Shown here: in pieces, positions 1 through 64,000 of the stretch
How the letters are laid out: each line of letters opens with the position of its first letter
How positions within the stretch are numbered: the stretch's first letter is position 1
NCBI RefSeq assembly: GCF_001854325.1
Contig: NZ_CP017755.1
Location: forward strand, 124,001-188,000
Source: Cupriavidus malaysiensis
GTDB lineage: Bacteria > Pseudomonadota > Gammaproteobacteria > Burkholderiales > Burkholderiaceae
Length of the DNA: 64,000 nucleotides
Reading direction: 5' to 3'
Notes under the pieces: generated by a model
The model's input: the letters and a program-made list of their open reading frames with translations, nothing else
Told to the model about the DNA's origin: nothing
Databases searched by the model: none
Position numbers and translations under genes: made by a program

Positions 1-1
1 C

Positions 2-703
2 GCGCTCGGCCGCGCCGGCCACAGCCAGACCACGGACACCGTGCTGGCCTTCGGGCTGGCGCATGCGCAGGCGCGCGACGCGGTGCACGCGCCGCTGGCG
101 CGCGCGGCCATCGGGCAGGCGCTGGAGGCCGCCGGCTTCGCCCGCCTCGACGCGCACAGCGCCGCGGCCGACCGCCAGCAGTACCTGCGCCGCCCCGACC
201 TGGGCCGCCGCCTCGACCCGGCCAGCCGCGCCCGGCTGGCGGCGGCACGCGCCGTGCCGGGGCCCGACGTGGTCTTCGTGATCGCCGACGGCCTGTCCGC
301 CGTCGCCGCCGAGCGCCATGCGCTGCCCCTGCTGCAGGCCGTGCGGCCGCTGCTGCCCGGCTGGCGCTTCGGGCCGGTGGTGGTGGCCGAGCAGGCACGC
401 GTGGCGCTGGGCGATGAGATCGGCGCAGAAATGGGTACGCTTCAGGTCGTGATGCTGATCGGCGAGCGTCCCGGCCTCAGTTCGCCGGACAGCCTCGGCA
501 TCTACCTGACCCATGGTCCGCGCGTCGGCCGCACCGATGCCGAGCGCAACTGCATCTCCAATGTGCGCCCGCAGGGGCTGTCCTACGCCGAGGCGGCGGC
601 GCGGCTGGCCTTCCTGCTGCGGGGCGCGCTGGCGCTGGGGCGCTCTGGCGTGGACCTGAAGGATGACAGCGGGCCGGCCCTGCCGCCGCCCGGCCAGAGC
701 TGA
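2..703 (+). CDS. eutC: Ethanolamine ammonia-lyase small subunit, 5' truncated
   Basis: With EutB this subunit forms the adenosylcobalamin-dependent lyase that converts ethanolamine to acetaldehyde and ammonia. The reading frame is open from base 2, so the N-terminus lies outside the window. Visible family blocks are LGRAG then an AFGLAHAQARDAV segment near the edge, YLRRPDLGRRLD, DVVFVIADGLS, LIGERPGLSSPDSLGIY and ERNCISN, in the order expected for EutC. The end runs to the usual C-terminal helix plus a short Pro-rich tail. eutB should lie just upstream. The gene is convergent with the cytochrome c gene 26 bp away, so the two are not co-transcribed. Family assignment is firm. Confidence 0.95.
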   Translation, partial: ALGRAGHSQTTDTVLAFGLAHAQARDAVHAPLARAAIGQALEAAGFARLDAHSAAADRQQYLRRPDLGRRLDPASRARLAAARAVPGPDVVFVIADGLSAVAAERHALPLLQAVRPLLPGWRFGPVVVAEQARVALGDEIGAEMGTLQVVMLIGERPGLSSPDSLGIYLTHGPRVGRTDAERNCISNVRPQGLSYAEAAARLAFLLRGALALGRSGVDLKDDSGPALPPPGQS

Positions 704-729
704 GCCGGGCCGGGCGGGCGCGCCGCGCT

Positions 730-2046
730 TCAGTGCCCGGGTCCGGGCGCCGCGTCCGCCGCCTTGCGGACCTTGGCCACCTGGCTGGCGCTGACCGCCG
801 GGGCATGGTTGCCCCAGCTCGCGCGCACGAAGGTCAGCACGTCCGCCACGTCCTGGTCGCTCAGGCGCTCGTCGAAGGCCGGCATGGTGAAGCGGGTCGG
901 CGCCGACACCGTGGCCGGCATGGCGCCGCCGCGCAGCACGATGTGGATCAGCGAGGTGGGATCGGCCGAATGGACGGTCGAACTCAGCGCCAGCGCGGGG
1001 AAGGTCTGGGCATAGCCCTTGCCGCTGCTGCGGTGGCATGCCGCGCAGTTGTTGAGGTAGGTGAGCGCGCCGTTGCTGCGGTCGGTGCCGGTGCGCAGCG
1101 CCTCATGCGCGGTGCCGTCGTACACCGGGGCCTGGGTCCCGGCCCGGACCGGCGCCAGCGACTTCAGATAGGCCGCGATCGCCGCCAGGTCCGCATCCGT
1201 CATGTGCTGGGTGCTGTGCTGCACCACGTCGGCCATGCCGCCGAAGGCGGCGCTGTGGTCGTTGCGCCCGCTGCGGAGCAGGGCCACGATGTCGGCCTCG
1301 CTCCAGCGGCCGAGGCCGTCGCCGGCGTCGCTTCGCAGGTTCTTGGCGAGGAAGCCGTCGACCACGGCGCCCGACAGGAAGGCGCGGTTGTCGCCGCCGA
1401 GCGCCTTTTCCTGCAAGGCGAAGCCGCGCGGCGTGTGGCAGGCGCCGCAGTGCCCCAGGCCTTCGACCAGATAGCGTCCACGCCGGATCGGATCGTGGTC
1501 GGCGGCGGCCGCATCCTTCACGGCTGCCACCGGCGTCGGCGCGAACAGCTTGCGCCAGGCCGCGAGCGGCCATCGCATCGAGAGCGGCCAGCGGATGTCC
1601 GGCTTGCGGTTGGGCTGGCTGACCGGCTGCACGCCGTGCATGAAGTAGGCGTAGAGCGCCTGCACGTCGTCGGGGCTTACCTTGGCGTACGAGGGGTAGG
1701 GCATGGCCGGGTACAGCGTCGAGCCGTCCTTGCCGATGCCGTGGCGCACGGCCCGGTCGAAGTCTTCCAGGCTGTAGCGGCCGATGCCGGTGTCCGGGTC
1801 GGGGGTGATATTGCTCGAGTAGATGGCACCGATTGGCGAGGCCAGCGGCAGGCCGCCGGCGAACGGCTTGCCCTTGGGCGCCGAGTGGCAGGCCGCGCAG
1901 TCGGCCGCGCGGGCCAGGTACTCGCCTTGCCGGATCTGCCGTGCCTGTGCTTCATCGCCGGCGCCGGGCGCGGCCAAGGCTGCCGATGTTGCCAGGGCGG
2001 CCAGCAGCAGTACTGAGGCCGGCGCATGGACGGTTCGGTATGACAT
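730..2046 (-). CDS. Tri-haem cytochrome c, electron-acceptor subunit of a GMC dehydrogenase
   Basis: This periplasmic, membrane-attached cytochrome passes electrons from the neighbouring flavoprotein to the quinone pool. Three CxxCH haem sites are visible (CAACH, CGACH, CAACH) near residues 50, 200 and 334, as in the cytochrome subunits of gluconate, sorbitol and alcohol dehydrogenases. A hydrophobic signal peptide rich in Ala and Leu ends near residue 26. Two in-frame ATGs compete (2052 and 2046). The AAGGAGA Shine-Dalgarno lies only 3 nt before the first but about 9 nt before the second, so 2046 is preferred. It is the last gene of the operon, 7 bp after the flavoprotein stop. The substrate of the complex cannot be read from this subunit. 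Confidence 0.92.
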   Translation of the reverse strand: MSYRTVHAPASVLLLAALATSAALAAPGAGDEAQARQIRQGEYLARAADCAACHSAPKGKPFAGGLPLASPIGAIYSSNITPDPDTGIGRYSLEDFDRAVRHGIGKDGSTLYPAMPYPSYAKVSPDDVQALYAYFMHGVQPVSQPNRKPDIRWPLSMRWPLAAWRKLFAPTPVAAVKDAAAADHDPIRRGRYLVEGLGHCGACHTPRGFALQEKALGGDNRAFLSGAVVDGFLAKNLRSDAGDGLGRWSEADIVALLRSGRNDHSAAFGGMADVVQHSTQHMTDADLAAIAAYLKSLAPVRAGTQAPVYDGTAHEALRTGTDRSNGALTYLNNCAACHRSSGKGYAQTFPALALSSTVHSADPTSLIHIVLRGGAMPATVSAPTRFTMPAFDERLSDQDVADVLTFVRASWGNHAPAVSASQVAKVRKAADAAPGPGH

Positions 2047-2059
2047 GCTCATCGTCTCC

Positions 2060-3835
2060 TTACGCCTGCACCAGGGGGCCCGGCTGCTTCAGGTATTGCT
2101 CGCGGATGGCCTTGGCGGACCAGTAGGCCAGCGCCGCGACCAGGCCGGTGGGGTTGTAGCCCATGTTCTGCGGAAAGGCGGAGGCGCCCATCACGAACAC
2201 ATTGGAAACGTCCCAGCTCTGCAGATAGCGGTTGACCACGCTGGTGGCGGGATCGCTGCCCATGATGGCGCCGCCGGTGGTATGCGTGGACTGGTAGGCG
2301 CGCGTGTCGTAGTGCATGCCCGGCTTGCGGATGGCGCGGAACACCTGCTCGGCCTGCATGGCATGGCCGACTTCCTCCATGCGGTCGCCCATGTAGGCGA
2401 GCATGGCGTACTCGTTGGCGTGCCAGTCGAAGGTCATGCGCAGCAGCGGCAGCCCATGGGCGTCGCGGTAGGTAGGATCGAGGTCGAGGCAGGCATCGCG
2501 GTAGGCCATCACCGAGCCGGAGATACCGATGGAAAGCAGGCGCTGGTAGGCGTCGGCGACGCCGGCCTTCCAGGCGCTGCCCCAGGCCGGCACGCCGGGC
2601 ACGGTCGGCGCCTGCTTGATCGGCCGGCCGCCGTAGCGTACGTGGCGGATGCTGGCGCCGCCGAGGAAACCGAGCGGCCCGTGATCGAACTGGTCGCCGT
2701 TGAGATCGTCCAGCGCCACGCCACCTGCGCCGGTGCCGACGAAGGGATTGAGCTGCGTTCCCTTGGGCAGCAGCACATCGATCGAGCCATTCATCTGGTA
2801 GGCGTAGTTCTTCCCGACCACGCCCTCGCCGCTGCGCGGGTCGTAGGGCTTGCCGATGCCGGAAAGCAGCAGCAGCCGTACGTTGTGCATCTGGAAGGCG
2901 GCGACGATGACGAGGTCGGCCGGCTGCTCGATCTCGCGTCCCTGCGCGTCGACATAGGTCACGCCGGTGGCGCGCTTGCCGTCGCGGCTGAGATTGACCT
3001 TGGTGACGTAGGCGTGCGTGCGCAGCGCGAAGTTCGGCTTGCGCTGCAGTACCGGCAGGATCGTGGTCTGCGGCGAGGCCTTCGAATACATGTAGCAGCC
3101 GAAGTTCTCGCAGAAACCGCAGAAGTTGCAGGGCCCCAGGCGCACGCCGTAGGGGTTGGTGTAGGGCTGCGAGCAGTTCGCCGCCGGCGCGGGATAGGGG
3201 TTGAAGCCCGCTTCGCGCGCCGCCTTCTCGAACAGCAGGGCGCCGTAGCTGTTCTGCAGCGGCGGCGTCGGGTACTCGCTGGTACGCCGGCCTTCCTTCG
3301 GGTTGCCGCCCGGCTGGATGTGCCCGTTGAGGTTGCCGGCCTTGCCCGAGGTGCCGAACACCTTCTCGGCGAAGTCGAAGTGCGGCTCGAGTTCGTCGTA
3401 GCCGACGCCGAAGTCCTGGATCGTCATGCCGGCCGGGAGGAAGCGCTTGCCGTAGCGTTCCTCGTAGTGGCTGCGCAGCCGGAGCTCTTCGGGCAGCACG
3501 CGGTAGTGCATGCCGTTCCAGTGGAAGCCGGCGCCGCCGACGCCGTTGCCGAGCAGGAAGGAACCATGCTGCCGGTAGGGCACGGCGACGTCGCCGAGGC
3601 CATGGCGGATCGTCACCGTCTCGCGTGCCAGCTCCTGGAACAGCTTGCCGCGCACGGCGTACTCGAGTTCGTCGACGACCTTCGGGTACTGGGCGTCGGT
3701 AGGGGTGTCGCGCATGGCGCCGCGCTCGAGCGCCAGCACGTTGAGCCCGGCCTCGGTCAGTTCCTGGGCGAGGATTGCGCCGGTCCAGCCGAAGCCGACG
3801 ATGACGGCGTCGACCTTGTCATTCTGGATCGCCAT
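2060..3835 (-). CDS. GMC-family FAD dehydrogenase, catalytic subunit
   Basis: This is the flavoprotein subunit of a membrane-bound alcohol, polyol or sugar-acid dehydrogenase. The Rossmann motif GFGWTG is at residues 14-19, with ALERG at the end of the second strand. A Cys-rich stretch (CNFCGFCENFGC) lies near residue 235, as in the gluconate and sorbitol dehydrogenase large subunits. The C-terminal GMC domain has THTTGGAIMG with the likely catalytic His and NPTGLVAALAYW closing the FAD site. At 591 aa it has the length typical of gluconate 2-dehydrogenase-like flavoproteins. There is no signal peptide, which fits export together with the Tat-tagged subunit III encoded 3 bp upstream. The substrate is unknown. 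Confidence 0.93.
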   Translation of the reverse strand: MAIQNDKVDAVIVGFGWTGAILAQELTEAGLNVLALERGAMRDTPTDAQYPKVVDELEYAVRGKLFQELARETVTIRHGLGDVAVPYRQHGSFLLGNGVGGAGFHWNGMHYRVLPEELRLRSHYEERYGKRFLPAGMTIQDFGVGYDELEPHFDFAEKVFGTSGKAGNLNGHIQPGGNPKEGRRTSEYPTPPLQNSYGALLFEKAAREAGFNPYPAPAANCSQPYTNPYGVRLGPCNFCGFCENFGCYMYSKASPQTTILPVLQRKPNFALRTHAYVTKVNLSRDGKRATGVTYVDAQGREIEQPADLVIVAAFQMHNVRLLLLSGIGKPYDPRSGEGVVGKNYAYQMNGSIDVLLPKGTQLNPFVGTGAGGVALDDLNGDQFDHGPLGFLGGASIRHVRYGGRPIKQAPTVPGVPAWGSAWKAGVADAYQRLLSIGISGSVMAYRDACLDLDPTYRDAHGLPLLRMTFDWHANEYAMLAYMGDRMEEVGHAMQAEQVFRAIRKPGMHYDTRAYQSTHTTGGAIMGSDPATSVVNRYLQSWDVSNVFVMGASAFPQNMGYNPTGLVAALAYWSAKAIREQYLKQPGPLVQA

Positions 3836-3838
3836 GGT

Positions 3839-4549
3839 TCAGCCTTGCTTGCCGGAGATGGACACCGGTCCGTACGGGTACCGGGTATTGGGCTGGTCGA
3901 TCCAGTCGGCGAAATCGGCGCGGGCGCCGGGAAAGCCCACCAGCTTCCAGCCGGCCATGTCATGGTTGCCGCCGTGGATCGGATCGGACAGGAAGCCCTC
4001 CTTGGCATTGGCCAGCAGCTGGGAGAAGACGGTTCGTGCAGGCACGGCCTCGAGTTCCACCTTGCCATGCTCCATGTCCGCCAGCACCTGCTCCTGCCTG
4101 GCGTGGTCCAGGTCGGCGAAGGGCTTGCCGAAGGTCTTGCGGCAATGGCCGTCGCACGCGGCGATGCCGTGGCGGTAGACCTCACGCGGGGTCAGGCTGA
4201 GCTGATAGCCCATCTCGGGGGGCTGGCCGGGATGGAACGGTCCCTGCATGTACCACAGCTTGCCGTGGCCGTAGGGCAGCTCCATCTGCCTGTCGACGAA
4301 CTCGGGAACCCGCGCCTGCACGGCACCCGGGCCGAGCTCGTCGGCGGGGATCAGCCGGTCGAGGGCGGCATGCAGGAAGCGCCATTCGGCGGCGGTGAAA
4401 TACTTCGGTTCGTAGGCCGCGCCGGCGGCGGCTTCCTGGCGGACGCATCCGGCCTGCGAGACTGCCGTGCCGGTGGCGACCGCGGCAGCAGGCACGATGG
4501 CCAGCACCTGGCGCAGGAAGCGCCGGCGTGGCGCTTTTTCCTGGGACAT
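3839..4549 (-). CDS. Gluconate 2-dehydrogenase subunit III-like protein with Tat signal
   Basis: This small subunit accompanies GMC dehydrogenases and probably carries the flavoprotein across the membrane. A twin-arginine signal is visible at residues 8-12 (RRRFL), followed by a hydrophobic Ala/Val segment and an AGC sequence that could act as a lipobox. The mature part has the family features YFTAAEWRFLHAALDRLIP and FVDRQ. GGAG lies 5 nt before the ATG. It is the first gene of the three-gene operon, which is transcribed leftwards. The 276 bp upstream must hold the promoter, but I could not fix -10 and -35 hexamers with confidence. Confidence 0.9.
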   Translation of the reverse strand: MSQEKAPRRRFLRQVLAIVPAAAVATGTAVSQAGCVRQEAAAGAAYEPKYFTAAEWRFLHAALDRLIPADELGPGAVQARVPEFVDRQMELPYGHGKLWYMQGPFHPGQPPEMGYQLSLTPREVYRHGIAACDGHCRKTFGKPFADLDHARQEQVLADMEHGKVELEAVPARTVFSQLLANAKEGFLSDPIHGGNHDMAGWKLVGFPGARADFADWIDQPNTRYPYGPVSISGKQG

Positions 4550-4825
4550 GGGTACTCCGATCTGGTGGGGGACGAGGAGGCGCGCGACGAGCAGCGAGGC
4601 AATGTCGCGCGTATGAATAAGGTGGGGATGATGCGGGAGACGTCCCTGGCGGGGACTAGGAATGTTCTCTTGCCATCAGAGAACTGGATGCAATTTCTGT
4701 CAGAAGCGATCGGATCCCGCCGGCCCGGCAGGGGGGCGGGCCGGTGCAGGCAGGGAGGGGAACCCGCTGCCGGTGCCGCGCTGGCCTGCGCGTTCCCCGC
4801 GCTCGGCAAGCTGCGCGGCTTCGCT

Positions 4826-6262
4826 TCAGCCGGCGTCGAACACCCGCCCTGGATTGAGGATGCCGCGCGGGTCCAGCGCCTGCTTGAGCGTGCGCATCAG
4901 GGCCAGCTCGGCCGGCGTGCGCGAGTGGTGCAGGTAGGGCTTCTTGTGCAGGCCGATGCCGTGCTCGGCCGAGATGCTGCCGGCGAATTCGCCGACCACG
5001 CCATAGACCAGGGCCTCGATCTCCGCCTCGGGAAAGCTTGCCGCGGTGGCGCCGGGCAGGTGCACGCTGACATGCAGGTTGCTGTCGCCGACGTGGCCGA
5101 AGTTGACCAGCTCGGCCTGCGGCCAGGCGGCCAGCACGCGGGCGCGCAGGCTGTCGGCGAAGGTGCCGATGGACCCGATCGGCAGGCTGACGTCGAAGGC
5201 GGCGTTGGGAGCCCAGCGTTGCGGGAACTCGGCCACGGCGTCGCGCAGCGCCCACAAGGCATCGGCCTCCTTCTGGCTGGTGGCCAGCGCGGCGTCGGCG
5301 ATCAGGCCGGCTTCCAGCGCGGCTTCGAGCAGGGCTTCGAAGGCGGCGCCGTCCTGGGCGGCATCGTCGCCCTGCAGGTCGAGCAGCACGTAGAAGGGGT
5401 GGCCGGCCGGCAGCGGGGCGCGCATGCCGGGCACGCGGCCGGTGACGATGCCGTAGTAGTCCGCCCACATGACTTCGAAGGCGGACAGCCGTCCCGACAA
5501 CCGCCGCTGCGCCAGGCGCAGCAGCGCGACCACATCCTCGTAGCGTGCCAGCGCGCACAGCGCCGTCTGCGTGCAGGCCGGCAGCGGCGCCAGCCGCAGC
5601 ACCGCGCGCGTGATGACGCCGAGCGTACCTTCGCTGCCGACGAAGAGCTGGCGCAGGTCGTAGCCGGCGTTGTTCTTCTGCATCTTGTTGAGGGCGCTGA
5701 GCACGGTGCCGTCGGCCAGCACCGCCTCGAGCCCGAGCACCTGCTCGCGCGCCATGCCGTAGCGGATCACGCGGTTGCCGCCGGCATTGGTGGCGAGGTT
5801 GCCGCCGATCTGGCAGCTGCCGCGCGCGCCCAGGTCCAGCGCGAGCAGCCAGCCGGCCTCGCGCGCTGCCTCCTGCGCGGCCTGCAGCGTGGTGCCGGCG
5901 CGCACGGTCATGGTGCCGGCCTGGGGATCGATTGCCTCCACGCCGCGCAGGCGTTCGAGCGATAGCACCAGTTCGCCGCCGCGCGGCGTGGCGCCGGCCG
6001 CCAGCCCGGTCAGGCCACCCTGCGGCACCACCGGCTGGCCGTAGCGATGGCAGGCGGCCAGCACGGCCGCCACTTCGCCGGTGTCGCGCGGCCGCGCCAC
6101 CGCGAGTGGCGGCTGTGGATCGAGCGGGGCGTACCAGTCCTTGCGGAAACGCATCTCGATGTCGGCACCGGCCTGCAGGCCGGCGGGGTCGAGGCGGTCC
6201 CGCAAGGCCTGCAGCAGCGAGGCGCGGTCGGAGGACATGAGAGTGCTGGGCATGGCGGGCAT
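4826..6262 (-). CDS. FAD-linked D-2-hydroxyacid dehydrogenase (GlcD/D2HGDH type)
   Basis: This is a PCMH-type FAD oxidoreductase that oxidises a D-2-hydroxyacid such as D-lactate, glycolate or D-2-hydroxyglutarate. The FAD-binding half shows VVPQGGLTGL near residues 79-88, QIGGNLATNAGGNR and FVGSEGTLGVIT. The C-terminal half has the metal-binding GHVGDSNLHV and the closing EHGIGLHKK and LDPRGILNPG motifs, which place it in the D-2-hydroxyglutarate/D-lactate group. At 478 aa it is full length. Other in-frame starts exist at 6253 and 6238. It could share a substrate route with the downstream GMC operon, but a 276 bp gap separates them, so co-transcription is uncertain. Confidence 0.92.
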   Translation of the reverse strand: MPAMPSTLMSSDRASLLQALRDRLDPAGLQAGADIEMRFRKDWYAPLDPQPPLAVARPRDTGEVAAVLAACHRYGQPVVPQGGLTGLAAGATPRGGELVLSLERLRGVEAIDPQAGTMTVRAGTTLQAAQEAAREAGWLLALDLGARGSCQIGGNLATNAGGNRVIRYGMAREQVLGLEAVLADGTVLSALNKMQKNNAGYDLRQLFVGSEGTLGVITRAVLRLAPLPACTQTALCALARYEDVVALLRLAQRRLSGRLSAFEVMWADYYGIVTGRVPGMRAPLPAGHPFYVLLDLQGDDAAQDGAAFEALLEAALEAGLIADAALATSQKEADALWALRDAVAEFPQRWAPNAAFDVSLPIGSIGTFADSLRARVLAAWPQAELVNFGHVGDSNLHVSVHLPGATAASFPEAEIEALVYGVVGEFAGSISAEHGIGLHKKPYLHHSRTPAELALMRTLKQALDPRGILNPGRVFDAG

Positions 6263-6414
6263 GGTCGAGGTGGCAGCGGAGGTGGCCGCGCGCCCGGGAT
6301 GGTCCCATGGCGCGCAGGACGGTCGCAGATGCTAGGCCGCCGCGGTGGTCCGGTTAAGAGCCAATCGGCGCCGGCCGCATGGCGCCACCTCGGGGTGCCG
6401 GCCTGGGGCCGCCC

Positions 6415-8013
6415 TCAGGCCCCGCTCCAGGCCTCCCGGTTGATGGTGGCGGCGCCCAGCACCGGGCGCGGCCGCTGCGTGCGCGCCAGGTGTTCCAGCG
6501 CGGGTTCGATCACCTCGGCGAGCTTGTGGAAGGCGGGGCCGATGGTTTCCTCGGGCACGCAGGCGTAGCCCAGCAGCAGGCCCTGCTGCGGTGTCGAGGT
6601 ATCGCTGTAGTAGCGCGACAGCGGGCGCGCGGACAGCCCCTGGGTGCGGGCCGCCATGCTGATGCCGAGGTCGTCGGTGCCCGCCGGCAGGTGCATCACC
6701 ATGTGCAGGCCGGCCTCGTGCGTGGAGGTCGGCCAGTCGGCGCCGAAGCGGGTGGCGATGGCCTCGCGCAACAGGCCCTGGCGCTGGGCATAGCGCTGGC
6801 GCATGCGGCGGATGTGGGTCGCGTAGTGTCCTTCCTCGATGAATTCGGCCAGCACCGCCTGCTGCACCAGCTGGCCTTCGCGGAAGAGCTCGGACTGGGC
6901 GGTGGCGAAGTGCGGGGCGAGCGGCTTGGGCAGCACCATGAAGCCCATGCGCAGGCCCGGGAACAGCGTCTTGGAGAAGGTGCCCATGTAGATCACGCGG
7001 TCGTGCTCGTCCAGGCCCTGCAGCGAGGCCAGCGGCCGTCCCTCGAAGCGGAACTCGCTGTCGTAGTCGTCCTCCACCAGCCAGGCGCCGCGCTGGCGCG
7101 CGTACTCCAGCAGCATGCGCCGCCGCGGCAGGCTCATCACCATGCCGAGCGGGTACTGGTGCGAGGGCGTGACGAAGATGAAGCGCGGCGGGTCCTGCAG
7201 CATGGCGGCATCGGGCGCGATGCCTTCCTGGTCGACCGGTACCGGCAGCGTTTCGATGCCGGCGTTGGTGAGCAGGCTGCGCGTGCCCCAGTAGCCGGGG
7301 TCCTCCATCCACGCCTTGTCGCCCGGGTCGGCCAGCAGCCGCCCGATCAGGTCGATGGCCTGGTGGATACCCGTGGTGAGGATGATCTGGTCGGGCTCGC
7401 AGCGTACCGAGCGCACCAGGCGCAGGTGTTCGGCCAGCACGCGCTTGAGCGGCAGGTAGCCACCGTTGTGCGCATACGTCAGCAGCTCGGGGCGCGGCGC
7501 GCGCCAGACCTTGTTGAGCAGCCGCGCCCAGACCGCGTGCGGGAACAGCGAGACATCGGGCACGCCGGCGACGAAGGCACCCCATTGGCGATCGGATGCA
7601 CTGGCGTGGGACACGAGATGCTGGCCGCGCCGGGAAAGGGTGAATCGGTTTGGATTTTGCTGCACTGCGGGCACTGGCGTGGTGCCACTTTGCGCCTTAC
7701 CGTGGTGCAGTGCACTGTGGTCGGGAAAACTATGCGACACGAAGGTGCCACTTCCCGTCGAGGCCGTGACATAGCCCTCGGCGAGCAGTTGCTCATAGGC
7801 ATAGAGCACGGTGTTGCGCGAGACCCCGACTTCCTTCGCCAGCATGCGCGAAGCGGGCAGCTTGCTGCCCGCCACCAGCGTTCCGGCAAGGATTTCCTGC
7901 CGGATGATGTCGTAGAGCTGGCGGTTCATATGCGCCCCGTTTTTATCCACGGCGCCGCCCGCCGGCCGTTCCAGACGCTGCAGCAGCAGTTCCGACAGAA
8001 TCGTTTCCTTCAA
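6415..8013 (-). CDS. MocR/GabR-type GntR regulator with aminotransferase-like domain
   Basis: This is a PLP-sensing transcription factor. A GntR winged helix occupies about residues 30-105, including LPASRMLAKEVGVSRNTVLY. A linker leads into a fold-type I aminotransferase-like domain with LTTGIHQAIDLI, MEDPGYWG, LVEDDYDSEFRF and the PLP lysine in FSKTLFPGLRMG (Lys348). GabR, PdxR, EnuR and TauR share this layout. It diverges from the catabolic cluster that begins at 8159 and is the obvious candidate regulator. As the cluster holds a GABA-type aminotransferase, GabR is the nearest functional analogue. The effector would be an amine or amino acid, or its PLP adduct; that is inference. Confidence 0.93.
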   Translation of the reverse strand: MKETILSELLLQRLERPAGGAVDKNGAHMNRQLYDIIRQEILAGTLVAGSKLPASRMLAKEVGVSRNTVLYAYEQLLAEGYVTASTGSGTFVSHSFPDHSALHHGKAQSGTTPVPAVQQNPNRFTLSRRGQHLVSHASASDRQWGAFVAGVPDVSLFPHAVWARLLNKVWRAPRPELLTYAHNGGYLPLKRVLAEHLRLVRSVRCEPDQIILTTGIHQAIDLIGRLLADPGDKAWMEDPGYWGTRSLLTNAGIETLPVPVDQEGIAPDAAMLQDPPRFIFVTPSHQYPLGMVMSLPRRRMLLEYARQRGAWLVEDDYDSEFRFEGRPLASLQGLDEHDRVIYMGTFSKTLFPGLRMGFMVLPKPLAPHFATAQSELFREGQLVQQAVLAEFIEEGHYATHIRRMRQRYAQRQGLLREAIATRFGADWPTSTHEAGLHMVMHLPAGTDDLGISMAARTQGLSARPLSRYYSDTSTPQQGLLLGYACVPEETIGPAFHKLAEVIEPALEHLARTQRPRPVLGAATINREAWSGA

Positions 8014-8037
8014 AGTGGCACCTGATGAAATCGGAAA

Positions 8038-8062
8038 TATGGACCTACCTATGGTACCAACC
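8038..8062. promoter_or_regulatory. Candidate MocR operator: direct repeat in divergent promoter region
   Basis: TATGG followed by ACCTACC is repeated as TATGG followed by TACCAACC with a 12 bp pitch (8038 and 8050). Read on the minus strand this is a pair of CCATA direct repeats. It lies 25 bp upstream of the MocR start and about 100 bp upstream of the M20 gene. MocR regulators such as GabR bind direct repeats rather than palindromes, which suits this arrangement. No binding site is proven. Confidence 0.4.
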
Positions 8063-8158
8063 TTGCGTTAATTTTCCAGCGACTTGTTCCTTGCCGTCGC
8101 CTGGCGACGGTCCCTCTGATCTTCCCGGGCCTGGCCCGGACAGCCAGTGGAGTCCCCC

Positions 8159-9502
8159 ATGCAAGACGCTGCCAGCCACGCGCCCGCGAGTGCCGTGACG
8201 CTGCCCACCGAAGCCATCGCGGCCGCCGTGCGGGCGCTCACGCCGTACATGATCGAGACCCTGTCGCAGCTGGTGGCGGCGCCCAGTCCCTCGGGGCAGG
8301 AGCAGCCGGCGGTGGCCGTGATGGAGCGCGCCTTGCAGGACCTGGGGCTGGAGCCGGAGCGCATCTACCTGAACTCCGATTCGCTCAAGCACCTGCCGCT
8401 GTTCTCGCCGCCCTGCTGTCCCGACGGCGGCCGCTACAACCTGCTGGCGGCCTACCGCCCGCCCGTGCCGGGCGGCCGCTCGGTGCTGTTCAACGGCCAC
8501 CTCGACGTGGTCCCGACCGGTCCGGACGCGATGTGGCGCCAGTCGCCCTACGCGCCTTTCGTCGAGGACGGCTGGCTGTACGGCCGCGGTGCCGGCGACA
8601 TGAAGGCCGGCATCGTGTGCGCGCTGGCCGCCTTCAAGGCGCTGGACGCGCTGGGCGCGCGCCCGGCGGGCGCGGTCGGCTTCAATGCGGTGCTGGAGGA
8701 AGAGAACACCGGCAATGGCGCGCTGGCCACGGTGGCGGCGCTGCGCAGCGCGGTGGGCGCGGGCAAGCTGGCGTCCTTCGACACGGTGGTGATCCCCGAG
8801 CCGCTGGGCGAGTGCCTGATGAGCGCGCAGATGGGCGTGTTCTGGATGTTCGTCGAGCTGACCGGGCGCCCGGCGCACGCGGCCTACATGACGTCGGGCG
8901 TCAATCCGGTCGAGGCCGGCATCGCCGTGATGGCCGGCCTGCGCGAGCTGGAAGCCGAGTGGAACCTGCCGCAGAACCGTCCCGCCGCCTATCGCGAGCA
9001 TGCCCACCCGATCAACTTCAACCTCGGCCAGATCCATGGCGGCGAGTGGAATTCCTCGGTGCCGTGCACCTGCACGCTGGGCGTGCGCATCGGCTTCTAT
9101 CCGGACATGGACGTGAACGATGCCAAGGCGCGGGTCGAGGCCTGCATCCGCGCCACGCTGGCGCGCCTGGACAGCAACCTCGACCTTGCCATCCGCTATG
9201 AGGGCTTCCACGCGCCGGGCTGCGAGTTCGATCTCGACACGCCCAGCATGGCCGCGCTGGGCGAGGCCCACCGCAAGGTCCACGGCGAGCCGGTGCGGCG
9301 CCAGGCCACCACGGCCACCACCGATGCGCGCCACTTCAAGCTGATGCTGGAGACCCCCGTGACCTGCTACGGCCCGGAGGCACGCAACATCCACGGCATC
9401 GACGAATCCGTCTCCATCGACAGCATGGTGCGCGTGACCACCACGCTGGCGCAGTTCATCCACGACTGGTGCGGCGTCGAGCCCGCCGGCGTGGCCGGCT
9501 GA
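8159..9502 (+). CDS. M20 metallopeptidase, ArgE/DapE-like deacylase
   Basis: This zinc-dependent hydrolase of the acetylornithine deacetylase/succinyl-diaminopimelate desuccinylase family removes an acyl group from an N-acylated amino compound. Metal-site motifs are FNGHLDVVP, GRGAGDMKAG and EEENTGNG, followed by a dimerisation domain with GRPAHAAY and a final metal-binding block around TTATTDARHF. A GTG start at 8147 is possible, but GGAG at 8149-8152 sits 6 nt before the ATG at 8159, so 8159 is preferred. It is the first gene of the catabolic cluster, divergent from the MocR regulator. The true substrate is unknown. The stop codon lies in an 11-bp triplication. Confidence 0.9.
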   Translation: MQDAASHAPASAVTLPTEAIAAAVRALTPYMIETLSQLVAAPSPSGQEQPAVAVMERALQDLGLEPERIYLNSDSLKHLPLFSPPCCPDGGRYNLLAAYRPPVPGGRSVLFNGHLDVVPTGPDAMWRQSPYAPFVEDGWLYGRGAGDMKAGIVCALAAFKALDALGARPAGAVGFNAVLEEENTGNGALATVAALRSAVGAGKLASFDTVVIPEPLGECLMSAQMGVFWMFVELTGRPAHAAYMTSGVNPVEAGIAVMAGLRELEAEWNLPQNRPAAYREHAHPINFNLGQIHGGEWNSSVPCTCTLGVRIGFYPDMDVNDAKARVEACIRATLARLDSNLDLAIRYEGFHAPGCEFDLDTPSMAALGEAHRKVHGEPVRRQATTATTDARHFKLMLETPVTCYGPEARNIHGIDESVSIDSMVRVTTTLAQFIHDWCGVEPAGVAG

Positions 9503-9532
9503 GGCGCCCCTGAGGCGCTCCTGAGGCGCCCG
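9500..9532. repeat. Three 11-bp tandem units across the M20 stop codon
   Basis: TGAGGCGCCCC, TGAGGCGCTCC and TGAGGCGCCCG follow one another. The first TGA is the gene's stop codon. Because 11 is not a multiple of 3, the three TGA triplets (9500, 9511, 9522) fall in all three forward frames. Confidence 0.9.
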
Positions 9533-9643
9533 ATGGCGAGCCTTGCCGTCACGCGGGGCCGGGCGGGCATGTCCCGCCGCGGCTTTACCCGGATTCCGAC
9601 GACTCCGACGACTTCCACGCACCCACTCAGAGGGAACTGAACG

Positions 9644-11260
9644 ATGACATTCCATTCACCACTGCTGAAGCAGCGGCTGGGCGCGCGCCTGGCCTCGATG
9701 GCGCTGGCGCTGGCCGGCATCGGTTTCGCCGCGCTGGCGCTGCCGGCCGGCAACGCCGCCGCCCAGACCGTCGGCGGCACGTTGTCCGGCATCGTGCAAC
9801 CCGAGCCGCCCACGCTGATCAGCGCGATGAACTCGCAGGCGCCGACGCAGTACGTGGCCGGCAAGATCTACCAGAGCCTGCTGACCTACGGCCCCGACCT
9901 GAAGCCGCGCCCCGAGCTGGCCAGGTCCTGGAAGATCTCGCCCGATGGCCTGACCTACACCTTCGAGCTGCAGAGCGGCGTGAAGTGGCACGACGGCAAG
10001 CCCTTCACCTCGGCCGACGTGGTGTTCTCGGTCGACAAGATGCTGCGCGAGGTGCAGCTGCGCGCGCGCGCCATCATCAACAAGTACATGGAGTCGATCC
10101 GCGCGGTCAACGACACCACCGTCGAGATCAAGCTCAAGGAGCCGTTCCCGCCCTTCATCTCGATGTTCGAGGCCGGCACCATGCCGATCATGCCCAAGCA
10201 CCTCTACGAGGGCACCGACTACCGCAACAACCCGGCCAACCAGAAGCCGGTCGGCACCGGTCCCTTCATGTTCAAGGAGTGGAAGAAGGGCGCCTATATC
10301 AAGCTGGTGAAGAACCCCAACTACTGGAAGAAGGGCAAGCCCTACCTCGACGAGCTGGTGTTCTACGTGATCCCGGACTCCGCCTCGCGCGCGGTCGCCT
10401 TCGAGAAGGGCGACGTGCAGGTGCTGCGCGGCGGCGACGTCGACAACGTCGACGTCAAGCGGCTGCGCGCCCTGCCCAACGTGGACTACACCACCAAGGG
10501 CTGGGAGATGTTCGCGCCGATGTCCAACCTGCTGATGAACACGCGCAAGCCGCCCTTCAACAACGTCAAGGTGCGCCAGGCGGTGATGCATGCGCTCAAC
10601 CGCAAGCTGATCGTCGACAACATCTTCTTCGGCATGGGCAAGCCGGCGGTGAGCCCGTTCTCGTCGACCACGCTGTTCTTCGACAAGAACATGCCGGCCT
10701 ACGACTTCAACCTGAAGAAGGCGCGCGAGCTGATCAAGGAGTCGGGCGTCAACGTGGGCCAGTACCCGGTCAAGATCCTGTCGTCGTCCTACGGCGCCAA
10801 CTGGGACCGTCTCGATGAGTACATGAAGCAGATGCTCGAGCAGCTCGGCTTCAAGGTCAGCATCGAATCGGCCGACGCCGGCACCTGGTCCAGCCGCGTC
10901 AGCAACTGGGACTTCGACCTGACCGCCACCTACACCTACCAGTACGGCGATCCGGCGCTGGGCGTGGAGCGCCTCTATGTGACGCGCAATATCGTCAAGG
11001 GCACGCCGTTCGCCAACGTGCAGGGCTACAGCAACCCGCAGGCCGATGAACTGTGGGCCAAGGCCGGCGCCACCATGGACCCGGCCGAGCGGCAGAAGAT
11101 GTACAGCCAGGTGCAGCAGATCCTGACCACCGACGTCGCCGCCGGCAACCTGTTCGAGATCGAGTTCCCCACGCTCTACCGCAAGAACGTGAAGAACCTG
11201 GTGACGACCGCGATCGGCCTGAACGAGTCCTTCGACAACGTCTCGATCGAAAAGAACTGA
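9644..11260 (+). CDS. ABC transporter substrate-binding protein, family 5 (peptide type)
   Basis: This periplasmic solute receptor belongs to the DppA/OppA class. A signal peptide with a basic N-terminus and a hydrophobic core ends near AAAQT, about residue 41. The family-5 signature region is present (KPRPELARSWKISPDGLTYT, then VKWHDGKPFTSADVVFS), as are GTGPFMFKEW and the hinge-proximal VRQAVMHALNRKLI. GAGGGAACTG precedes the ATG. It starts a four-gene transport block with both permeases and a fused ATPase. Given the neighbouring amidohydrolases and aminotransferase, the ligand may be a short peptide, an acylated amine or an opine-like compound rather than a true dipeptide. That ligand is inference. 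Confidence 0.93.
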   Translation: MTFHSPLLKQRLGARLASMALALAGIGFAALALPAGNAAAQTVGGTLSGIVQPEPPTLISAMNSQAPTQYVAGKIYQSLLTYGPDLKPRPELARSWKISPDGLTYTFELQSGVKWHDGKPFTSADVVFSVDKMLREVQLRARAIINKYMESIRAVNDTTVEIKLKEPFPPFISMFEAGTMPIMPKHLYEGTDYRNNPANQKPVGTGPFMFKEWKKGAYIKLVKNPNYWKKGKPYLDELVFYVIPDSASRAVAFEKGDVQVLRGGDVDNVDVKRLRALPNVDYTTKGWEMFAPMSNLLMNTRKPPFNNVKVRQAVMHALNRKLIVDNIFFGMGKPAVSPFSSTTLFFDKNMPAYDFNLKKARELIKESGVNVGQYPVKILSSSYGANWDRLDEYMKQMLEQLGFKVSIESADAGTWSSRVSNWDFDLTATYTYQYGDPALGVERLYVTRNIVKGTPFANVQGYSNPQADELWAKAGATMDPAERQKMYSQVQQILTTDVAAGNLFEIEFPTLYRKNVKNLVTTAIGLNESFDNVSIEKN

Positions 11261-11307
11261 GCGCGGGACGCGCGCGCGGTCACCGCTGCGCGCCTGACCC
11301 GCCTCCT

Positions 11308-11336
11308 CGCCGGGCCGGCTGCGGCCGCGCCCGGCG
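11308..11336 (+). other. GC-rich intercistronic hairpin after the binding-protein gene
   Basis: CGCCGGGC and GCCCGGCG form a perfect 8-bp stem, with further pairing possible in the GC-rich loop and no following T run. It lies between the binding-protein and permease genes. Such stems often slow 3' decay and give the receptor more protein than the permeases. That role is inferred. Confidence 0.5.
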
Positions 11337-11418
11337 CGAACGGCAGGTGTCCGCCGTCGCCCCGCCTCGTGCCGGGGCACGGCGGGCACGGGCCAGACCT
11401 TGCCGCGTGGAGTGAGCC

Positions 11419-12423
11419 GTGAACTTCCTCTCCTTCCTTTCCGCCCGCCTTGCCAAGGCCATCGTGGTCGTGCTCGGCGTGGTGATCATCAATTTCTTCC
11501 TGATCCGCATGGCGCCGGGCGATCCCGCCACCGTGCTGGCCGGTGAAGCGGGCGCGGGCGACGCCGCCTTCGTCGGGCAGCTGCGCGAGCAGTTCGGCCT
11601 GGACAAGCCGGTGCTGACCCAGCTCGGCATCTACCTGAAGGGCGTGGCCACGCTCGACCTCGGCTACTCCTACCGCAACCACCTGCCGGTGCTCGACCTG
11701 ATCCTGGACCGGCTGCCCGCCACCTTCCTGCTGATGAGCGGGGCCTTCCTCTTCTCCATCGTGATGGGCGTGATGCTGGGCGTGGTGGCGGCGCGCACCC
11801 GCTACGAGAACCGAAGGCGCTGGGTCGACAGCGCGGTCATGTCCGGCGCGCTGCTGCTGTACGCGACGCCACTGTTCTGGCTGTCGCTGATGGCCATCAT
11901 CCTGTTCTCGGTGGTGCTGGGCTGGTTGCCGGCCTTCGGCATGGAAAGCGTGGGCGCGGGCTACACCGGGCTGGCGCGCGCCAGGGACGTGGCCCTGCAC
12001 ATGGTGCTGCCGACCATCTCGCTGGGCTGCTTCTTCATGGCCGTGTACGTGCGCCTGACGCGCGCCTCGATGCTGGAGGTGATGGGCATGGACTTCGTCA
12101 AGACCGCGCGCGCCAAGGGCGTGCCGGCCGGCCGCGTGGTGCGCGTGCACGTGCTGCGCAACGCGCTGCTGCCGGTGGTGACCTTCGCCGGCATCCAGCT
12201 CGGCCAGATGGCCGGCGGCGCGGTGCTGACCGAGACCGTGTTCTCCTGGCCCGGCATCGGCCGGCTGATGTTCGATGCCCTGCTGCAGCGCGACTACCAG
12301 CTGCTGCTCGGCATCTTCTTCGTCACCTCGGCGCTGGTGGTGTTCTTCAACCTGCTGACCGACATCCTCTATCGATTCATCGACCCGCGCATCGCCGTGG
12401 GTGCCAAGGGAGCCGCGGCATGA
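11419..12423 (+). CDS. ABC transporter permease, DppB type
   Basis: This is the first inner-membrane permease of the peptide-type transporter. It has about six transmembrane segments, the N-terminal FFLIRMAPGDPA characteristic of DppB/OppB proteins, and the cytoplasmic EAA loop around DFVKTARAKGVP that contacts the ATPase. It uses a GTG start with GGAG 6 nt upstream. The stop overlaps the start of the next permease by 4 bp (ATGA), implying translational coupling. At 334 aa it has the normal length. Confidence 0.94.
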   Translation: MNFLSFLSARLAKAIVVVLGVVIINFFLIRMAPGDPATVLAGEAGAGDAAFVGQLREQFGLDKPVLTQLGIYLKGVATLDLGYSYRNHLPVLDLILDRLPATFLLMSGAFLFSIVMGVMLGVVAARTRYENRRRWVDSAVMSGALLLYATPLFWLSLMAIILFSVVLGWLPAFGMESVGAGYTGLARARDVALHMVLPTISLGCFFMAVYVRLTRASMLEVMGMDFVKTARAKGVPAGRVVRVHVLRNALLPVVTFAGIQLGQMAGGAVLTETVFSWPGIGRLMFDALLQRDYQLLLGIFFVTSALVVFFNLLTDILYRFIDPRIAVGAKGAAA

Positions 12424-13259
12424 AATCCTTCCTGCTTCGCTACAGCCGCAACTACGGCGCGGTGGCGGGCCTGCTCGTGCTGCTGGCGGTGATCGCGCTG
12501 GCCGTGCTGGCGCCGCTGGTCTACGAGGACTCGCCCTGGCTGATGGTGGCCGAGCCGCTGACGCGGCCCTTCACCGATGGGGCCTATCCGTTCGGCACCG
12601 ACATGCTGGGCCGCGACATCACCGCCGGGCTGGTCTACGGCGCGCGCGTCTCGCTGCTGGTGGGCGTGATCTCCACCGGCGTGGCGCTGGTGTTCGGCAT
12701 CCTGATCGGCTCGGTGGCGGGCTACTGCGGCGGCCGCGTCGACGATGTGCTGATGCGCTTCACGGAGTTCTTCCAGACCATCCCGCAGCTCGCCATGGCG
12801 GTGGTGATCGTGGCCATCTTCAACCCGACCATCTATTCCATCGTCGGCGCCATCTCGGTGGTGTCGTGGCCGCCGGTGGCGCGCCTGGTGCGCGGCGAAT
12901 TCCTCACGCTGAAGCAGCGCGAGTTCGTGCAGGCCGCGGTGGTGATCGGGCAGAAGCCGCTGCGCATCATCTTCACGCAGATCCTGCCCAATGCCATGTC
13001 GCCCATCATCGTCTCGGCTTCCTTCATGGTGGCCACCGCCATCCTGACCGAGTCGGCGCTGGCCTTCCTGGGCCTGGGCGACCGCAACATGATGAGCTGG
13101 GGCTTCATGATCGGCGCGGCGCGCACCATGATCCGCGAGGCCTGGTGGATGAGCGTGTGGCCCGGCGTGGCCATCCTGCTGACGGTGCTGTCGATCAACC
13201 TGATCGGCGAGGGCCTGAACGACGCCATGAACCCCCAGCTGCGCCGCCGCGGCGAGTAG
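12420..13259 (+). CDS. ABC transporter permease, DppC type
   Basis: This is the second permease of the heterodimer. It has a short N-terminal cytoplasmic part, a first membrane segment, a periplasmic part with FGTDMLGRDI typical of DppC/OppC, and an EAA loop around KQREFVQAAVVIGQ. At 279 aa it matches the family. The start codon overlaps the previous stop, and the ATPase gene follows after 12 bp. Confidence 0.94.
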   Translation: MKSFLLRYSRNYGAVAGLLVLLAVIALAVLAPLVYEDSPWLMVAEPLTRPFTDGAYPFGTDMLGRDITAGLVYGARVSLLVGVISTGVALVFGILIGSVAGYCGGRVDDVLMRFTEFFQTIPQLAMAVVIVAIFNPTIYSIVGAISVVSWPPVARLVRGEFLTLKQREFVQAAVVIGQKPLRIIFTQILPNAMSPIIVSASFMVATAILTESALAFLGLGDRNMMSWGFMIGAARTMIREAWWMSVWPGVAILLTVLSINLIGEGLNDAMNPQLRRRGE

Positions 13260-13271
13260 GAGACCCACGCC

Positions 13272-14951
13272 ATGCATCTGATGCAAGCCAATCCAGGCGC
13301 CAACCCGGCCACGCGCGACGGCGCGGCGCCGCTGCTGTCGATCCGCGACCTGTCCATCGCCCTGCCCGCGGGCGGCGACCGGCCCTACGCGGTGCGCGAC
13401 GTGTCCTACGACCTGCACGCGGGCGAGATCCTCTGCATCGTCGGCGAGTCGGGCTCCGGCAAGTCGATGAGCGCCAACGCCATCATGGGACTGCTGCCGT
13501 CCTACCTGAAGCCGGAGCGCGGCCGCATCCTGTTCGAGGGGCGCGACCTGCTGGCGCAGGACGAGGCCACGCTGCTGGGCATGCGCGGCAAGGACATGGC
13601 CATGGTGTTCCAGGAGCCGCTGTCGGCGCTCAATCCGGTGATGACCATCGGCGAGCAGATCGCCGAGGTGATGCGCGTGCACCATGCCTATCCGGGCGAA
13701 GCCTGCCAGCGCCGCGTGCTGGAACTGCTGGAGTTCGTCGGCCTGCCCGATCCGGCCGCGCTGGTGCACAGCTACCCCTTCCGCCTGTCGGGCGGCCAGC
13801 GCCAGCGCGTGGTGATCGCCATGGCGCTGGCGCTGGAGCCCAAGCTGCTGATCGCCGACGAACCCACCACCGCGCTCGATGTCACCACGCAGGCGCAGAT
13901 CCTGGCGCTGATCCAGCGCATCCAGGCCGAGAAGGGCATGGGCGTGATGTTCGTCACCCACGACTTCGGCGTGGTGGCCGAGATCGCCGACCGCGTCGCG
14001 GTGATGGAGAAGGGCGTGCTGGTCGAGGCCGGGCCTGCGGCCCAGGTGCTGAACCATCCGCAGCACCCCTATACGCGGCGCCTGATCGCGGCGGTGCCGC
14101 ACGGCCGCGCCGGCGACGGTGCCGAGGCGCGGCGCAAGGAGGAGGTGGTGCTCGACGTGCGCGGCCTGCGCAAGACCTATGTCTCCGGCGGCGGGCTGTT
14201 CGCGCGCAAGCGCGTGGTGCACGCGGTCGATGGCGTCAGCTTCTCGGTGCGGCGCGGCGAGACGCTCGGCATCGTCGGCGAGTCCGGTTCGGGCAAGTCG
14301 ACCATCGGCAAATGCCTGCTGCGCCTGACCGATATCGACGGCGGCGAGCTGCATTTCGACGGGCAGGATATCGCCCGCCTGTCCGAGCGCCAGTTCCGCC
14401 CGCTGCGGCGCGACGTGCAGATGATCTTCCAGGATCCTTTCGCCTCGCTCAACCCGCGCCATACGGTGGGCCGCATCATCAGCGACGGCCCGGTCGCCAA
14501 CGGCGTGCCGCCGGCGCAGGCCGAGGCGCGCACGCGCGAGCTGCTGGAGCTGGTCGGCCTGGAGGCGAGCGCCTTCGACCGCTACCCCAACCAGTTCTCG
14601 GGCGGGCAGCGCCAGCGCATCGGCATCGCGCGGGCGCTGGCGCTGGAGCCCAAGCTGCTGGTGGCCGACGAATCGGTCTCGGCGCTCGACGTCTCGGTGC
14701 AGGCGCAGGTGCTGGCCCTGCTCGATACGCTGCAGCGCAAACTGGACATCGCCCTGATCTTCATCACCCATGACCTGCGCGTGGCGGCGCAGATCTGCCA
14801 CCAGGTCATCGTGATGCACAAGGGCAAGGTGGTCGAGTCCGGCCCGCCGGACCAGATCTTCGATGCCCCGCAGCACCCGTACACGCAACGCCTGATCGGC
14901 GCCATTCCCGGCAAGGAGTGGGACCCGTCGGCGATCCGCGCCGCCGCCTAG
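13272..14951 (+). CDS. Fused dual ATP-binding protein (DppD-DppF type)
   Basis: One polypeptide carries both nucleotide-binding domains of the peptide-type transporter. The first domain has Walker A GESGSGKS, signature LSGGQRQR and Walker [10 protein letters not shown]. The second repeats these as [16 protein letters not shown] and [12 protein letters not shown]. The C-terminal oligopeptide-type extension [13 protein letters not shown] is present after the second domain, and an equivalent follows the first. At 559 aa it is twice the length of a single ATPase. In the second domain the residue after Walker B Glu is Ser rather than Pro, which is common in DppF-like proteins. TAGGAGA lies 9 nt before the start. 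Confidence 0.94.
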
Positions 14952-15030
14952 GCGACGGCATGCCCCCACCGCCAATCCACCATTCCGCCAATCCAGCCGA
15001 ACTCGACCCCGACCCTTTGGAGCCTCACAG

Positions 15031-16293
15031 ATGAAGAATGCCGAACTGGTCCGCCGCAAGGACGCCGCCACCCCGCGCGGCGTCGGCGTGATGTGCAATT
15101 TCTACGCCGAACGGGCCGACAATGCCGAGATCTGGGACGTCGAAGGCAAGCGCTACATCGACTTCGCCGCCGGTATCGCCGTGCTGAACACGGGCCACCG
15201 CCACCCGCGCCTGGTGCAGGCCATCGAGCGCCAGCTCGCGCGCTTCACCCATACCGCCTACCAGATCGTGCCCTACGCCAGCTACGTGGAGCTGGCCGAG
15301 AAGATCAATGCGCGTGCGCCCGGCCGCTTCGCCAAGAAGACGGCCTTCTTCACCACTGGCGCGGAGGCCGTGGAGAACGCCATCAAGATCGCCCGCGCGG
15401 CCACCGGCCGGCCCGGCGTGATCGCCTTTTCGGGCGGCTTCCACGGCCGCACCATGATGGGCATGGCGCTGACCGGCAAGGTGGTGCCCTACAAGGTGGG
15501 CTTCGGCCCCTTCCCGGGCGAGGTCTATCACGCGCCCTATCCCTGCGAACTGCATGGCGTCACGGTGGAGGACTCGCTCAAGAGCCTGCAGCACCTGTTC
15601 AAGGCCGACGTCGATCCGCGCCGCGTGGCGGCCATCATCTTCGAGCCGGTGCAGGGCGAGGGCGGCTTCAACGTGGCCCCGCCCGCCTTCGTCGAAGCGC
15701 TGCGCGCCCTCTGCGACGAGCACGGCATCCTGCTGGTCGCCGACGAGGTGCAGACCGGTTTCGGCCGCACCGGCAAGCTGTTCGCCATGGAGCACTACGG
15801 CGTGGTGCCGGACCTCACCACCATGGCCAAGAGCCTGGCCGGCGGCATGCCGCTGTCGGCCGTGTGCGGCCGCGCCGAGGTGATGGACGCGCCGGCGCCC
15901 GGCGGCCTGGGCGGCACTTATGCGGGCAACCCGCTGGCGGTGGCCTCGGCGCTGGCCGTGCTGGACGTGCTGGAAGCCGAACAGCTGCCGGCACGCGGCG
16001 CGCTGCTGGGCGAGCGGCTGGTGGCGCGGCTGCAGGCCCTGCAGCCGCGCGTGCCGCAGATCGCCGAAGTGCGCGGCCTCGGCGCCATGGTGGCGGTCGA
16101 GTTCCGCCAGGCCGACGGCAGCCCGGACGCGGCCTTCACGCGCGAGGTGCAGAACCGCGCGCTGGAGCGCGGCCTGCTGCTGCTGTCGTGCGGCGTGTAC
16201 GGCAATGTGATCCGCTTCCTGTTCCCGCTCACCATTCCCGACGGAGTGATGGAGGAAGGACTGGATATCCTGGCCGACGTGCTGACGCGCTGA
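15031..16293 (+). CDS. gabT: 4-aminobutyrate-type aminotransferase
   Basis: This is a class III PLP aminotransferase that moves an omega-amino group from GABA or a related amine to 2-oxoglutarate, leaving a semialdehyde. It follows the E. coli GabT sequence pattern from end to end: IPRGVG-like N-terminus, WDVEGKRYIDFAAGIAVLNT, TTGAEAVENA, IAFSGGFHGRTMMG, IFEPVQGEGG, LVADEVQTGFGRTG and the PLP-lysine block TTMAKSLAGGMPLS. TTTGGAG precedes the ATG. No succinate-semialdehyde dehydrogenase gene lies beside it, which is unusual for a plain GABA pathway. A related omega-amino substrate is therefore possible. Confidence 0.9.
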   Translation: MKNAELVRRKDAATPRGVGVMCNFYAERADNAEIWDVEGKRYIDFAAGIAVLNTGHRHPRLVQAIERQLARFTHTAYQIVPYASYVELAEKINARAPGRFAKKTAFFTTGAEAVENAIKIARAATGRPGVIAFSGGFHGRTMMGMALTGKVVPYKVGFGPFPGEVYHAPYPCELHGVTVEDSLKSLQHLFKADVDPRRVAAIIFEPVQGEGGFNVAPPAFVEALRALCDEHGILLVADEVQTGFGRTGKLFAMEHYGVVPDLTTMAKSLAGGMPLSAVCGRAEVMDAPAPGGLGGTYAGNPLAVASALAVLDVLEAEQLPARGALLGERLVARLQALQPRVPQIAEVRGLGAMVAVEFRQADGSPDAAFTREVQNRALERGLLLLSCGVYGNVIRFLFPLTIPDGVMEEGLDILADVLTR

Positions 16294-16317
16294 CGCCAAC
16301 CGCACCGGAGCAAGCAG

Positions 16318-16629
16318 ATGACGAGAGCCCAGGCAGTGCCGACCGTGCAGGTCGACAACGAACGCGTGACGGTGACCGAATGGCGCTTTGCGCCGGGGGC
16401 CGAGACCGGCCATCACCGCCACGGCTACGACTATGTGGTGGTGCCGATGACGAGCGGCCCGCTGCGCCTGCAGACACCGGCCGGCGAAGTCACCAGCCAG
16501 CTGGTGGCGGGGCAGGCCTATTACCGTCCGGCAGGGGTCGAGCACAACGTGATCAATGCGCACGAGGGCGAGTGCGTCTTCGTCGAGATCGAGATCAAGC
16601 GCCCGCCCGCCGATGGGGCGGCATCATGA
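16318..16629 (+). CDS. Small single-domain cupin protein
   Basis: This 103-aa protein is almost entirely one cupin barrel. The first motif is visible as GAETGHHRHGYDYVVVP, with two adjacent His and a third His that can bind a metal. The second motif is degenerate, GQAYYRPAGVEHNVIN, keeping its His. GGAG lies upstream, and the stop overlaps the start of the ThDP enzyme by 4 bp (ATGA), so the two are translationally coupled. It may be a small isomerase, dioxygenase or binding protein of the pathway. The sequence does not decide between these. Confidence 0.8.
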   Translation: MTRAQAVPTVQVDNERVTVTEWRFAPGAETGHHRHGYDYVVVPMTSGPLRLQTPAGEVTSQLVAGQAYYRPAGVEHNVINAHEGECVFVEIEIKRPPADGAAS

Positions 16630-18383
16630 GCGAGGGCGCAGCGACCGCAGCGACCGTGGCGACCGCAGCGGGCACGGCGCCGCTGCGCGAGCGCAATGGC
16701 GGGCAGATCCTGGTCGAGCAGTTGCGCATCCAGGGCGTCAAGCGCGTGTTCCTGGTGCCGGGGGAGAGCTACCTGCCCTGCATCGATGCGCTGCACGACC
16801 ACCAGGATGCGATCCAGCCCATCGTCTGCCGCCAGGAGAGCGGCGCCGGCTACATGGCGGAGGCCCACGGCAAGCTGACCGGCGAGCCCGGCATCTGCTT
16901 CGTCACGCGCGGGCCCGGCGCCACCAATGCCAGCATCGCCGTGCATACGGCCTACCAGGACTCGACGCCGATGATCCTGTTCGTCGGCCAGGTGGGCAAC
17001 GACTTTGCCGAGCGCGAGGCCTTCCAGGAGATCGACTACCGCCGCATGTTCGGCCAGATGGCCAAGTGGGTGGCGCAGATCGACCGTACCGAGCGCATCC
17101 CCGAGTTCATCGCGCGCGCCTTCGCGGTGGCCACCAGCGGGCGTCCCGGCCCGGTGGTGCTGGCGTTGCCGGAGGACACGCTGTGGGGCAAGGCCAGCGT
17201 GCCCGACATGCCGCGCTACCAGCGCGCGCGCAGCGCGCCGGCACCGGCTGCGCTCGATGCGCTGCAGACCCTGCTGGCCGGCGCGCGCCGGCCCTTCCTG
17301 CTGGTCGGCGGCTCGGGCTGGACGGCAGCGGCGCTGCGCGACCTGGAGACCTTCGCCGAGCGCTTCGACCTGCCGGTGGGCGTGGCCTGGCGCCGGCTGG
17401 AGTGCTTCGACAATCACCATGCCAACTATGCCGGCCATGTCGGCTGGGGCATGGACGATGCGCTGCGCGCGCGCATCCGCGACGCCGACCTGCTGATCGC
17501 GGTCGGCACACGCATGGGCGAGGCGACCACCGAGGGCTACACGCTGGTGCAGAGTCCGCTGCCGCGGCAGACCCTGGTCCACGTCTATCCGGATGCCGGC
17601 GAGCTGGGGCGCGTCTTCCGCGCCGAGCTGCCGATCGCCGCCGACGTGGTGTCCTTCGCCGCCGCGGCGGCGGCCCTGCGCCCGGCCGCCGAACCCGCCT
17701 GGCGCGGCCTGGCGCGCGCCGCCCATGCCGGATTCCTGGCCCACCAGCAGGCCCGGCCGGCGCCGGGGCCGCTCAACCTCGACCGGGCGGCCTGCGTGGT
17801 GCGCGAGCGCCTGCCGCGCGATGCCTGCCTCACGGTTGGCGCCGGCAACTATGCGCTGTTCCCGCACACCTACTACCGCTTCCAGGGGCCCGGCACCAGC
17901 CTGGCGCCGACGGTGGGCTCGATGGGCTACGGGCTGCCGGCCGCGATCTCGGCCAAGCTGGAATACCCGCAGCGCACCGTGGTGTGCTACGCCGGCGATG
18001 GCTGCTTCCAGATGAACCTGCAGGAGCTGGGCGTGGCGATGCAGTACCGGCTCGGCATCGTGCTGCTGGTCTTCAACAACGGCATGTGGGGCACCATCCG
18101 CGCCCACCAGGAACGCGAGTTCCCGGGCCGCACCATCGCGCTGGAGTTCGACAACCCCGATTTCGCCGCGCTGGTGCGCGCCTACCGGGGCCACGGCGAG
18201 GTGGTGCAGAGCGACGCCGAGTTCGGCCCGGCGCTGGAGCGCGCGCTTGCCTTCGCGCAGGAGCACAGCCTGCCGGCGCTGATCGAGATGCGCTACGAAG
18301 CGGATGGCATCGCTCCCGGACAGACCTTGTCCGGCATCCGTGCGGCGGCGCTGGCGCAACGGGCGCCGGCCGCCGTGCCCTGA
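16626..18383 (+). CDS. Thiamine diphosphate-dependent enzyme, acetolactate-synthase-like
   Basis: A 585-aa ThDP enzyme of the acetolactate synthase, benzoylformate decarboxylase and pyruvate oxidase superfamily. The catalytic Glu that activates ThDP is Glu71 in CRQESGAGYMAEAHGK. The pyrophosphate-binding motif is GDG at residues 457-459, ending in NN at 484-485. A RGPGATN loop follows the first domain, as in acetolactate synthases. The start ATG overlaps the cupin stop. No regulatory small subunit is adjacent, so branched-chain biosynthesis is unlikely. It probably ligates or decarboxylates a 2-oxo acid in the catabolic route, but the substrate is not evident. Confidence 0.85.
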   Translation: MSEGAATAATVATAAGTAPLRERNGGQILVEQLRIQGVKRVFLVPGESYLPCIDALHDHQDAIQPIVCRQESGAGYMAEAHGKLTGEPGICFVTRGPGATNASIAVHTAYQDSTPMILFVGQVGNDFAEREAFQEIDYRRMFGQMAKWVAQIDRTERIPEFIARAFAVATSGRPGPVVLALPEDTLWGKASVPDMPRYQRARSAPAPAALDALQTLLAGARRPFLLVGGSGWTAAALRDLETFAERFDLPVGVAWRRLECFDNHHANYAGHVGWGMDDALRARIRDADLLIAVGTRMGEATTEGYTLVQSPLPRQTLVHVYPDAGELGRVFRAELPIAADVVSFAAAAAALRPAAEPAWRGLARAAHAGFLAHQQARPAPGPLNLDRAACVVRERLPRDACLTVGAGNYALFPHTYYRFQGPGTSLAPTVGSMGYGLPAAISAKLEYPQRTVVCYAGDGCFQMNLQELGVAMQYRLGIVLLVFNNGMWGTIRAHQEREFPGRTIALEFDNPDFAALVRAYRGHGEVVQSDAEFGPALERALAFAQEHSLPALIEMRYEADGIAPGQTLSGIRAAALAQRAPAAVP

Positions 18384-18389
18384 GGCGCA

Positions 18390-18417
18390 CCGCCCGGCAC
18401 CGTGCGGTGCCGGGCGG
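18390..18417 (+). other. Intercistronic 12-bp perfect hairpin
   Basis: CCGCCCGGCACC and GGTGCCGGGCGG pair perfectly around a 4-nt loop just after the ThDP enzyme stop. There is no T run, so it is unlikely to be an efficient intrinsic terminator. It could act in mRNA processing or stability between the ThDP enzyme and amidohydrolase genes. Confidence 0.55.
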
Positions 18418-18476
18418 GCACCTGCCATGGCGCGGGCCGCCGCCGGCCCGCGCGCTTACCAAGAGAACACCACAAG

Positions 18477-19550
18477 ATGCGCGCTTTCTTCTCGGATGAC
18501 CAGTTGTTGCACCAGCCGCGCCAGTTCATGCGCGCGGGACGGCTCTGCGAGCCGACCGACGTGCCCGCGCGCGCCGCCGCGCTGCAAGGCGCGCTGGCCG
18601 GCCGCGGCATCGCGCTGGCGGCGCCGCCGGACTACGGTCGCGCGCCGCTGGAAGCCGTGCACAGCCCGGCCTACCTCGACTTCCTGGAGCAGGCCTATGC
18701 CGATTGGCAGGGCCTGGCCAAGCCCGGCTTCACTCCGGGCATCGAAGTGCTGCCCAACCTTTCGCCCTACCACAACGGCCGCATCGAGCAGGGACGCCGC
18801 CCGCCATGCCCGGCGGATTCGGTGATCGCGCGCGCCGGCTACTATCTCGGCGACCTGAGCTGCCCGCTCGGCCCGGACAGCTGGCGCGCCATCCTGCGCT
18901 CGGCGCATAGCGCGGTGGCGGCGGCGCAGCATGTGTGCGAGCCGCAGCACCGCTGCGGCCTGGCCTACGCGCTGTGCCGCCCGTCGGGCCACCACGCCCA
19001 CAGCGACCGCGCCGCCGGCTTCTGCTACGTCAACAACTCCGCCATCGCCGCCGAGACGCTGCTCAAGCGCTTCGGCAAGGTGGCGGTGCTGGACGTGGAC
19101 GCCCACCACGGCGACGGCACCCAGCAGATCTTCTACCAGCGCGCCGATGTGATGACGATCTCGCTGCATGCCGACCCGTCCGGCTACTACCCGTTCTACA
19201 GCGGTTACGCCCACGAGCGCGGCTACGGCGCCGGCTACGGCTACAACCTCAATTTCCCGCTGGCCCACGGCACCGAGGACGCCGGCTTCCTGGCCGCGCT
19301 GGACAGCGCGCTCGACGCCCTGCGCGACTACCGCCCGCAGGCCCTGGTGCTGGCGCTGGGCTTCGACACCTATATGCACGACCCGATCAGCGTGCTGCGC
19401 CTCGGCATGGACGCCTACCGCGGCATCGGTGCGCGCATCAATGCGCTCGGCGTGCCCGCCGTGGTGGTGCAGGAGGGCGGCTACGAGGTCGACGCCATCG
19501 GCCTGGCGCTCGATGCCTTCCTGTCCGGCTTCATGCCGGTGGCGGCCTGA
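18477..19550 (+). CDS. Acetylpolyamine amidohydrolase-like enzyme (histone deacetylase superfamily)
   Basis: This zinc deacetylase of the HDAC superfamily is closest to bacterial acetylpolyamine amidohydrolases, which release acetate from acetylputrescine and similar amines. All catalytic residues are visible: the His pair in SGHHAH (His172-His173), zinc ligands Asp208 and His210 in DVDAHHGDGT, Asp297 in LGFDTY, and the transition-state Tyr336 in EGGYEV. An N-terminal MRAFFSDDQLL segment and the loop before the active site match the dimeric acetylpolyamine enzymes rather than eukaryotic deacetylases. The start ATG at 18477 has only a weak AAGAGA upstream. Position beside a GABA-type aminotransferase supports amine catabolism. 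Confidence 0.88.
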   Translation: MRAFFSDDQLLHQPRQFMRAGRLCEPTDVPARAAALQGALAGRGIALAAPPDYGRAPLEAVHSPAYLDFLEQAYADWQGLAKPGFTPGIEVLPNLSPYHNGRIEQGRRPPCPADSVIARAGYYLGDLSCPLGPDSWRAILRSAHSAVAAAQHVCEPQHRCGLAYALCRPSGHHAHSDRAAGFCYVNNSAIAAETLLKRFGKVAVLDVDAHHGDGTQQIFYQRADVMTISLHADPSGYYPFYSGYAHERGYGAGYGYNLNFPLAHGTEDAGFLAALDSALDALRDYRPQALVLALGFDTYMHDPISVLRLGMDAYRGIGARINALGVPAVVVQEGGYEVDAIGLALDAFLSGFMPVAA

Positions 19551-19602
19551 AGCAGCGGGCCGGGGGCGCGGAGCGCTCCGGCCCGGCACAGAACCACAGC
19601 AG

Positions 19603-19621
19603 GGGCGCCGGCCCGGCGCCC
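19603..19621 (+). other. Short perfect intercistronic palindrome
   Basis: GGGCGCCGG and CCGGCGCCC are separated by one base, 17 bp before the next gene. No T run follows. It resembles the GC-rich hairpins at two other junctions of this cluster. Confidence 0.4.
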
Positions 19622-19637
19622 GATTTGGAGCCCCTTC

Positions 19638-20882
19638 ATGACGAATCTGCAGATCAACGGACAGCGGCTGTGGCAGTCGCTGATGGACCTGGCAAGGATC
19701 GGCGCCACGCCCAAGGGCGGCAATGCGCGCCTGGCGCTGACCGCGCTCGACGGGCAGGGGCGCGACCTCGTGTGCGGCTGGATGCGCGAGGCGGGCCTGA
19801 CGGTCACGGTCGACCAGGTGGGCAATATCTTCGGCCGCCGCGCCGGGCGCAATGCCGCGCTGGCACCGGTGATGACCGGCAGCCATATCGACACCCAGCC
19901 GACCGGCGGCAAGTTCGACGGCTGCTTCGGCGTGCTGGCGGGCCTGGAGGTGATGCGTACACTCAACGACCACGGCATCGAGACCGAGGCCCCGCTCGAG
20001 CTGGCGATCTGGACCAATGAAGAGGGCACGCGCTTCGTGCCGGTGATGATGGGCTCGGGCGTGTTCGCCGGCGTCTTCCCGCTGCAGACCGCGCTGGAAG
20101 CCACCGACGCCGAAGGCAAGCGCGTCGGCGACGAGCTGCGCGCGATCGGCTACGCCGGCGCGGCCGAAGTGGGCGGCCGGGCGCTCGGCGCCTATTTCGA
20201 AGCGCATATCGAGCAGGGGCCCATCCTGGAGGAGCAAGGCAACGTGATCGGCGTGGTGACCGGCTCGCTGGGCCTGCGCTGGTACGACGTGACGGTCACG
20301 GGCATGGAGGCGCACGCCGGCCCGACGCCGATGCCGATGCGGCGCGATGCGCTGTTCGGCGCCACCTTCCTGATGCAGGAAGTGGTGCGCATCGGGCGCG
20401 ACTTCGCCCCGCACGGGCGCGGCACGGTCGGCGTGGTCAACGTGCATCCGGCTTCGCGCAACGTCATTCCCGGGCAGGTCCGCTTCACCGTGGACCTGCG
20501 CCATGAGGATGCCGCGCAGCTCGCGCAGATGGACGCGCGTTTCCGTGCCGCCTGCGAGGCGCTCGCCGCCGGCGACACCACCGGCACCGCGCTCGACGTG
20601 ACGGTGCAGGACGTGCAGTATTTCGCGCCCACGCCGTTCGCGCCGGAACTGGTGGCGCAGGTGCGCGCGCAGGCCGCCGCGCGCGGCTACGCGCACCAGG
20701 ACATCGTCACCGGCGCGGGCCACGACGCCGTCTACATCGCCGGCGTGGCGCCGACGGCCATGATCTTCGTGCCGTGCAAGGACGGTATCAGCCACAACGA
20801 AGTGGAAGATGCCCGGCCCGAGCACCTGGCGGCCGGCGCCGACGTGCTGCTGGGCGCGATGCTGGCGCAGGCCGGGTCATGA
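19638..20882 (+). CDS. Zn-dependent amidohydrolase, N-carbamoyl-L-amino acid hydrolase family
   Basis: This is an M20-superfamily amidase of the carbamoylase, allantoate amidohydrolase and beta-ureidopropionase group. Metal-binding blocks are MTGSHIDTQPTGGKFDG, IWTNEEGTRF, EAHIEQGP and GAGHDAVY with HNEVE near the C-terminus. GMEAHAGPTPM marks the dimerisation domain. It would hydrolyse an N-carbamoyl or N-acyl L-amino acid to the free amino acid. GGAG lies before the ATG in a context very like that of the gabT gene (TTTGGAGCC). The stop overlaps the start of the EamA gene. The exact substrate cannot be told from sequence. Confidence 0.9.
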   Translation: MTNLQINGQRLWQSLMDLARIGATPKGGNARLALTALDGQGRDLVCGWMREAGLTVTVDQVGNIFGRRAGRNAALAPVMTGSHIDTQPTGGKFDGCFGVLAGLEVMRTLNDHGIETEAPLELAIWTNEEGTRFVPVMMGSGVFAGVFPLQTALEATDAEGKRVGDELRAIGYAGAAEVGGRALGAYFEAHIEQGPILEEQGNVIGVVTGSLGLRWYDVTVTGMEAHAGPTPMPMRRDALFGATFLMQEVVRIGRDFAPHGRGTVGVVNVHPASRNVIPGQVRFTVDLRHEDAAQLAQMDARFRAACEALAAGDTTGTALDVTVQDVQYFAPTPFAPELVAQVRAQAAARGYAHQDIVTGAGHDAVYIAGVAPTAMIFVPCKDGISHNEVEDARPEHLAAGADVLLGAMLAQAGS

Positions 20883-21787
20883 GCGGCGCGGCGCGCGGTG
20901 CGCCGGCCGAATGGCGCACCGGCGCCTGGATCTTCCTGTGCGTGGTCGCATTGTTCGCCACCGTCGATGCCACCGCCAAGCACCTGGTCGGACGTTATCC
21001 CGCGCCCTTCCTCAATGCGGTGCGCTATGCGGCCACCTTCGCCGTGGCGCTCGGCATGCTGGCGGTGCGCGGCCGCGCGCGCTGGTGGGACACGCCGCAC
21101 CGCGCGCTGCTGGTGGTGCGCGGCCTGATGCTGGCAGTGGTGGGCACCTGCTTCATGACCGCGTTGCTGTGGATGCCGCTGGCCGAGGCCACGGCCATCT
21201 ACTTCATGGCGCCGCTGCTGGTGGTGGCGCTGTCGCCCTGGGTGCTGGGCGAGCGCGTCGGCGCGCGCCAGTGGCTGGCGGTGGTGGCGGGCTTCGCCGG
21301 CATGCTGCTGATCGTGCGCCCGGGTGGCCGGCTGCCGGCGCTCGGTACCGCGCTGATGCTGGCCGCGGCGCTGGCCTATGCGCTGCTGCAACTGCTGACG
21401 CGGCGCATGGCGGGCCGCGTCGACGCCGGTGTGCAGTACGGCTTTGCCGCGGTGATCTGCCTGCTCGCCACCGGCGTGCCGGCACCCTTCTTTCCGCCGG
21501 CGGCCTGGCCGGGCCTGGCCGACTGGTGCGCGATGCTGGCCATGGGCCTGATGAGCGCCGCCGCGCAGGTGCTGCTGATCTTCGCGCTGCAACGTGCGCC
21601 GGCTTCGACGCTGGCGCCGCTGAACTATTTCCATCTGCTGCTGGCGCTGCTCTACAGCGCACTGTGGTTCGGTCGCTGGCCCGACGGCGTGGCCCTGGCG
21701 GGCATCGGCCTGATCATGGCCGCGGGCTTGAGCCTGACGCTGCCGCGGCGTACTTCCCCGTCACTGCCAGAGATGGCGCGTCGATGA
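20879..21787 (+). CDS. EamA/DMT-family transporter
   Basis: A ten-helix inner-membrane transporter with two EamA repeats. The first spans about residues 10-140 with LLWMPLAEATAIYFMAPL, the second about residues 150-290. Members export amino acids, metabolites or drugs. The start ATG overlaps the upstream amidohydrolase stop by 4 bp, so it belongs to the same transcript as the catabolic cluster. There it may export a product or balance the amine pool. That role is inference. At 302 aa it has the usual length. Confidence 0.88.
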   Translation: MSGAARGAPAEWRTGAWIFLCVVALFATVDATAKHLVGRYPAPFLNAVRYAATFAVALGMLAVRGRARWWDTPHRALLVVRGLMLAVVGTCFMTALLWMPLAEATAIYFMAPLLVVALSPWVLGERVGARQWLAVVAGFAGMLLIVRPGGRLPALGTALMLAAALAYALLQLLTRRMAGRVDAGVQYGFAAVICLLATGVPAPFFPPAAWPGLADWCAMLAMGLMSAAAQVLLIFALQRAPASTLAPLNYFHLLLALLYSALWFGRWPDGVALAGIGLIMAAGLSLTLPRRTSPSLPEMARR

Positions 21788-21995
21788 CACCCCGCGGGCC
21801 CGGCCCCGGGTCCGTGGACCGCCGGAACGGCGCGTGCGGACGGCGTCGCCGCGTGGCGGGGATGGCACGTTGCTTGCGGCGCATGCCGCAGCGCCGCCGC
21901 GGCGCACCGTCCGGGCGCAGCGCCCGGCGTGCCGCGGCGGGCGACCCCATCCGCGGGCGGGCATGGTGCCGGCCCCACGCCAGAGGGAGGTTTCC

Positions 21996-23012
21996 ATGTT
22001 TGCATGTCTCGCATCCGCCCGTGCCCTGCCGCGCGGCCTGTGCCGCGCCGGCGTTGCCGCGCTGATGATCGCCGCGTCCGGCGCGGTGCCGCCCGCGTCC
22101 GCGCAGGTGGCCAAGGAATGGCCGAGCCAGCCGGTGCGCATCATCGTGCCGTTCCAGGCAGGAGGTGCCACCGACCTGATCAGCCGCTATCTCGGCACCG
22201 GTCTCGGCCAGATCTTCCAGCAGCCCTTCGTGGTGGAGAACCGGCCGGGTGCCGCCGCCATGATCGGCAGCGACCTGGCGGCGCGCGCGCCATCCGACGG
22301 TTACACGCTGCTGATGTCGGGACCGGCCTCGATGGTGACGAACCGCTTCCTCTACAAGAAGCTGAGCTACGACCCGGACGCCTTCGAGAAGGTCGCGGTG
22401 GTGGCCGACACGCCCAATATCCTGCTGGCCAGCCCCGCGCTGCCCTTCCGCACCTTGCCGGAAATGATCGCCTACGCGAAGGCCAATCCCGGCAAGCTGA
22501 CCTATGCATCCTTCGGCACCGGCACGACCTCGCATATCGCCGGCGAGATGCTCAAGGCCGAGGCCGGCATCGACATCGTGCACGTGCCCTACAAGGGCGC
22601 CGCCGAGGCCTTGCCCGCACTGCTGTCAGGCCAGGTGTCGCTGTACTTCGACACCATCATGACCGGGTTGCCTTACGTGAAGGCCGGCAAGCTGCGTGCG
22701 CTCGGTGTGACGCGGCGCGAGCGCTCGCCGATGGCGCCGGACGTGCCGACCATTGCCGAGCAGGGCTATCCCGGCTTCGATATCGCGCCGTGGTACGGCA
22801 TCGTCGCGCCCAAGGGCACGCCGGCGGCGGTGGTCGGCAAGCTCAATGCGGCCGTCAACCGCCTGCTCAAGGAGCCGGGTTTCCGCGACAAGCTGGCCTC
22901 GACCGGTGCCGAGCCGCGCGGTGGCAGCGTGGCGGACTTCCGCGCCATGATCGACGCGGAGGTGCCGCGCACGGAGAAGCTGGTCAAGCAGTCAGGCGTC
23001 AGCCTGCAGTAG
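21996..23012 (+). CDS. Bug-family periplasmic solute-binding protein (TctC type)
   Basis: This is a tripartite tricarboxylate transporter-type receptor of the Bug family, very numerous in Burkholderiales. A signal peptide ends near ASAQ (about residue 34). Family blocks follow: WPSQPVRIIVPFQAGGATD, VVENRPGAAAMIGSDL, APSDGYTLLM, IVHVPYKGAAEALPALLSGQ and MAPDVPTIAEQGYPGFD. GAGGGAGG lies 5 nt before the ATG. No TctA or TctB membrane partner is adjacent, which is usual for Bug genes. The ligand is unknown. It may be a separate unit from the upstream cluster, as 208 bp intervene. Confidence 0.9.
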   Translation: MFACLASARALPRGLCRAGVAALMIAASGAVPPASAQVAKEWPSQPVRIIVPFQAGGATDLISRYLGTGLGQIFQQPFVVENRPGAAAMIGSDLAARAPSDGYTLLMSGPASMVTNRFLYKKLSYDPDAFEKVAVVADTPNILLASPALPFRTLPEMIAYAKANPGKLTYASFGTGTTSHIAGEMLKAEAGIDIVHVPYKGAAEALPALLSGQVSLYFDTIMTGLPYVKAGKLRALGVTRRERSPMAPDVPTIAEQGYPGFDIAPWYGIVAPKGTPAAVVGKLNAAVNRLLKEPGFRDKLASTGAEPRGGSVADFRAMIDAEVPRTEKLVKQSGVSLQ

Positions 23013-23094
23013 AGGCGGCGGCGCGCGCCGGCCCATCGGCCGCCATGGCGGTTCGTGGCGGCCCGGTGTGGCTGGCGCAGGGGCGTGGTGGCGC

Positions 23095-23568
23095 CTACAT
23101 CATGCGGCGCGCGAAATGCCCGATCTCGGCCTCGCCCATCAGGTCGAGGAAGGCATCCATGCTCATGTGCACCAGGTCCTGGTGGTTGCCCGACTCGAAG
23201 TACACGTCGGGATGCTTGAGCAGCGTGTCGTCCATATAGGTGCGCATGCCATAGGCCATCGCCACCGGCGGGATCGCGCCGAGTTCGCAGTCCTTGAACA
23301 CCTCGCGGATCTCGTCTTCGTGCGCCAGGACCAGGTCGCGGCCGGTCTGCTCGCACAGGGCGGCGATCTGCAGGTGGTGGCTGGCGGGTATCACCGCGGC
23401 CACATAGCCCTGGCTGTCTTCCAGCAGCAGGGTCTTGGCCAGGCGGTCTCCGGGAACGTGCGCCGCTTCGGCAGTGGCCATGCTGCTGAGCGTGTAGGGA
23501 TGGTGGAGCAGGTCGTAGGGGCTGTGCCTGTCGGTCAGGCAGTGCGCCAGGGTGCCAGCCAGTGCCAT
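23095..23568 (-). CDS. YbaK/EbsC-type aminoacyl-tRNA deacylase domain protein
   Basis: A 157-aa stand-alone trans-editing domain. Proteins of this family hydrolyse mischarged tRNAs such as Cys-tRNA(Pro) or Ala-tRNA(Pro). Typical features are the central GDRLAKTLLLED strand pair with the conserved Lys, GYVAAVIPASHHL and the GAIPPVAMAYG loop. Its start has GGAGACAC upstream. It is convergent with the Bug gene and followed by no other gene in its direction. Which tRNA it edits is not evident. Confidence 0.85.
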   Translation of the reverse strand: MALAGTLAHCLTDRHSPYDLLHHPYTLSSMATAEAAHVPGDRLAKTLLLEDSQGYVAAVIPASHHLQIAALCEQTGRDLVLAHEDEIREVFKDCELGAIPPVAMAYGMRTYMDDTLLKHPDVYFESGNHQDLVHMSMDAFLDLMGEAEIGHFARRMM

Positions 23569-23759
23569 GATGTGTCTCCTGGCGGCCGTCGCGCGCCGGC
23601 GGCGGCCGCATGGCGCAGGGCGAGGGATCGTCCTTGTGCTTCCCTACTATAGTGCCTGCGAGCATGCCCGCGAGGCGCCCGCGGGACGGGGACGGGATGG
23701 GGGCGGGATGGGGACGGGACCGGGCGCGCGGCATCGGCGCCCCCCCCCCGCGGGCTTGC

Positions 23760-24698
23760 TCAGCCGGCGGAGGACGTGGCGGTGCCCGGGTGCGGCCAGA
23801 CGGCCTGCAGCTCGCTCTTCAGGAAGTTCATCAGGTAGCGCGTGGCCAGCGTCTGGTAGCGGTTGGGCATGGTCAGCATGTACAGCCGGCTGCCGAACAC
23901 GCTGACGCGGTAGCCCGGCAGCAGCGGGCGCAGCGCGCCGTCGGCCAGTTCCGCGCCGATCGCGTAGAGGGGGAAGATGCCGATGCCCAGGCCCGCCACC
24001 ACCGCCTCCTTGAGGAAGGCGAAGTTCTCCGAGCTGAGGGTGGGCTCCAGCGCCACCTGCTCGCGCGCCGCGGCGCCGCCGTCGCCGCGCACGCCGAATG
24101 CCTTGAGCTTCTGCCCGACCGGCGAGGCGCACACGATGGCATGGGCCTGCAGGTCTGCCAGCACGTGCGGGGCCGGATGGGCGTCGGCATAGCCGGGCGA
24201 AGCGCACACCACCCAGTCGACCGCGCCGATCTCGGTGGCCACCACCGAATCCGGTGGGGTCGAGATGATGCGCAAGGCCACTTCCACGTCCTCCGACACG
24301 AGGTTGTGGATGCGGTTGTCGAACACCACGTCGAGCACGATGTCGGGGTAGCGCTGCTTGAAGCGGACCAGCAGCGGCGACAGCAGCGAGTGTCCCAGGC
24401 CGGTCGGCACCGAGAGCCGTACATGGCCCTGCAGGCTCTTGCCCAGGTTGCTGATCAGCGCGGTGGCGGCAGCGACTTCGCCGAGGATGTTGCGGCCGTG
24501 CTCGTACAGCCCGGCGCCCACCGGCGTCGGCTCGACGTGGCGCGTGGTCCGCCGCAGCAGCTGCACGCCCAGTTCTTCCTCCAGGGCGCGCAGGTGGTAG
24601 CTGACGTTGGCGCGCGTCATCTTGAGCTTGCGCGCGGCCGCGCTGAGATTGCCGGCGTCGACGATGTCGACGAACAGGCGCAGGGCGTTGAGGTCCAT
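23760..24698 (-). CDS. LysR-family transcriptional regulator
   Basis: The N-terminal winged helix is clear (LRLFVDIVDAGNLSAAARKL, then SYHLRALEEELGVQLL), followed by a two-lobe effector domain ending in a Trp- and Pro-containing tail. At 312 aa it is full length. It diverges from the acyl-CoA dehydrogenase gene at 24860, so it probably controls that gene and itself. The region before its ATG on the minus strand is pyrimidine-rich and lacks a Shine-Dalgarno. Confidence 0.9.
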   Translation of the reverse strand: MDLNALRLFVDIVDAGNLSAAARKLKMTRANVSYHLRALEEELGVQLLRRTTRHVEPTPVGAGLYEHGRNILGEVAAATALISNLGKSLQGHVRLSVPTGLGHSLLSPLLVRFKQRYPDIVLDVVFDNRIHNLVSEDVEVALRIISTPPDSVVATEIGAVDWVVCASPGYADAHPAPHVLADLQAHAIVCASPVGQKLKAFGVRGDGGAAAREQVALEPTLSSENFAFLKEAVVAGLGIGIFPLYAIGAELADGALRPLLPGYRVSVFGSRLYMLTMPNRYQTLATRYLMNFLKSELQAVWPHPGTATSSAG

Positions 24699-24749
24699 CG
24701 GAGGTAAGGAGGGGGAGGGAGCAGCGGCGGCGGCGAGGACGCCGCCGCT

Positions 24750-24798
24750 TTGTCAAATAATATTATCCATTCTGTCCAATCGATGGTGGATTGTCAAA
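24750..24798. promoter_or_regulatory. Candidate LysR operator region between LysR and acyl-CoA dehydrogenase
   Basis: CAATC and GATTG form an inverted repeat around 7 nt (24777-24793), fitting the T-N11-A pattern of LysR sites. It is framed by two TTGTCAAA direct repeats (24750 and 24791) and an AT palindrome ATAATATTAT (24758-24767). This 50-bp stretch is far more AT-rich than its surroundings and also must hold the divergent promoters. Confidence 0.45.
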
Positions 24799-24859
24799 GC
24801 GCGTGGTCGGCGTACCATGATGGGCTACTTTGTCGTAATGGATTGACCGGAGAATCGCC

Positions 24860-26017
24860 ATGGCCCTGGATGCCGAATCCTTCTCGCTGCTGCGCGCCTC
24901 GGTGCAGCGTTTCATCGACGAGCGCCTGAAGCCGGCCGAGGACATCCTCGAAGAAACGGACGAGGTGCCGGCCGAGATCGTGGCCGACATGAAGGAGATG
25001 GGCCTGTTCGGCATCTCCATTCCCGAGAATTACGGTGGCATCGGCCTGTCGATGTCGCAGGAGTGCGATGTGGTCTACGACCTGGGCCACACCGCCTTCG
25101 CCTTCCGCTCGGTGTTCGGCACCAACGTCGGCATCGGTTCGCAGGGCATCCTGATGGATGGCACCGAAGCGCAGAAGGAGGACTACCTGCCGCGCATCGC
25201 CAGCGGCGAGCTGATCATCTCGTTTGCGCTGACCGAGCCGAACGCGGGCTCCGACGCCGCTTCGCTGCAGACCAAGGCCGAGCTGGATGGCGACCACTAT
25301 GTCATCAACGGCACCAAGCGCTTCATCACCAACGCGCCGCGCGCCGGCGCCTTCACGCTGATGGCGCGTACCGGCGGCAGCGGTGCCTCGGGCATCTCGG
25401 CCTTCATCGTGCCGGCCGACACCCCGGGTATCTCGCTCGGCAAGCCTGACAAGAAGATGGGCCAGCGCGGCACCAAGACCTGCGACGTGGTGCTGGACAA
25501 CGTGCGCGTGCCCGCCGCCAACATCATCGGCGGCGTGCCGGGCGTGGGGTTCAAGACCGCGATGAAGGTGCTCGACCGCGGCCGCCTGCACATCTCGGCG
25601 CTGGCCTGCGGCATGGCGCACCGGCTCATCACCGATGCCGTGGCCTATGCCAAGGACCGCAAGCAGTTCGGCCAGCCGATCGCCGACTTCCAGCTGATCC
25701 AGGCCATGCTCGCCGACAGCCAGGCCGAGCTCTACGCCGGCCTGTCGATGGTGCGCGACTGCGCCCAGCGCTACGACGCCAAGACGCCCGGCAAGAGCGA
25801 TCCCGAAGTCAGCATGCTGGCCTCCTGCACCAAGATGTTCTGTACCGAGATGGTGGGCCGCGTGGCCGATCGCGTGGTGCAGATCCATGGCGGCGCCGGT
25901 TATATTGCCGAGTACAAGGCCGAACGCTTCTACCGCGACGTGCGCCTGCTGCGCCTCTACGAGGGCACCACGCAGATCCAGCAGTTGATCATCGCCAAGC
26001 AGCTGTTGCGCGACTGA
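24860..26017 (+). CDS. Acyl-CoA dehydrogenase
   Basis: An FAD enzyme that introduces the alpha-beta double bond into an acyl-CoA, passing electrons to ETF. Signatures seen are SFALTEPNAGSDAASL in the middle domain, the C-terminal GGAGYIAEYKAERFYRD and YEGTTQIQQLIIA, where the catalytic Glu of the YEG motif resides. At 385 aa it matches short- and branched-chain dehydrogenases. It is divergent from a LysR gene and 6 bp ahead of an unknown gene. No CoA ligase or hydratase is adjacent. The acyl specificity is unknown. Confidence 0.93.
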   Translation: MALDAESFSLLRASVQRFIDERLKPAEDILEETDEVPAEIVADMKEMGLFGISIPENYGGIGLSMSQECDVVYDLGHTAFAFRSVFGTNVGIGSQGILMDGTEAQKEDYLPRIASGELIISFALTEPNAGSDAASLQTKAELDGDHYVINGTKRFITNAPRAGAFTLMARTGGSGASGISAFIVPADTPGISLGKPDKKMGQRGTKTCDVVLDNVRVPAANIIGGVPGVGFKTAMKVLDRGRLHISALACGMAHRLITDAVAYAKDRKQFGQPIADFQLIQAMLADSQAELYAGLSMVRDCAQRYDAKTPGKSDPEVSMLASCTKMFCTEMVGRVADRVVQIHGGAGYIAEYKAERFYRDVRLLRLYEGTTQIQQLIIAKQLLRD

Positions 26018-26023
26018 GGCGCC

Positions 26024-26632
26024 GTGGGCACCGTCAAACCCGCCGGTGCGGCGCAGCGCACCACCTTGCGCGCGGTCGTCGCCACCTATCGCGGCGCGGT
26101 GCCGGCGTATACGCTGATCGCCACGCCGGCCATGCTGCAGGCCCTGTGCGAGCCGCACCTGCCGGCCCGCGCGGTCGTCGACCCGAGGGCCCGTGCCCAC
26201 CGCGAGATGCTGCGCGGCTACGTGCGCGACAGCCGTATCGCCTTGCCCGGCGCGGTGGTGGTGGCAGTGGCCGGCGGTCGTATGCGCTGCGAAGCCGACC
26301 ACCTCTATGTGCTGGAACTGGAGCCGGAGGCCGGCGACCGGCTGATCGTGCTGGACGGTGCCGAGCGCCTGGCGGAACTGGCGCGCAGCCCTTGGGGCGC
26401 ATGCCAGACCTATGTCTCGGCGGTGCCTTGGCAGGGAGGTGTCGCCCGCGAGGCGGCTGCGGCCGTGGCCGTGGCGTGCGACGGGGGGATGGCCGCGATG
26501 CTGGCACAGATGCGCGCGGCCGGAACCACGCCGGCGGTGGCCGCGCCACCGCCCGGCGACGATGCAGGCATGGCCGCGGCGGTCCGCTCGGCCGCGGCAC
26601 GCTGGGCCAACGCCGCGCGCGTCTGGCACTGA
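26024..26632 (+). CDS. Unrecognised protein downstream of acyl-CoA dehydrogenase
   Basis: A 202-aa product from a GTG start 6 bp after the dehydrogenase stop, so probably co-transcribed. I do not recognise the family. The first 130 residues have a balanced, protein-like composition with an RAHREMLRGYVRDSRIALPG segment and then LIVLDGAERLAELARSP. This order loosely resembles a DGQHR/ParB-like domain, with DGAERL where DGQHRL would be, but the resemblance is only by eye. The last 70 residues are Ala-rich and may be disordered or helical. No signal peptide or membrane segment is seen. Confidence 0.55.
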   Translation: MGTVKPAGAAQRTTLRAVVATYRGAVPAYTLIATPAMLQALCEPHLPARAVVDPRARAHREMLRGYVRDSRIALPGAVVVAVAGGRMRCEADHLYVLELEPEAGDRLIVLDGAERLAELARSPWGACQTYVSAVPWQGGVAREAAAAVAVACDGGMAAMLAQMRAAGTTPAVAAPPPGDDAGMAAAVRSAAARWANAARVWH

Positions 26633-26982
26633 TTTCGCGCAGGACCCGGCGCGTCGGCCGGAGACGGCCTGCCGCGCCTGCCATGCCTGTCACGCGCATG
26701 CCTGTGGGCGGCGGCGTGGGTGCCGCTGCCTGGCCGCATTGATCCGCTGCGGGCCGCAGCCGGGGTTTGCCGGCAGGCCGGCCGCCATGTGGAAAGAATG
26801 GAATCGCGGGATGCGGTGGCTGCGCGCCGGACCGCCTGAGCACCGGCGGTGCCGGCCGTCTCGCCAGCGCAGCCGCATGTCGCGGCGCTGTCAGATCTTC
26901 AGAACCTTCCCTTGGATCACCGCATTGGGTCACCGGCCTCAGCCGGGGCCGAAGCTATGGCGGCATCGCGGCGCCCGCCGCA
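26633..26982. other. Gene-free 350-bp stretch
   Basis: This lies between the unknown gene and the LexA-linked gene, both of which end into it. Open frames here are GC-rich shadows with Arg/Ala/Pro-dominated translations. I see no terminator with a T run, no repeat and no promoter I would defend. Confidence 0.5.
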
Positions 26983-27357
26983 TCACTCCGGCCAGACGGC
27001 GTCCACGTCGCGCAGCAGGTGGCCGGCCAGGATGTAGTCGCCGAGGCGGCTCGCCTTGGCTTCGAGCTCGAGCAGCTCGCGGTCGGCCAGCGTGCCCAGG
27101 TCGAACTGGCAATAGAGATTGCGCTGCCGGAAGGTCGACTTGGGCCGCGCCAGCCCTTCGACCAGGGCTTCACGGGAACGAACGGCGATGCTCTCCTGCC
27201 CGCGGTACTGCACCTTGATGCCGCGCTTGTCCCCGAGCCTGCCGAGTTCGACGGCATCCTGCCATCCGGTTTCATAGTCCAGCTCAAGCGCCAGCACGCC
27301 TTCGGTGGCGAGAAGCCGGAGCGCTTCCGCCTTGCTGCCAGCTCGCACGATCGACAT
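26983..27357 (-). CDS. Unknown small protein with a LexA-type operator
   Basis: This codes for 124 aa, starting at an ATG preceded by an AGAGG Shine-Dalgarno. I do not recognise the family. The protein is charged and soluble, with no signal or membrane segment. An N-terminal helix (SKAEALRLLATEG) is followed by a strand-rich middle and a C-terminal ADRELLELEAKASRLGDYI helix, ending AVWPE. A perfect CTGT-N8-ACAG site lies 25-40 bp upstream of the start codon, overlapping TATAAG and TATATT -10-like hexamers. Induction by DNA damage is therefore the best prediction. The codon pattern is normal for the window. Function is unknown. Confidence 0.75.
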   Translation of the reverse strand: MSIVRAGSKAEALRLLATEGVLALELDYETGWQDAVELGRLGDKRGIKVQYRGQESIAVRSREALVEGLARPKSTFRQRNLYCQFDLGTLADRELLELEAKASRLGDYILAGHLLRDVDAVWPE

Positions 27358-27381
27358 CCACACCTCTTGTATCGACTTATA

Positions 27382-27397
27382 CTGTACGAATATACAG
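27382..27397 (-). promoter_or_regulatory. LexA (SOS) box
   Basis: CTGT and ACAG are separated by exactly 8 bases, the LexA operator used in beta- and gammaproteobacteria. It is flanked by T and A bases as in the consensus. It lies directly upstream of the small gene at 26983-27357, and about 245 bp from the Ada-AlkA gene on the other side. Confidence 0.7.
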
Positions 27398-27641
27398 GCA
27401 ATGCCGGGGTGCCGGCAAGGACTGCAGCCTGCCGGCCGCCGCACGGCGCCCGCCGTGCCGGAGACCGGCCGTGTTCCATCCTCCTCGGAGTCGTGTGAAG
27501 AACGGCGCCGGGGCGCCATCCGCCGCCCCATTCTAGCGGTGGCGGGTGCAGTCGATGTGACACCTCCCCCATTGGTCGGGAATGCAAGGCGCAGGTCCGA
27601 ATCCAGCCAGTTTCCGCCGCGCGGGAGGGTAGGATGAGGCC

Positions 27642-29084
27642 ATGGAACTCGATCCCGACACCTGCTACAAGGCCATTGCCTCGCGCGACCGCCGCTTCGA
27701 CGGGCGCTTCTTCGTCGGCGTCTCGTCGACCGGGGTGTATTGCCGGCCCATCTGCGCGGTGCGCACGCCCAAGCCGCAGAACTGCAGCTTCTATGAAAGC
27801 GCCGCGGCCGCCGAGAAGCATGGCTTCCGCCCCTGCCTGCGCTGCCGGCCCGAGCTGGCGCCGGGGCACGGCCTGGCCGATATCTCGGGGCGCCTGGCAC
27901 AGGCTGCGGCCACCCTGATCGAAGAGGGCCAGATGGCCGAGAGCGGGGTGGCCGGGCTGGCGCAGCGTGTCGGTGTCAGCGAGCGCCACCTGCGCCGCCT
28001 GTTCGAGGCCCAGTTCGGCGTCTCGGTACTGGAATACGCGCAGACTCAGCGCCTGCTGCTGGCCAAGCGATTGCTGACCGACACCGTGATGCCGGTGACC
28101 GAGGTGGCGCTGGCCGCCGGCTTCGGCAGCGTGCGCCGTTTCAACGATGTGCTGAAGGCCCGCTATGGCCTGACGCCCCTGGCCATGCGCAAGCGCGCCG
28201 CCGACGCGCCGGCGGACCAGTTCGTGTTCGATCTCGGCTACCGGCCGCCGCTGGCCTGGGAGGCCCTGCTCGGGTTTCTCGCCGCGCGCGTGGTGGAGGG
28301 TGTCGAGGCCGTCGACGGCGGCGCCTACGCGCGTACCCTGGCGGTGTCGAGCGGCCGCCGCACCCACCTCGGCTGGTTGCGTGTCGAGCACGTGCCGGCG
28401 CGCTCGGTCCTGCGCGTGACGCTGTCCGGTTCGCTGGCGCATGCGATCCCGCAGGCGCTGGGCAAGGTCCGCCGGCTGTGCGACCTGGGCTGCCGGCCGG
28501 ACGTGGTCGACCGCCACCTGGGCGTGCTGGCCGACGACCTGCCCGGCATGCGCCTGCCCGGCGCGGTCGACGGCTTCGAGATCGCGGTGCGGGCGGTGGC
28601 CGGGCAGGTGGTCTCGGTCAAGCAGGCCCGCGTCATGCTGGCGCGCCTGGCGGCGGCACACGGCCCGCTGCTACCCCAAACCCATGGGCCGCTGCAGCGC
28701 TGCTTCCCGGATGCCGCCACCCTGGCCGCGCTGCCGGCGGGGGCGCTGGCCGCCTGCGGCGTGCCGCCGGCCAAGGCGCGCGCCATCCAGGCCATCGCCG
28801 CCGAGGTGGCGCAGGGCCGGCTGCTGCTGGAGCCGCCGGCCGAGCCGGAGCAGACCGTGGCCCGCTTGTGCGCGCTGCCGGGCGTCGGTGACTGGACCGC
28901 GCAGTATGTCGCCATGCGCGCGCTCGGCTGGCCCGATGCCTTTCCCGCCACCGACTACGCGCTGCGCAAGGTGCTGGAGGCCGATGGCGTGCGCGCCGTC
29001 CAGGCGCACGCCGCCCAGTGGGCGCCCTGGCGCGCCTATGCCGCCGTCCACCTGTGGCGCCGCTATGAGGAGAGCAAGCCATGA
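27642..29084 (+). CDS. alkA: Ada-AlkA fusion: methyl-phosphotriester acceptor and DNA-3-methyladenine glycosylase II
   Basis: This protein has three parts. The N-terminal Ada zinc domain has Cys34, Cys38, Cys65 and Cys68 (VYCRPICAV and CLRCRP), where Cys34 takes a methyl group from DNA phosphotriesters. An AraC-type helix-turn-helix region (about 90-185) includes LAQRVGVSERHLRRLF and AGFGSVRRFNDV. The C-terminal glycosylase has an AlkA N-domain, the HhH segment LPGVGDWTAQYVAMRALG and catalytic Asp438 in FPATDYALR. It excises alkylated bases and probably activates its own operon after methylation. Its stop overlaps the ogt start (ATGA). At 480 aa it matches the known Ada-AlkA class. Confidence 0.93.
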   Translation: MELDPDTCYKAIASRDRRFDGRFFVGVSSTGVYCRPICAVRTPKPQNCSFYESAAAAEKHGFRPCLRCRPELAPGHGLADISGRLAQAAATLIEEGQMAESGVAGLAQRVGVSERHLRRLFEAQFGVSVLEYAQTQRLLLAKRLLTDTVMPVTEVALAAGFGSVRRFNDVLKARYGLTPLAMRKRAADAPADQFVFDLGYRPPLAWEALLGFLAARVVEGVEAVDGGAYARTLAVSSGRRTHLGWLRVEHVPARSVLRVTLSGSLAHAIPQALGKVRRLCDLGCRPDVVDRHLGVLADDLPGMRLPGAVDGFEIAVRAVAGQVVSVKQARVMLARLAAAHGPLLPQTHGPLQRCFPDAATLAALPAGALAACGVPPAKARAIQAIAAEVAQGRLLLEPPAEPEQTVARLCALPGVGDWTAQYVAMRALGWPDAFPATDYALRKVLEADGVRAVQAHAAQWAPWRAYAAVHLWRRYEESKP

Positions 29085-29617
29085 TCAGCCATCGTCTCAT
29101 CGCCAGCCCGCTGGGCGACATCCTGCTGCGCGCCGACGGCGCACGGCTGACCGGCGCCTACTTCTCCGGCCAGAAGTACCACCCGGCCGGCGTGGTGCCG
29201 ACGGCCGCGCCGCCGGCCGCATCGGCCCGCCTGTTCGAGCAGGCGGCGGACGAGCTGGCCGACTATTTCCGCGCCGGCGCGCCGCGCTTCACCGTGCCGC
29301 TGGGGCTGGTCGGGAGCCCGTTCCAGCGCCGCGTGTGGCAGGCCCTGCTGGCGATCGCGCCGGGCAGCACGCGCACCTATGGCGAGATCGCGCGGGAGCT
29401 GGGGCTGGCCGCGGGGCATGCGCGCGCGGTCGGGGGCGCGGTCGGGCGCAATCCGCTCTCGGTGCTGGTGCCCTGCCATCGCGTGCTTGGCGCCGACGGC
29501 AGCCTGACCGGCTATGCGGGCGGCGTGGAGCGCAAGCGCTTCCTGCTGCGGCTGGAAGCCGATGCCGCGGCGGCGCGGTCGCCGTTGCTGCATGCGGCCG
29601 CGCTGGCCGCCGCCTGA
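29081..29617 (+). CDS. ogt: Methylated-DNA-protein-cysteine S-methyltransferase
   Basis: This suicide repair protein removes the methyl group from O6-methylguanine. The active-site motif PCHRVLG carries acceptor Cys132, preceded by the VGRNPLSVLVPC region and the arginine-finger helix block FQRRVWQALLAIAPG. At 178 aa it matches Ogt. It overlaps alkA by 4 bp and is followed 11 bp later by thpR. The three genes form one repair-related transcript. The stop region carries a 10-bp tandem duplication. Confidence 0.95.
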   Translation: MISHRLIASPLGDILLRADGARLTGAYFSGQKYHPAGVVPTAAPPAASARLFEQAADELADYFRAGAPRFTVPLGLVGSPFQRRVWQALLAIAPGSTRTYGEIARELGLAAGHARAVGGAVGRNPLSVLVPCHRVLGADGSLTGYAGGVERKRFLLRLEADAAAARSPLLHAAALAAA

Positions 29618-29632
29618 GGTGGCCTGAGATGG
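29613..29632. repeat. 10-bp tandem duplication at the ogt stop
   Basis: CCTGAGGTGG is followed directly by CCTGAGATGG. The first TGA is the ogt stop, and the second copy supplies the ATG of the next gene at 29629. Confidence 0.7.
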
Positions 29633-30294
29633 TGCGGGCGGGGCAGCCTGCGCCGGCAGGGGCGACGGCCCCGGACGCGGCCGGCCGCGGCGAGCCGGGC
29701 GCCGCCACGGTGCGCCTGTTCGTCGCCGTCGACGTGCCGCCGGCACTGGCGGCAGCGCTGCTGGCGACGCTGCCGCGCGACGCCGCCGTCCGCCCGGCGC
29801 CGGTGGCGCAGGTCCATCTGACCTTGTGCTTTCTCGGTGCTTGTGCGGCGCCGGCGGTCGCGCAGGTGGAGCACGCGCTGGCCGGTGTGACGTCGCCCGC
29901 CTTCACGCTGGTGCCGCGCGATGGCGGCCGCTTCCGCGGCCGCCAGGGCAGTGTGCTCTGGATCGGTGTGGCGGATCCGGCGCCGCTGCGGGCGCTGCAC
30001 GAGGCGGTGCGCTCCGCGCTGCGCGAGGCGGGGCTGTCCTTGCCGCGCGAGCGCTTCCTGCCGCACCTGACCGTCGCCCGCTGCCGGCCTGGCGCGCCGG
30101 AACCGCTGCTGCAGGCGTGGCTGGCCGCGCGGCGCGGGGCTGCCTGGCCGGCCGTCGAGGTCGGCCGCTTCCTGCTCTATGCGAGCGAACTGTCTCCGGG
30201 CGGCGCGCGCCACCATGTCTTGCGGGCCTTCCCGCTGGCGCCTTCAGGCCAGCTTGCTGAACCCGAGCGCCAGCCCCAGGCTGACCAGGGCTGA
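29629..30294 (+). CDS. thpR: RNA 2',3'-cyclic phosphodiesterase (2H family)
   Basis: A 2H-phosphoesterase that opens 2',3'-cyclic phosphates on RNA. The two catalytic HxTx motifs are visible as HLTLCF and HLTVAR, about 80 residues apart. A 27-residue Ala/Gly-rich N-terminal stretch precedes the first strand VRLFVAVDVPP, so translation may begin further in. The C-terminal 17 codons overlap the convergent lysE-type gene by 51 bp. Operon position after ogt suggests co-expression with alkylation repair. Confidence 0.9.
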   Translation: MVRAGQPAPAGATAPDAAGRGEPGAATVRLFVAVDVPPALAAALLATLPRDAAVRPAPVAQVHLTLCFLGACAAPAVAQVEHALAGVTSPAFTLVPRDGGRFRGRQGSVLWIGVADPAPLRALHEAVRSALREAGLSLPRERFLPHLTVARCRPGAPEPLLQAWLAARRGAAWPAVEVGRFLLYASELSPGGARHHVLRAFPLAPSGQLAEPERQPQADQG

Positions 30295-30867
30295 GCCGAT
30301 GCAGCGGTCGAGCAGGCGGGCATGGCGGAGCAAGGCCACGCGCAGTGCCGGCGCGGCGAAGCAGCAGGCCACCAGGCTGAACCACGCCAGGTGGGCGGCC
30401 GACATGAACAAGCCATAGCCGAACTGCGCCGGCAAGGGGGTCTGCGCGTCCACCACCTGGGTGTAGGTGCTGACCACGAACAGCGTGGTCTTGGGATTGA
30501 GCGCATTGGTCAGGAACCCCATGCGCAGTGCCGCGCGCGCGGGCAGGGCTTCCGGCTCCTGCCGTACCGGCCCGGCGGGCGGCGGCCGGCGCCAGGTCTG
30601 GATGCCGATCCACACCAGGTAGGCCGCGCCGAGCAGCTTCACCACGTACAGCAGGCCGTGCGCGTGCTGCATCAGCAGGGTCACGCCGAACATGGTGTAG
30701 AAGACGTGGACCTGCACCCCGAGCGCGATGCCCAGCGCACCCAGCAGGCCCGCGCGGCGGCCGTGCCGGTAACTGTTGCGGACCACCATGGCGAAGTCCG
30801 GCCCTGGGCTGACGACAGCCAGCACGGTGATGGCGGCGACGGCGAGTACCTCGGTCGTTGAGCTCAT
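30244..30867 (-). CDS. LysE/RhtB-family amino acid exporter
   Basis: A six-helix exporter of amino acids or their derivatives. The family signature SPGPDFAMVVRNS with the following Gly-rich helix is at residues 20-50, and TNALNPKTTLFVVSTY marks the central loop. At 207 aa it is full length. It diverges from a LysR gene at 30999 that probably controls it, and its 3' end overlaps thpR. The substrate is unknown. Confidence 0.92.
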   Translation of the reverse strand: MSSTTEVLAVAAITVLAVVSPGPDFAMVVRNSYRHGRRAGLLGALGIALGVQVHVFYTMFGVTLLMQHAHGLLYVVKLLGAAYLVWIGIQTWRRPPPAGPVRQEPEALPARAALRMGFLTNALNPKTTLFVVSTYTQVVDAQTPLPAQFGYGLFMSAAHLAWFSLVACCFAAPALRVALLRHARLLDRCIGSALVSLGLALGFSKLA

Positions 30868-30924
30868 TCTGCTAGTTTTCCTATCCTGTTTCGTTGCCGG
30901 CCGGACACCCGATGTCTAGCCATC

Positions 30925-30943
30925 TGTCGATATTCTGTTGACA
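30925..30943. promoter_or_regulatory. Candidate LysR-type site between LysE and LysR genes
   Basis: TGTC and GACA are separated by 11 bases, the T-N11-A arrangement of LysR operators. The right arm is part of a perfect TTGACA (30938-30943) on the plus strand. A matching -10 at normal spacing is not clear. Confidence 0.35.
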
Positions 30944-30998
30944 ATCCGGCCGAAGAAAAAGCGAGTTATCCTGCGCCTGATACGTGAGGAAAACTGAC

Positions 30999-31904
30999 AT
31001 GAAAGAGGGCAGGTCGGTGCACTGGCTGGGAGCCATCCGCTTCTTCGAGGCGGCGGCGCGGCATGGAAGTTTCGTGCGCGCCGCCGAGGAACTGCACCTG
31101 ACCCACGGGGCGGTCAGCCGGCAGATCCGCCAGCTCGAGGAAGTGCTGGGCACGCCCTTGTTCGAGCGCCGCAACCGGGCTGTGCACCTGACCGACGCCG
31201 GACGCACGCTCCAGGCCGCGGCCAGCCAGTCGCTCGAACTGCTGGCGGCGGCGGCCGAACGCATCCGCGCCGGCAGCCGTGCGCGTGCCCTGGTGTTGTC
31301 CTGCGAGCCGACCATCGCCATGCGCTGGCTGATCCCGCGTCTGCCGCTGCTGGCGGCCAGCCACCCGGACATCGAGGTGCATCTGCTGGCTGCCGGCGGG
31401 CCGATCGATTTCTCCCGCAGCGGCGCCGACCTGGCGTTGCGGCGCAATGATTTCCCCTTCGACGCCCGCCTGCACGTGGCGGAGGTGGTGCCCGAGTGGG
31501 TGGGGCCCGTTTGCCGGCCGGACCTGGCCGCCGGCTTGGCGGGCGAGGGGGCGCCGCCGCCGCGCCTGCACACGCGCACGCGGCCGGATGCGTGGGCGGC
31601 CTGGCAGCGGGCCTCGGGGGCAACGCTGCGCCCGGGTGCAGAGGCCTGGTACGAACACTTCTACCTGAGCCTGCAGGCCGCCGCCGCGGGTCTGGGCTGC
31701 GCGCTGGCCTCGCGCCTGATGGCGGCCGACGAGCTGGCCGACCGCCGCCTGGCGGCCCCCTTCGGCTTCGTTCGCGACGGCTCGGCCTACTGCCTGCTGT
31801 CGCCGCGCCCGATCGACGGGGATCCCCGCCGTGCTGCCGTGCTCGACTGGCTGCGGGCGCAGGCCCATGCCTGCCAGCCGGCCGCGGCGGGGCTGGCCGA
31901 ATAG
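30999..31904 (+). CDS. LysR-family transcriptional regulator, GcvA-like
   Basis: The DNA-binding helix region AIRFFEAAARHGSFVRAAEE with VSRQIRQLEEVLG is typical of the GcvA branch. An effector domain follows, ending near PAAAGLAE. A GTG start 15 bp upstream is possible, but GAGGA sits 8 nt before the ATG at 30999, so that is chosen, giving 301 aa. It diverges from a LysE exporter, which is a common regulator-target pair. The ligand is probably an amino acid. Confidence 0.9.
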   Translation: MKEGRSVHWLGAIRFFEAAARHGSFVRAAEELHLTHGAVSRQIRQLEEVLGTPLFERRNRAVHLTDAGRTLQAAASQSLELLAAAAERIRAGSRARALVLSCEPTIAMRWLIPRLPLLAASHPDIEVHLLAAGGPIDFSRSGADLALRRNDFPFDARLHVAEVVPEWVGPVCRPDLAAGLAGEGAPPPRLHTRTRPDAWAAWQRASGATLRPGAEAWYEHFYLSLQAAAAGLGCALASRLMAADELADRRLAAPFGFVRDGSAYCLLSPRPIDGDPRRAAVLDWLRAQAHACQPAAAGLAE

Positions 31905-31942
31905 CCGATGCCGGTCGCGGCGTGATTCCGGCACCTCTTTGC

Positions 31943-31969
31943 TCAAGTTTTGCTCCGGGCGGCCGAAGG
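31943..31969 (+). promoter_or_regulatory. Sigma-28 (FliA) promoter candidate for the flagellar brake gene
   Basis: TCAAGTTT is followed after exactly 11 bases by GCCGAAGG. The FliA consensus is TAAAGTTT-N11-GCCGATAA, so 7 of 8 and 5 to 6 of 8 positions agree with perfect spacing. It lies about 135 bp before the ycgR start, which is a known class III flagellar gene in enterics. Confidence 0.55.
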
Positions 31970-32104
31970 CCTAGTGAGGCCTTGCGCGGGGACGGGAAGC
32001 ACGCTTAACATGCGGGCGCCCATCTCCTTCGCCCGGCTGCGACCCCTCCGGCGCCGCGTCCCCAGGTCCGTGCGCCGTCGAATTCCTAGTGTTTGCGTGA
32101 AGTC

Positions 32105-32875
32105 ATGAACTTTGAAGATTCCTCCGAGCCGTCCCAGGCCGAACTCGAACAGGCCTCGGATGAATCGAGCCCGATGTCTGACGAGCGCTACCGGCTCACG
32201 CATCCCTCCCAGATCGGCACCGTGCTGCGGGATCTCGCCTGGCAGAAGTGCATCGTCAATGTGCACGCACGCAGCGGCCATGACCTGGTGACGACGGTGT
32301 TGCACGTCGATCCCGCCGCGCGCAGCTTCGTCTTCGACTGGTCCCGCTCGGAGACCGAGTGCGAGGCCCTGCTGGAGTCGAGCGAGAATGCGTTTTCCGC
32401 CTCGCTGCGCGGCGTGCCGGTGAACTTCGTGATCGGCAAGCCGGCGGCCACCGATTTCCAGGGCGGGCCGGCCTTCGTCGCCAGCTTTCCCGAGAAGCTC
32501 TACCACTTCCAGCGCCGCCGCCATTTCCGCGCGCGCACGCTGGTCACCAAGGGCTATAGCTGCGAATTGCGGACACCGAAGGGCCAGGTGATGAAGCTGG
32601 ACATCGCCGACCTGTCGCTGTCCGGCGTCGGCCTGCGTTCCAAGGCACTGGGCGTGGAGCAACTGCCATCGGGCGCGGTGCTGGAGAAGTGCGTGCTCGA
32701 TTTCCGCGAACTCGGCAAGCTGACCGTCAACCTGCAGGTCGTCGGCCATTGGGCCGTATCCAGCCAGAACGGCGGCATCTATCACTTCGGCTGCGCTTTC
32801 TCCTCGCTCGACGGCCGTCTCGAGAACTTCCTGCAGCGTCTCGTGTTCCAGCTCGAACTGGCGCACCGCGGCTGA
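32105..32875 (+). CDS. ycgR: Flagellar brake protein YcgR (PilZ domain)
   Basis: This c-di-GMP effector slows the flagellar motor. An N-terminal YcgR domain (about residues 25-130) is followed by a PilZ domain. The c-di-GMP contacts are visible as QRRRHFRART and DIADLSLSGVGL. At 256 aa it is the normal length. A GTG 12 bp upstream is an alternative start, but the ATG of MNFEDSS is preferred. A FliA-like promoter lies upstream, and a C(TTCG)G hairpin follows the gene. No other flagellar genes are in the window. Confidence 0.92.
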   Translation: MNFEDSSEPSQAELEQASDESSPMSDERYRLTHPSQIGTVLRDLAWQKCIVNVHARSGHDLVTTVLHVDPAARSFVFDWSRSETECEALLESSENAFSASLRGVPVNFVIGKPAATDFQGGPAFVASFPEKLYHFQRRRHFRARTLVTKGYSCELRTPKGQVMKLDIADLSLSGVGLRSKALGVEQLPSGAVLEKCVLDFRELGKLTVNLQVVGHWAVSSQNGGIYHFGCAFSSLDGRLENFLQRLVFQLELAHRG

Positions 32876-32890
32876 GCCCGCCCAGGCTCG

Positions 32891-32915
32891 CGCCGCTCTC
32901 CTTCGGGGAGCGGCG
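32891..32915. terminator. UUCG hairpin between convergent ycgR and IclR genes
   Basis: CGCCGCTCTCC and GGGGAGCGGCG pair over 11 positions (one G-T) around TTC, so the apex forms the very stable C(UUCG)G tetraloop. No long T run follows on either strand. It sits between two convergent genes and could serve both. Confidence 0.5.
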
Positions 32916-32927
32916 ACCTTGCGCCGT

Positions 32928-33776
32928 TCAGGCGGCGATCAGCTTGCCGATCGCCGCGGCCGCCTCGCGCATCGGCGGCAGCAGGCGTCCCACCATCTCT
33001 GCTTCCGTCACCTGCTCGGCGCGCACGCTGACGCTGATGCCCGCCAGCACGGTGCCCGAGACCGAGCGCACCGGCACCGCGATGGCGCGCAGGCCGGGTT
33101 CCAGCTCCTCGTCGATCAGCACGAAGTCCTGCTCGCGCGCGTGGACGAAGCTCGCCTCCAGGTCGGCCCGCGCCACCTTGGTCTGCATGGTGCGGGGACG
33201 CAGTTCGGCCCGGGCGAAGAAGGCCTCGAGCGCCGCCGGGGGCTGGTGCGCCAGCAGCAGCCGGCCGATCGAGGTGCAGTAGGCCGGCAGGCGGCTGCCC
33301 ATGCCGAGCGAGAAAGTGAGCACGCGCTGTACTTCGGAGCGCACCAGGTAAAGGATGTCCGTGTCGTCGAGGATGGCCAGCGCGCAGGTTTCACGGATGG
33401 CTGTGCTGAGTCCGTCCAGGATCGGCTGTGCCAGCGAGACCAGCGAGGTGGACGAAAAATAGGCGTGGCCCAGGTGCAGCACGCGCGGGCGCAGCGCGAA
33501 CTGGCCATCCTGCTGGCTGACATAGCCAAGCTGCTCCAGGGTATAGAGGCAGCGCCGCACCGAGGCGCGCGACAGCTGGGTGCGCTGGGCCACCTGCGAG
33601 ATGGTCAGTGGGCGCTTGCGCTCGGAGAAGGCCTCCAGCACGGTCAGGCCGCGGGCAAGCGAGAGCATGAAGTTGGGGTCGCCGGCAAAGCCCGCGAGCT
33701 GGTCGCTCGCGGGTTTGGCGGCGCGGACGGTGTCGGCCAAGGCTTGGCCGATGCCCAGGCGGCGGGAAGATTCCAT
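32928..33776 (-). CDS. IclR-family transcriptional regulator
   Basis: A winged helix near residues 35-100 (LTISQVAQRTQLSRASVRRCLYTL) is followed by the IclR effector domain, with the conserved LPAYCTSIGRLLLA block that lines the ligand site and GLRAIAVPVRS near the end. This pattern fits the PcaR/PcaU/CatR branch that controls aromatic-acid degradation. No target pathway gene is adjacent, so it is an orphan here. At 282 aa it is full length. A leader with an intrinsic terminator lies upstream. Confidence 0.92.
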   Translation of the reverse strand: MESSRRLGIGQALADTVRAAKPASDQLAGFAGDPNFMLSLARGLTVLEAFSERKRPLTISQVAQRTQLSRASVRRCLYTLEQLGYVSQQDGQFALRPRVLHLGHAYFSSTSLVSLAQPILDGLSTAIRETCALAILDDTDILYLVRSEVQRVLTFSLGMGSRLPAYCTSIGRLLLAHQPPAALEAFFARAELRPRTMQTKVARADLEASFVHAREQDFVLIDEELEPGLRAIAVPVRSVSGTVLAGISVSVRAEQVTEAEMVGRLLPPMREAAAAIGKLIAA

Positions 33777-34250
33777 GTCCTGTCATGCGCTGTTCGATAA
33801 TCGCGCAATGGTAAACCGGCTGGTCCGGCTCGGCCAGCCTTTCGCCGTCCCGGAATGACCTGGCGCACGAGGATTGGCCGCTGTCGGGCGGCCAGCACGT
33901 CCGCGGCCCCCCAAAAAAAACCGCCGTCAGCGAGGACGGCGAGTGTAAGGGGGGCCGCCGGGATGGGGAGCCCGACGGCTTTTGCAGCATAGATGTCGCA
34001 TACAAGACATTAAATACAACTTTGGGAGGGACTGAATGTGATGCCGGCTGGGATCGGGGCGCTCGCGCCGTCCAGCCGCCCGGCGCACCGCCGACTAGAA
34101 TGCAAGCAGTGCTCAATCCCGGTTGGATGAGGGCCGCTGCATACTGGCTGCATTGTGGAGATGACGGCCGCCAATCGCGGCCGGAGCGGTTGGCGCGGGC
34201 GGTCTGCCCGGTCCTCGTGCCGGCCCGGGTGCTGCGAGCCCGGAGTTCTC
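33777..34250. other. Gene-free 474-bp region upstream of the IclR gene
   Basis: It holds a minus-strand intrinsic terminator (33913-33941) and an ATGTC-N8-GACAT inverted repeat (33993-34010) beside a weak minus-strand -10 (TATGCT, 33986-33991). No protein-coding frame convinces. A short minus-strand RNA or an IclR leader is the likely content. Confidence 0.5.
33913..33941 (-). terminator. Intrinsic terminator on the minus strand, inside a larger stem
   Basis: On the minus strand CGCCGTC pairs with GACGGCG around a 6-nt loop and is followed by G and eight T. An outer 10-bp perfect pair, GCGGCCCCCC with GGGGGGCCGC (33903-33912 and 33949-33958), encloses it and could compete with termination. 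No annotated gene ends into it from the right, so it points to an unlisted transcript or an attenuated leader. Confidence 0.7.
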
Positions 34251-34487
34251 GTGTACGGTTATTTTTTCTGCCAGACGGCCGCGGGGCAGTTCTCGCTGAT
34301 TCCGCGCGAGCGCGACTGGATGTTGATGCTGGGAAACGGTGTGATGGGGCGTTACCCGGACGCGCAGGCGGCCGTGGATGCTCTGTGGGGCGGGTGCCTG
34401 TCCAGCGACGGTGAGGTGCTGGATGCCGGTGCGCTCGGCGTACCGCCCCGCGCGCAGGAGTGGCTGTTCCACATCCTCAGCCGCTGA
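34251..34487 (+). CDS. Small conserved-type hypothetical protein
   Basis: A 78-aa product from a GTG start; the frame is open further upstream, but that part is Arg/Gly-rich and unconvincing. The sequence YGYFFCQTAAGQFSLIPRER, then an MLMLGNGVMGRYPDAQAAVDAL segment, looks like a real folded domain with a beta hairpin and a helix. I cannot name the family. No signal peptide or membrane segment is seen. It lies ahead of another small gene in the same direction but 161 bp away. Confidence 0.55.
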   Translation: MYGYFFCQTAAGQFSLIPRERDWMLMLGNGVMGRYPDAQAAVDALWGGCLSSDGEVLDAGALGVPPRAQEWLFHILSR

Positions 34488-34648
34488 GTCCGAGCCACCC
34501 GGGCCGCGGCTTTCCGGTGGCGCCAGGCGATGCCCGGCCGCGCTGCGGCGCCGGCCGCGGCGCAGTCGAATACCGATCGGTGCGGGCGGCAGCGATGCCG
34601 CCTGCGGCTTTGACCTGCCGAATCCGGCATGACGAGGGGAGGCGCGCC

Positions 34649-34975
34649 ATGGGTAGACTAGTCGATTGGACGCGGACGCACACCAGCCGCTTTTTCCCGA
34701 TCTCGGCCCAGTACACGGGGGAGGGCGGCAGCCAGGTGCGCGTGAGTTGGCTGGCCCTCTCGTCCGCGCGCGACGGCCAGCGCACCTGCGCGGCGGCGCT
34801 GCAGTTCGACCAGGATGTCATCGATGCGCTCTATCTCGCTACGCCCGGCGAGCTGGAGCGCATCGGCTGCCGCCTGGCGGACCTGGTGCAGCGCTGGCTG
34901 AGTATGGAGGACGTGGCGCGCATGGGCGGCGAGCCGGTCGTCATCCCGGTCGGTGAGCGCCTGTTGGAGCACTGA
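34649..34975 (+). CDS. Small hypothetical protein, DUF1488-like
   Basis: This 108-aa protein is read from an ATG with a clear GGGGAGG Shine-Dalgarno. Its core VSWLALSSARDGQRTCAAA and RLADLVQRWLSMEDVARMGG resemble the small DUF1488-type proteins of Burkholderiales that have an RxDL-like helix at the end; this match is from memory and tentative. Its stop codon is the first of three 11-bp tandem units. Function is unknown. Confidence 0.65.
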   Translation: MGRLVDWTRTHTSRFFPISAQYTGEGGSQVRVSWLALSSARDGQRTCAAALQFDQDVIDALYLATPGELERIGCRLADLVQRWLSMEDVARMGGEPVVIPVGERLLEH

Positions 34976-34997
34976 TGGAGCACTGATGGAGCACTGA
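34965..34997. repeat. Three 11-bp tandem units across a stop codon
   Basis: TGGAGCACTGA occurs three times without interruption. The TGA of the first unit is the stop of the small gene at 34649. The three TGA triplets (34973, 34984, 34995) fall in all three frames, exactly as at 9500-9532. Confidence 0.95.
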
Positions 34998-35135
34998 CCG
35001 GCGGCGCGGGCGCCCAAGCCGCCGGTCGCCGCCTGCCATTGCCTGCCGCCGCAGGCGCAGGGCGGTATACTGGTCCGGTCTCCATTGTCCCCAGCGCCGC
35101 TGGCCGGCCGAATCGCCGCGCGGCGAGTCCCTACC

Positions 35136-35327
35136 GTGCCAGACCATCCTGCCGATCGCGATCCCCGTCCCGTGCCGCCCGAGCGCCCGGGCGACAACGA
35201 ATGCTGCCAGAGCGGCTGCGATCCCTGCGTGTTCGATTTCTACGCCGACGAAATGGAGCGCTACCGCGCCGAACTTCGCGCCTGGGAAGCACGCCATCCC
35301 GAGCACGCCGCGCACCCGGCCGCCTGA
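35136..35327 (+). CDS. Small oxidoreductase-like domain protein
   Basis: This codes for about 63 aa from a GTG; a TTG 51 bp upstream is another option. The core DNECCQSGCDPCVFDFYADE with the following ERYRAELRAWEAR helix is the oxidoreductase-like domain found at the N-termini of some reductases and as tiny stand-alone proteins. Four Cys in CCQSGCDPC could bind a metal or form disulphides. It lies 22 bp before the sirtuin gene, probably in one transcript. Confidence 0.75.
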   Translation: MPDHPADRDPRPVPPERPGDNECCQSGCDPCVFDFYADEMERYRAELRAWEARHPEHAAHPAA

Positions 35328-35349
35328 CCCATCCCAGAGGCCTGCGCCG

Positions 35350-36171
35350 ATGACCGCGCTGCGCGATTTCCTGCTGCGCCACCCCCGGCTGTTCGTGCTG
35401 ACGGGGGCCGGTATCAGCACCGATTCCGGCATTCCCGGCTACCGCGACGAGCAGGGCGCCTGGCAGCGCACGCCGCCGGTGCTGCTGCAGGATTTCCTCG
35501 GCTCGCATGCGGCGCGCCAGCGCTATTGGGCGCGCAGCATGGTCGGCTGGCCGATCGCCGCCGGCGCGCAGCCCAATGCGGCGCATCACGCGCTCGCCAC
35601 GCTGCAGGCGCAGGGCAGGGTGGCCGGGCTTGTCACGCAGAATGTCGACGGGCTGCACCAGCGCGCGGGCAGTGCCGGCGTGATCGAACTGCACGGCACC
35701 ATTGCCAGCGCCTCCTGCCTGGCCTGCGGCGAGCGGCACGAGCGCGCGGGCATCCAGCGGGAGCTGGAGACGCACAATCCGGACTGGCTCGGCCTGCAGG
35801 CCGAGGCCGCGGCCGACGGCGACGCCCATCTCGAGTCCGAGCATTTCGGACGGTTCCGCGTGCCGGCCTGCCGCCGCTGTGCCGGCGTGCTCAAGCCCGA
35901 CGTGGTCTTCTTCGGCGATTCGGTGCCGCGCGAGCGCGTCCAGGCCGCCACGCAGGCGCTGGAGGCGGCCGACGCGGTGCTGGTGGTCGGCTCTTCGCTG
36001 ATGGTCTATTCGGGCTATCGCTTCTGTGTCTGGGCCGAGCGCATGGGCAAGCCCGTGGCGGCGTTGAACCTGGGCAGGACGCGCGCCGACGCCATGCTTT
36101 CGCTCAAGGTGGCCGAGCCCTGCGGCCCGGCACTGACCGCGCTGGTGGCAGCGCTCGCCGCCACGGCCTGA
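35350..36171 (+). CDS. NAD-dependent protein deacylase, class II sirtuin
   Basis: This Sir2-family enzyme removes acyl groups from lysines using NAD. Visible are the NAD motif LTGAGISTDSGIPGYRD (residues 17-33), TQNVDGLH, catalytic His115 in ELHGT, and the zinc Cys pairs C-L-A-C (123 and 126) and CRRC in the later insertion, then FFGDSVP and VGSSLMVYSGY. The SIRT4-like class II pattern is preferred over CobB because of PGYRDEQGAW in place of the class III Ala-Tyr-Arg signature. At 273 aa it is full length. Confidence 0.93.
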   Translation: MTALRDFLLRHPRLFVLTGAGISTDSGIPGYRDEQGAWQRTPPVLLQDFLGSHAARQRYWARSMVGWPIAAGAQPNAAHHALATLQAQGRVAGLVTQNVDGLHQRAGSAGVIELHGTIASASCLACGERHERAGIQRELETHNPDWLGLQAEAAADGDAHLESEHFGRFRVPACRRCAGVLKPDVVFFGDSVPRERVQAATQALEAADAVLVVGSSLMVYSGYRFCVWAERMGKPVAALNLGRTRADAMLSLKVAEPCGPALTALVAALAATA

Positions 36172-36214
36172 GCGGGCCCTGTGCCCGCTGTGTCGTTGCG
36201 CGGGTTGCAATCGC

Positions 36215-36817
36215 TCAGCGCGGCTTGATCTGCACGCGGATGCCGTCGTCGGAGACCGTGATCGCGCCCGGTTCGACCTCCTGCCCGCCGACGTGGAGCT
36301 GCTCCGGCGTGAAGGTGTAGAGCGGATAGTCCTGCAGCAGCTGGCTGGCCGCGGCCGCGCCGATGGCGTTCAGCGGTTCGCGATACTGCGGCGGCAGCCC
36401 GGCGACCTGTACCTGCTGCAGCGTCGGCTGGTCGAGCAGCACCGCCCGCCGCGCGGGATCGTAGCGGATGCCGCTGGTGAGCGCGAGCGAGCCGTCCACC
36501 GGTGGCCCCCCCAGCACGGTGTTGGTGAGCCGCGCGTCCACCAGCGTGGTGACACGGTTGGCGCCGGCGTCCAGTGTCAGGCGCGGATGGCTGAGCTGCA
36601 CGCTGAGCAGTTCGCCATAGCGCAGCGTGGCGGGGAAGCGCTGTGCCAGCGCCCGCTGCAGTTCCTCGCGCGTGAAGGTGTACTCGCCGGTCCAGATGTT
36701 GTAGCCGGCCAGGGCCGCCGGCGCCGTGGCGCAGGCGGCAGCGGCCGTGGCGGCGGCGAGGGCGCGCAGGGCGAGGCGGCGCATGGGCCGCTGCGGCGTT
36801 TCCAAGGGGGTGGACAT
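36215..36817 (-). CDS. DUF1439 (YceB-like) envelope protein
   Basis: This 200-aa protein begins with a basic, Arg-rich N-terminus and an Ala-rich signal sequence that ends near PAALAGYN. The mature domain carries the YTFTREELQRALAQRFP start and repeated beta strands of the DUF1439 fold, ending with YTFTPEQLHVGG. E. coli YceB of this family is a lipoprotein; here the Cys in the signal region (AAAAC) is a weak lipobox, so periplasmic or membrane-anchored location is open. A later ATG at 36784 is possible. Function is unknown. Confidence 0.8.
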   Translation of the reverse strand: MSTPLETPQRPMRRLALRALAAATAAAACATAPAALAGYNIWTGEYTFTREELQRALAQRFPATLRYGELLSVQLSHPRLTLDAGANRVTTLVDARLTNTVLGGPPVDGSLALTSGIRYDPARRAVLLDQPTLQQVQVAGLPPQYREPLNAIGAAAASQLLQDYPLYTFTPEQLHVGGQEVEPGAITVSDDGIRVQIKPR

Positions 36818-36947
36818 CACGGGCGGTGGCGGGGCGGCAAAGGGTTTCGCCAAAGGGTTTCGCGATACCCCGTCTGACCGCGGCGCGGCGCGCGCGTTCC
36901 GTGCCGCGCGGCCCGTCGTCCCGGCCGCCGGCGCGGCGGGCCTCGGT

Positions 36948-37148
36948 TCAGTAGTGCGGCGGGATCTCGTGCTGCGGGCCGGCATGGTCGGCGCCGCCGC
37001 CTTGGCGCACCTGCTGGTAAAGGGCGCGGAACTGCTCCTGCAGCGATGCGATCTCCTGCTGCTGCCGCGCCACGGTCGCGTTCAGCGCTTCCAGCAGGTC
37101 CTCCTGGAAGGCCAGCTTGATCTCCAGTTCGGTAAGGCGGGATTCCAT
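36948..37148 (-). CDS. slyX: SlyX-family coiled-coil protein
   Basis: A 66-aa protein dominated by one amphipathic coiled coil: MESRLTELEIKLAFQEDLLE, followed by a Gln-rich heptad stretch and the PQHEIPPHY-type tail typical of SlyX. GGAG lies 8 nt before the ATG, and the start is fixed by the conserved MESRLTELE. The biochemical role of SlyX is not known. Confidence 0.92.
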   Translation of the reverse strand: MESRLTELEIKLAFQEDLLEALNATVARQQQEIASLQEQFRALYQQVRQGGGADHAGPQHEIPPHY

Positions 37149-37262
37149 CACGCGTTCTCCGTTCTCCAACTCACGTCGCCGTGCGGGCGGGCATTGTAGA
37201 ACAACGGACGCGTGCGCGCTCCGCGTCACCCGGCGGAGCAGGTGCGCGGGCGCCGGCCACGC

Positions 37263-37691
37263 TCAGGGCGTGTCCGGCGCGACCAGCACCATCCACGATA
37301 CGCCGAAGCGGTCCGCCACCATGCCGAAGGCCGGCGAGAAGAAGGTACGCCCCAGTGGCATCAGCACCTGGCCGCCGTCGCCGAGCGCATCGAACAGCTT
37401 GCGCGCGGCGGCTTCGTCCGGCGTATTGAGCGACAGTGCGAAGCCCTGGAACGCGGGCTTGCCCTCGCAGCGGCCATCCGAGCCCATCACCGTGGTGGCG
37501 CCGATACGCATGGCCATATGCATCACCTTGTCGCCTGCGGGGGGCGCCTGCATGCAGCCGTTGCCGGCCTGCGGCTCAGGATTGTCCTGGTAGCGCATCA
37601 TGGTGATCAGTTCGGCGCCGATGGCGCGCTGGTAGAACGCGACCGCCTCTTCGCAGCGGCCCTCGAAGAACAGGTAAGGCTGGACTTGCAT
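37263..37691 (-). CDS. VOC-family protein, PhnB/glyoxalase-like
   Basis: A 142-aa single-module vicinal-oxygen-chelate protein of the PhnB group. It begins MQVQPYLFFEGRCEEAVAFY and contains the MMRYQDNP, VMHMAMRIG and SDGRCEGKP blocks, finishing with the FGMVADRFGVSWM motif of this family. AGGAGA precedes the ATG. The family includes many small proteins of unknown role. A near-perfect 21-bp palindrome lies 49 bp upstream of its start, so it is probably repressed by a specific regulator. Confidence 0.9.
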   Translation of the reverse strand: MQVQPYLFFEGRCEEAVAFYQRAIGAELITMMRYQDNPEPQAGNGCMQAPPAGDKVMHMAMRIGATTVMGSDGRCEGKPAFQGFALSLNTPDEAAARKLFDALGDGGQVLMPLGRTFFSPAFGMVADRFGVSWMVLVAPDTP

Positions 37692-37739
37692 GGGGATCTC
37701 CTGGAGCGCACCGTTACCGGTGATGGCCATCGGTGCGGT

Positions 37740-37760
37740 TTTGTGTACGGCGTACACAAA
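37740..37760. promoter_or_regulatory. Near-perfect 21-bp palindromic operator
   Basis: TTTGTGTACG pairs with CGTACACAAA around a single G, giving 10-bp perfect arms. It lies 49 bp upstream of the VOC gene start. The form suits a dimeric TetR- or GntR-type repressor rather than LysR. No such gene is adjacent, so its regulator lies elsewhere. Confidence 0.7.
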
Positions 37761-37771
37761 GATAGGCGTTG

Positions 37772-37790
37772 ATGTGGCGATTGTCCACAT
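37772..37790. promoter_or_regulatory. Candidate LysR-type operator
   Basis: ATGTGG and CCACAT flank 7 bases, a LysR-type inverted repeat, about 125 bp upstream of the LysR gene at 37915. It could control the divergent VOC gene and the regulator itself. Confidence 0.45.
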
Positions 37791-37914
37791 TGGCGCGCAT
37801 GCGGTTACAACTTGCGCAGCTGGGCAGGCCGGGGCGCTTCCACTAGACTGGCGTGCCGCGCTGGCGCTGCCATCACATCGCCGAGGCACCGGCCTGCAGC
37901 AGGAAGGAGACAAT

Positions 37915-38859
37915 GTGCGCTACGAACTGACGGACCTGCGCCTGTTCCAGGCGATCGCGCAGGCACAGAGCCTGTCGAACGGCGCCGCGGCCGTGCATAT
38001 CACGGCATCGGCCGCGAGCTATCGCTTGAAGAACCTGGAGCACGCGCTGGGCACGCCGCTGTTCGTGCGCAGCGCGCGCGGCATGGAGCTGACGCCTGCC
38101 GGCGAAACGCTGCTGGTGCACGTGCGCGAGCTGCTGCTCGGCGTCGAGCGCATGCATGGCGAAGTGGGCCGCTTCTCGTCCGGCCTGCGCGGGCATATCA
38201 AGCTGCTGGCCAACAGCAGCTCGCTCAACGGTTTCATCATCCCCAGCGTGAGCCGCTTCCTGAGCGCGCATCCCGAGGTCAACATCGACCTGGAAGAGCG
38301 GGCCAGCGAGGCGATCCTGGCTGCTGTCGCAGCGCAGGAAGCCGACATCGGCATCCTTGCCGCCGCCGTCGACACGCCGGGGGTGCGCGCGTCGCGCTAT
38401 GCGGTGGACGAACTGATCCTGGCGGTGCCGCCGGGCCATCCGCTGCTGCGCCTGCCGGGGCTGGCCGCCGGCATCCGCTTCGGCGCGGCGCTCGGGTTCG
38501 ATTTCGTCTGCATGAGCCGCGCCAGCAGCAACTACCTGTTCTTGCGCGAGATGGCCCAGCGCGAAGGGCGCAGTCCCAACGTGCGGCTGCACGCGCATGG
38601 TTTCGAGGCGGTGCTGGCGCTGGTGGAAGCCGGCGTCGGCCTGGCCCTGGTGCCGCGCAGCGTCGCCGCCGAGGCGCTGGCGCAGGTGCGCGTGGGCGCC
38701 GTGCCGCTGGCCGAGCCATGGGCCCGGCGCGAACTGAGCCTGATGGTGCGGGCCGACGGCAGGCTGCCGGCTTTCACCGCGGCCTTTGCGCAGTTCCTGC
38801 TGGACGATCCGCGCGTGGCGGCTACGCGCGACGCGCCGGCTGCGTCCACGCCCGCCTGA
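37915..38859 (+). CDS. LysR-family transcriptional regulator
   Basis: This 314-aa product starts at GTG with AAGGAGA 4 nt upstream. The winged helix is clear in LRLFQAIAQAQSLSNGAAAV, though the recognition helix ITASAASYRLKNLEHALG is less standard than usual. The effector domain has two lobes, with LILAVPPGHPLL marking the hinge. It diverges from the VOC gene and is followed by a convergent enoyl-CoA hydratase gene. Target genes are probably among these neighbours. Confidence 0.9.
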   Translation: MRYELTDLRLFQAIAQAQSLSNGAAAVHITASAASYRLKNLEHALGTPLFVRSARGMELTPAGETLLVHVRELLLGVERMHGEVGRFSSGLRGHIKLLANSSSLNGFIIPSVSRFLSAHPEVNIDLEERASEAILAAVAAQEADIGILAAAVDTPGVRASRYAVDELILAVPPGHPLLRLPGLAAGIRFGAALGFDFVCMSRASSNYLFLREMAQREGRSPNVRLHAHGFEAVLALVEAGVGLALVPRSVAAEALAQVRVGAVPLAEPWARRELSLMVRADGRLPAFTAAFAQFLLDDPRVAATRDAPAASTPA

Positions 38860-38902
38860 GGCCGGCAGCGGCCAAGCGGGCGTCATGCCGCCGGTGCGGG
38901 CG

Positions 38903-39730
38903 TCAGCGCTTGCGCTGCAGGAAGCCCTGCATATGCTGCTGGGGCTCGCCGGTGTCGAAGGCGCTGCCGAACTCGGCCACGCTGCGCGCGATCGAGGTGT
39001 CGACCGGGGCGTCTTCCCATTCGCGCAGCAGCCGCTTCTGCTGGCGCAGCGCGGTCGGGCCGAAGCCCGCCAGCAGCGTGGCCAGCTGCGCCACCGCCTC
39101 GTCCAGCCCGGCCAGCGGCACGACCTTGTGCACCAGTCCCCAGGACAAGGCCTCGGCGGCGTCGCAAGGCTCGCCGGTCAGCAGCATCCAGGCCGCGCGC
39201 GCGTTGCCGATCAGGCGCGGCATCAGCGCGGCATGGATCACCGACGGAATGCCCACCTTCACTTCCGGCATGCCCAGCCGCACGTCGTCGGCAGCGATGC
39301 GCAGGTCGCAGGCGAGCGCCAGTTCCAGGCCGCCGCCCAGGCACCAGCCCGGCATGCGCGCGATGACCGGCGCGGGGAAGTGACGCATGGCATCGCACAG
39401 GCCGCGCAGGCTGCTGATGAAGCGCTCGGCGCTGGCGCGGTCGAGCGCCGCCATCTCCTTGATGTCGGCGCCGCCGATCAGGCCCTTGTCGCCGCTGCCG
39501 CGCAGGACCAGCACGCGGATATCGGGATCGGCGGCCAGGGCCGTGACCGCCGCGGTCAGGGCGCGGATCACGGGTGTGCCGAGGATGTTGAGCGAGCCGG
39601 CGCCGCAGATGGTCAGGGTGGCGACGCCTTGCGTGTCGATCGCCACGCTGGCGTGGCGGGCGACTTCCTGTTCCGGCAGGTCCTGCGGATCGGGTGCGGT
39701 CGATGAAGTCGCTGCGGGGGTGGCGGTCAT
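38903..39730 (-). CDS. Enoyl-CoA hydratase/isomerase family protein
   Basis: A 275-aa crotonase-fold protein. Visible are the first oxyanion segment SGDKGLIGGADIKEM, the second GWCLGGGLELALACDLRIAA, and the GMPEVKVGIPSV loop holding the Glu normally used in catalysis. AAGGAGA fixes the ATG at 39730. It lies on the same strand as, and 70 bp downstream of, a decayed Bug gene, so the pair may be the remains of a catabolic operon. Its CoA substrate is unknown. Confidence 0.9.
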   Translation of the reverse strand: MTATPAATSSTAPDPQDLPEQEVARHASVAIDTQGVATLTICGAGSLNILGTPVIRALTAAVTALAADPDIRVLVLRGSGDKGLIGGADIKEMAALDRASAERFISSLRGLCDAMRHFPAPVIARMPGWCLGGGLELALACDLRIAADDVRLGMPEVKVGIPSVIHAALMPRLIGNARAAWMLLTGEPCDAAEALSWGLVHKVVPLAGLDEAVAQLATLLAGFGPTALRQQKRLLREWEDAPVDTSIARSVAEFGSAFDTGEPQQHMQGFLQRKR

Positions 39731-39800
39731 GCGGGTCTCCTTGGATGCTGCCCGACCCCGGCCGGGCGGGCAGCGGATGCCGGTTGGCGATGGCGCTGCG

Positions 39801-40199
39801 TCATTGCAGCTTGGCGAAGTGGATATCCTCGACGATCTTGCGCCAGCGCGCATTCTCCTTGCGCACCAGCTCGGCGAACTCCGCGCGCGAGGTCGGGCTG
39901 GGCAGCGCGCCCTGCTTCTCGATGGCGGCCACCACGTCCGGCCCGGCCAGCACCTGGCGCGCCGCCTGGTTGAGCTGGTCGAGGATGGGCCCCGGCACGC
40001 CGGCCGGCGTGCCCAGGCCGAACCGGCAGGGCGATGAAGGCATGCAGGTCCTTGGCGGCGAAGGCGGGGTTGACCACCAGCACGCTGGGCACGTCGGCCA
40101 GATTGCTGATCGGCGCGAAGTCCTTGACCGGGTCGTAGGGGTCTTCTGGTAGACGTCGGGGTTGAGCGCGTGCGAGCTTTCCACCGCCATCACCGGCAT
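39801..40199 (-). pseudogene. Decayed Bug-family solute-binding protein gene
   Basis: Parts of a Bug receptor are present in two frames. One frame gives ALNPDVYQK and later LGTPAGVPGPILDQLNQA through KIVEDIHFAKLQ at the C-terminus; the other gives YDPVKDFAPISNLADVPSVL and NPAFAAKDLHAFIA. The first shift fits loss of one base from a C run (G run on the plus strand near 40137). At about 40030 the sequence jumps from the middle region straight to the FGL..PAG block, so about 110 codons are missing. The signal peptide and first third are absent too. It is not a functional receptor gene. Confidence 0.82.
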
Positions 40200-41889
<1,690 letters not shown>

Positions 41890-41962
41890 AGCATGGGCGG
41901 CGGGCCGGGCGGCATGCCCGTTCCCGCGCGCTTGCCCGGCGTCCGCAGGGAGGCCGGGCCGA

Positions 41963-41998
41963 CGCCGCCGGCAGGCTTGCCGGCGGCGTTTTGTTTTT
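41963..41998 (+). terminator. Intrinsic terminator of argG
   Basis: CGCCGCCGGCA and TGCCGGCGGCG form an 11-bp perfect stem with a 4-nt loop (GGCT), followed by TTTTGTTTTT. It ends about 60 bp before the bluB start, separating the two genes. Confidence 0.92.
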
Positions 41999-42056
41999 GC
42001 CGGCCATCGACCCGTTTCCCTTCCCGTTCCTTCGCCCTCGCCCTCGTCCCGATCCC

Positions 42057-42731
42057 ATGACCACCCCCGCCAGCGACCCGCGACCGGCCGAGCCGGACTT
42101 CACGCCCGACGAACAGGCGGCCTTCTACCGGCTGGCGGCGGCGCGGCGCGACATGCGCCATTTCATCGCCGGCGCCCGCGTCGACGAGGCGGTGCTGCGC
42201 CGGCTGCTGGAGGCCGCCCACCGCGCGCCGTCGGTCGGCCTGATGCAGCCCTGGCGCTTCGTGCGCATCGTCGACGCCGGCCTGCGCGAGCGCATCGCCG
42301 GCCTGGTGGAGCAGGAGCGCCAGCGCACGGCCCAGGCGCTCGGCGCGCGCGGCGAGGCTTTCCTGAAGCTCAAGGTGGAGGGTGTGAGGGACTGCGCCGA
42401 GCTGCTGGTGGCGGCGCTGGCGCCCGACGACGGTACCGTGTTCGGGCGGCGCACCATGCCGCGCGAAATGGCGCTGTGCTCGGCCGCCTGCGCCATCCAG
42501 AACCTGTGGCTGGCGGCCCGCGTGGAGAACCTCGGCATGGGCTGGGTCTCGATGTTCGAGCCGCAGGCCCTGGCCGCGCTGCTGGGCATGCCGTCCGGCA
42601 GCCAGCCCATCGCCATCCTGTGCCTGGGCCCGGTCCATGCCTTCTACCCGGCGCCGATGCTGGAGCTGGAGGACTGGCGGCACGGCCGCCCGCTCGACGC
42701 GCTGCTGTCCACCGACGGCTGGGGCGGCTAA
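42057..42731 (+). CDS. bluB: 5,6-dimethylbenzimidazole synthase
   Basis: This flavin-destroying nitroreductase-fold enzyme turns reduced FMN into DMB, the lower ligand of cobalamin. Features are RDMRHFIAG near residue 35, APSVGLMQPWRFVRI, CAIQNLWLAARVENLGMGWV and the C-terminal LEDWRHGRPLDALL tail. The 224-aa length matches BluB. The gene is separate from other cobalamin genes here. Cobalamin would serve, among others, the ethanolamine lyase at the left end of the window. Confidence 0.92.
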   Translation: MTTPASDPRPAEPDFTPDEQAAFYRLAAARRDMRHFIAGARVDEAVLRRLLEAAHRAPSVGLMQPWRFVRIVDAGLRERIAGLVEQERQRTAQALGARGEAFLKLKVEGVRDCAELLVAALAPDDGTVFGRRTMPREMALCSAACAIQNLWLAARVENLGMGWVSMFEPQALAALLGMPSGSQPIAILCLGPVHAFYPAPMLELEDWRHGRPLDALLSTDGWGG

Positions 42732-42817
42732 GTCCACTGCACCAGAGCATGCGCCCCCGAGCGGCGGTGCTTTCTCTGACGCAGCGGACTAGCGCCCGCG
42801 GCCGCGCGTGCCGGCGC

Positions 42818-43699
42818 TCAGCGCGCCGCGGTGATCCACGTCGCGATCGACTGCACCACCTGCGGTTCGATCCCGTTGTAGCCGTGCGAGGCCATGGCCT
42901 CGCACGGATCGCCCTGGTTACTGCCGCCGCTGACCACCACCAGCTCCTTGCGCGGCGCGGCCGTGAGCCGGTCCATCAGCATGCCGGTATCGGCCACCGG
43001 GCACAGCTTGCAGCCGTCGTCCTTGTGGTGCACCACCAGCACCGGTAGCGCCAGCCTGGCCAGTTCCATCTGCGGCACCGCGCGCCCGCGCTCCTCGCGC
43101 AGGATGGTCGAGGTCAGCACGATGCCGTCGGGGCCGCCGCCGTCCGCCAGGCGGATGGCGATCGCCGCCACCGACTGCGTGCCGCGGCTGGTGCCGACCA
43201 GCCATACCGGCACCTTGGCATGCTCGCGCACCCAGGCGATCACCGCGCGCGCGTCGGCCGCGTGTTCCGCACCCTGCCGGAAGCCGTTCAGGTAGGGCGG
43301 GGACAGCCGGTCGCTGGGGGCGTCGACCACCGCCACCGCCAGGCCGGCCGCGGCGAAGTCCTGGCGCGTACGCACCACGAAGTTGCCGGCGCCCCAGCCC
43401 ATCGAGCCGTTGGGGAAGATGCGCAGGCCGCCGTGGCCGCCCGCGTAGAGCACCACGGCCGCCTTCGGCGCCGCCGGTGCGAGGTAGAGGAAGCGCTGGG
43501 TCACGCCGGGGCGGGTGGGGATGTCTACCACCTGCTCGGGTACCTGCGCGCGCGCCGCGCCGGCACTGGCGCAGGCCAGTCCGGCCAGCCAGGCGAGGCG
43601 GGCCAGCCAGGCGAGGGCGGCCGCGCGCAGCGGGCGGGACTGGCGAACTGCCTGGCCAAGGGGGGCGGGAGCGGCGACGGGACGGTCGGCAGCAGACAT
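42818..43699 (-). CDS. Alpha/beta-hydrolase-fold envelope protein
   Basis: A 293-aa product with a long N-terminal region and a hydrophobic Leu/Ala-rich signal or membrane segment ending near GAARAQ. The nucleophile elbow is VGTSRGTQS (GxSxG), with VLVVHHKDDGC holding the acid residue and MASHGYNG near the catalytic His. No lid or family-specific motif was recognised, so the substrate is unknown. GAGG lies 6 nt before the ATG. The frame stays open far upstream, but that part is antisense to the aldo-keto reductase gene. Confidence 0.85.
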   Translation of the reverse strand: MSAADRPVAAPAPLGQAVRQSRPLRAAALAWLARLAWLAGLACASAGAARAQVPEQVVDIPTRPGVTQRFLYLAPAAPKAAVVLYAGGHGGLRIFPNGSMGWGAGNFVVRTRQDFAAAGLAVAVVDAPSDRLSPPYLNGFRQGAEHAADARAVIAWVREHAKVPVWLVGTSRGTQSVAAIAIRLADGGGPDGIVLTSTILREERGRAVPQMELARLALPVLVVHHKDDGCKLCPVADTGMLMDRLTAAPRKELVVVSGGSNQGDPCEAMASHGYNGIEPQVVQSIATWITAAR

Positions 43700-43924
43700 G
43701 GAAGACCTCGGCTCGGGAGATGGTCGGCACGCAGCGCGGGCGTGCTTCCCAAGATAGCCCGCTCCTGCGGCGCCGGCAATGCCGCCGTGGCGGCGGCGCG
43801 GCGGATCGCCCCGCCCGCGCCTCCTGCAGGCGCGCCCGGCTCGCGGCACAATGCCAGTCGCGGCGGCCGTCTGCCTGTCGTGCACGCCGCGCATTCCCGA
43901 ACCCCTCTCCAGCACGAACCTGCC

Positions 43925-44956
43925 ATGCCCGAATCGAACATGCCATACCGGCGCCTGGGCGCCAGCAACCTGAAGGTGTCGGCCCTGTGCCTCGGCACCA
44001 TGATGTTCGCCGACCAGACCGACGAGAGCGAAGCCTCGCGCATCGTGGCCAGCGCGCGCGAACACGGTGTCAACTTCATCGACACCGCCGACGTGTACAG
44101 CCGCGGCGCCTCGGAACAGATGGTGGGCCGCCTGCTCACCGGCGACCGCGAGCGCTGGGTGCTGGCCAGCAAGCTGGGCAACGCCATGGGCGCCGGCCCC
44201 AATCTTTCGCACTATTCGCGCAGCTGGATCCTGCGTGCGGTAGAGGACAGCCTGCGCCGCCTCGCCACCGATTACCTCGACATCCTCTACCTGCACCGCG
44301 ACTATGAGGGCGAGAACCTCGAGGAAGCGGTGCGTGCCATGGGCGACCTGGTGCGCGCCGGCAAGATCCGCTACTGGGCCTTGTCCAACTTCCGCGGCTG
44401 GCGCATCGCCGAGGTGGCGCGCCTGTGCGAGCAGCTCGGCGTGCCGCGCCCGGTCTGCTGCCAGCCCTACTACAACCTGCTCAACCGCATGCCGGAGGTG
44501 GAGATCCTGCCGGCCTGCGGCCACTACGGCCTGGGCGTGGTGCCCTACAGCCCGATCGCGCGCGGCGTGCTGACCGGCAAGTACCTGCCGGGCCAGCAGC
44601 CGCCGGAAGGCACCCGCGCAGGGCGTGCCGACCGTCGCATCATGGAGACCGAGTTCCGCCAGGAGTCGCTCCTCATCGCCCAGCAGCTCAAGGCGCATGC
44701 CGAGGCACGAGGACTGACGCTGGGGCAGTTCGCCACGGCCTGGGTGCTGGCCAATCCGCTGGTCAGCGCAGTCATTGCCGGGCCGCGCACGCTGGCCCAG
44801 TTCGAGGACTACTTCGGTGCGCTGGGCGTGGCGGTATCGCCGCAGGAAGAGGCGATGGTCGATGCGCTGGTGCGTCCCGGCCATGCCTCCACGCCCGGCT
44901 ACAGCGACCCCAGCTATCCCTTTACCGGCCGCCCCGTGCCGGTGGCCGCGAACTAG
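43925..44956 (+). CDS. Aldo/keto reductase
   Basis: This NADPH-dependent oxidoreductase has the TIM-barrel fold. The catalytic tetrad is visible as Asp and Tyr in FIDTADVYSRG, Lys in LASKLGN and His in LYLHRDYEGE. CQPYYNLLNR and VVPYSPIARGVLTGKY mark the YajO/Tas-like branch. At 343 aa it is full length. A second ATG 15 bp in (MPYRRLG) is an alternative start. Its physiological substrate is unknown. Confidence 0.92.
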   Translation: MPESNMPYRRLGASNLKVSALCLGTMMFADQTDESEASRIVASAREHGVNFIDTADVYSRGASEQMVGRLLTGDRERWVLASKLGNAMGAGPNLSHYSRSWILRAVEDSLRRLATDYLDILYLHRDYEGENLEEAVRAMGDLVRAGKIRYWALSNFRGWRIAEVARLCEQLGVPRPVCCQPYYNLLNRMPEVEILPACGHYGLGVVPYSPIARGVLTGKYLPGQQPPEGTRAGRADRRIMETEFRQESLLIAQQLKAHAEARGLTLGQFATAWVLANPLVSAVIAGPRTLAQFEDYFGALGVAVSPQEEAMVDALVRPGHASTPGYSDPSYPFTGRPVPVAAN

Positions 44957-45152
44957 TCCGCGCAGTCCGTGCGGCGCCGGGCCGACCACCCCGGTGCCGC
45001 CCCCGGCACCCCGGGTGGCACGGCCTCCACCTGTTGCGCGGCCGCGCGCTTCGGTGTGCTTCCGTGCGCGAAAGCACGCGCATTCCTCGCGCCAGCGACG
45101 ATACTAGTAGCATCATCGATGTCCGTCGCAACGCTGCCGCTGGATTATCGCC

Positions 45153-48100
45153 GTGCTGCCAAGGGTCCTGAACCGGTCTTCCGCCTCCGCGCGCAGCGCG
45201 AAGCGCGAGGCCGCTCGCCGCCCGCCACGGCGGGGCTGGCTGCGCCTGGTGGTGCTGGCGACCACCCTGGGTGGCGTCTACGTCATCGGCCACGGCATCG
45301 CCGACGAATTGCGCACCTCGCGCCTGCAGGCCCGCTACCTGTCCCGCCTGGGGCGCGACATCCGCTTCGAGGTGCAGCCGGGGGCCAGTGACAGCATCCG
45401 CTTTCCCGACCCCTCGCCTTATGACACCCGCCTGGGCTACGCGCTGCTGCCCGGCATCAGCAAGCGCCTGGCGGCCCGTGGCTACGCGCCGGTGGCGCAG
45501 GCGCGCATGTCGGACGACATGCTGCGGGCCATCGACTACGGCCTGTTCGCGCCCTACCCCGAGAAGGACCAGGCCGGGCTGTCCCTGCTGGACTGCAACG
45601 GCCTGACCTTGGCCGCACAGCACTATCCGCAACGCCAGTACGCCGGCTTCGCAGCCGTGCCGACGGTGATGGTCAACGCCCTGCTGTTCGTCGAGAACCA
45701 GGGCCTGCTCAATCCCGAATTCCCGGAGCGCAATCCGGCGCTGGACTGGGTACGCTTCTCGCATGCGATCGCCGACCAGGGCCTGCGCCTGGCACTGCGC
45801 CACCATGACTCGCCCGGCGGCAGCACGCTGGCCACGCAGATCGAGAAATACCGGCACTCGCCAGAGGGCCGCACGGTCTCTGTCAGGGAGAAGTTCCGGC
45901 AGATGGCGTCCGCCTCGCTGCGCGCCTACCTGGAAGGCCCCGACACGCAGGCCGCGCGCGAGCGCGTGGTGGTGGACTACCTGAACACGGTGCCGCTGGC
46001 GGCGCGGGCCGGCTTCGGCGAGGTCAACGGCATCGGTGACGGCCTGTGGGTCTGGTACGGCGAGGATTTCGCCGAGGCGAACCGCCTGCTGACCGGCATG
46101 GACCCGGTCCATCCCACGCCGCGCGAGGCGCAGGTGTTCAAGCGCGCGCTGTCGCTGATCATCGCGCAGCGCCGTCCCACCTTCCATCTGCGCCGCGACG
46201 ACACCAACCTGGATGCGCTGACCGGCAGCTATCTGCGCCTGCTGGCCGCCAACGGCAGCATCACGCCCGCGCTGCGCGACGCCGCGCTGGCCCAGCCCCT
46301 GGACAAGGCGGCACCGCCGCCGCGGCCGCCGCAGCCGCCCTATGTCACACGCAAGGCGGAGAACCAGTTGCGCGCCGACCTCTCGCACCTGACCGGGATA
46401 CCGAGCCGCTATGAACTCGACCGGCTCGACCTGCGCGCCACCAGCAGCGTCAACCGCGAGGCGCAGCGCGACATCAGCGCGGTGCTGCAGCGCCTGCACG
46501 ATCCCGCCGGCGCGCGCGAGATGGGGCTGTACGGCTACAACATGCTGCGTCCCGGCGACGATCCGGGCAAGCTGGTGGCGAGCTTCACGCTGTACGAGCG
46601 GGTTGGCAACGCCAGCCTGCTGCGCGTGCAGGCCGACAACGTCGACCAGCCGTTCGACCTCAACAGCGGTGCGCGGCTCAACCTCGGCTCCACCGCCAAG
46701 CTGCGCACGCTGGTCACCTACCTGGAGATCGTCACCGAACTGCAGGCGCGCTATGCCGACATGAGCCGCGCCGAACTGCAGGCGGCCAGGCTGGCGCGCA
46801 ACGATGTGCTGAGCCGCTGGGCGGTCGACTACATGCTGAAGACGCGCGAGGTCGACGAGCGCGCGCTCGAACCGATGCTGGAAGCCGCGCTCGAGCGCAA
46901 GTATTCGGGCAATCCGGGTGAGGCGTTCTTTACCGGCGGCGGCATGCAGAGCTTCTCCAATTTCGAGCGCTGGGAAGGCGAGCGCATCATGACCGTGCGC
47001 CAGGGTTTCCAGCATTCGGTCAACCTCGTCTTCATCCGCCTGATGCGCGATATCGTGCGCTACGAAGTGGCGCAGGCCCATCCCGATGTCGACCGCCTGA
47101 TGGAAGACCGCGCCGCGCCGGAGCGGCGCGGCTACCTCGAGCGCTTCGCCGATATCGAAGGCAGTGCCTATATGGCGGGCTTCTACCGGCGCTACCGTCA
47201 CCTGGACCAGCCGCACCGCATCAGCGCGCTGCTGGATCGCGTGCGCACGCCGCCATCGCATCTCGGTGCGGTGCACCTGGCCGTAGCCCTGCTCAGCGTC
47301 GAGCCGTCGCTCGACGAGGCCGGTTTTGCCCGCGTCCTGCGCGCGCGCCTGCCGGCGCTGAAGCTTTCCGACGAAGACATCGACAAGCTGTACCAGAAAT
47401 ACGGCCACGACAAGTTCAACCTCAATGACCGCGGCTACCTGTCGCGCATCCATCCTCTGGAACTGTGGCTGGTCGAGTACCTGTCCGGGCATCCGGACGC
47501 CACGCTGGAACAGGTATTACGCGACAGCCGCGCGCAGCGCCAGGAGGTCTACCGCTGGCTGTTCCGCACGCACAGCAAGTTCGGCCAGGACAATCGCATC
47601 CGCACGCTGCTGGAACAGGATGCCTTCGTGCGCATCGCGCAGCGCTGGCACCGCCTGGGCTATCCCTTCGATGCGCTGACGCCGTCCTATGCCACCGCCA
47701 TCGGCGCCTCGGGCGACCGCCCGGCCGCGCTGGCGGAACTGGCCGGCATCCTGCTCGGCGGCGGGCTGGCGGTGCGCACCGCGGCGCTGACTCGGCTGGA
47801 TTTTGCCGAGGGGACTCCCTACGCCACGCAGTTCGCGCTGCAGGCGCCCACACCTCAACGCCTGCTGCCGCCCGAGGTGGCAGCGCTGGTGCGCCGCTCG
47901 ATGACCGAGGTGGTGCAGGGCGGCACCGCCAGCTCCATCCGGGATGCCTTCACCGTGGCCGGCCAGCCGCCGTCCGCGCAGCTGGCGGTGGGCGGCAAGA
48001 CCGGCACCGGCGACCAGCGCTACCAGGTCGGCGGCCCTGGCGGGCGGGTGGTGGCCTCGTATGCGGTGAGCCGGTCGGCGACCTTCGTCTTCGTGCTCGG

Positions 48101-48272
48101 CGAGCGCTACTTCGGCACCGTCACGCTGTTCGTCAAGGGACAGGACGCATCGCACTACAACTTCACCAGCGCCCTCGCCGTGCACCTGCTGCGCTCGCTT
48201 GCGCCGCAGCTCACGGCAATGGCGGGCAGCACGGGCACGGAGCGCGCATTGCTGCGGTGTCCGCGCGAGTGA
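45153..48272 (+). CDS. Class A penicillin-binding protein-like, divergent glycosyltransferase
   Basis: A 1039-aa inner-membrane protein with an N-terminal helix (LRLVVLATTLGGVYVIG) and a long periplasmic part. The GT51-like domain has Glu181 in VENQG, where the family has Glu-Asp, and GGSTLATQIEKY in place of GGSTITQQ. The transpeptidase keeps all three motifs: Ser513-Lys516 in LGSTAKL, Ser622-Val-Asn624 in QHSVN, and Lys949-Thr-Gly in GGKTGTGD. The wide spacing between the motifs (about 110 and 325 residues) shows large insertions. It probably makes or repairs peptidoglycan in a special setting. The GTG start is the only early option. Confidence 0.82.
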   Translation: MLPRVLNRSSASARSAKREAARRPPRRGWLRLVVLATTLGGVYVIGHGIADELRTSRLQARYLSRLGRDIRFEVQPGASDSIRFPDPSPYDTRLGYALLPGISKRLAARGYAPVAQARMSDDMLRAIDYGLFAPYPEKDQAGLSLLDCNGLTLAAQHYPQRQYAGFAAVPTVMVNALLFVENQGLLNPEFPERNPALDWVRFSHAIADQGLRLALRHHDSPGGSTLATQIEKYRHSPEGRTVSVREKFRQMASASLRAYLEGPDTQAARERVVVDYLNTVPLAARAGFGEVNGIGDGLWVWYGEDFAEANRLLTGMDPVHPTPREAQVFKRALSLIIAQRRPTFHLRRDDTNLDALTGSYLRLLAANGSITPALRDAALAQPLDKAAPPPRPPQPPYVTRKAENQLRADLSHLTGIPSRYELDRLDLRATSSVNREAQRDISAVLQRLHDPAGAREMGLYGYNMLRPGDDPGKLVASFTLYERVGNASLLRVQADNVDQPFDLNSGARLNLGSTAKLRTLVTYLEIVTELQARYADMSRAELQAARLARNDVLSRWAVDYMLKTREVDERALEPMLEAALERKYSGNPGEAFFTGGGMQSFSNFERWEGERIMTVRQGFQHSVNLVFIRLMRDIVRYEVAQAHPDVDRLMEDRAAPERRGYLERFADIEGSAYMAGFYRRYRHLDQPHRISALLDRVRTPPSHLGAVHLAVALLSVEPSLDEAGFARVLRARLPALKLSDEDIDKLYQKYGHDKFNLNDRGYLSRIHPLELWLVEYLSGHPDATLEQVLRDSRAQRQEVYRWLFRTHSKFGQDNRIRTLLEQDAFVRIAQRWHRLGYPFDALTPSYATAIGASGDRPAALAELAGILLGGGLAVRTAALTRLDFAEGTPYATQFALQAPTPQRLLPPEVAALVRRSMTEVVQGGTASSIRDAFTVAGQPPSAQLAVGGKTGTGDQRYQVGGPGGRVVASYAVSRSATFVFVLGERYFGTVTLFVKGQDASHYNFTSALAVHLLRSLAPQLTAMAGSTGTERALLRCPRE

Positions 48273-48331
48273 GGAGGGCTGGCGAGCGGCACGGTGCCGT
48301 CGCGCCGGCCAGCGCCTGCCCTCACCCCCGG

Positions 48332-48357
48332 CCCCTCTCCCGCAGGCGGGAGAGGGG
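48332..48357. repeat. REP-like palindrome
   Basis: CCCCTCTCCCG and CGGGAGAGGGG form an 11-bp perfect stem around CAGG between convergent genes. The sequence resembles the widespread intergenic palindromes of beta- and gammaproteobacteria. It has no T run. Copy number in the genome cannot be seen from here. Confidence 0.55.
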
Positions 48358-48451
48358 AGCGAACCGGCGCCGCGCGGATCCGATCGTGCTGGACAGAGCC
48401 GCCAGGATGCACCCAAGGCGACCGAAGCAGCCGGCAGGCGAAGCCGGAAGC

Positions 48452-50560
<2,109 letters not shown>

Positions 50561-50695
50561 GTTTGGCTCCTGGGGTAGCGGCTCGGACTGCTGAGATAGC
50601 GTAGCACTTTCGGAGTTTTCCGGTGCAAGGCTGGGCACATTCCCATGATCGCCGCATGTCATGCCGCCTGCCCTTGCACGCCGGGGCGCGCCGGT

Positions 50696-51580
50696 CTACC
50701 ACTCGGCCTGCGCCAGCGCCTCCACCAGTGCGCCGATCTTCAGGGAACACTGGCGCGAAGGCGGATAGACCAGCGAGACCTGCCGGCCCGGACCTTCGAA
50801 GGCTTCGAGCACGGGCACCAGCCGTCCCGCGGCAATGGCGTCACGCGCCATGAAGGCCAGCACCTGCACCACGCCATGGCCGAGCACTGCTGCATCGACC
50901 AGTGCATCGGGCGCATCGAAGGTGAGCTTGCCTTCGACCGGCACGCTGAAGGCCCCGTCGGCGCGCGCGAACAGCCAGTCCTCCAGCCGGCCGGTGCGCG
51001 CGCAGCGCACCGTCAGGCAGTTGTGCCGCGCCAGGTCTTCGGGTTGCGCCGGCGTACCGTGCGCGGCGAGGTAGGACGGCGCCGCCACGGTGACGCGGCG
51101 CGCCATGCCGAGCGTGCGCACCACGATGCGGCCCTCGGGAACGGGGCCCATGCGCACCGCCGCATCGAAGCCCTCCTCGCTGAGGTCGACCATGCGGTCG
51201 GTCATCACCGACTCGATGCGCAGCGCGGGGTGCTGTTCGGCCAGCCGGGCGATCAGCGGCAGCAGCACGACGCGGCCGAGGCCGGCCGGCATGCTGAGCT
51301 TGAACGGCCCGGACGGGGCGCAACGGCGGTCCACCAGCAGCTTTTCCGCCTGCTCGAGTTCCGCCAGCAGCGGCGCGCAGCGTTCGTAGAAGAACTGGCC
51401 GTCGGGCGTCAGGCCGACGCTGCGCGTGGTCCGGTGCAGCAGGCGCACCCCCAGCTCGGCCTCGAGGCGGCTGATGGCGCGTGACAGGCCGGGCTGGGTC
51501 ATCTGCAGCGATGCCGCCGCCAGCGTGAAGCTCCTGGCCTCGGCCACGCGGATCAGCATCTTGACGGCATTCAGGTCCAT
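50696..51580 (-). CDS. LysR-family transcriptional regulator
   Basis: The helix-turn-helix LAAASLQMTQPGLSRAISRL is clear, followed by RTTRSVGLTPDG, typical of the DmlR-like branch. The effector domain ends near LVEALAQAEW. At 294 aa it is full length. It diverges from the MFS pump at 51755, with inverted repeats between them, and is the probable regulator of that pump. Confidence 0.92.
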   Translation of the reverse strand: MDLNAVKMLIRVAEARSFTLAAASLQMTQPGLSRAISRLEAELGVRLLHRTTRSVGLTPDGQFFYERCAPLLAELEQAEKLLVDRRCAPSGPFKLSMPAGLGRVVLLPLIARLAEQHPALRIESVMTDRMVDLSEEGFDAAVRMGPVPEGRIVVRTLGMARRVTVAAPSYLAAHGTPAQPEDLARHNCLTVRCARTGRLEDWLFARADGAFSVPVEGKLTFDAPDALVDAAVLGHGVVQVLAFMARDAIAAGRLVPVLEAFEGPGRQVSLVYPPSRQCSLKIGALVEALAQAEW

Positions 51581-51644
51581 GTCTGGGTCATCGCGGAAGG
51601 CGCCGGAGCCGCCCGGGCGCGGGCGGCATGCCGACCCCTGGTTC

Positions 51645-51699
51645 GATGCACGGATTCATGCATCAAAGCATAGGTGAAAGCAAAGATAACGTATTTATC
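51645..51699. promoter_or_regulatory. Inverted repeats between LysR and MFS pump genes
   Basis: GATGCA and TGCATC flank 8 bases (51645-51664). GATAA and TTATC flank CGTAT (51685-51699). Both lie in an AT-rich divergent promoter region and are candidates for LysR-type binding sites. Confidence 0.4.
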
Positions 51700-51754
51700 A
51701 TTCTAGAGGCATGAGACAGACTCTGCATCCGTCACTTTTTCGGATCGACCCACC

Positions 51755-53194
51755 ATGACCGTCCCGGCTACCCGACCTGCGCCGGCCGCCGCCAGCCTGC
51801 CGGCGGGCGCGCTGACCGTGCTTGCCATGGCCCAGCTCATCATTGCGCTGGATGCCACCATCGTCTTCGTTGCCCTGCCCGAAATCGGCGGCGCCCTGCG
51901 CTTCTCGGCACAGCAGCTGCAGTGGGTGGTGAGCGCCTACACGGTTGCCTTCGGCGGCTTCCTGCTGCTGGGCGGGCGCGCCACCGACCTGCTCGGGCGG
52001 CGCCGCATCTATGTGCTGGGCCAGGCGCTTTACGCGCTGGCATCGCTGGCCGGGGGCGTGGCCACCGACCAGGCCCTGCTGATCGCCGCGCGCGCGCTGC
52101 AGGGCATCGGCGGTGCCATGCTGTTTCCAGCCACGCTGGCGCTGATCCATGCCTGCTTCGCCGAAGGGCCCGCCCGCACGCGCGCATTCGCGGTCTGGAG
52201 CGCGGCCTCGGCGGTCGGGCTGGCGCTCGGCTCGCTGCTGGGCGGCGTGCTGACCGAGTGGCTGGGCTGGCAGGCCATCTTCCTGGTCAACGTGCCGCTG
52301 GCCGGCGGCTGCGCGCTGGCCGCGCTGCGCTGCCTGCCGGCCGACGGCCCGCCGCTGCGCGGGCGCCGCTTCGACGTGGCCGGTGGGCTCACCGTGACCG
52401 CCGGCGGCACCCTGCTGGTCCTGGCCCTGGTGCAGGGCCCCGAAACGGGCTGGGATGCGCCGGGCATCATCGGCAGCATCGTGCTGGCCTGCGCCCTGCT
52501 GGCAGCCTTCGTCGCCATCGAGCGGCACAGCCCCGATCCCCTGGTGCCGCTGCGCATGTTCGGCCACCGCAAGCTGCGCCTGGCCATGCTGCTGACCTGC
52601 GTCTTCATGGCGAGCTTCGGTGCGCAGTACTACTTCCTCGCGCTGTACTACCAGGAGGTCTATCGCTACAGCGTGCTGCAGGCCGGCCTGGCCTTCCTGC
52701 CGCCGACGGTGCTGTGCACGGCCGGCATCCATTGCGCCGAGCGCATGCTGCTGCGCGCGGGCGAACGCGCCACCCTGCTCGCCGGCTTGCTGGCCGGCGC
52801 GGCCGGCACGGCCTGGCTGTGCCTGGCGCTGCCGGGCGGTGCCGGCTACTGGCGCCTGCTGGCGCCGATCATGCTGCTGAGCGTGGGCCAGGGGATGACC
52901 TGGACCGCGATGTGGGTGACGGCCGGCAGCGGCGTCGCCGTACACGAACAGGGCGTGGCCTCCGGCATGGCCTCGATGAGCCAGCAGGTCGGCGGGGCCC
53001 TGGCACTGGCCGTGCTGGTGGCGGTGGCGAATGCCGGCAGCGCGGGGCTGGATGGCGAGGCGCTGCGCCAGGCGCAGGCGCATGGCATCGAGCGGGCCTT
53101 CTGGGGCATGGCGGGGGTGTTGCTGCTGGGCGTCGCGATCGCCGCCCGCCTGCGCCGGCCGGCCCCGCTGCGCGGCGGTACCGCGGCCGGCTGA
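51755..53194 (+). CDS. MFS transporter, DHA2 drug:proton antiporter type
   Basis: A 14-helix efflux pump of the EmrB/QacA branch, 479 aa. The proton-antiport motif region AQLIIALDATIVFVALPEI in helix 1 is typical, as are the motif-A block GGRATDLLGRRRIYVLG and motif C-like GLALGSLLGGVLTEWLGW. It probably exports drugs or toxic metabolites. It is divergent from its likely LysR regulator. No membrane-fusion partner (EmrA) is adjacent. Confidence 0.93.
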   Translation: MTVPATRPAPAAASLPAGALTVLAMAQLIIALDATIVFVALPEIGGALRFSAQQLQWVVSAYTVAFGGFLLLGGRATDLLGRRRIYVLGQALYALASLAGGVATDQALLIAARALQGIGGAMLFPATLALIHACFAEGPARTRAFAVWSAASAVGLALGSLLGGVLTEWLGWQAIFLVNVPLAGGCALAALRCLPADGPPLRGRRFDVAGGLTVTAGGTLLVLALVQGPETGWDAPGIIGSIVLACALLAAFVAIERHSPDPLVPLRMFGHRKLRLAMLLTCVFMASFGAQYYFLALYYQEVYRYSVLQAGLAFLPPTVLCTAGIHCAERMLLRAGERATLLAGLLAGAAGTAWLCLALPGGAGYWRLLAPIMLLSVGQGMTWTAMWVTAGSGVAVHEQGVASGMASMSQQVGGALALAVLVAVANAGSAGLDGEALRQAQAHGIERAFWGMAGVLLLGVAIAARLRRPAPLRGGTAAG

Positions 53195-53264
53195 GGCGGC
53201 TCTCCGCCGCCGTGCCGTGCCGCGGCATCAGCGCGTCATCGGCGGTCGATCAGCAAGCGGCCGA

Positions 53265-53810
53265 TCAGCGGTCCGCCGGCGCACGCGGCGCCAGCCGGGC
53301 CAGCAGGGCGGCATGGTCCGGGTAGGCGGCCAGCAACGCCGGCATGTCGGCCAGCTCGAACTCGGCGAACTCGAAGCCGGGCGCCACCGTGCATCCGGCC
53401 AGCGCGAAGCCGTCCGGATCGGCGCCGGCATCGGCGCGCTCGGCGGCGAACCAGCTGCCCGCCGGCACCACTGCCTGGAACACCGTGCCGGGATGTGCCA
53501 GAGCGTTGCCCAGGTGCAGGGTGTGCACGCCACCGTCCGGGTCGAGCACATGCACGTCGAGCGGGCCGCCGGCGTAGAAATGCCAGACCTCGTCGGAACG
53601 GATGCGGTGCCAGGCCGAGTGGGCCGTGCCGCACAACAGGTAGTAGATGGCGGTCGAGGCGTGGCGCAGGCCTTCCTCCACGGCGCCCTCGCGCCGCACG
53701 CGGCGCGGATCGCGGTGGGTCTCGCGGTAATAGCCGCCCTCGGGGTGCGGCTGCAGCGCGAAGCGTGCGATCAGTTCCGGGATGACGGGCACGGGTGGTT
53801 TCGGTGTCAT
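53265..53810 (-). CDS. DUF985 (cupin_5) protein
   Basis: A 181-aa cupin-fold protein. The start VIPELIARFALQPHPEGGYY with RETHRD is characteristic of DUF985. The cupin core is YYLLCGTAHSAWHRIRSDEV with WHFYAGG, and the end GCTVAPGFEFAEFEL is conserved in the family. Some relatives act on nucleotide-sugars or bind small molecules, but the function here is unknown. It is convergent with the MFS gene. Confidence 0.9.
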   Translation of the reverse strand: MTPKPPVPVIPELIARFALQPHPEGGYYRETHRDPRRVRREGAVEEGLRHASTAIYYLLCGTAHSAWHRIRSDEVWHFYAGGPLDVHVLDPDGGVHTLHLGNALAHPGTVFQAVVPAGSWFAAERADAGADPDGFALAGCTVAPGFEFAEFELADMPALLAAYPDHAALLARLAPRAPADR

Positions 53811-54028
53811 CGGGGCTGTGGTCCTTGGTGCGCTTCCTCCCCCGTCGCCATGACCGGCCCATCTCGTGGTTCGTCATTCGAACGAGCGGAAGAAAAATCT
53901 GACTAGAGAAGAAGAAAGGTCTCGTAGATCGTGCAATAGCGCCTTTTTAAACTCGGGCCTTGCATACCAATGCAGGTATTTCCGACCGACCCGCTCGACC
54001 TTTCGGGCATTTCAAAGGTGACGATTCT

Positions 54029-54658
54029 ATGACGACGATCCTGATCGTGGACGACCATCCCGCCCTGCGGATGGTGATGAAGGCGCAATTGGAGCAGATA
54101 CTGGGCGTCGGCAACATCCTGGAGGCCGACAACGGCCAGGCGACCGTGGAGGCGGTGCGCCAGTATGCGCCGGACCTGGTGGTGCTGGACCTGGACATCC
54201 CCAAGATCAACGGGCTGGACGTGGTGCCCCGCCTCAAGGTCATGCAGCCGGAAATCCGCGTGCTGGTGGTGTCCGGCCAGGACCAGTCGGCTTTCGCCAC
54301 GCGGGCCATGCAGGCGGGGGCGCAAGGCTTCGTCAGCAAGACGCAGGACATCAAGGAGATCGTCCGTTGCGTCGAGGCCGTGATGGCCGGATACATGGTC
54401 TTCCCCGACCTGAGCCGCACCGGCGCCGCGGTGCGCGGCGCCACGCCGGACGACGAGCGCCTGCGCCGCCTGTCCGACAAGGAAGTGGTGATCCTGCAGA
54501 TGCTGGCCAAGGGCCTGACCAACAAGTCCATCGGCGAGGCACTCTTCATCAGCAACAAGACGGTCAGCAGCCACAAGGCGCGCATCATGGTCAAGCTGCA
54601 GGCCACCTCCCTGGTCGAGCTGGTCGACTTCGCGCGGCGCTGCAAGATCACCGCCTGA
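54029..54658 (+). CDS. NarL/FixJ-family response regulator, BvgA-like, orphan
   Basis: A 209-aa two-component regulator. The receiver domain has acidic residues in LIVDDH, phospho-acceptor Asp54 in VVLDLDIPK and the Lys in FVSKTQD. The C-terminal LuxR-type helix-turn-helix is LSDKEVVILQMLAKGLTNKS with ISNKTVSSHKARIM. The order and spacing resemble Bordetella BvgA closely (MLAKGLTNKSI and ATSLVELVDFA). No sensor kinase lies beside it. The upstream 170 bp are distinctly AT-richer than the rest of the window, with inverted repeats. Confidence 0.92.
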   Translation: MTTILIVDDHPALRMVMKAQLEQILGVGNILEADNGQATVEAVRQYAPDLVVLDLDIPKINGLDVVPRLKVMQPEIRVLVVSGQDQSAFATRAMQAGAQGFVSKTQDIKEIVRCVEAVMAGYMVFPDLSRTGAAVRGATPDDERLRRLSDKEVVILQMLAKGLTNKSIGEALFISNKTVSSHKARIMVKLQATSLVELVDFARRCKITA

Positions 54659-54807
54659 TGCCGGCGCGGCGGTGCGGGCGGCAGCGGGGACACATTCAGG
54701 GAATTTGATCTCCTCGTGCAAGGCGCAAGCGTGCAAGCGCCGCGCGCCGCTGGCACACTGAGGCCTCGTTCCCGGCGCGGCCGGGGCGTGCTGCGCGGGA
54801 GAGTGTC

Positions 54808-55785
54808 GTGGGTGATTTGCAGGGCTTGCTGGAAAGCCATGGGCTGATGCTGGTATTCCTCAACGTGCTGGCCGAGCAGGCCGGCCTGCCGGTGCCCGCC
54901 TATCCGATGCTGTTCGTGGCCGGCGCGCTCGGCATGCAGGACGGCGGCCCGTCCATCGGCGCCGTGCTGGCGGCGGTGATCGCGGCCTGCCTGATCGCCG
55001 ACACGGCCTGGTACCTGGCTGGCAAGCGCCTCGGGCAACCGATGCTGCGTACCGTCTGCCGCGTGTCGATCTCGCCCGACAGCTGTATCCGCCAGACCCA
55101 GTCGGTCTATCTCAAGCTGGGGCCGCGCTCGCTGCTGTTCGCCAAGCTGCTGCCCGGCGCCGGCGCGCTGTCCACGGCCATGGCCGGCATGACCGGCACG
55201 CCCTATCCGCTTTTCCTTTTCTACGACGCTCTCGGCTCGCTGGTCTGGGCCGGCGGCGCGCTGCTGGTCGGCGTGGTCTTCAGCGACTTCGTCGATGCCA
55301 TCCTGCATGCCTTCAGCACCTACGGCCACCTCGCGGTGCTGGCCGCGCTGGCGCTCTTCGCGCTCTTCCTCGCCTGGCGCTGGTGGCGGCGCGTGCATCT
55401 GCTGCGCCGCACCCGGCGCATCCCGCGCATGACCGTGGACGAACTGGAGAGGCGGCGCCGCAACGGCGTGCTGCCGCTGGTGCTGGACGTGCGCTCGGCG
55501 CCAGCGGAGATCGAGCGCATCCCGGGCGCGCAGGTGGTCGACCTGGATAGCGCCCTGCAGATGCTGGCGTCCCATCCCGCCACGGCCGAGATCGTGACCT
55601 ACTGCGCCTGCCCGAACGAGGTGTCGGCCGCCATCCTGGCGGAACGGCTGATCGCGGCGGGCTATGCCAGCACCTGGGCGCTGGCCGGCGGCTTCGACGA
55701 ATGGAAGCGCCTGCAGGGCGAGGCGGGCATCGAGCCGCCGGCCGCCCGGGACGAGCTATCGTCGCCCGCGTCCGGCAAGTCCTGA
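54808..55785 (+). CDS. DedA-family membrane protein fused to a rhodanese domain
   Basis: The 325-aa protein has two parts. Residues 1-195 are a DedA/SNARE-associated domain with the VLAEQAGLPVPAYPMLFVAG signature and a KLLPGAGALSTAMAG second motif. DedA proteins help flip lipid carriers across the membrane. A charged linker leads to a rhodanese-type domain (about 210-305) with LVLDVRSAPAEIERI and the candidate active-site Cys266 in TYCACPNEVSA. The joint protein is read from GTG at 54808. Rhodanese fusions of DedA are known, but the role of the sulphur-transfer domain is not. Confidence 0.88.
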   Translation: MGDLQGLLESHGLMLVFLNVLAEQAGLPVPAYPMLFVAGALGMQDGGPSIGAVLAAVIAACLIADTAWYLAGKRLGQPMLRTVCRVSISPDSCIRQTQSVYLKLGPRSLLFAKLLPGAGALSTAMAGMTGTPYPLFLFYDALGSLVWAGGALLVGVVFSDFVDAILHAFSTYGHLAVLAALALFALFLAWRWWRRVHLLRRTRRIPRMTVDELERRRRNGVLPLVLDVRSAPAEIERIPGAQVVDLDSALQMLASHPATAEIVTYCACPNEVSAAILAERLIAAGYASTWALAGGFDEWKRLQGEAGIEPPAARDELSSPASGKS

Positions 55786-55857
55786 GCGCCACCGGTTCGC
55801 CACGCCGGCTGGCCGCCTCCGCACCCGGGTAAACCTGGGGCCCTTGCAAGCAGTGCT

Positions 55858-55884
55858 TTGCACGACGCTCCGGCTACCTATACT
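55858..55884 (+). promoter_or_regulatory. Candidate promoter of the patatin gene
   Basis: TATACT (55879-55884) matches the -10 consensus at five positions. TTGCAC lies 15 bases upstream, a short spacer. Two GGGCTGAAC-CTTCG direct repeats (55885-55899 and 55902-55916, pitch 17) follow directly in the leader. Confidence 0.4.
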
Positions 55885-55930
55885 GGGCTGAACACTTCGC
55901 CGGGCTGAACCCTTCGAGACGGAGGATCGG

Positions 55931-58696
55931 ATGCGAGACGACGCCCACCCAGGCAGCGACGAGGCGGCCCGCATCGCGCGCCGGCGCAAGCTGCTCGGCA
56001 TTCCCCCGCGTCAGCGCGACGCGGCGCGCAACTGGGCGCTGGCGCTGTCGGGTGGCGGCATCCGCAGCGCCACCTTCTGCCTGGGTGTACTGCAGGCCCT
56101 GGCCAAGGCGCCGCCACCGCCGGTGGCGGCCCAGGCCGAACCCGAGCCGGGTACGGCCCCGGCCAATCCCGCCACCGCCACCACGGCCCCGCCGCTGCCG
56201 CCGAACCTGCTGGCGCAGTTCGACTACCTCTCCACCGTCAGCGGCGGCGGCTACCTGGGTGCCTTCTTCGCCAGCCTGTTCTTGCCCGGCCGCCTGCGCC
56301 GCGGCAGCAACCCGGTCCAGGCGGCCGCCGACGCCTACCGCACGCTGCAGAACGAGCCGCCCGGGCGCATCCATACCAGCCACGGCGAGGAGCCGACGCG
56401 CGACGCCGTGGCCTGGCTGCGCGAGAACGGACGCTACCTGACCCCGACCGGGGCCGGCGATGCCTTCTACGCGGCGGCCACCGTGGTGCGCAACTGGTTT
56501 GCCATGCACTGCGTGCTGGGCAGCGCGCTGGTGGTACTGCTGGCCGCGCTGGCGCTCGGCCGCCAACTGCTGGGCGGCAGCTGGCTCGCGCTCGGCAATT
56601 ACCAGATGGATCTGCTGCACGACGCCCGCCAGGCCTTCAACCAGGGTGGCCTGCCGCTGTGGTGGAGCGAACTGATGTGGCTGCCGCCGGCGAGCCTGCT
56701 GCTGCTGGTGCTGCCACCCGGGCTGGCCTACTGGTTCGTCTATCCGTCGCAGGCCGAGCCGCAGCGCGCGCGCCTGCTCAATGCCGCCACGGTGCTGGCA
56801 GCGCTCGCCGCGGCGGGCTTCCTGCTGGCCGCAGTGTGGTTCCGGTTGCAGCCGCCGGCCATGTCGCTGGGCTGGTCGCTGGCGTGCCTGTTCCTCTTCC
56901 TCGGCGCCTGGCTCCTGCTGGGCCTGGCCTGGTGCGCCGCCATGCTGCTGCAGCCGGCCACGGTCAGCGCCTACCGCGTGCGCGCCACCCGCGCACTGCG
57001 CTTCGGCCTCGCGCTCACGCTCTGGCTGGCCGCGCTGGGGTTGGCCGACACCTTGGCGCGCACCACCTTCCTCTACGGCTATATGGCGACACAGCGCTGG
57101 GGGACGCTGCTGCCCGGCGGACTGCTGGCGGCCCTGGTCTGGCTGGTGCGCTACGGCAGCACGCAGCTGGACGAACGCAGCCGCGCCGGCGGCGCCGCGC
57201 AGGCGGGCTGGCGCGGCCGGCTGCCGGTCTCGCTGCTGGCTGGCGCGGCGGCGGCGGTGCTGGCCCTGCTCGTCTTCCTGTTGTGGTCGTGGCTGGTGCT
57301 GTGGGTGCGCTGGAACGGCCGCGAGCCGTTCGACTGGCTGGTGTTCGGCAACGCCTGGACCACGCCGGTGCTGGCGCTGCTGCTGGCGGCCGCGCTCGGC
57401 CTCGCGCTGCTGGCCGGCCGCTTTGCCGGCTTCCTCAACCTGTCGACGCTGCAGCCCTTCTATGCGGCGCGGCTCACGCGCGCCTACCTGGGCGCTTCGA
57501 ACGGCCAGCGCTTCGGCGCCGCCGAGATGCTGGCGCCGCTCCGGCGCAGCGCGCTGAGCGTGGCGGAGCCGGTGGCGGGCGATGGCATCAGCCTCAATGC
57601 CTACTATGACCCCAAGGTGCTGGCGCCGCTGCACCTGATCAATGTGACGCTCAACCTCACCGTCGACCCGGCCGAGCAATTGGTGCAGCGCGATCGCAAG
57701 GGCAAGCCCCTTTGCGTGGCGCCCGGCGCCGGCAGCGTGCCGCACGGCTCGGCCTTTCTGCCGACGGACAACTATGTGCGCTTCACGGTCGACGGGCAGC
57801 CCTATCATCCCGCCAGCGGCAAGGCCTTGGCGAGCGAGCTGACGCAGGCACAGGGGGTGGGCGACTGGGTGGCCATCTCCGGCGCGGCGATCTCGACCGG
57901 GCTGGGCCGCGCCACCACGCTGGGGACGTCGCTGCTGCTCGGGCTGGCCAACCTGCGCCTGGGCGTGTGGTGGCCCTCCTACCCGCTCGATGCCGGGCAT
58001 GGCGCGCACGCGGTGCGGCGCCAGGCCGACCGCGCCACGCATCCCTGGCTGGGGCGCCTGATCGCCTTGTTCCGCACGCAGTACTACCTCGGCTGCGAAC
58101 TGGCCGCGCGCTTCCACGGCACGCAGCGCGGCTGGCAGTACCTGTCGGATGGCGGCCACTTCGAGAACACCGCCGTCTACGAACTGCTGCGTCCCGAGCG
58201 CAACGTCAGCCTGATCGTGCTGTGCGATTGCGGCTGCGATCCGGACTACCGCTTCGGCGACCTGGCCAACCTGGTGCGGCTGGCGCGCATCGACCACGGC
58301 CTGGAGATCGCCGTCGACGCCGGCGCCGCGGCGGATCCCGTGCTGGGACAGGTGTTCGGCGTGCCGGAGGATTTCCGCGCAGCCGCGCAGCCGGAGCCGG
58401 CCGGCGCCGGCAAATGCGCGCTGCTGCTGCAGGTCTTCCGTGCCGCCGATGCGCAGCCGCGCCAGCCCGTGTGCCGCATCGTGCTGCTCAAGCCGCGCCT
58501 GACGGCCTGCGCGCCGCTCGATGTCGCCGAGTATGCCGCCACCCGCCCGGCCTTCCCGCAGGAGCCGACCGCCGACCAGTTCTTCGACGAGGCGCAGTGG
58601 GAGAGTTACCGTGCGCTGGGCCTGGCCATCGGCGCGCGCGTATTCGGTGGCGGCCCGCACGGCGACGCGGTGGCGCGGACCCTGTTCGCGCTGTAG
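55931..58696 (+). CDS. Large patatin-like phospholipase with membrane insert
   Basis: This 921-aa protein has the patatin oxyanion loop SGGGIRSA (residues 40-47) and the nucleophile Ser104 in STVSGGGYLG, followed at residue 740 by Asp of the SDGGHFEN motif, which completes the Ser-Asp dyad. Between them lies a stretch with several strongly hydrophobic segments (about residues 185-470), so the catalytic halves flank a membrane domain. Acyl hydrolysis of lipids at the inner membrane is likely. An 18-residue Pro/Ala linker separates the oxyanion loop from the Ser. No signal peptide is present. Confidence 0.85.
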   Translation: MRDDAHPGSDEAARIARRRKLLGIPPRQRDAARNWALALSGGGIRSATFCLGVLQALAKAPPPPVAAQAEPEPGTAPANPATATTAPPLPPNLLAQFDYLSTVSGGGYLGAFFASLFLPGRLRRGSNPVQAAADAYRTLQNEPPGRIHTSHGEEPTRDAVAWLRENGRYLTPTGAGDAFYAAATVVRNWFAMHCVLGSALVVLLAALALGRQLLGGSWLALGNYQMDLLHDARQAFNQGGLPLWWSELMWLPPASLLLLVLPPGLAYWFVYPSQAEPQRARLLNAATVLAALAAAGFLLAAVWFRLQPPAMSLGWSLACLFLFLGAWLLLGLAWCAAMLLQPATVSAYRVRATRALRFGLALTLWLAALGLADTLARTTFLYGYMATQRWGTLLPGGLLAALVWLVRYGSTQLDERSRAGGAAQAGWRGRLPVSLLAGAAAAVLALLVFLLWSWLVLWVRWNGREPFDWLVFGNAWTTPVLALLLAAALGLALLAGRFAGFLNLSTLQPFYAARLTRAYLGASNGQRFGAAEMLAPLRRSALSVAEPVAGDGISLNAYYDPKVLAPLHLINVTLNLTVDPAEQLVQRDRKGKPLCVAPGAGSVPHGSAFLPTDNYVRFTVDGQPYHPASGKALASELTQAQGVGDWVAISGAAISTGLGRATTLGTSLLLGLANLRLGVWWPSYPLDAGHGAHAVRRQADRATHPWLGRLIALFRTQYYLGCELAARFHGTQRGWQYLSDGGHFENTAVYELLRPERNVSLIVLCDCGCDPDYRFGDLANLVRLARIDHGLEIAVDAGAAADPVLGQVFGVPEDFRAAAQPEPAGAGKCALLLQVFRAADAQPRQPVCRIVLLKPRLTACAPLDVAEYAATRPAFPQEPTADQFFDEAQWESYRALGLAIGARVFGGGPHGDAVARTLFAL

Positions 58697-58710
58697 CGAT
58701 GGCCGCAGGC

Positions 58711-59442
58711 CTAAGCCTTGCGCGCGCTGCGGGCGCGGGCGGCCTTCGCGCCGCCGGGTGCCGCCGGCGCGCTGCTGTCCGGCGCCACCACGCACACCGT
58801 GCGCATCACGGTCGCCTGGATCACCTCGCGCCAATGGGCGAGCGCCGGCTGGCTCATCATCGCCTCGCCAAGGAAGGCGCTCAGCGTGTGGTGGTTCGAG
58901 TTGTAGAAGTAGCCGAGCGAGGCGATCACCAGGTAGATGTCGCGCGCCTGTGAATCTGCACGGAAGGTGCCCGCGGCCTTGCCACGCGCGAGAATGCCGT
59001 CCAGCACCGACAGCGCATAGCGCGAGATGTCGCGCAGCCGTTCCGACTTCTTGGCATGCTTGCCCTGGCTCATGTTCTCGCTGGACAGGATGGCGACGAA
59101 TTCAGGATGCTCGAGGTAGTAGTGCCAGACGAAGTCGATCAGCTGGGACAGTGCCCGCACCGGGTCCTCGGTATCGAGTTCCAGCTTCTGCTCGGCTTCG
59201 TTGAGCTGGGCATAGATGGTCTCGAGCACTTCGACGAAGAGTTTCTCCTTGCTGCCGAAGTAGTAATAGATCATCCGGTCGTAGGTCTTGGCCAGCGACG
59301 AGATGCGTTCCACGCGGCCGCCTTCGTAGCCGCGCTGGGCGAAGACCTTGATGGCTGCCTTGAGGATCTTGGCACGGGTGTCCTGTGCCTGCCGGGCCCG
59401 GGTTCCGGCTGCCGCGCTCTTTCTTGCGGTCGGGGTGCTCAT
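58711..59442 (-). CDS. TetR-family transcriptional regulator
   Basis: A 243-aa regulator. After a basic N-terminal tail, the helix-turn-helix DTRAKILKAAIKVFAQRGYE and the YYYFGSKEKLFVEVLE helix are typical. The ligand-binding domain is helical, and the last 25 residues are Ala/Arg-rich and probably disordered. It is convergent with the patatin gene. No Shine-Dalgarno precedes its ATG. Its target is unknown. Confidence 0.9.
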   Translation of the reverse strand: MSTPTARKSAAAGTRARQAQDTRAKILKAAIKVFAQRGYEGGRVERISSLAKTYDRMIYYYFGSKEKLFVEVLETIYAQLNEAEQKLELDTEDPVRALSQLIDFVWHYYLEHPEFVAILSSENMSQGKHAKKSERLRDISRYALSVLDGILARGKAAGTFRADSQARDIYLVIASLGYFYNSNHHTLSAFLGEAMMSQPALAHWREVIQATVMRTVCVVAPDSSAPAAPGGAKAARARSARKA

Positions 59443-59742
59443 ATGTCAGCGGCGTGACGCCGCGTTGCTGTACGGATCGAGGCCGCCAGTATACCGATGC
59501 CATGCGTGCCGTCGCGGCTTCTCTGCGGCATGGCCCGCATGGCTTCCGGTCGCGGGCGGGAGGCCGGGCGCGCCGGTGCCGCACTCGGCACAGATGGCCG
59601 CCGTCGTCCGGAGCGTCGCGTGCCGGCCATGGGCATGGAGCTTGCTTGATGCCAGTCGAGTCGGCGTACGCCTGCCTGCCGATGTGGCAGGCAGGGCAGG
59701 TGCGCCAACCTTCTTCCCGCAACGCGACACCCGCTTTCGCCG
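59443..59742. other. 300-bp divergent region, nothing recognised
   Basis: This lies between the TetR start and the start of the NIT-ANTAR gene, so it should hold two promoters. I see no convincing -10/-35 pair, operator palindrome or leader structure in it. Confidence 0.4.
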
Positions 59743-61074
59743 ATGCCATTGCCCGTCTTCCAATTCGTTCTGCGCGCCAAGCAACTCGAGATCGAGGGCC
59801 TGCAGCGGATGGCTGCGCGCATCGAGCTGGTGGACCTGATCGGCCGCCTGATCGACGCGTTGCAGCGCGAGCGTGGCGCCAGCAGCCTCTATGTGGCTTC
59901 CGGCGGCATGCGCTTCGGCCAGGAACGGCAAGACGCGACGGCTCAGGCCGAGCCGCTCGAGGCGACGCTGCGCCAGCGCTTCATGGAACAGCTCGATCCC
60001 GCCCAGGGCAGCTCTGCGCGCATGCTGTCGTTGATCGCCTGGGTGCTGCTCGACCTGGACACGCTGGCCGGGCTGCGCCAGCGCATCGGCCAGCGCGGCA
60101 TCTCGGCGCATGACGCGGTGGCGGCATTCAGCCGCGTGATCGCGGGCATGGTCGAGCTGATCTTCCACCTGGCCGACGTGGCCCTGCAGCCGGGTATCTC
60201 GCGCCTGCTGGTCGCGCTGGTGCACGTGGTGCAGGGCAAGGAACTGGCAGGGCAGGAGCGCGCGGTCGGGGCCCAGCTGTTCGCATCGGGACAGTGCAGC
60301 GCCGATCCGCAGCAGCGCATCCTCCATTTGATCGACGCGCAGGAACGCAGCCTGCAGGTGTTCGAGGATTTCGCCGAGCCGAGCCAGCTCGCCTGGTGGC
60401 AGCGGCATCAACTGCAGCCGCACGTGGCGGCGCTGGAACGCCTGCGCCGCGCGCTGTGCACGGCAAAGCCGGGAGCCGCGCTCGACGGCCAGCTCAGCGA
60501 GAACTGGTTCGAGGCGAGCAGCGAGCGCATCGCCGGCCTGTGGCAGGTGGAGGTCGGCCTGGCGCAAGCGCTGCGCCAGGCCTGCGAGGCGCAGATCCAG
60601 GCATCGGAGCAAGAGCTGCAGGATTCCGAGGGCTTGCTGCGCCAATTGCGCGACAACCCGCCGCCCCATACCCACGCCGTGGCCTGTTTCTTCGAAGAAG
60701 CCGCGCAGGTCGAGGCGGTGCCGGTGCTGCCGGGCGTGGCGGATGGACCTGCCTCGGCGGTGCCGGGCGGCGCCGACCAGCCCACGGTGGCGGCGCTCAA
60801 GACCCTGCTGCAGGCGCAGTCCTCGCGGCTGGCGCGTGTCGAGGTGGAACTGGATACGGCGCGGCGCGCCTTGCACGAGCGCAAGGTCATCGAGCGTGCC
60901 AAGCGCGCGCTGATGTCGCGCCTGGGCATGAGCGAGGAGGATGCCTTCCGCGCCTTGCAGAAGGCGTCGATGGACCATAACCGCAGGCTGGTCGATGTCG
61001 CCGAGGCGACGCTTGCCATGCCGGAACTGGCAGCGCCGGCAAGCGGGCGCGCCCGGCCGCCGCACCGGAGTTGA
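59743..61074 (+). CDS. Nitrate/nitrite-sensing (NIT) and ANTAR antiterminator, NasR-like
   Basis: A 443-aa regulator in two parts. The N-terminal NIT sensor (about residues 20-260) has the GLIDALQRERGASSLYVASG-type helix with the conserved Arg used for nitrate binding, and KELAGQERAVG in the second helix bundle. After a short Pro-rich linker comes a coiled coil and a C-terminal ANTAR RNA-binding module: ERAKRALMSRLGMSEEDAF with ALQKASMDHNRRL. Klebsiella NasR of this design binds leader RNA and prevents termination when nitrate or nitrite is present. A strong leader terminator follows directly downstream. Confidence 0.9.
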   Translation: MPLPVFQFVLRAKQLEIEGLQRMAARIELVDLIGRLIDALQRERGASSLYVASGGMRFGQERQDATAQAEPLEATLRQRFMEQLDPAQGSSARMLSLIAWVLLDLDTLAGLRQRIGQRGISAHDAVAAFSRVIAGMVELIFHLADVALQPGISRLLVALVHVVQGKELAGQERAVGAQLFASGQCSADPQQRILHLIDAQERSLQVFEDFAEPSQLAWWQRHQLQPHVAALERLRRALCTAKPGAALDGQLSENWFEASSERIAGLWQVEVGLAQALRQACEAQIQASEQELQDSEGLLRQLRDNPPPHTHAVACFFEEAAQVEAVPVLPGVADGPASAVPGGADQPTVAALKTLLQAQSSRLARVEVELDTARRALHERKVIERAKRALMSRLGMSEEDAFRALQKASMDHNRRLVDVAEATLAMPELAAPASGRARPPHRS

Positions 61075-61293
61075 GCGTGCCGGTGTGCGCTTGCCGTGCC
61101 CCTGCACCGTATGTGTGCGGCGGCGGCACGCCTGCGCCCGTGCGGCGCGATGGGGCGGGCGGCGCCGGCCCTGCGGGTCGGGCACGGAACGTGCGTAAGG
61201 GCAGGGCATCAGGCTAATGATGGCTTGGTGAGGTTGCCCCCGTGCGCGGCGAGGCGAGGCATCGCGAATCGTGCGGCGCGGGCGACAGGAATA

Positions 61294-61359
61294 CGTGGAT
61301 AACGGCGTCCCGTCCACGCATCGGCTGCGGCCGGTGCGTGGACGCGGACGCTTTTTTTT
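61294..61359 (+). promoter_or_regulatory. Transcription attenuator in front of the nitrite channel gene
   Basis: A long intrinsic terminator spans 61305-61351: GCGTCC pairs with GGACGC, GTCCACGCA with TGCGTGGAC, and CGGC with GCCG inside, followed by eight T (61352-61359). A mutually exclusive hairpin uses CGTGG (61294-61298) with CCACG (61314-61318) and ACGG with CCGT, which would break the terminator's 5' arm. The ANTAR protein encoded directly upstream is the natural antiterminator. A CATCA-N6-TGATG hairpin lies earlier in the leader (61207-61222), but I could not find the canonical A1/G4 hexaloop pair. Confidence 0.72.
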
Positions 61360-61388
61360 CTTTGTCCTACCGCTCAGAGGAAATTCCG

Positions 61389-62225
61389 ATGGCCTACCTA
61401 GCCCCTGCCGAGTTCGTCTCCAAGATGGTCGATGCCGGTGAGTCCAAGTTGCTCATGTCGACCCGGGATACCTTGATCCGCGCCTATATGGCCGGCGCCA
61501 TCCTCGCGCTGTCCGCAGCCTTCGCGGTCAGCGTCACCGTCAACACGGGTAATCCGCTGGTCGGCTCGCTGCTGTTCCCGGTGGGCTTCTGCATGCTCTA
61601 CCTGCTGGGCTTCGACCTGCTGACCGGCGTCTTCACCCTGGCGCCGCTGGCCGTGCTCGACCAGCGCCCGGGCGCCACCTGGGGCGGCGTCATGCGCAAC
61701 TGGACCCTGGTCTTCGCCGGCAACTTTGCCGGCGCGCTGACCGTGGCGGTCTTCATGGCCATCATCTTCACCTATGGCTTTTCCGAAGCGCCCAACCTGA
61801 TCGGCCAGAAGATCGGCAGCATCGGCGAGAGCCGCACGCTGGGCTACGCGGCCCACGGCGCGGCCGGCATGCTGACGCTGTTCATCCGCGGCGTGATGTG
61901 CAACTGGATGGTGTCGACCGGCGTGGTCGCTGCGATGATGTCGACCTCGGTGTCGGGCAAGGTCATCGCCATGTGGATGCCCATCCTGGTGTTCTTCTAC
62001 ATGGGCTTCGAGCACTCGGTGGTCAACATGTTCCTGTTTCCCTCGGGCCTGATGCTGGGTGGCCATTTCACCCTGATGGACTATCTGCTGTGGAACGAGA
62101 TTCCCACCGTGGTGGGCAATGTCGTCGGCGGCCTGACCTTCGTCGGCGCGACGCTGTACAGCACGCACTACAAGACCGCGCCCAAGCGCGTTCCGGCTGC
62201 CCCGGCCAAGCGCGCCGCCGTCTGA
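61389..62225 (+). CDS. Formate/nitrite channel of the FocA/NirC family
   Basis: This 278-aa protein is a pentameric inner-membrane channel for formate or nitrite, with six transmembrane helices. Family features are the AYMAGAILALSAAFAVSV first repeat, the LTLFIRGVMCNWMVSTGV block with the Cys-Asn-Trp typical of NirC-like channels, and SGKVIAMWMPILVFFYMGF with the central FEHSVVNMFLFP motif. AGAGGAAA lies 9 nt before the ATG. Next to a NIT-ANTAR regulator the substrate is most likely nitrite. Its expression appears to depend on read-through of the leader terminator. Confidence 0.93.
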   Translation: MAYLAPAEFVSKMVDAGESKLLMSTRDTLIRAYMAGAILALSAAFAVSVTVNTGNPLVGSLLFPVGFCMLYLLGFDLLTGVFTLAPLAVLDQRPGATWGGVMRNWTLVFAGNFAGALTVAVFMAIIFTYGFSEAPNLIGQKIGSIGESRTLGYAAHGAAGMLTLFIRGVMCNWMVSTGVVAAMMSTSVSGKVIAMWMPILVFFYMGFEHSVVNMFLFPSGLMLGGHFTLMDYLLWNEIPTVVGNVVGGLTFVGATLYSTHYKTAPKRVPAAPAKRAAV

Positions 62226-62234
62226 GGCCGTGCG

Positions 62235-63962
62235 ATGGACGCGCTGCGCGTGGCGGTCGGCCAGCATTCGCAAGCCGGGTGCAAGCGCGTCAACCAGGAT
62301 TTCCACGGCGCCGCGCTGCCCGCCGAGCCGCAGCGCAGCGCCAAGGGCATCGCCGTGGCGCTGGCCGACGGCATCGGCAGCAGCGCCGTCAGCCAGGTGG
62401 CGAGCGCCGCGGCGGTGCGCGGCTTTCTCGAAGACTACTATGGCACGAGCGAGGCCTGGAGCGTGCGCCGCGCGGCGCAGTGCGTGCTCGCCGCGACCAA
62501 TTCCTGGCTGCACGCGCAGAACCAGCGCGGCGATGCGCGCTTCGACAAAGAGCGTGGCTACGTCTGCACCTTCAGCGCGCTGATCTTCAAGGGCCGCGAC
62601 GTCCATCTGCTGCACGTGGGCGACGCGCGCGTCTACCGCCTGCATGCACAGGCCTGGGAGCAGCTCAGCGACGATCACCGCGTGCGCCTGTCCTCGCGCG
62701 AGTCCTACCTGGGGCGCGCGCTCGGTGTGGGGCCGACGGTCGAGGCGGACTATCGCTGCTGGCCCGCCGAGGCGGGCGAGGTTTACCTGCTGGCCAGCGA
62801 CGGTGCCTATGAATACCTCGACCACGCGGATGCGCGGCAGGCGCTGGCCGAGCACCCGGGCGACCTCGATGCCGCCGCCGCGAAGCTGGTCGCCATCGCG
62901 CTGGCGCGCGGCAGCCAGGACAATGCCACGGTGCAACTGGTGCGCGTGGAGGCGTTGCCCGACAGCGACGCCGCGGGTCTGTGGCGGCAGCGCGCGGAAC
63001 TGGCGCTGCCGCCGCCGCTGCAGCCGCGCATGGAATTCGAAGGCTATCGCATCGAGCGCGAGCTGTACGCCAGCGCGCGCTGCCACGTGCACCTGGCGCG
63101 CGACCTGGAGGATGGCGCGTGCATTGCGCTGAAGACGCCCTCGGTCGACCTGCGTGAAGATCCGGCTTATCTCGACCGCTTCCTGCTCGAGGAGTGGGTG
63201 GCCCGGCGCATCGACAATGCGCACGTGCTCAGGCCGCATGCCGTGACGCGCGCGCGCCGCTACCTCTATACCGCCATGGAGTTCATCGACGGGCAGACCC
63301 TGGCGCAATGGATGCGCGACCATCCGCGCCCCGCGCTGGCGGACGTGCGCCAGCTGGTCGAGCAGGTCGCGCGCGGCCTGCAGGCTTTCCACCGGCGTGA
63401 GATGCTGCACCAGGACCTGCGCCCGGACAACGTGATGATCGACCGCACCGGCACGGCCCGCATCATCGACTTCGCCGCGGTGCACGTGGCCGGCCTGGAA
63501 GAAGGCATGGTCGACCCGCATGCGCGCGCGCCGCTCGGCGCGCTGCAGTATGTCGCGCCCGAGTACTTCCTGGGCCAGCCCGGCACGACGGCCTCGGACC
63601 TGTTTACGCTGGCGGTGGTGACCTACCAGATGCTGGCCGGGCAGCTGCCGTACGGCCTGCAGGTGACCCGCCTGCGCCAGGCCGGCGAACTGCGCGGCCT
63701 GCGCTATGTCAGCGTGCGCGAGCGGCGGCCCGACCTGCCGCCGTGGATCGACCAGGCGCTGCGCAAGGCCCTGCATCCCCTGCCGCACAAGCGTCATGAG
63801 GCCTTGTCGGAGTTTCTCGAAGACCTGCGCGCTTCTCCCCGGCAGCAGCGGTTGCGCGACGCGCCGGCGCTGATCGAGCGCAATCCGGTGCGCTTCTGGC
63901 AGGGCTTGTCGCTGCTGCTGGCGCTGGCGGTCGTGCTGCTGCTGGGCCTGCGCTGGGGCTGA
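62235..63962 (+). CDS. PP2C phosphatase fused to a Ser/Thr protein kinase
   Basis: A 575-aa bifunctional protein. Residues 1-240 are a PPM/PP2C phosphatase with NQDFHG, ALADGIGSS, HVGDARVYR, LASDGAYEYL and QDNATV, giving the metal-binding acids. Residues 270-540 are a kinase-like domain with Lys300 in IALKTPS, Asp394 in HQDLRPDN, and DFA (Asp412-Phe-Ala414) where active kinases have DFG. The glycine-rich loop is weak (ERELYASARCHVHLA). A single C-terminal membrane helix (LSLLLALAVVLLLGLRW) anchors it. It starts 9 bp after the channel gene, and such fusions occur in nitrate/nitrite clusters of related bacteria. The kinase may be weak or inactive. Confidence 0.9.
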   Translation: MDALRVAVGQHSQAGCKRVNQDFHGAALPAEPQRSAKGIAVALADGIGSSAVSQVASAAAVRGFLEDYYGTSEAWSVRRAAQCVLAATNSWLHAQNQRGDARFDKERGYVCTFSALIFKGRDVHLLHVGDARVYRLHAQAWEQLSDDHRVRLSSRESYLGRALGVGPTVEADYRCWPAEAGEVYLLASDGAYEYLDHADARQALAEHPGDLDAAAAKLVAIALARGSQDNATVQLVRVEALPDSDAAGLWRQRAELALPPPLQPRMEFEGYRIERELYASARCHVHLARDLEDGACIALKTPSVDLREDPAYLDRFLLEEWVARRIDNAHVLRPHAVTRARRYLYTAMEFIDGQTLAQWMRDHPRPALADVRQLVEQVARGLQAFHRREMLHQDLRPDNVMIDRTGTARIIDFAAVHVAGLEEGMVDPHARAPLGALQYVAPEYFLGQPGTTASDLFTLAVVTYQMLAGQLPYGLQVTRLRQAGELRGLRYVSVRERRPDLPPWIDQALRKALHPLPHKRHEALSEFLEDLRASPRQQRLRDAPALIERNPVRFWQGLSLLLALAVVLLLGLRWG

Positions 63963-64000
63963 GGCAGGCTGCCGGCGATCAACGCTGGGAGTCAACGATC

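Follow-up and report, generated by a model that had tools for sequence, protein, structure and literature searches.

A conserved Cupriavidus gene cluster that probably channels N-substituted amino compounds into GABA catabolism

Gene content of the locus

The window, a stretch of 64,000 nucleotides from Cupriavidus malaysiensis, contains a MocR regulator gene that diverges from eleven plus-strand genes. This divergent arrangement agrees with the original prediction, which had counted ten genes. All the genes that it named were found in place with open frames, and their families were matched by NCBIfam and Pfam profile searches, the two permeases being assigned through annotated relatives in Chelatococcus. 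Three 4-bp overlaps occur (permease/permease, cupin/ThDP and carbamoylase/EamA).

The regulator (6415..8013, minus strand) is of the MocR/GabR type with GntR and aminotransferase parts and is 84-88% identical in the congeners. A gene for a FAD-linked oxidase of the GlcD/D-2-hydroxyacid dehydrogenase family (4826..6262, minus strand) lies downstream of mocR and adjoins it in all nine congeneric clusters, most of which are cut by the slice end at this place. An operator-like footprint, TGGACCTACCTATGGTACCAA (8040..8060), is located in the divergent promoter. The plus-strand genes begin with an M20 deacylase of the ArgE/DapE family (8147..9502), followed by a peptide/nickel-type ABC substrate-binding protein (9644..11260), two ABC permeases (11419..12423 and 12420..13259; the Chelatococcus relatives are 67% and 73% identical) and a fused dual ABC ATPase of the Dpp/Opp type (13272..14951), the binding protein and the ATPase being recognised by profile search.

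The next gene encodes a GabT/PuuE-type 4-aminobutyrate transaminase of the class III aminotransferases (15031..16293), which scored 627.1 bits against TIGR00700 (cut-off 506.65) and is thus classed as a GABA transaminase; its closest PDB relatives are PuuE. A cupin protein (16318..16629, domain search) precedes the ThDP enzyme (16626..18383), a 2-oxo-acid decarboxylase-like member of the PRK08199 subfamily (864.4 bits, cut-off 539). Domain search and alignment identified the product of 18477..19550 as an HDAC-fold, AphA-like amidohydrolase. It is followed by a hydantoinase/carbamoylase-family amidase (19638..20882) and an EamA/DMT transporter (20879..21787, domain search). A TctC/Bug solute-binding protein (21990..23012, plus strand, domain search) adjoins the cluster and was observed at that place in only some of the related clusters.

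Conservation of the cluster and its aldehyde dehydrogenases

Nine congeneric clusters were fetched via their ThDP gene. Gene order and nearly all genes are retained in all nine, with 78-93% identity for nearly all genes, and because of this retention the cluster is considered to be more than a chance assembly. Eight of the nine also carry a succinate-semialdehyde dehydrogenase gene (gabD) between gabT and the cupin gene, where the window has a 24-bp gap (16294..16317). The one congeneric GabD that was typed (L044, 485 aa) scored 838.9 bits against PRK11241, above the equivalog cut-off of 828 for succinate-semialdehyde dehydrogenase (SSADH). A PuuC-type aldehyde dehydrogenase gene was found near the cluster end, again in eight of the nine; its top NCBIfam match is PuuC at 676.8 bits, under the PuuC cut-off of 850.

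Compared with its congeners, the window copy has neither gabD nor the PuuC-type gene. The absence of an aldehyde dehydrogenase, as originally noted, therefore holds for this copy but not for most of the related ones. A second, partial copy in the source genome (G000:C2:323.8 kb) contains GabT, ThDP, carbamoylase and PuuC-type genes, with gabD reduced to a remnant, and AphA is absent from the 20-kb slice around it. SSADH homologues occur elsewhere in the source genome, the best at 73%. The missing dehydrogenase had been read as evidence against a GABA route; this reasoning fails because the congeneric clusters carry both gabD and the PuuC-type dehydrogenase and the source genome itself keeps a PuuC-type gene. 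A single genome can thus mislead, as the dehydrogenases are gone here, yet are present in most related clusters.

Regulator and the predicted GabR regulon

The TGGACCTACCTATGGTACCAA pattern has a single exact match in the genome, at the divergent promoter, and a related form was found in Bordetella loci. Against the NCBIfam models the MocR protein scored 323.7 for GabR (cut-off 600) and 431.1 for PdxR (cut-off 320). Suvorova and Rodionov 2016 (PMC5320631) predicted a GabR regulon comprising gabT2 and dppABCD in Bordetella. For Ralstonia the prediction likewise included the Dpp transporters, and argE was placed in the regulon of Bordetella avium and of two Ralstonia species. The present locus resembles that regulon in its divergent MocR regulator, Dpp-type transporter, gabT and ArgE-like M20 gene, as well as in the gabD of the congeners, and the Bordetella clusters of our comparison fit the published description. 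The paper's main text makes no mention of acetylpolyamine, carbamoyl, acetolactate, EamA or histone deacetylase family protein, and the hydrolases and ThDP enzyme found here are not named in its regulon text. The earlier view that no described pathway has this gene set was hence too strong, since a regulon with some of these genes had already been predicted for Bordetella and Ralstonia in 2016 (PMC5320631).

The AphA-like enzyme

The predicted intact active site was confirmed, with H172, H173, D208, H210, D297 and Y336 aligning with the M. ramosa enzyme. In the close group, to which the window protein belongs, 48 or 49 of the 49 sequences retain these zinc-site and catalytic residues, and the PIS and EGGY motifs are those common to tested acetylpolyamine amidohydrolases. 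However, the RPP motif described for tested bacterial polyamine deacetylases (PMC11532494) is altered in the close group, its third position being S in 48 of 49 sequences and A in the other. For this reason the label "acetylpolyamine-type" is doubtful. R141 is invariant in the close group and is W in 16/16 AphA2. Position 106, which is Glu in M. ramosa and His in PsApaH within a variable loop (PMC11532494), is I, V or L throughout the close group (49/49). Judged from the alignment, this position alone does not discriminate, because all 16 AphA2, which keep RPP, are also hydrophobic there. Among 40 AphA loci with 50-61% identity, only five contain an ABC gene, as do only three of 18 other loci from the phylum sample. 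Databases label AphA-like proteins either as histone deacetylase family or as acetylpolyamine amidohydrolase.

The ThDP enzyme and the carbamoylase

The ThDP enzyme scored 250.4 bits against the model for 2-ketoarginine decarboxylase (AruI, PRK07524), under the cut-off of 500. No protein passed the PRK08199 cut-off in the 14 named control genomes, and no characterised member of that subfamily was found among them. A glyoxylate carboligase/allantoin pathway was rejected: glyoxylate carboligase is a weak relative of the ThDP enzyme (~147 bits), and the name "allantoate amidohydrolase" is no more than a generic subfamily label. The amidase belongs to the hydantoinase/carbamoylase family (TIGR01879, 410.9 bits against a cut-off of 204) and scored 413.1 bits with the N-carbamoyl-beta-alanine amidohydrolase 8c46.

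Co-variation was followed in the 38 AphA-anchored loci that have the transporter, which come from related genomes and are not independent. The ThDP and PuuC-type genes occur together in 13 loci (one of them, L108, resting on a 39% aldehyde dehydrogenase), ThDP alone in one, the dehydrogenase alone in none and neither in 24. For ThDP and carbamoylase the respective numbers are 13 with both, one with ThDP only, three with carbamoylase only and 21 with neither.

A separate ThDP-carbamoylase-PuuC unit with no AphA in the slice was observed at seven loci, where it is accompanied by GntR and HpcH-like genes (7/7) and RraA-like genes (6/7), and by MFS or TRAP transporters alongside the HpcH/CitE-like genes. 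The slice also contains gabT in six of the seven, the exception being a Bordetella. ThDP homologues of ~57% in the source genome (C1:3133 kb) and in one other Cupriavidus lie in a different context, with carbamoylase and AphA absent from the 15-kb slices around them. Neither a ThDP nor a carbamoylase gene is present in the Bordetella clusters. In alphaproteobacteria, AphA-like genes are found near ThDP genes of another subfamily in Chelatococcus and Bosea-type loci. Ectoine catabolism was treated as a neighbour: a related cluster adjoins eutBC-doeAB-ehuBC on two Chelatococcus plasmids, and DoeA, DoeB and EutB were found only in L140 among 31 loci.

Proposed pathway and alternatives

The conserved Cupriavidus cluster probably imports an N-acyl or N-carbamoyl amino compound and strips it to GABA, which is used as food. 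This form of GABA catabolism is a real variant, some of which was known before, with a substrate that is only a candidate. We give a tentative probability of about 0.4 to a scavenging operon under MocR(GabR) control, by which N-substituted C4-C5 amino compounds enter the GABA shunt. The original idea of a conserved catabolic cluster in which uptake is combined with removal of N-acyl or N-carbamoyl groups, omega-transamination and a ThDP enzyme of the 2-oxo-acid type is supported at the family level only.

From the observed gene content, conservation, co-variation and families we infer the reactions, their order and the substrate. The compound would enter through the Dpp-type transporter and may lose an alpha-N-acyl group to the M20 enzyme. 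The ThDP enzyme would then decarboxylate the matching 2-oxo acid to an N-substituted 4-aminobutanal, candidates being 2-oxo-5-ureidopentanoate from citrulline and the 5-acylamino analogue from Ndelta-acylornithine. A PuuC-type dehydrogenase would yield the N-substituted GABA, from which GABA would be released, in the ureido case by the carbamoylase-type enzyme and in the acyl case by the HDAC-fold enzyme, for conversion to succinate by GabT and GabD. In the source genome, the PuuC-type enzyme would be supplied by the second copy and SSADH by another locus. Citrulline or Ndelta-acylornithine is our guess at the substrate. A fully specified and as yet undescribed version, in which citrulline and/or Ndelta-acylornithine, and possibly lysine homologues, pass through 4-ureido- or 4-acylaminobutyrate and are hydrolysed to GABA by a carbamoylase or by an HDAC-fold enzyme departed from polyamine substrates, is rather doubtful. 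No paper on it was found in the open-licence literature (titles and abstract openings).

The Puu putrescine pathway (PuuABCDE) converts N-acyl-4-aminobutanal to N-acyl-GABA and then GABA. Our cluster shares this logic, the PuuE-type transaminase and, in the congeners and second copy, the PuuC-type dehydrogenase, but PuuA, PuuB and PuuD were not found among the scanned cluster genes (NCBIfam/Pfam), and an HDAC-fold or carbamoylase-type hydrolase would act in place of PuuD. The arginine transaminase (2-ketoarginine) route, AruH/AruI-KauB-GbuA, likewise leads to GABA through a 2-oxo-acid ThDP decarboxylase, an aldehyde dehydrogenase and a hydrolase. The proposed route has the same types of enzyme, although its ThDP enzyme is PRK08199, far under the PRK07524 cut-off, and no guanidinobutyrase was seen in the cluster.

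A GABA-shunt route is favoured by the GabT score, by the gabD and PuuC-type genes in eight of nine congeners, by the co-variation of ThDP with dehydrogenase and carbamoylase genes, by the gene content of the second copy and by the AphA-like genes near ThDP genes in Chelatococcus and Bosea-type loci. Against it count the low PRK07524 score, the absence of a characterised PRK08199 member, the ThDP- and carbamoylase-free Bordetella clusters and the rarity of an ABC gene at AphA loci; moreover, neither an alpha-aminotransferase nor an amino-acid oxidase was seen among the cluster genes. The route also does not fully explain the ThDP-carbamoylase-PuuC unit that occurs separately with HpcH/RraA-like genes. 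It could instead be that two catabolic units share one operon, GabR-Dpp-GabT-cupin-AphA-EamA and a ThDP-carbamoylase-PuuC unit with an unrelated substrate, a 2-oxo acid or a ureido acid. Each unit does occur without the other, the former in Bordetella and some Cupriavidus-type loci and the latter at the seven loci above, and the window order looks interleaved (cupin-ThDP-AphA-carbamoylase-EamA, then PuuC in congeners). We consider this fairly unlikely, as gabT accompanies six of the seven separate units, which may likewise feed an omega-amino acid, and ThDP and AphA-like genes are also neighbours in alphaproteobacteria.

Acetylpolyamine catabolism, in which imported N-acetylputrescine or N-acetylcadaverine is deacetylated by AphA and the diamine converted to GABA or 5-aminovalerate, appears unlikely. 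The fold, zinc site and PIS and EGGY motifs are shared with P. aeruginosa PA1409 and PA0321, which support acetylputrescine growth (PMC4784309), and with the M. ramosa APAH; PuuC-type dehydrogenase and PuuE-type GabT are putrescine-route enzymes (see also PMC5320631). However, RPS replaces RPP, Arg141 is group-specific, the cluster showed neither a diamine aminotransferase or oxidase nor PuuA/B, and the ThDP enzyme and carbamoylase would have no role. Plain uptake and use of GABA or GABA-peptides, with the remaining genes as accessories, would follow the betaproteobacterial GabR regulon of gabT, gabD, dppABCD and argE (PMC5320631), but is very unlikely: free GABA does not require the ThDP, AphA, carbamoylase and PuuC-type genes, which most of the nine congeneric clusters retain.

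If the proposed GABA-shunt route is true, it would provide substrates for PRK08199 ThDP enzymes, PRK09290-type amidases and AphA-like proteins, all of which are vaguely named in databases, and would account for a gene set that is re-assembled in several forms across the beta- and alphaproteobacteria.

Organization and conservation of the cluster

A MocR regulator gene diverging from eleven plus-strand genes (8147-21787) was found in the window, which covers G000:C2:124001-188000 of a 7.95 Mb Cupriavidus genome of three contigs; gene families were assigned with Pfam and NCBIfam. The divergent regulator and same-strand gene run of the original prediction stand, although with eleven genes instead of ten, and the several 4-bp overlaps it described number three. 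A FAD-linked 2-hydroxyacid-type (GlcD-type) oxidase gene (4826-6262) is found downstream of mocR in the same orientation and adjoins it likewise in nine of nine congeners, and four Bordetella loci have a tartrate-dehydrogenase-like gene at this position instead (the L072 copy was typed).

When 200 genomes of the family were searched with the ThDP protein, nine other genomes of the genus had a relative at 82-83% identity, and all nine regions were fetched. Each contains genes for the FAD oxidase (mostly truncated at the slice boundary), MocR, M20, SBP, two permeases, ABC, GabT, cupin, ThDP, AphA and carbamoylase, with EamA in eight, at 78-93% identity and in unchanged order. These congeners were selected by ThDP, so that gene retention among them should not be read as a genus-wide frequency. 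The carbamoylase was found at E<=1e-180 in 27 of 60 genomes in a genus search.

The cluster is genuine and conserved, and the conserved co-occurrence that had been proposed as a check holds for gene order in the nine ThDP-selected congeners, but the coupling of AphA with the cluster genes weakens as AphA identity drops. The best 80 of 136 AphA relatives from a scan of named genomes were retained, with loci overlapping the nine congeneric ones, and genes were counted at set thresholds on slices of unequal length, misses included. Among the 15 loci with at least 80% AphA identity, ABC and cupin occur in 14 each, GabT in 13, carbamoylase in 12, GabD in 10, and ThDP, PuuC and EamA in nine each. 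The 25 loci at 62-79% contain EamA (24), ABC (23), carbamoylase (7), ThDP (2) and PuuC (2), and the 40 loci at 50-61% contain ABC (5), ThDP (3) and PuuC (2). A phylum sample of 398 genomes gave an AphA relative in 87 at E<=1e-60, and a Dpp-type ABC gene is present in 3 of 18 fetched AphA loci (own genome excluded).

Variant clusters

A smaller set consisting of transporter, cupin, AphA and EamA was observed in Bordetella/Achromobacter loci, with GabT in two of five. Variovorax and its relatives have the transporter, a GhrA-like 2-hydroxyacid dehydrogenase, an omega-aminotransferase, AphA, EamA and sometimes the carbamoylase; they further carry a second AphA (AphA2), an APH-type kinase and a class III aminotransferase, the last two resembling the two ends of PRK06148. 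AphA2, kinase and aminotransferase form a tight unit at L080:13449-16838 and in relatives. Kinase and phospholyase pairs are comparable to this two-ended arrangement, an analogy that suggests a hydroxy-amine as the putative substrate of the unit. Much of the Variovorax-type cluster is also found in the own genome at C1:475-488 kb (within G000:C1:468001-494000), including AphA2, kinase and aminotransferase, without the first AphA and without the carbamoylase.

Two Chelatococcus plasmids combine gabT, ThDP, transporter, AphA, carbamoylase, kinase, aminotransferase, EamA and cupin genes, their ThDP gene being of another subfamily, PRK07586, a kind (17 loci) also found inside slices of Bosea-type AphA loci. 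The plasmid clusters directly adjoin ectoine/hydroxyectoine catabolism genes. In four further slices (L190, L191, L160 and L163) an AphA-like gene and the carbamoylase lie side by side, the remaining cluster genes being absent from the slice.

Regulatory region

The mocR-side intergenic region was queried at 19 loci, obtained for 18 and aligned for 17, one being too long. A putative operator footprint at 8040-8060 (TGGACCTACCTATGGTACCAA), with a TATGG direct repeat inside, differs little among 13 Cupriavidus-type loci; L075 and three Bordetella loci carry a weaker version of it. The exact pattern occurs once in the genome; looser matches total five versus 11 for a reversed-pattern control and so stay within control level, for which reason no further regulator target is claimed.

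The AphA enzyme

The zinc and catalytic residues of AphA are the same as those of M. ramosa APAH in our alignment, in agreement with the intact active site described earlier, but the acetylpolyamine amidohydrolase-like label fits less well. Polyamine selectivity has been tied to Glu106 in M. ramosa and to His in PsApaH, and RPP and EGGY motifs mark the bacterial polyamine deacetylases (PMC11532494). In the window group PIS and EGGY are intact, and the third RPP position is serine in 48 of 49 members. The Glu106 position is I/V/L in all 49, and is weak evidence because a hydrophobic residue also occurs there in the distant group (I/V/L/M, 35/35) and AphA2 (V, 16/16). R141 is group-specific: arginine in 49/49, R or K in 35/35 of the distant group, W in 16/16 AphA2, and W, S, A and S in four PDB relatives (alignment as read by eye). 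We do not class AphA as an acetylpolyamine amidohydrolase. In P. aeruginosa, PA0321 and PA1409 have been shown to help growth on acetylputrescine (PMC4784309).

Dehydrogenases and the second copy

The lack of an aldehyde dehydrogenase had been taken as an argument against a GABA route, and this argument fails. Eight of nine congeneric clusters have a gene between gabT and cupin, the only one typed (L044) being an SSADH (838.9 bits versus the NCBIfam equivalog cut-off of 828), and eight of nine have a second aldehyde dehydrogenase after the carbamoylase or EamA, the one typed being closest to the PuuC model (676.8 bits, under the cut-off of 850). No gabD match was found in the window, even at 1e-5. 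A second partial cluster copy in the own genome (L039; G000:C2:311001-331000) encodes GabT (88% identity), ThDP (79%), carbamoylase (85%) and a PuuC-type dehydrogenase (83%), with a 35-residue gabD remnant directly after gabT. Since each dehydrogenase is present in eight of the nine congeners and L039 keeps the PuuC-type enzyme and the gabD remnant, local gene loss is the simplest explanation for their absence from the window. The best homologues of the congeneric gabD in the remaining own genome reach 73%, 72% and 68%. The L039 genes, from gabT to the PuuC-type gene, diverge from GntR-MFS-RraA-HpcH genes.

Gene co-variation and the proposed route

Co-variation was scored across the 38 AphA-anchored loci that span at least 17 kb and contain the ABC gene, for which Fisher values ignore kinship and are not probabilities. 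ThDP and PuuC-type genes occur together in 13 loci, ThDP only in one, PuuC only in none and neither in 24 (12/2/0/24 when the 39% dehydrogenase by which L108 scores as both is not counted). The corresponding counts are 13, 1, 3 and 21 for ThDP and carbamoylase and 11, 5, 1 and 21 for GabT and GabD.

GabT, plus GabD in relatives, would by sequence fix the end of the route, from GABA through succinate semialdehyde to succinate. Given the co-variation of the PuuC relative and the ThDP enzyme, the earlier steps are most simply read as a ThDP decarboxylase that would yield an aldehyde, which the PuuC-type enzyme would convert to the acid; E. coli PuuC acts on gamma-glutamyl-4-aminobutanal, an N-acylated aminoaldehyde. 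The carbamoylase co-varies with both, which suggests a ureido acid as its substrate and therefore citrulline as a possible C5 source, to be converted through 4-ureidobutyrate to GABA. AphA would handle acyl analogues, and the M20 gene product may remove an alpha-N-acyl group. Entry could alternatively be as a 2-hydroxy acid, acted on by the FAD oxidase or by the GhrA-like enzymes of related clusters. This whole reaction scheme is one that we infer.

The same genes could instead represent two catabolic units sharing one operon, namely GabR-Dpp-GabT-cupin-AphA-EamA and ThDP-carbamoylase-PuuC. The ThDP gene was sought elsewhere in eight genomes at E<=1e-180: it lies at another place in four (L060, L061, L077 and L072), whose AphA cluster is without it, and within the AphA cluster in two, and none was found in the other two (L067 and L071). 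Among 14 regions fetched from the ThDP and carbamoylase searches, eight have AphA beside the carbamoylase and six, like L039, have ThDP-carbamoylase-PuuC in that order with no AphA in the slice. These seven separate units contain GntR (7/7), HpcH/CitE-like (7/7), RraA-like (6/7), MFS (6/7) and TRAP (2/7) genes, with gabT in six slices and absent from the Bordetella one; the L192 unit has gabT-gabD on one side and a Dpp-type transporter on the other. A single route leaves the HpcH and RraA-like genes unaccounted for, and these genes are the best evidence for two units. Compared with L072 and L183, the gene order at 16318-21787 has the appearance of two interleaved operons: cupin-[ThDP]-AphA-[carbamoylase]-EamA-[PuuC in congeners].

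The claim that no such pathway had been described holds in part. No paper on the proposed route was found among the titles and abstract starts listed from open-licence PMC literature, but the GabR regulon part was predicted in 2016. For Bordetella, Suvorova and Rodionov (PMC5320631) predicted GabR regulons that include gabT2 and dppABCD; for Ralstonia they give dppABCD-type ABC transporters and, in two species, argE, and for B. avium gabT3, argE and a COG2334 kinase. The terms acetylpolyamine, carbamoyl, acetolactate and EamA have no match in its main text. The cluster is a variant form of GABA catabolism as already known, had in part been predicted, and has a putative substrate.
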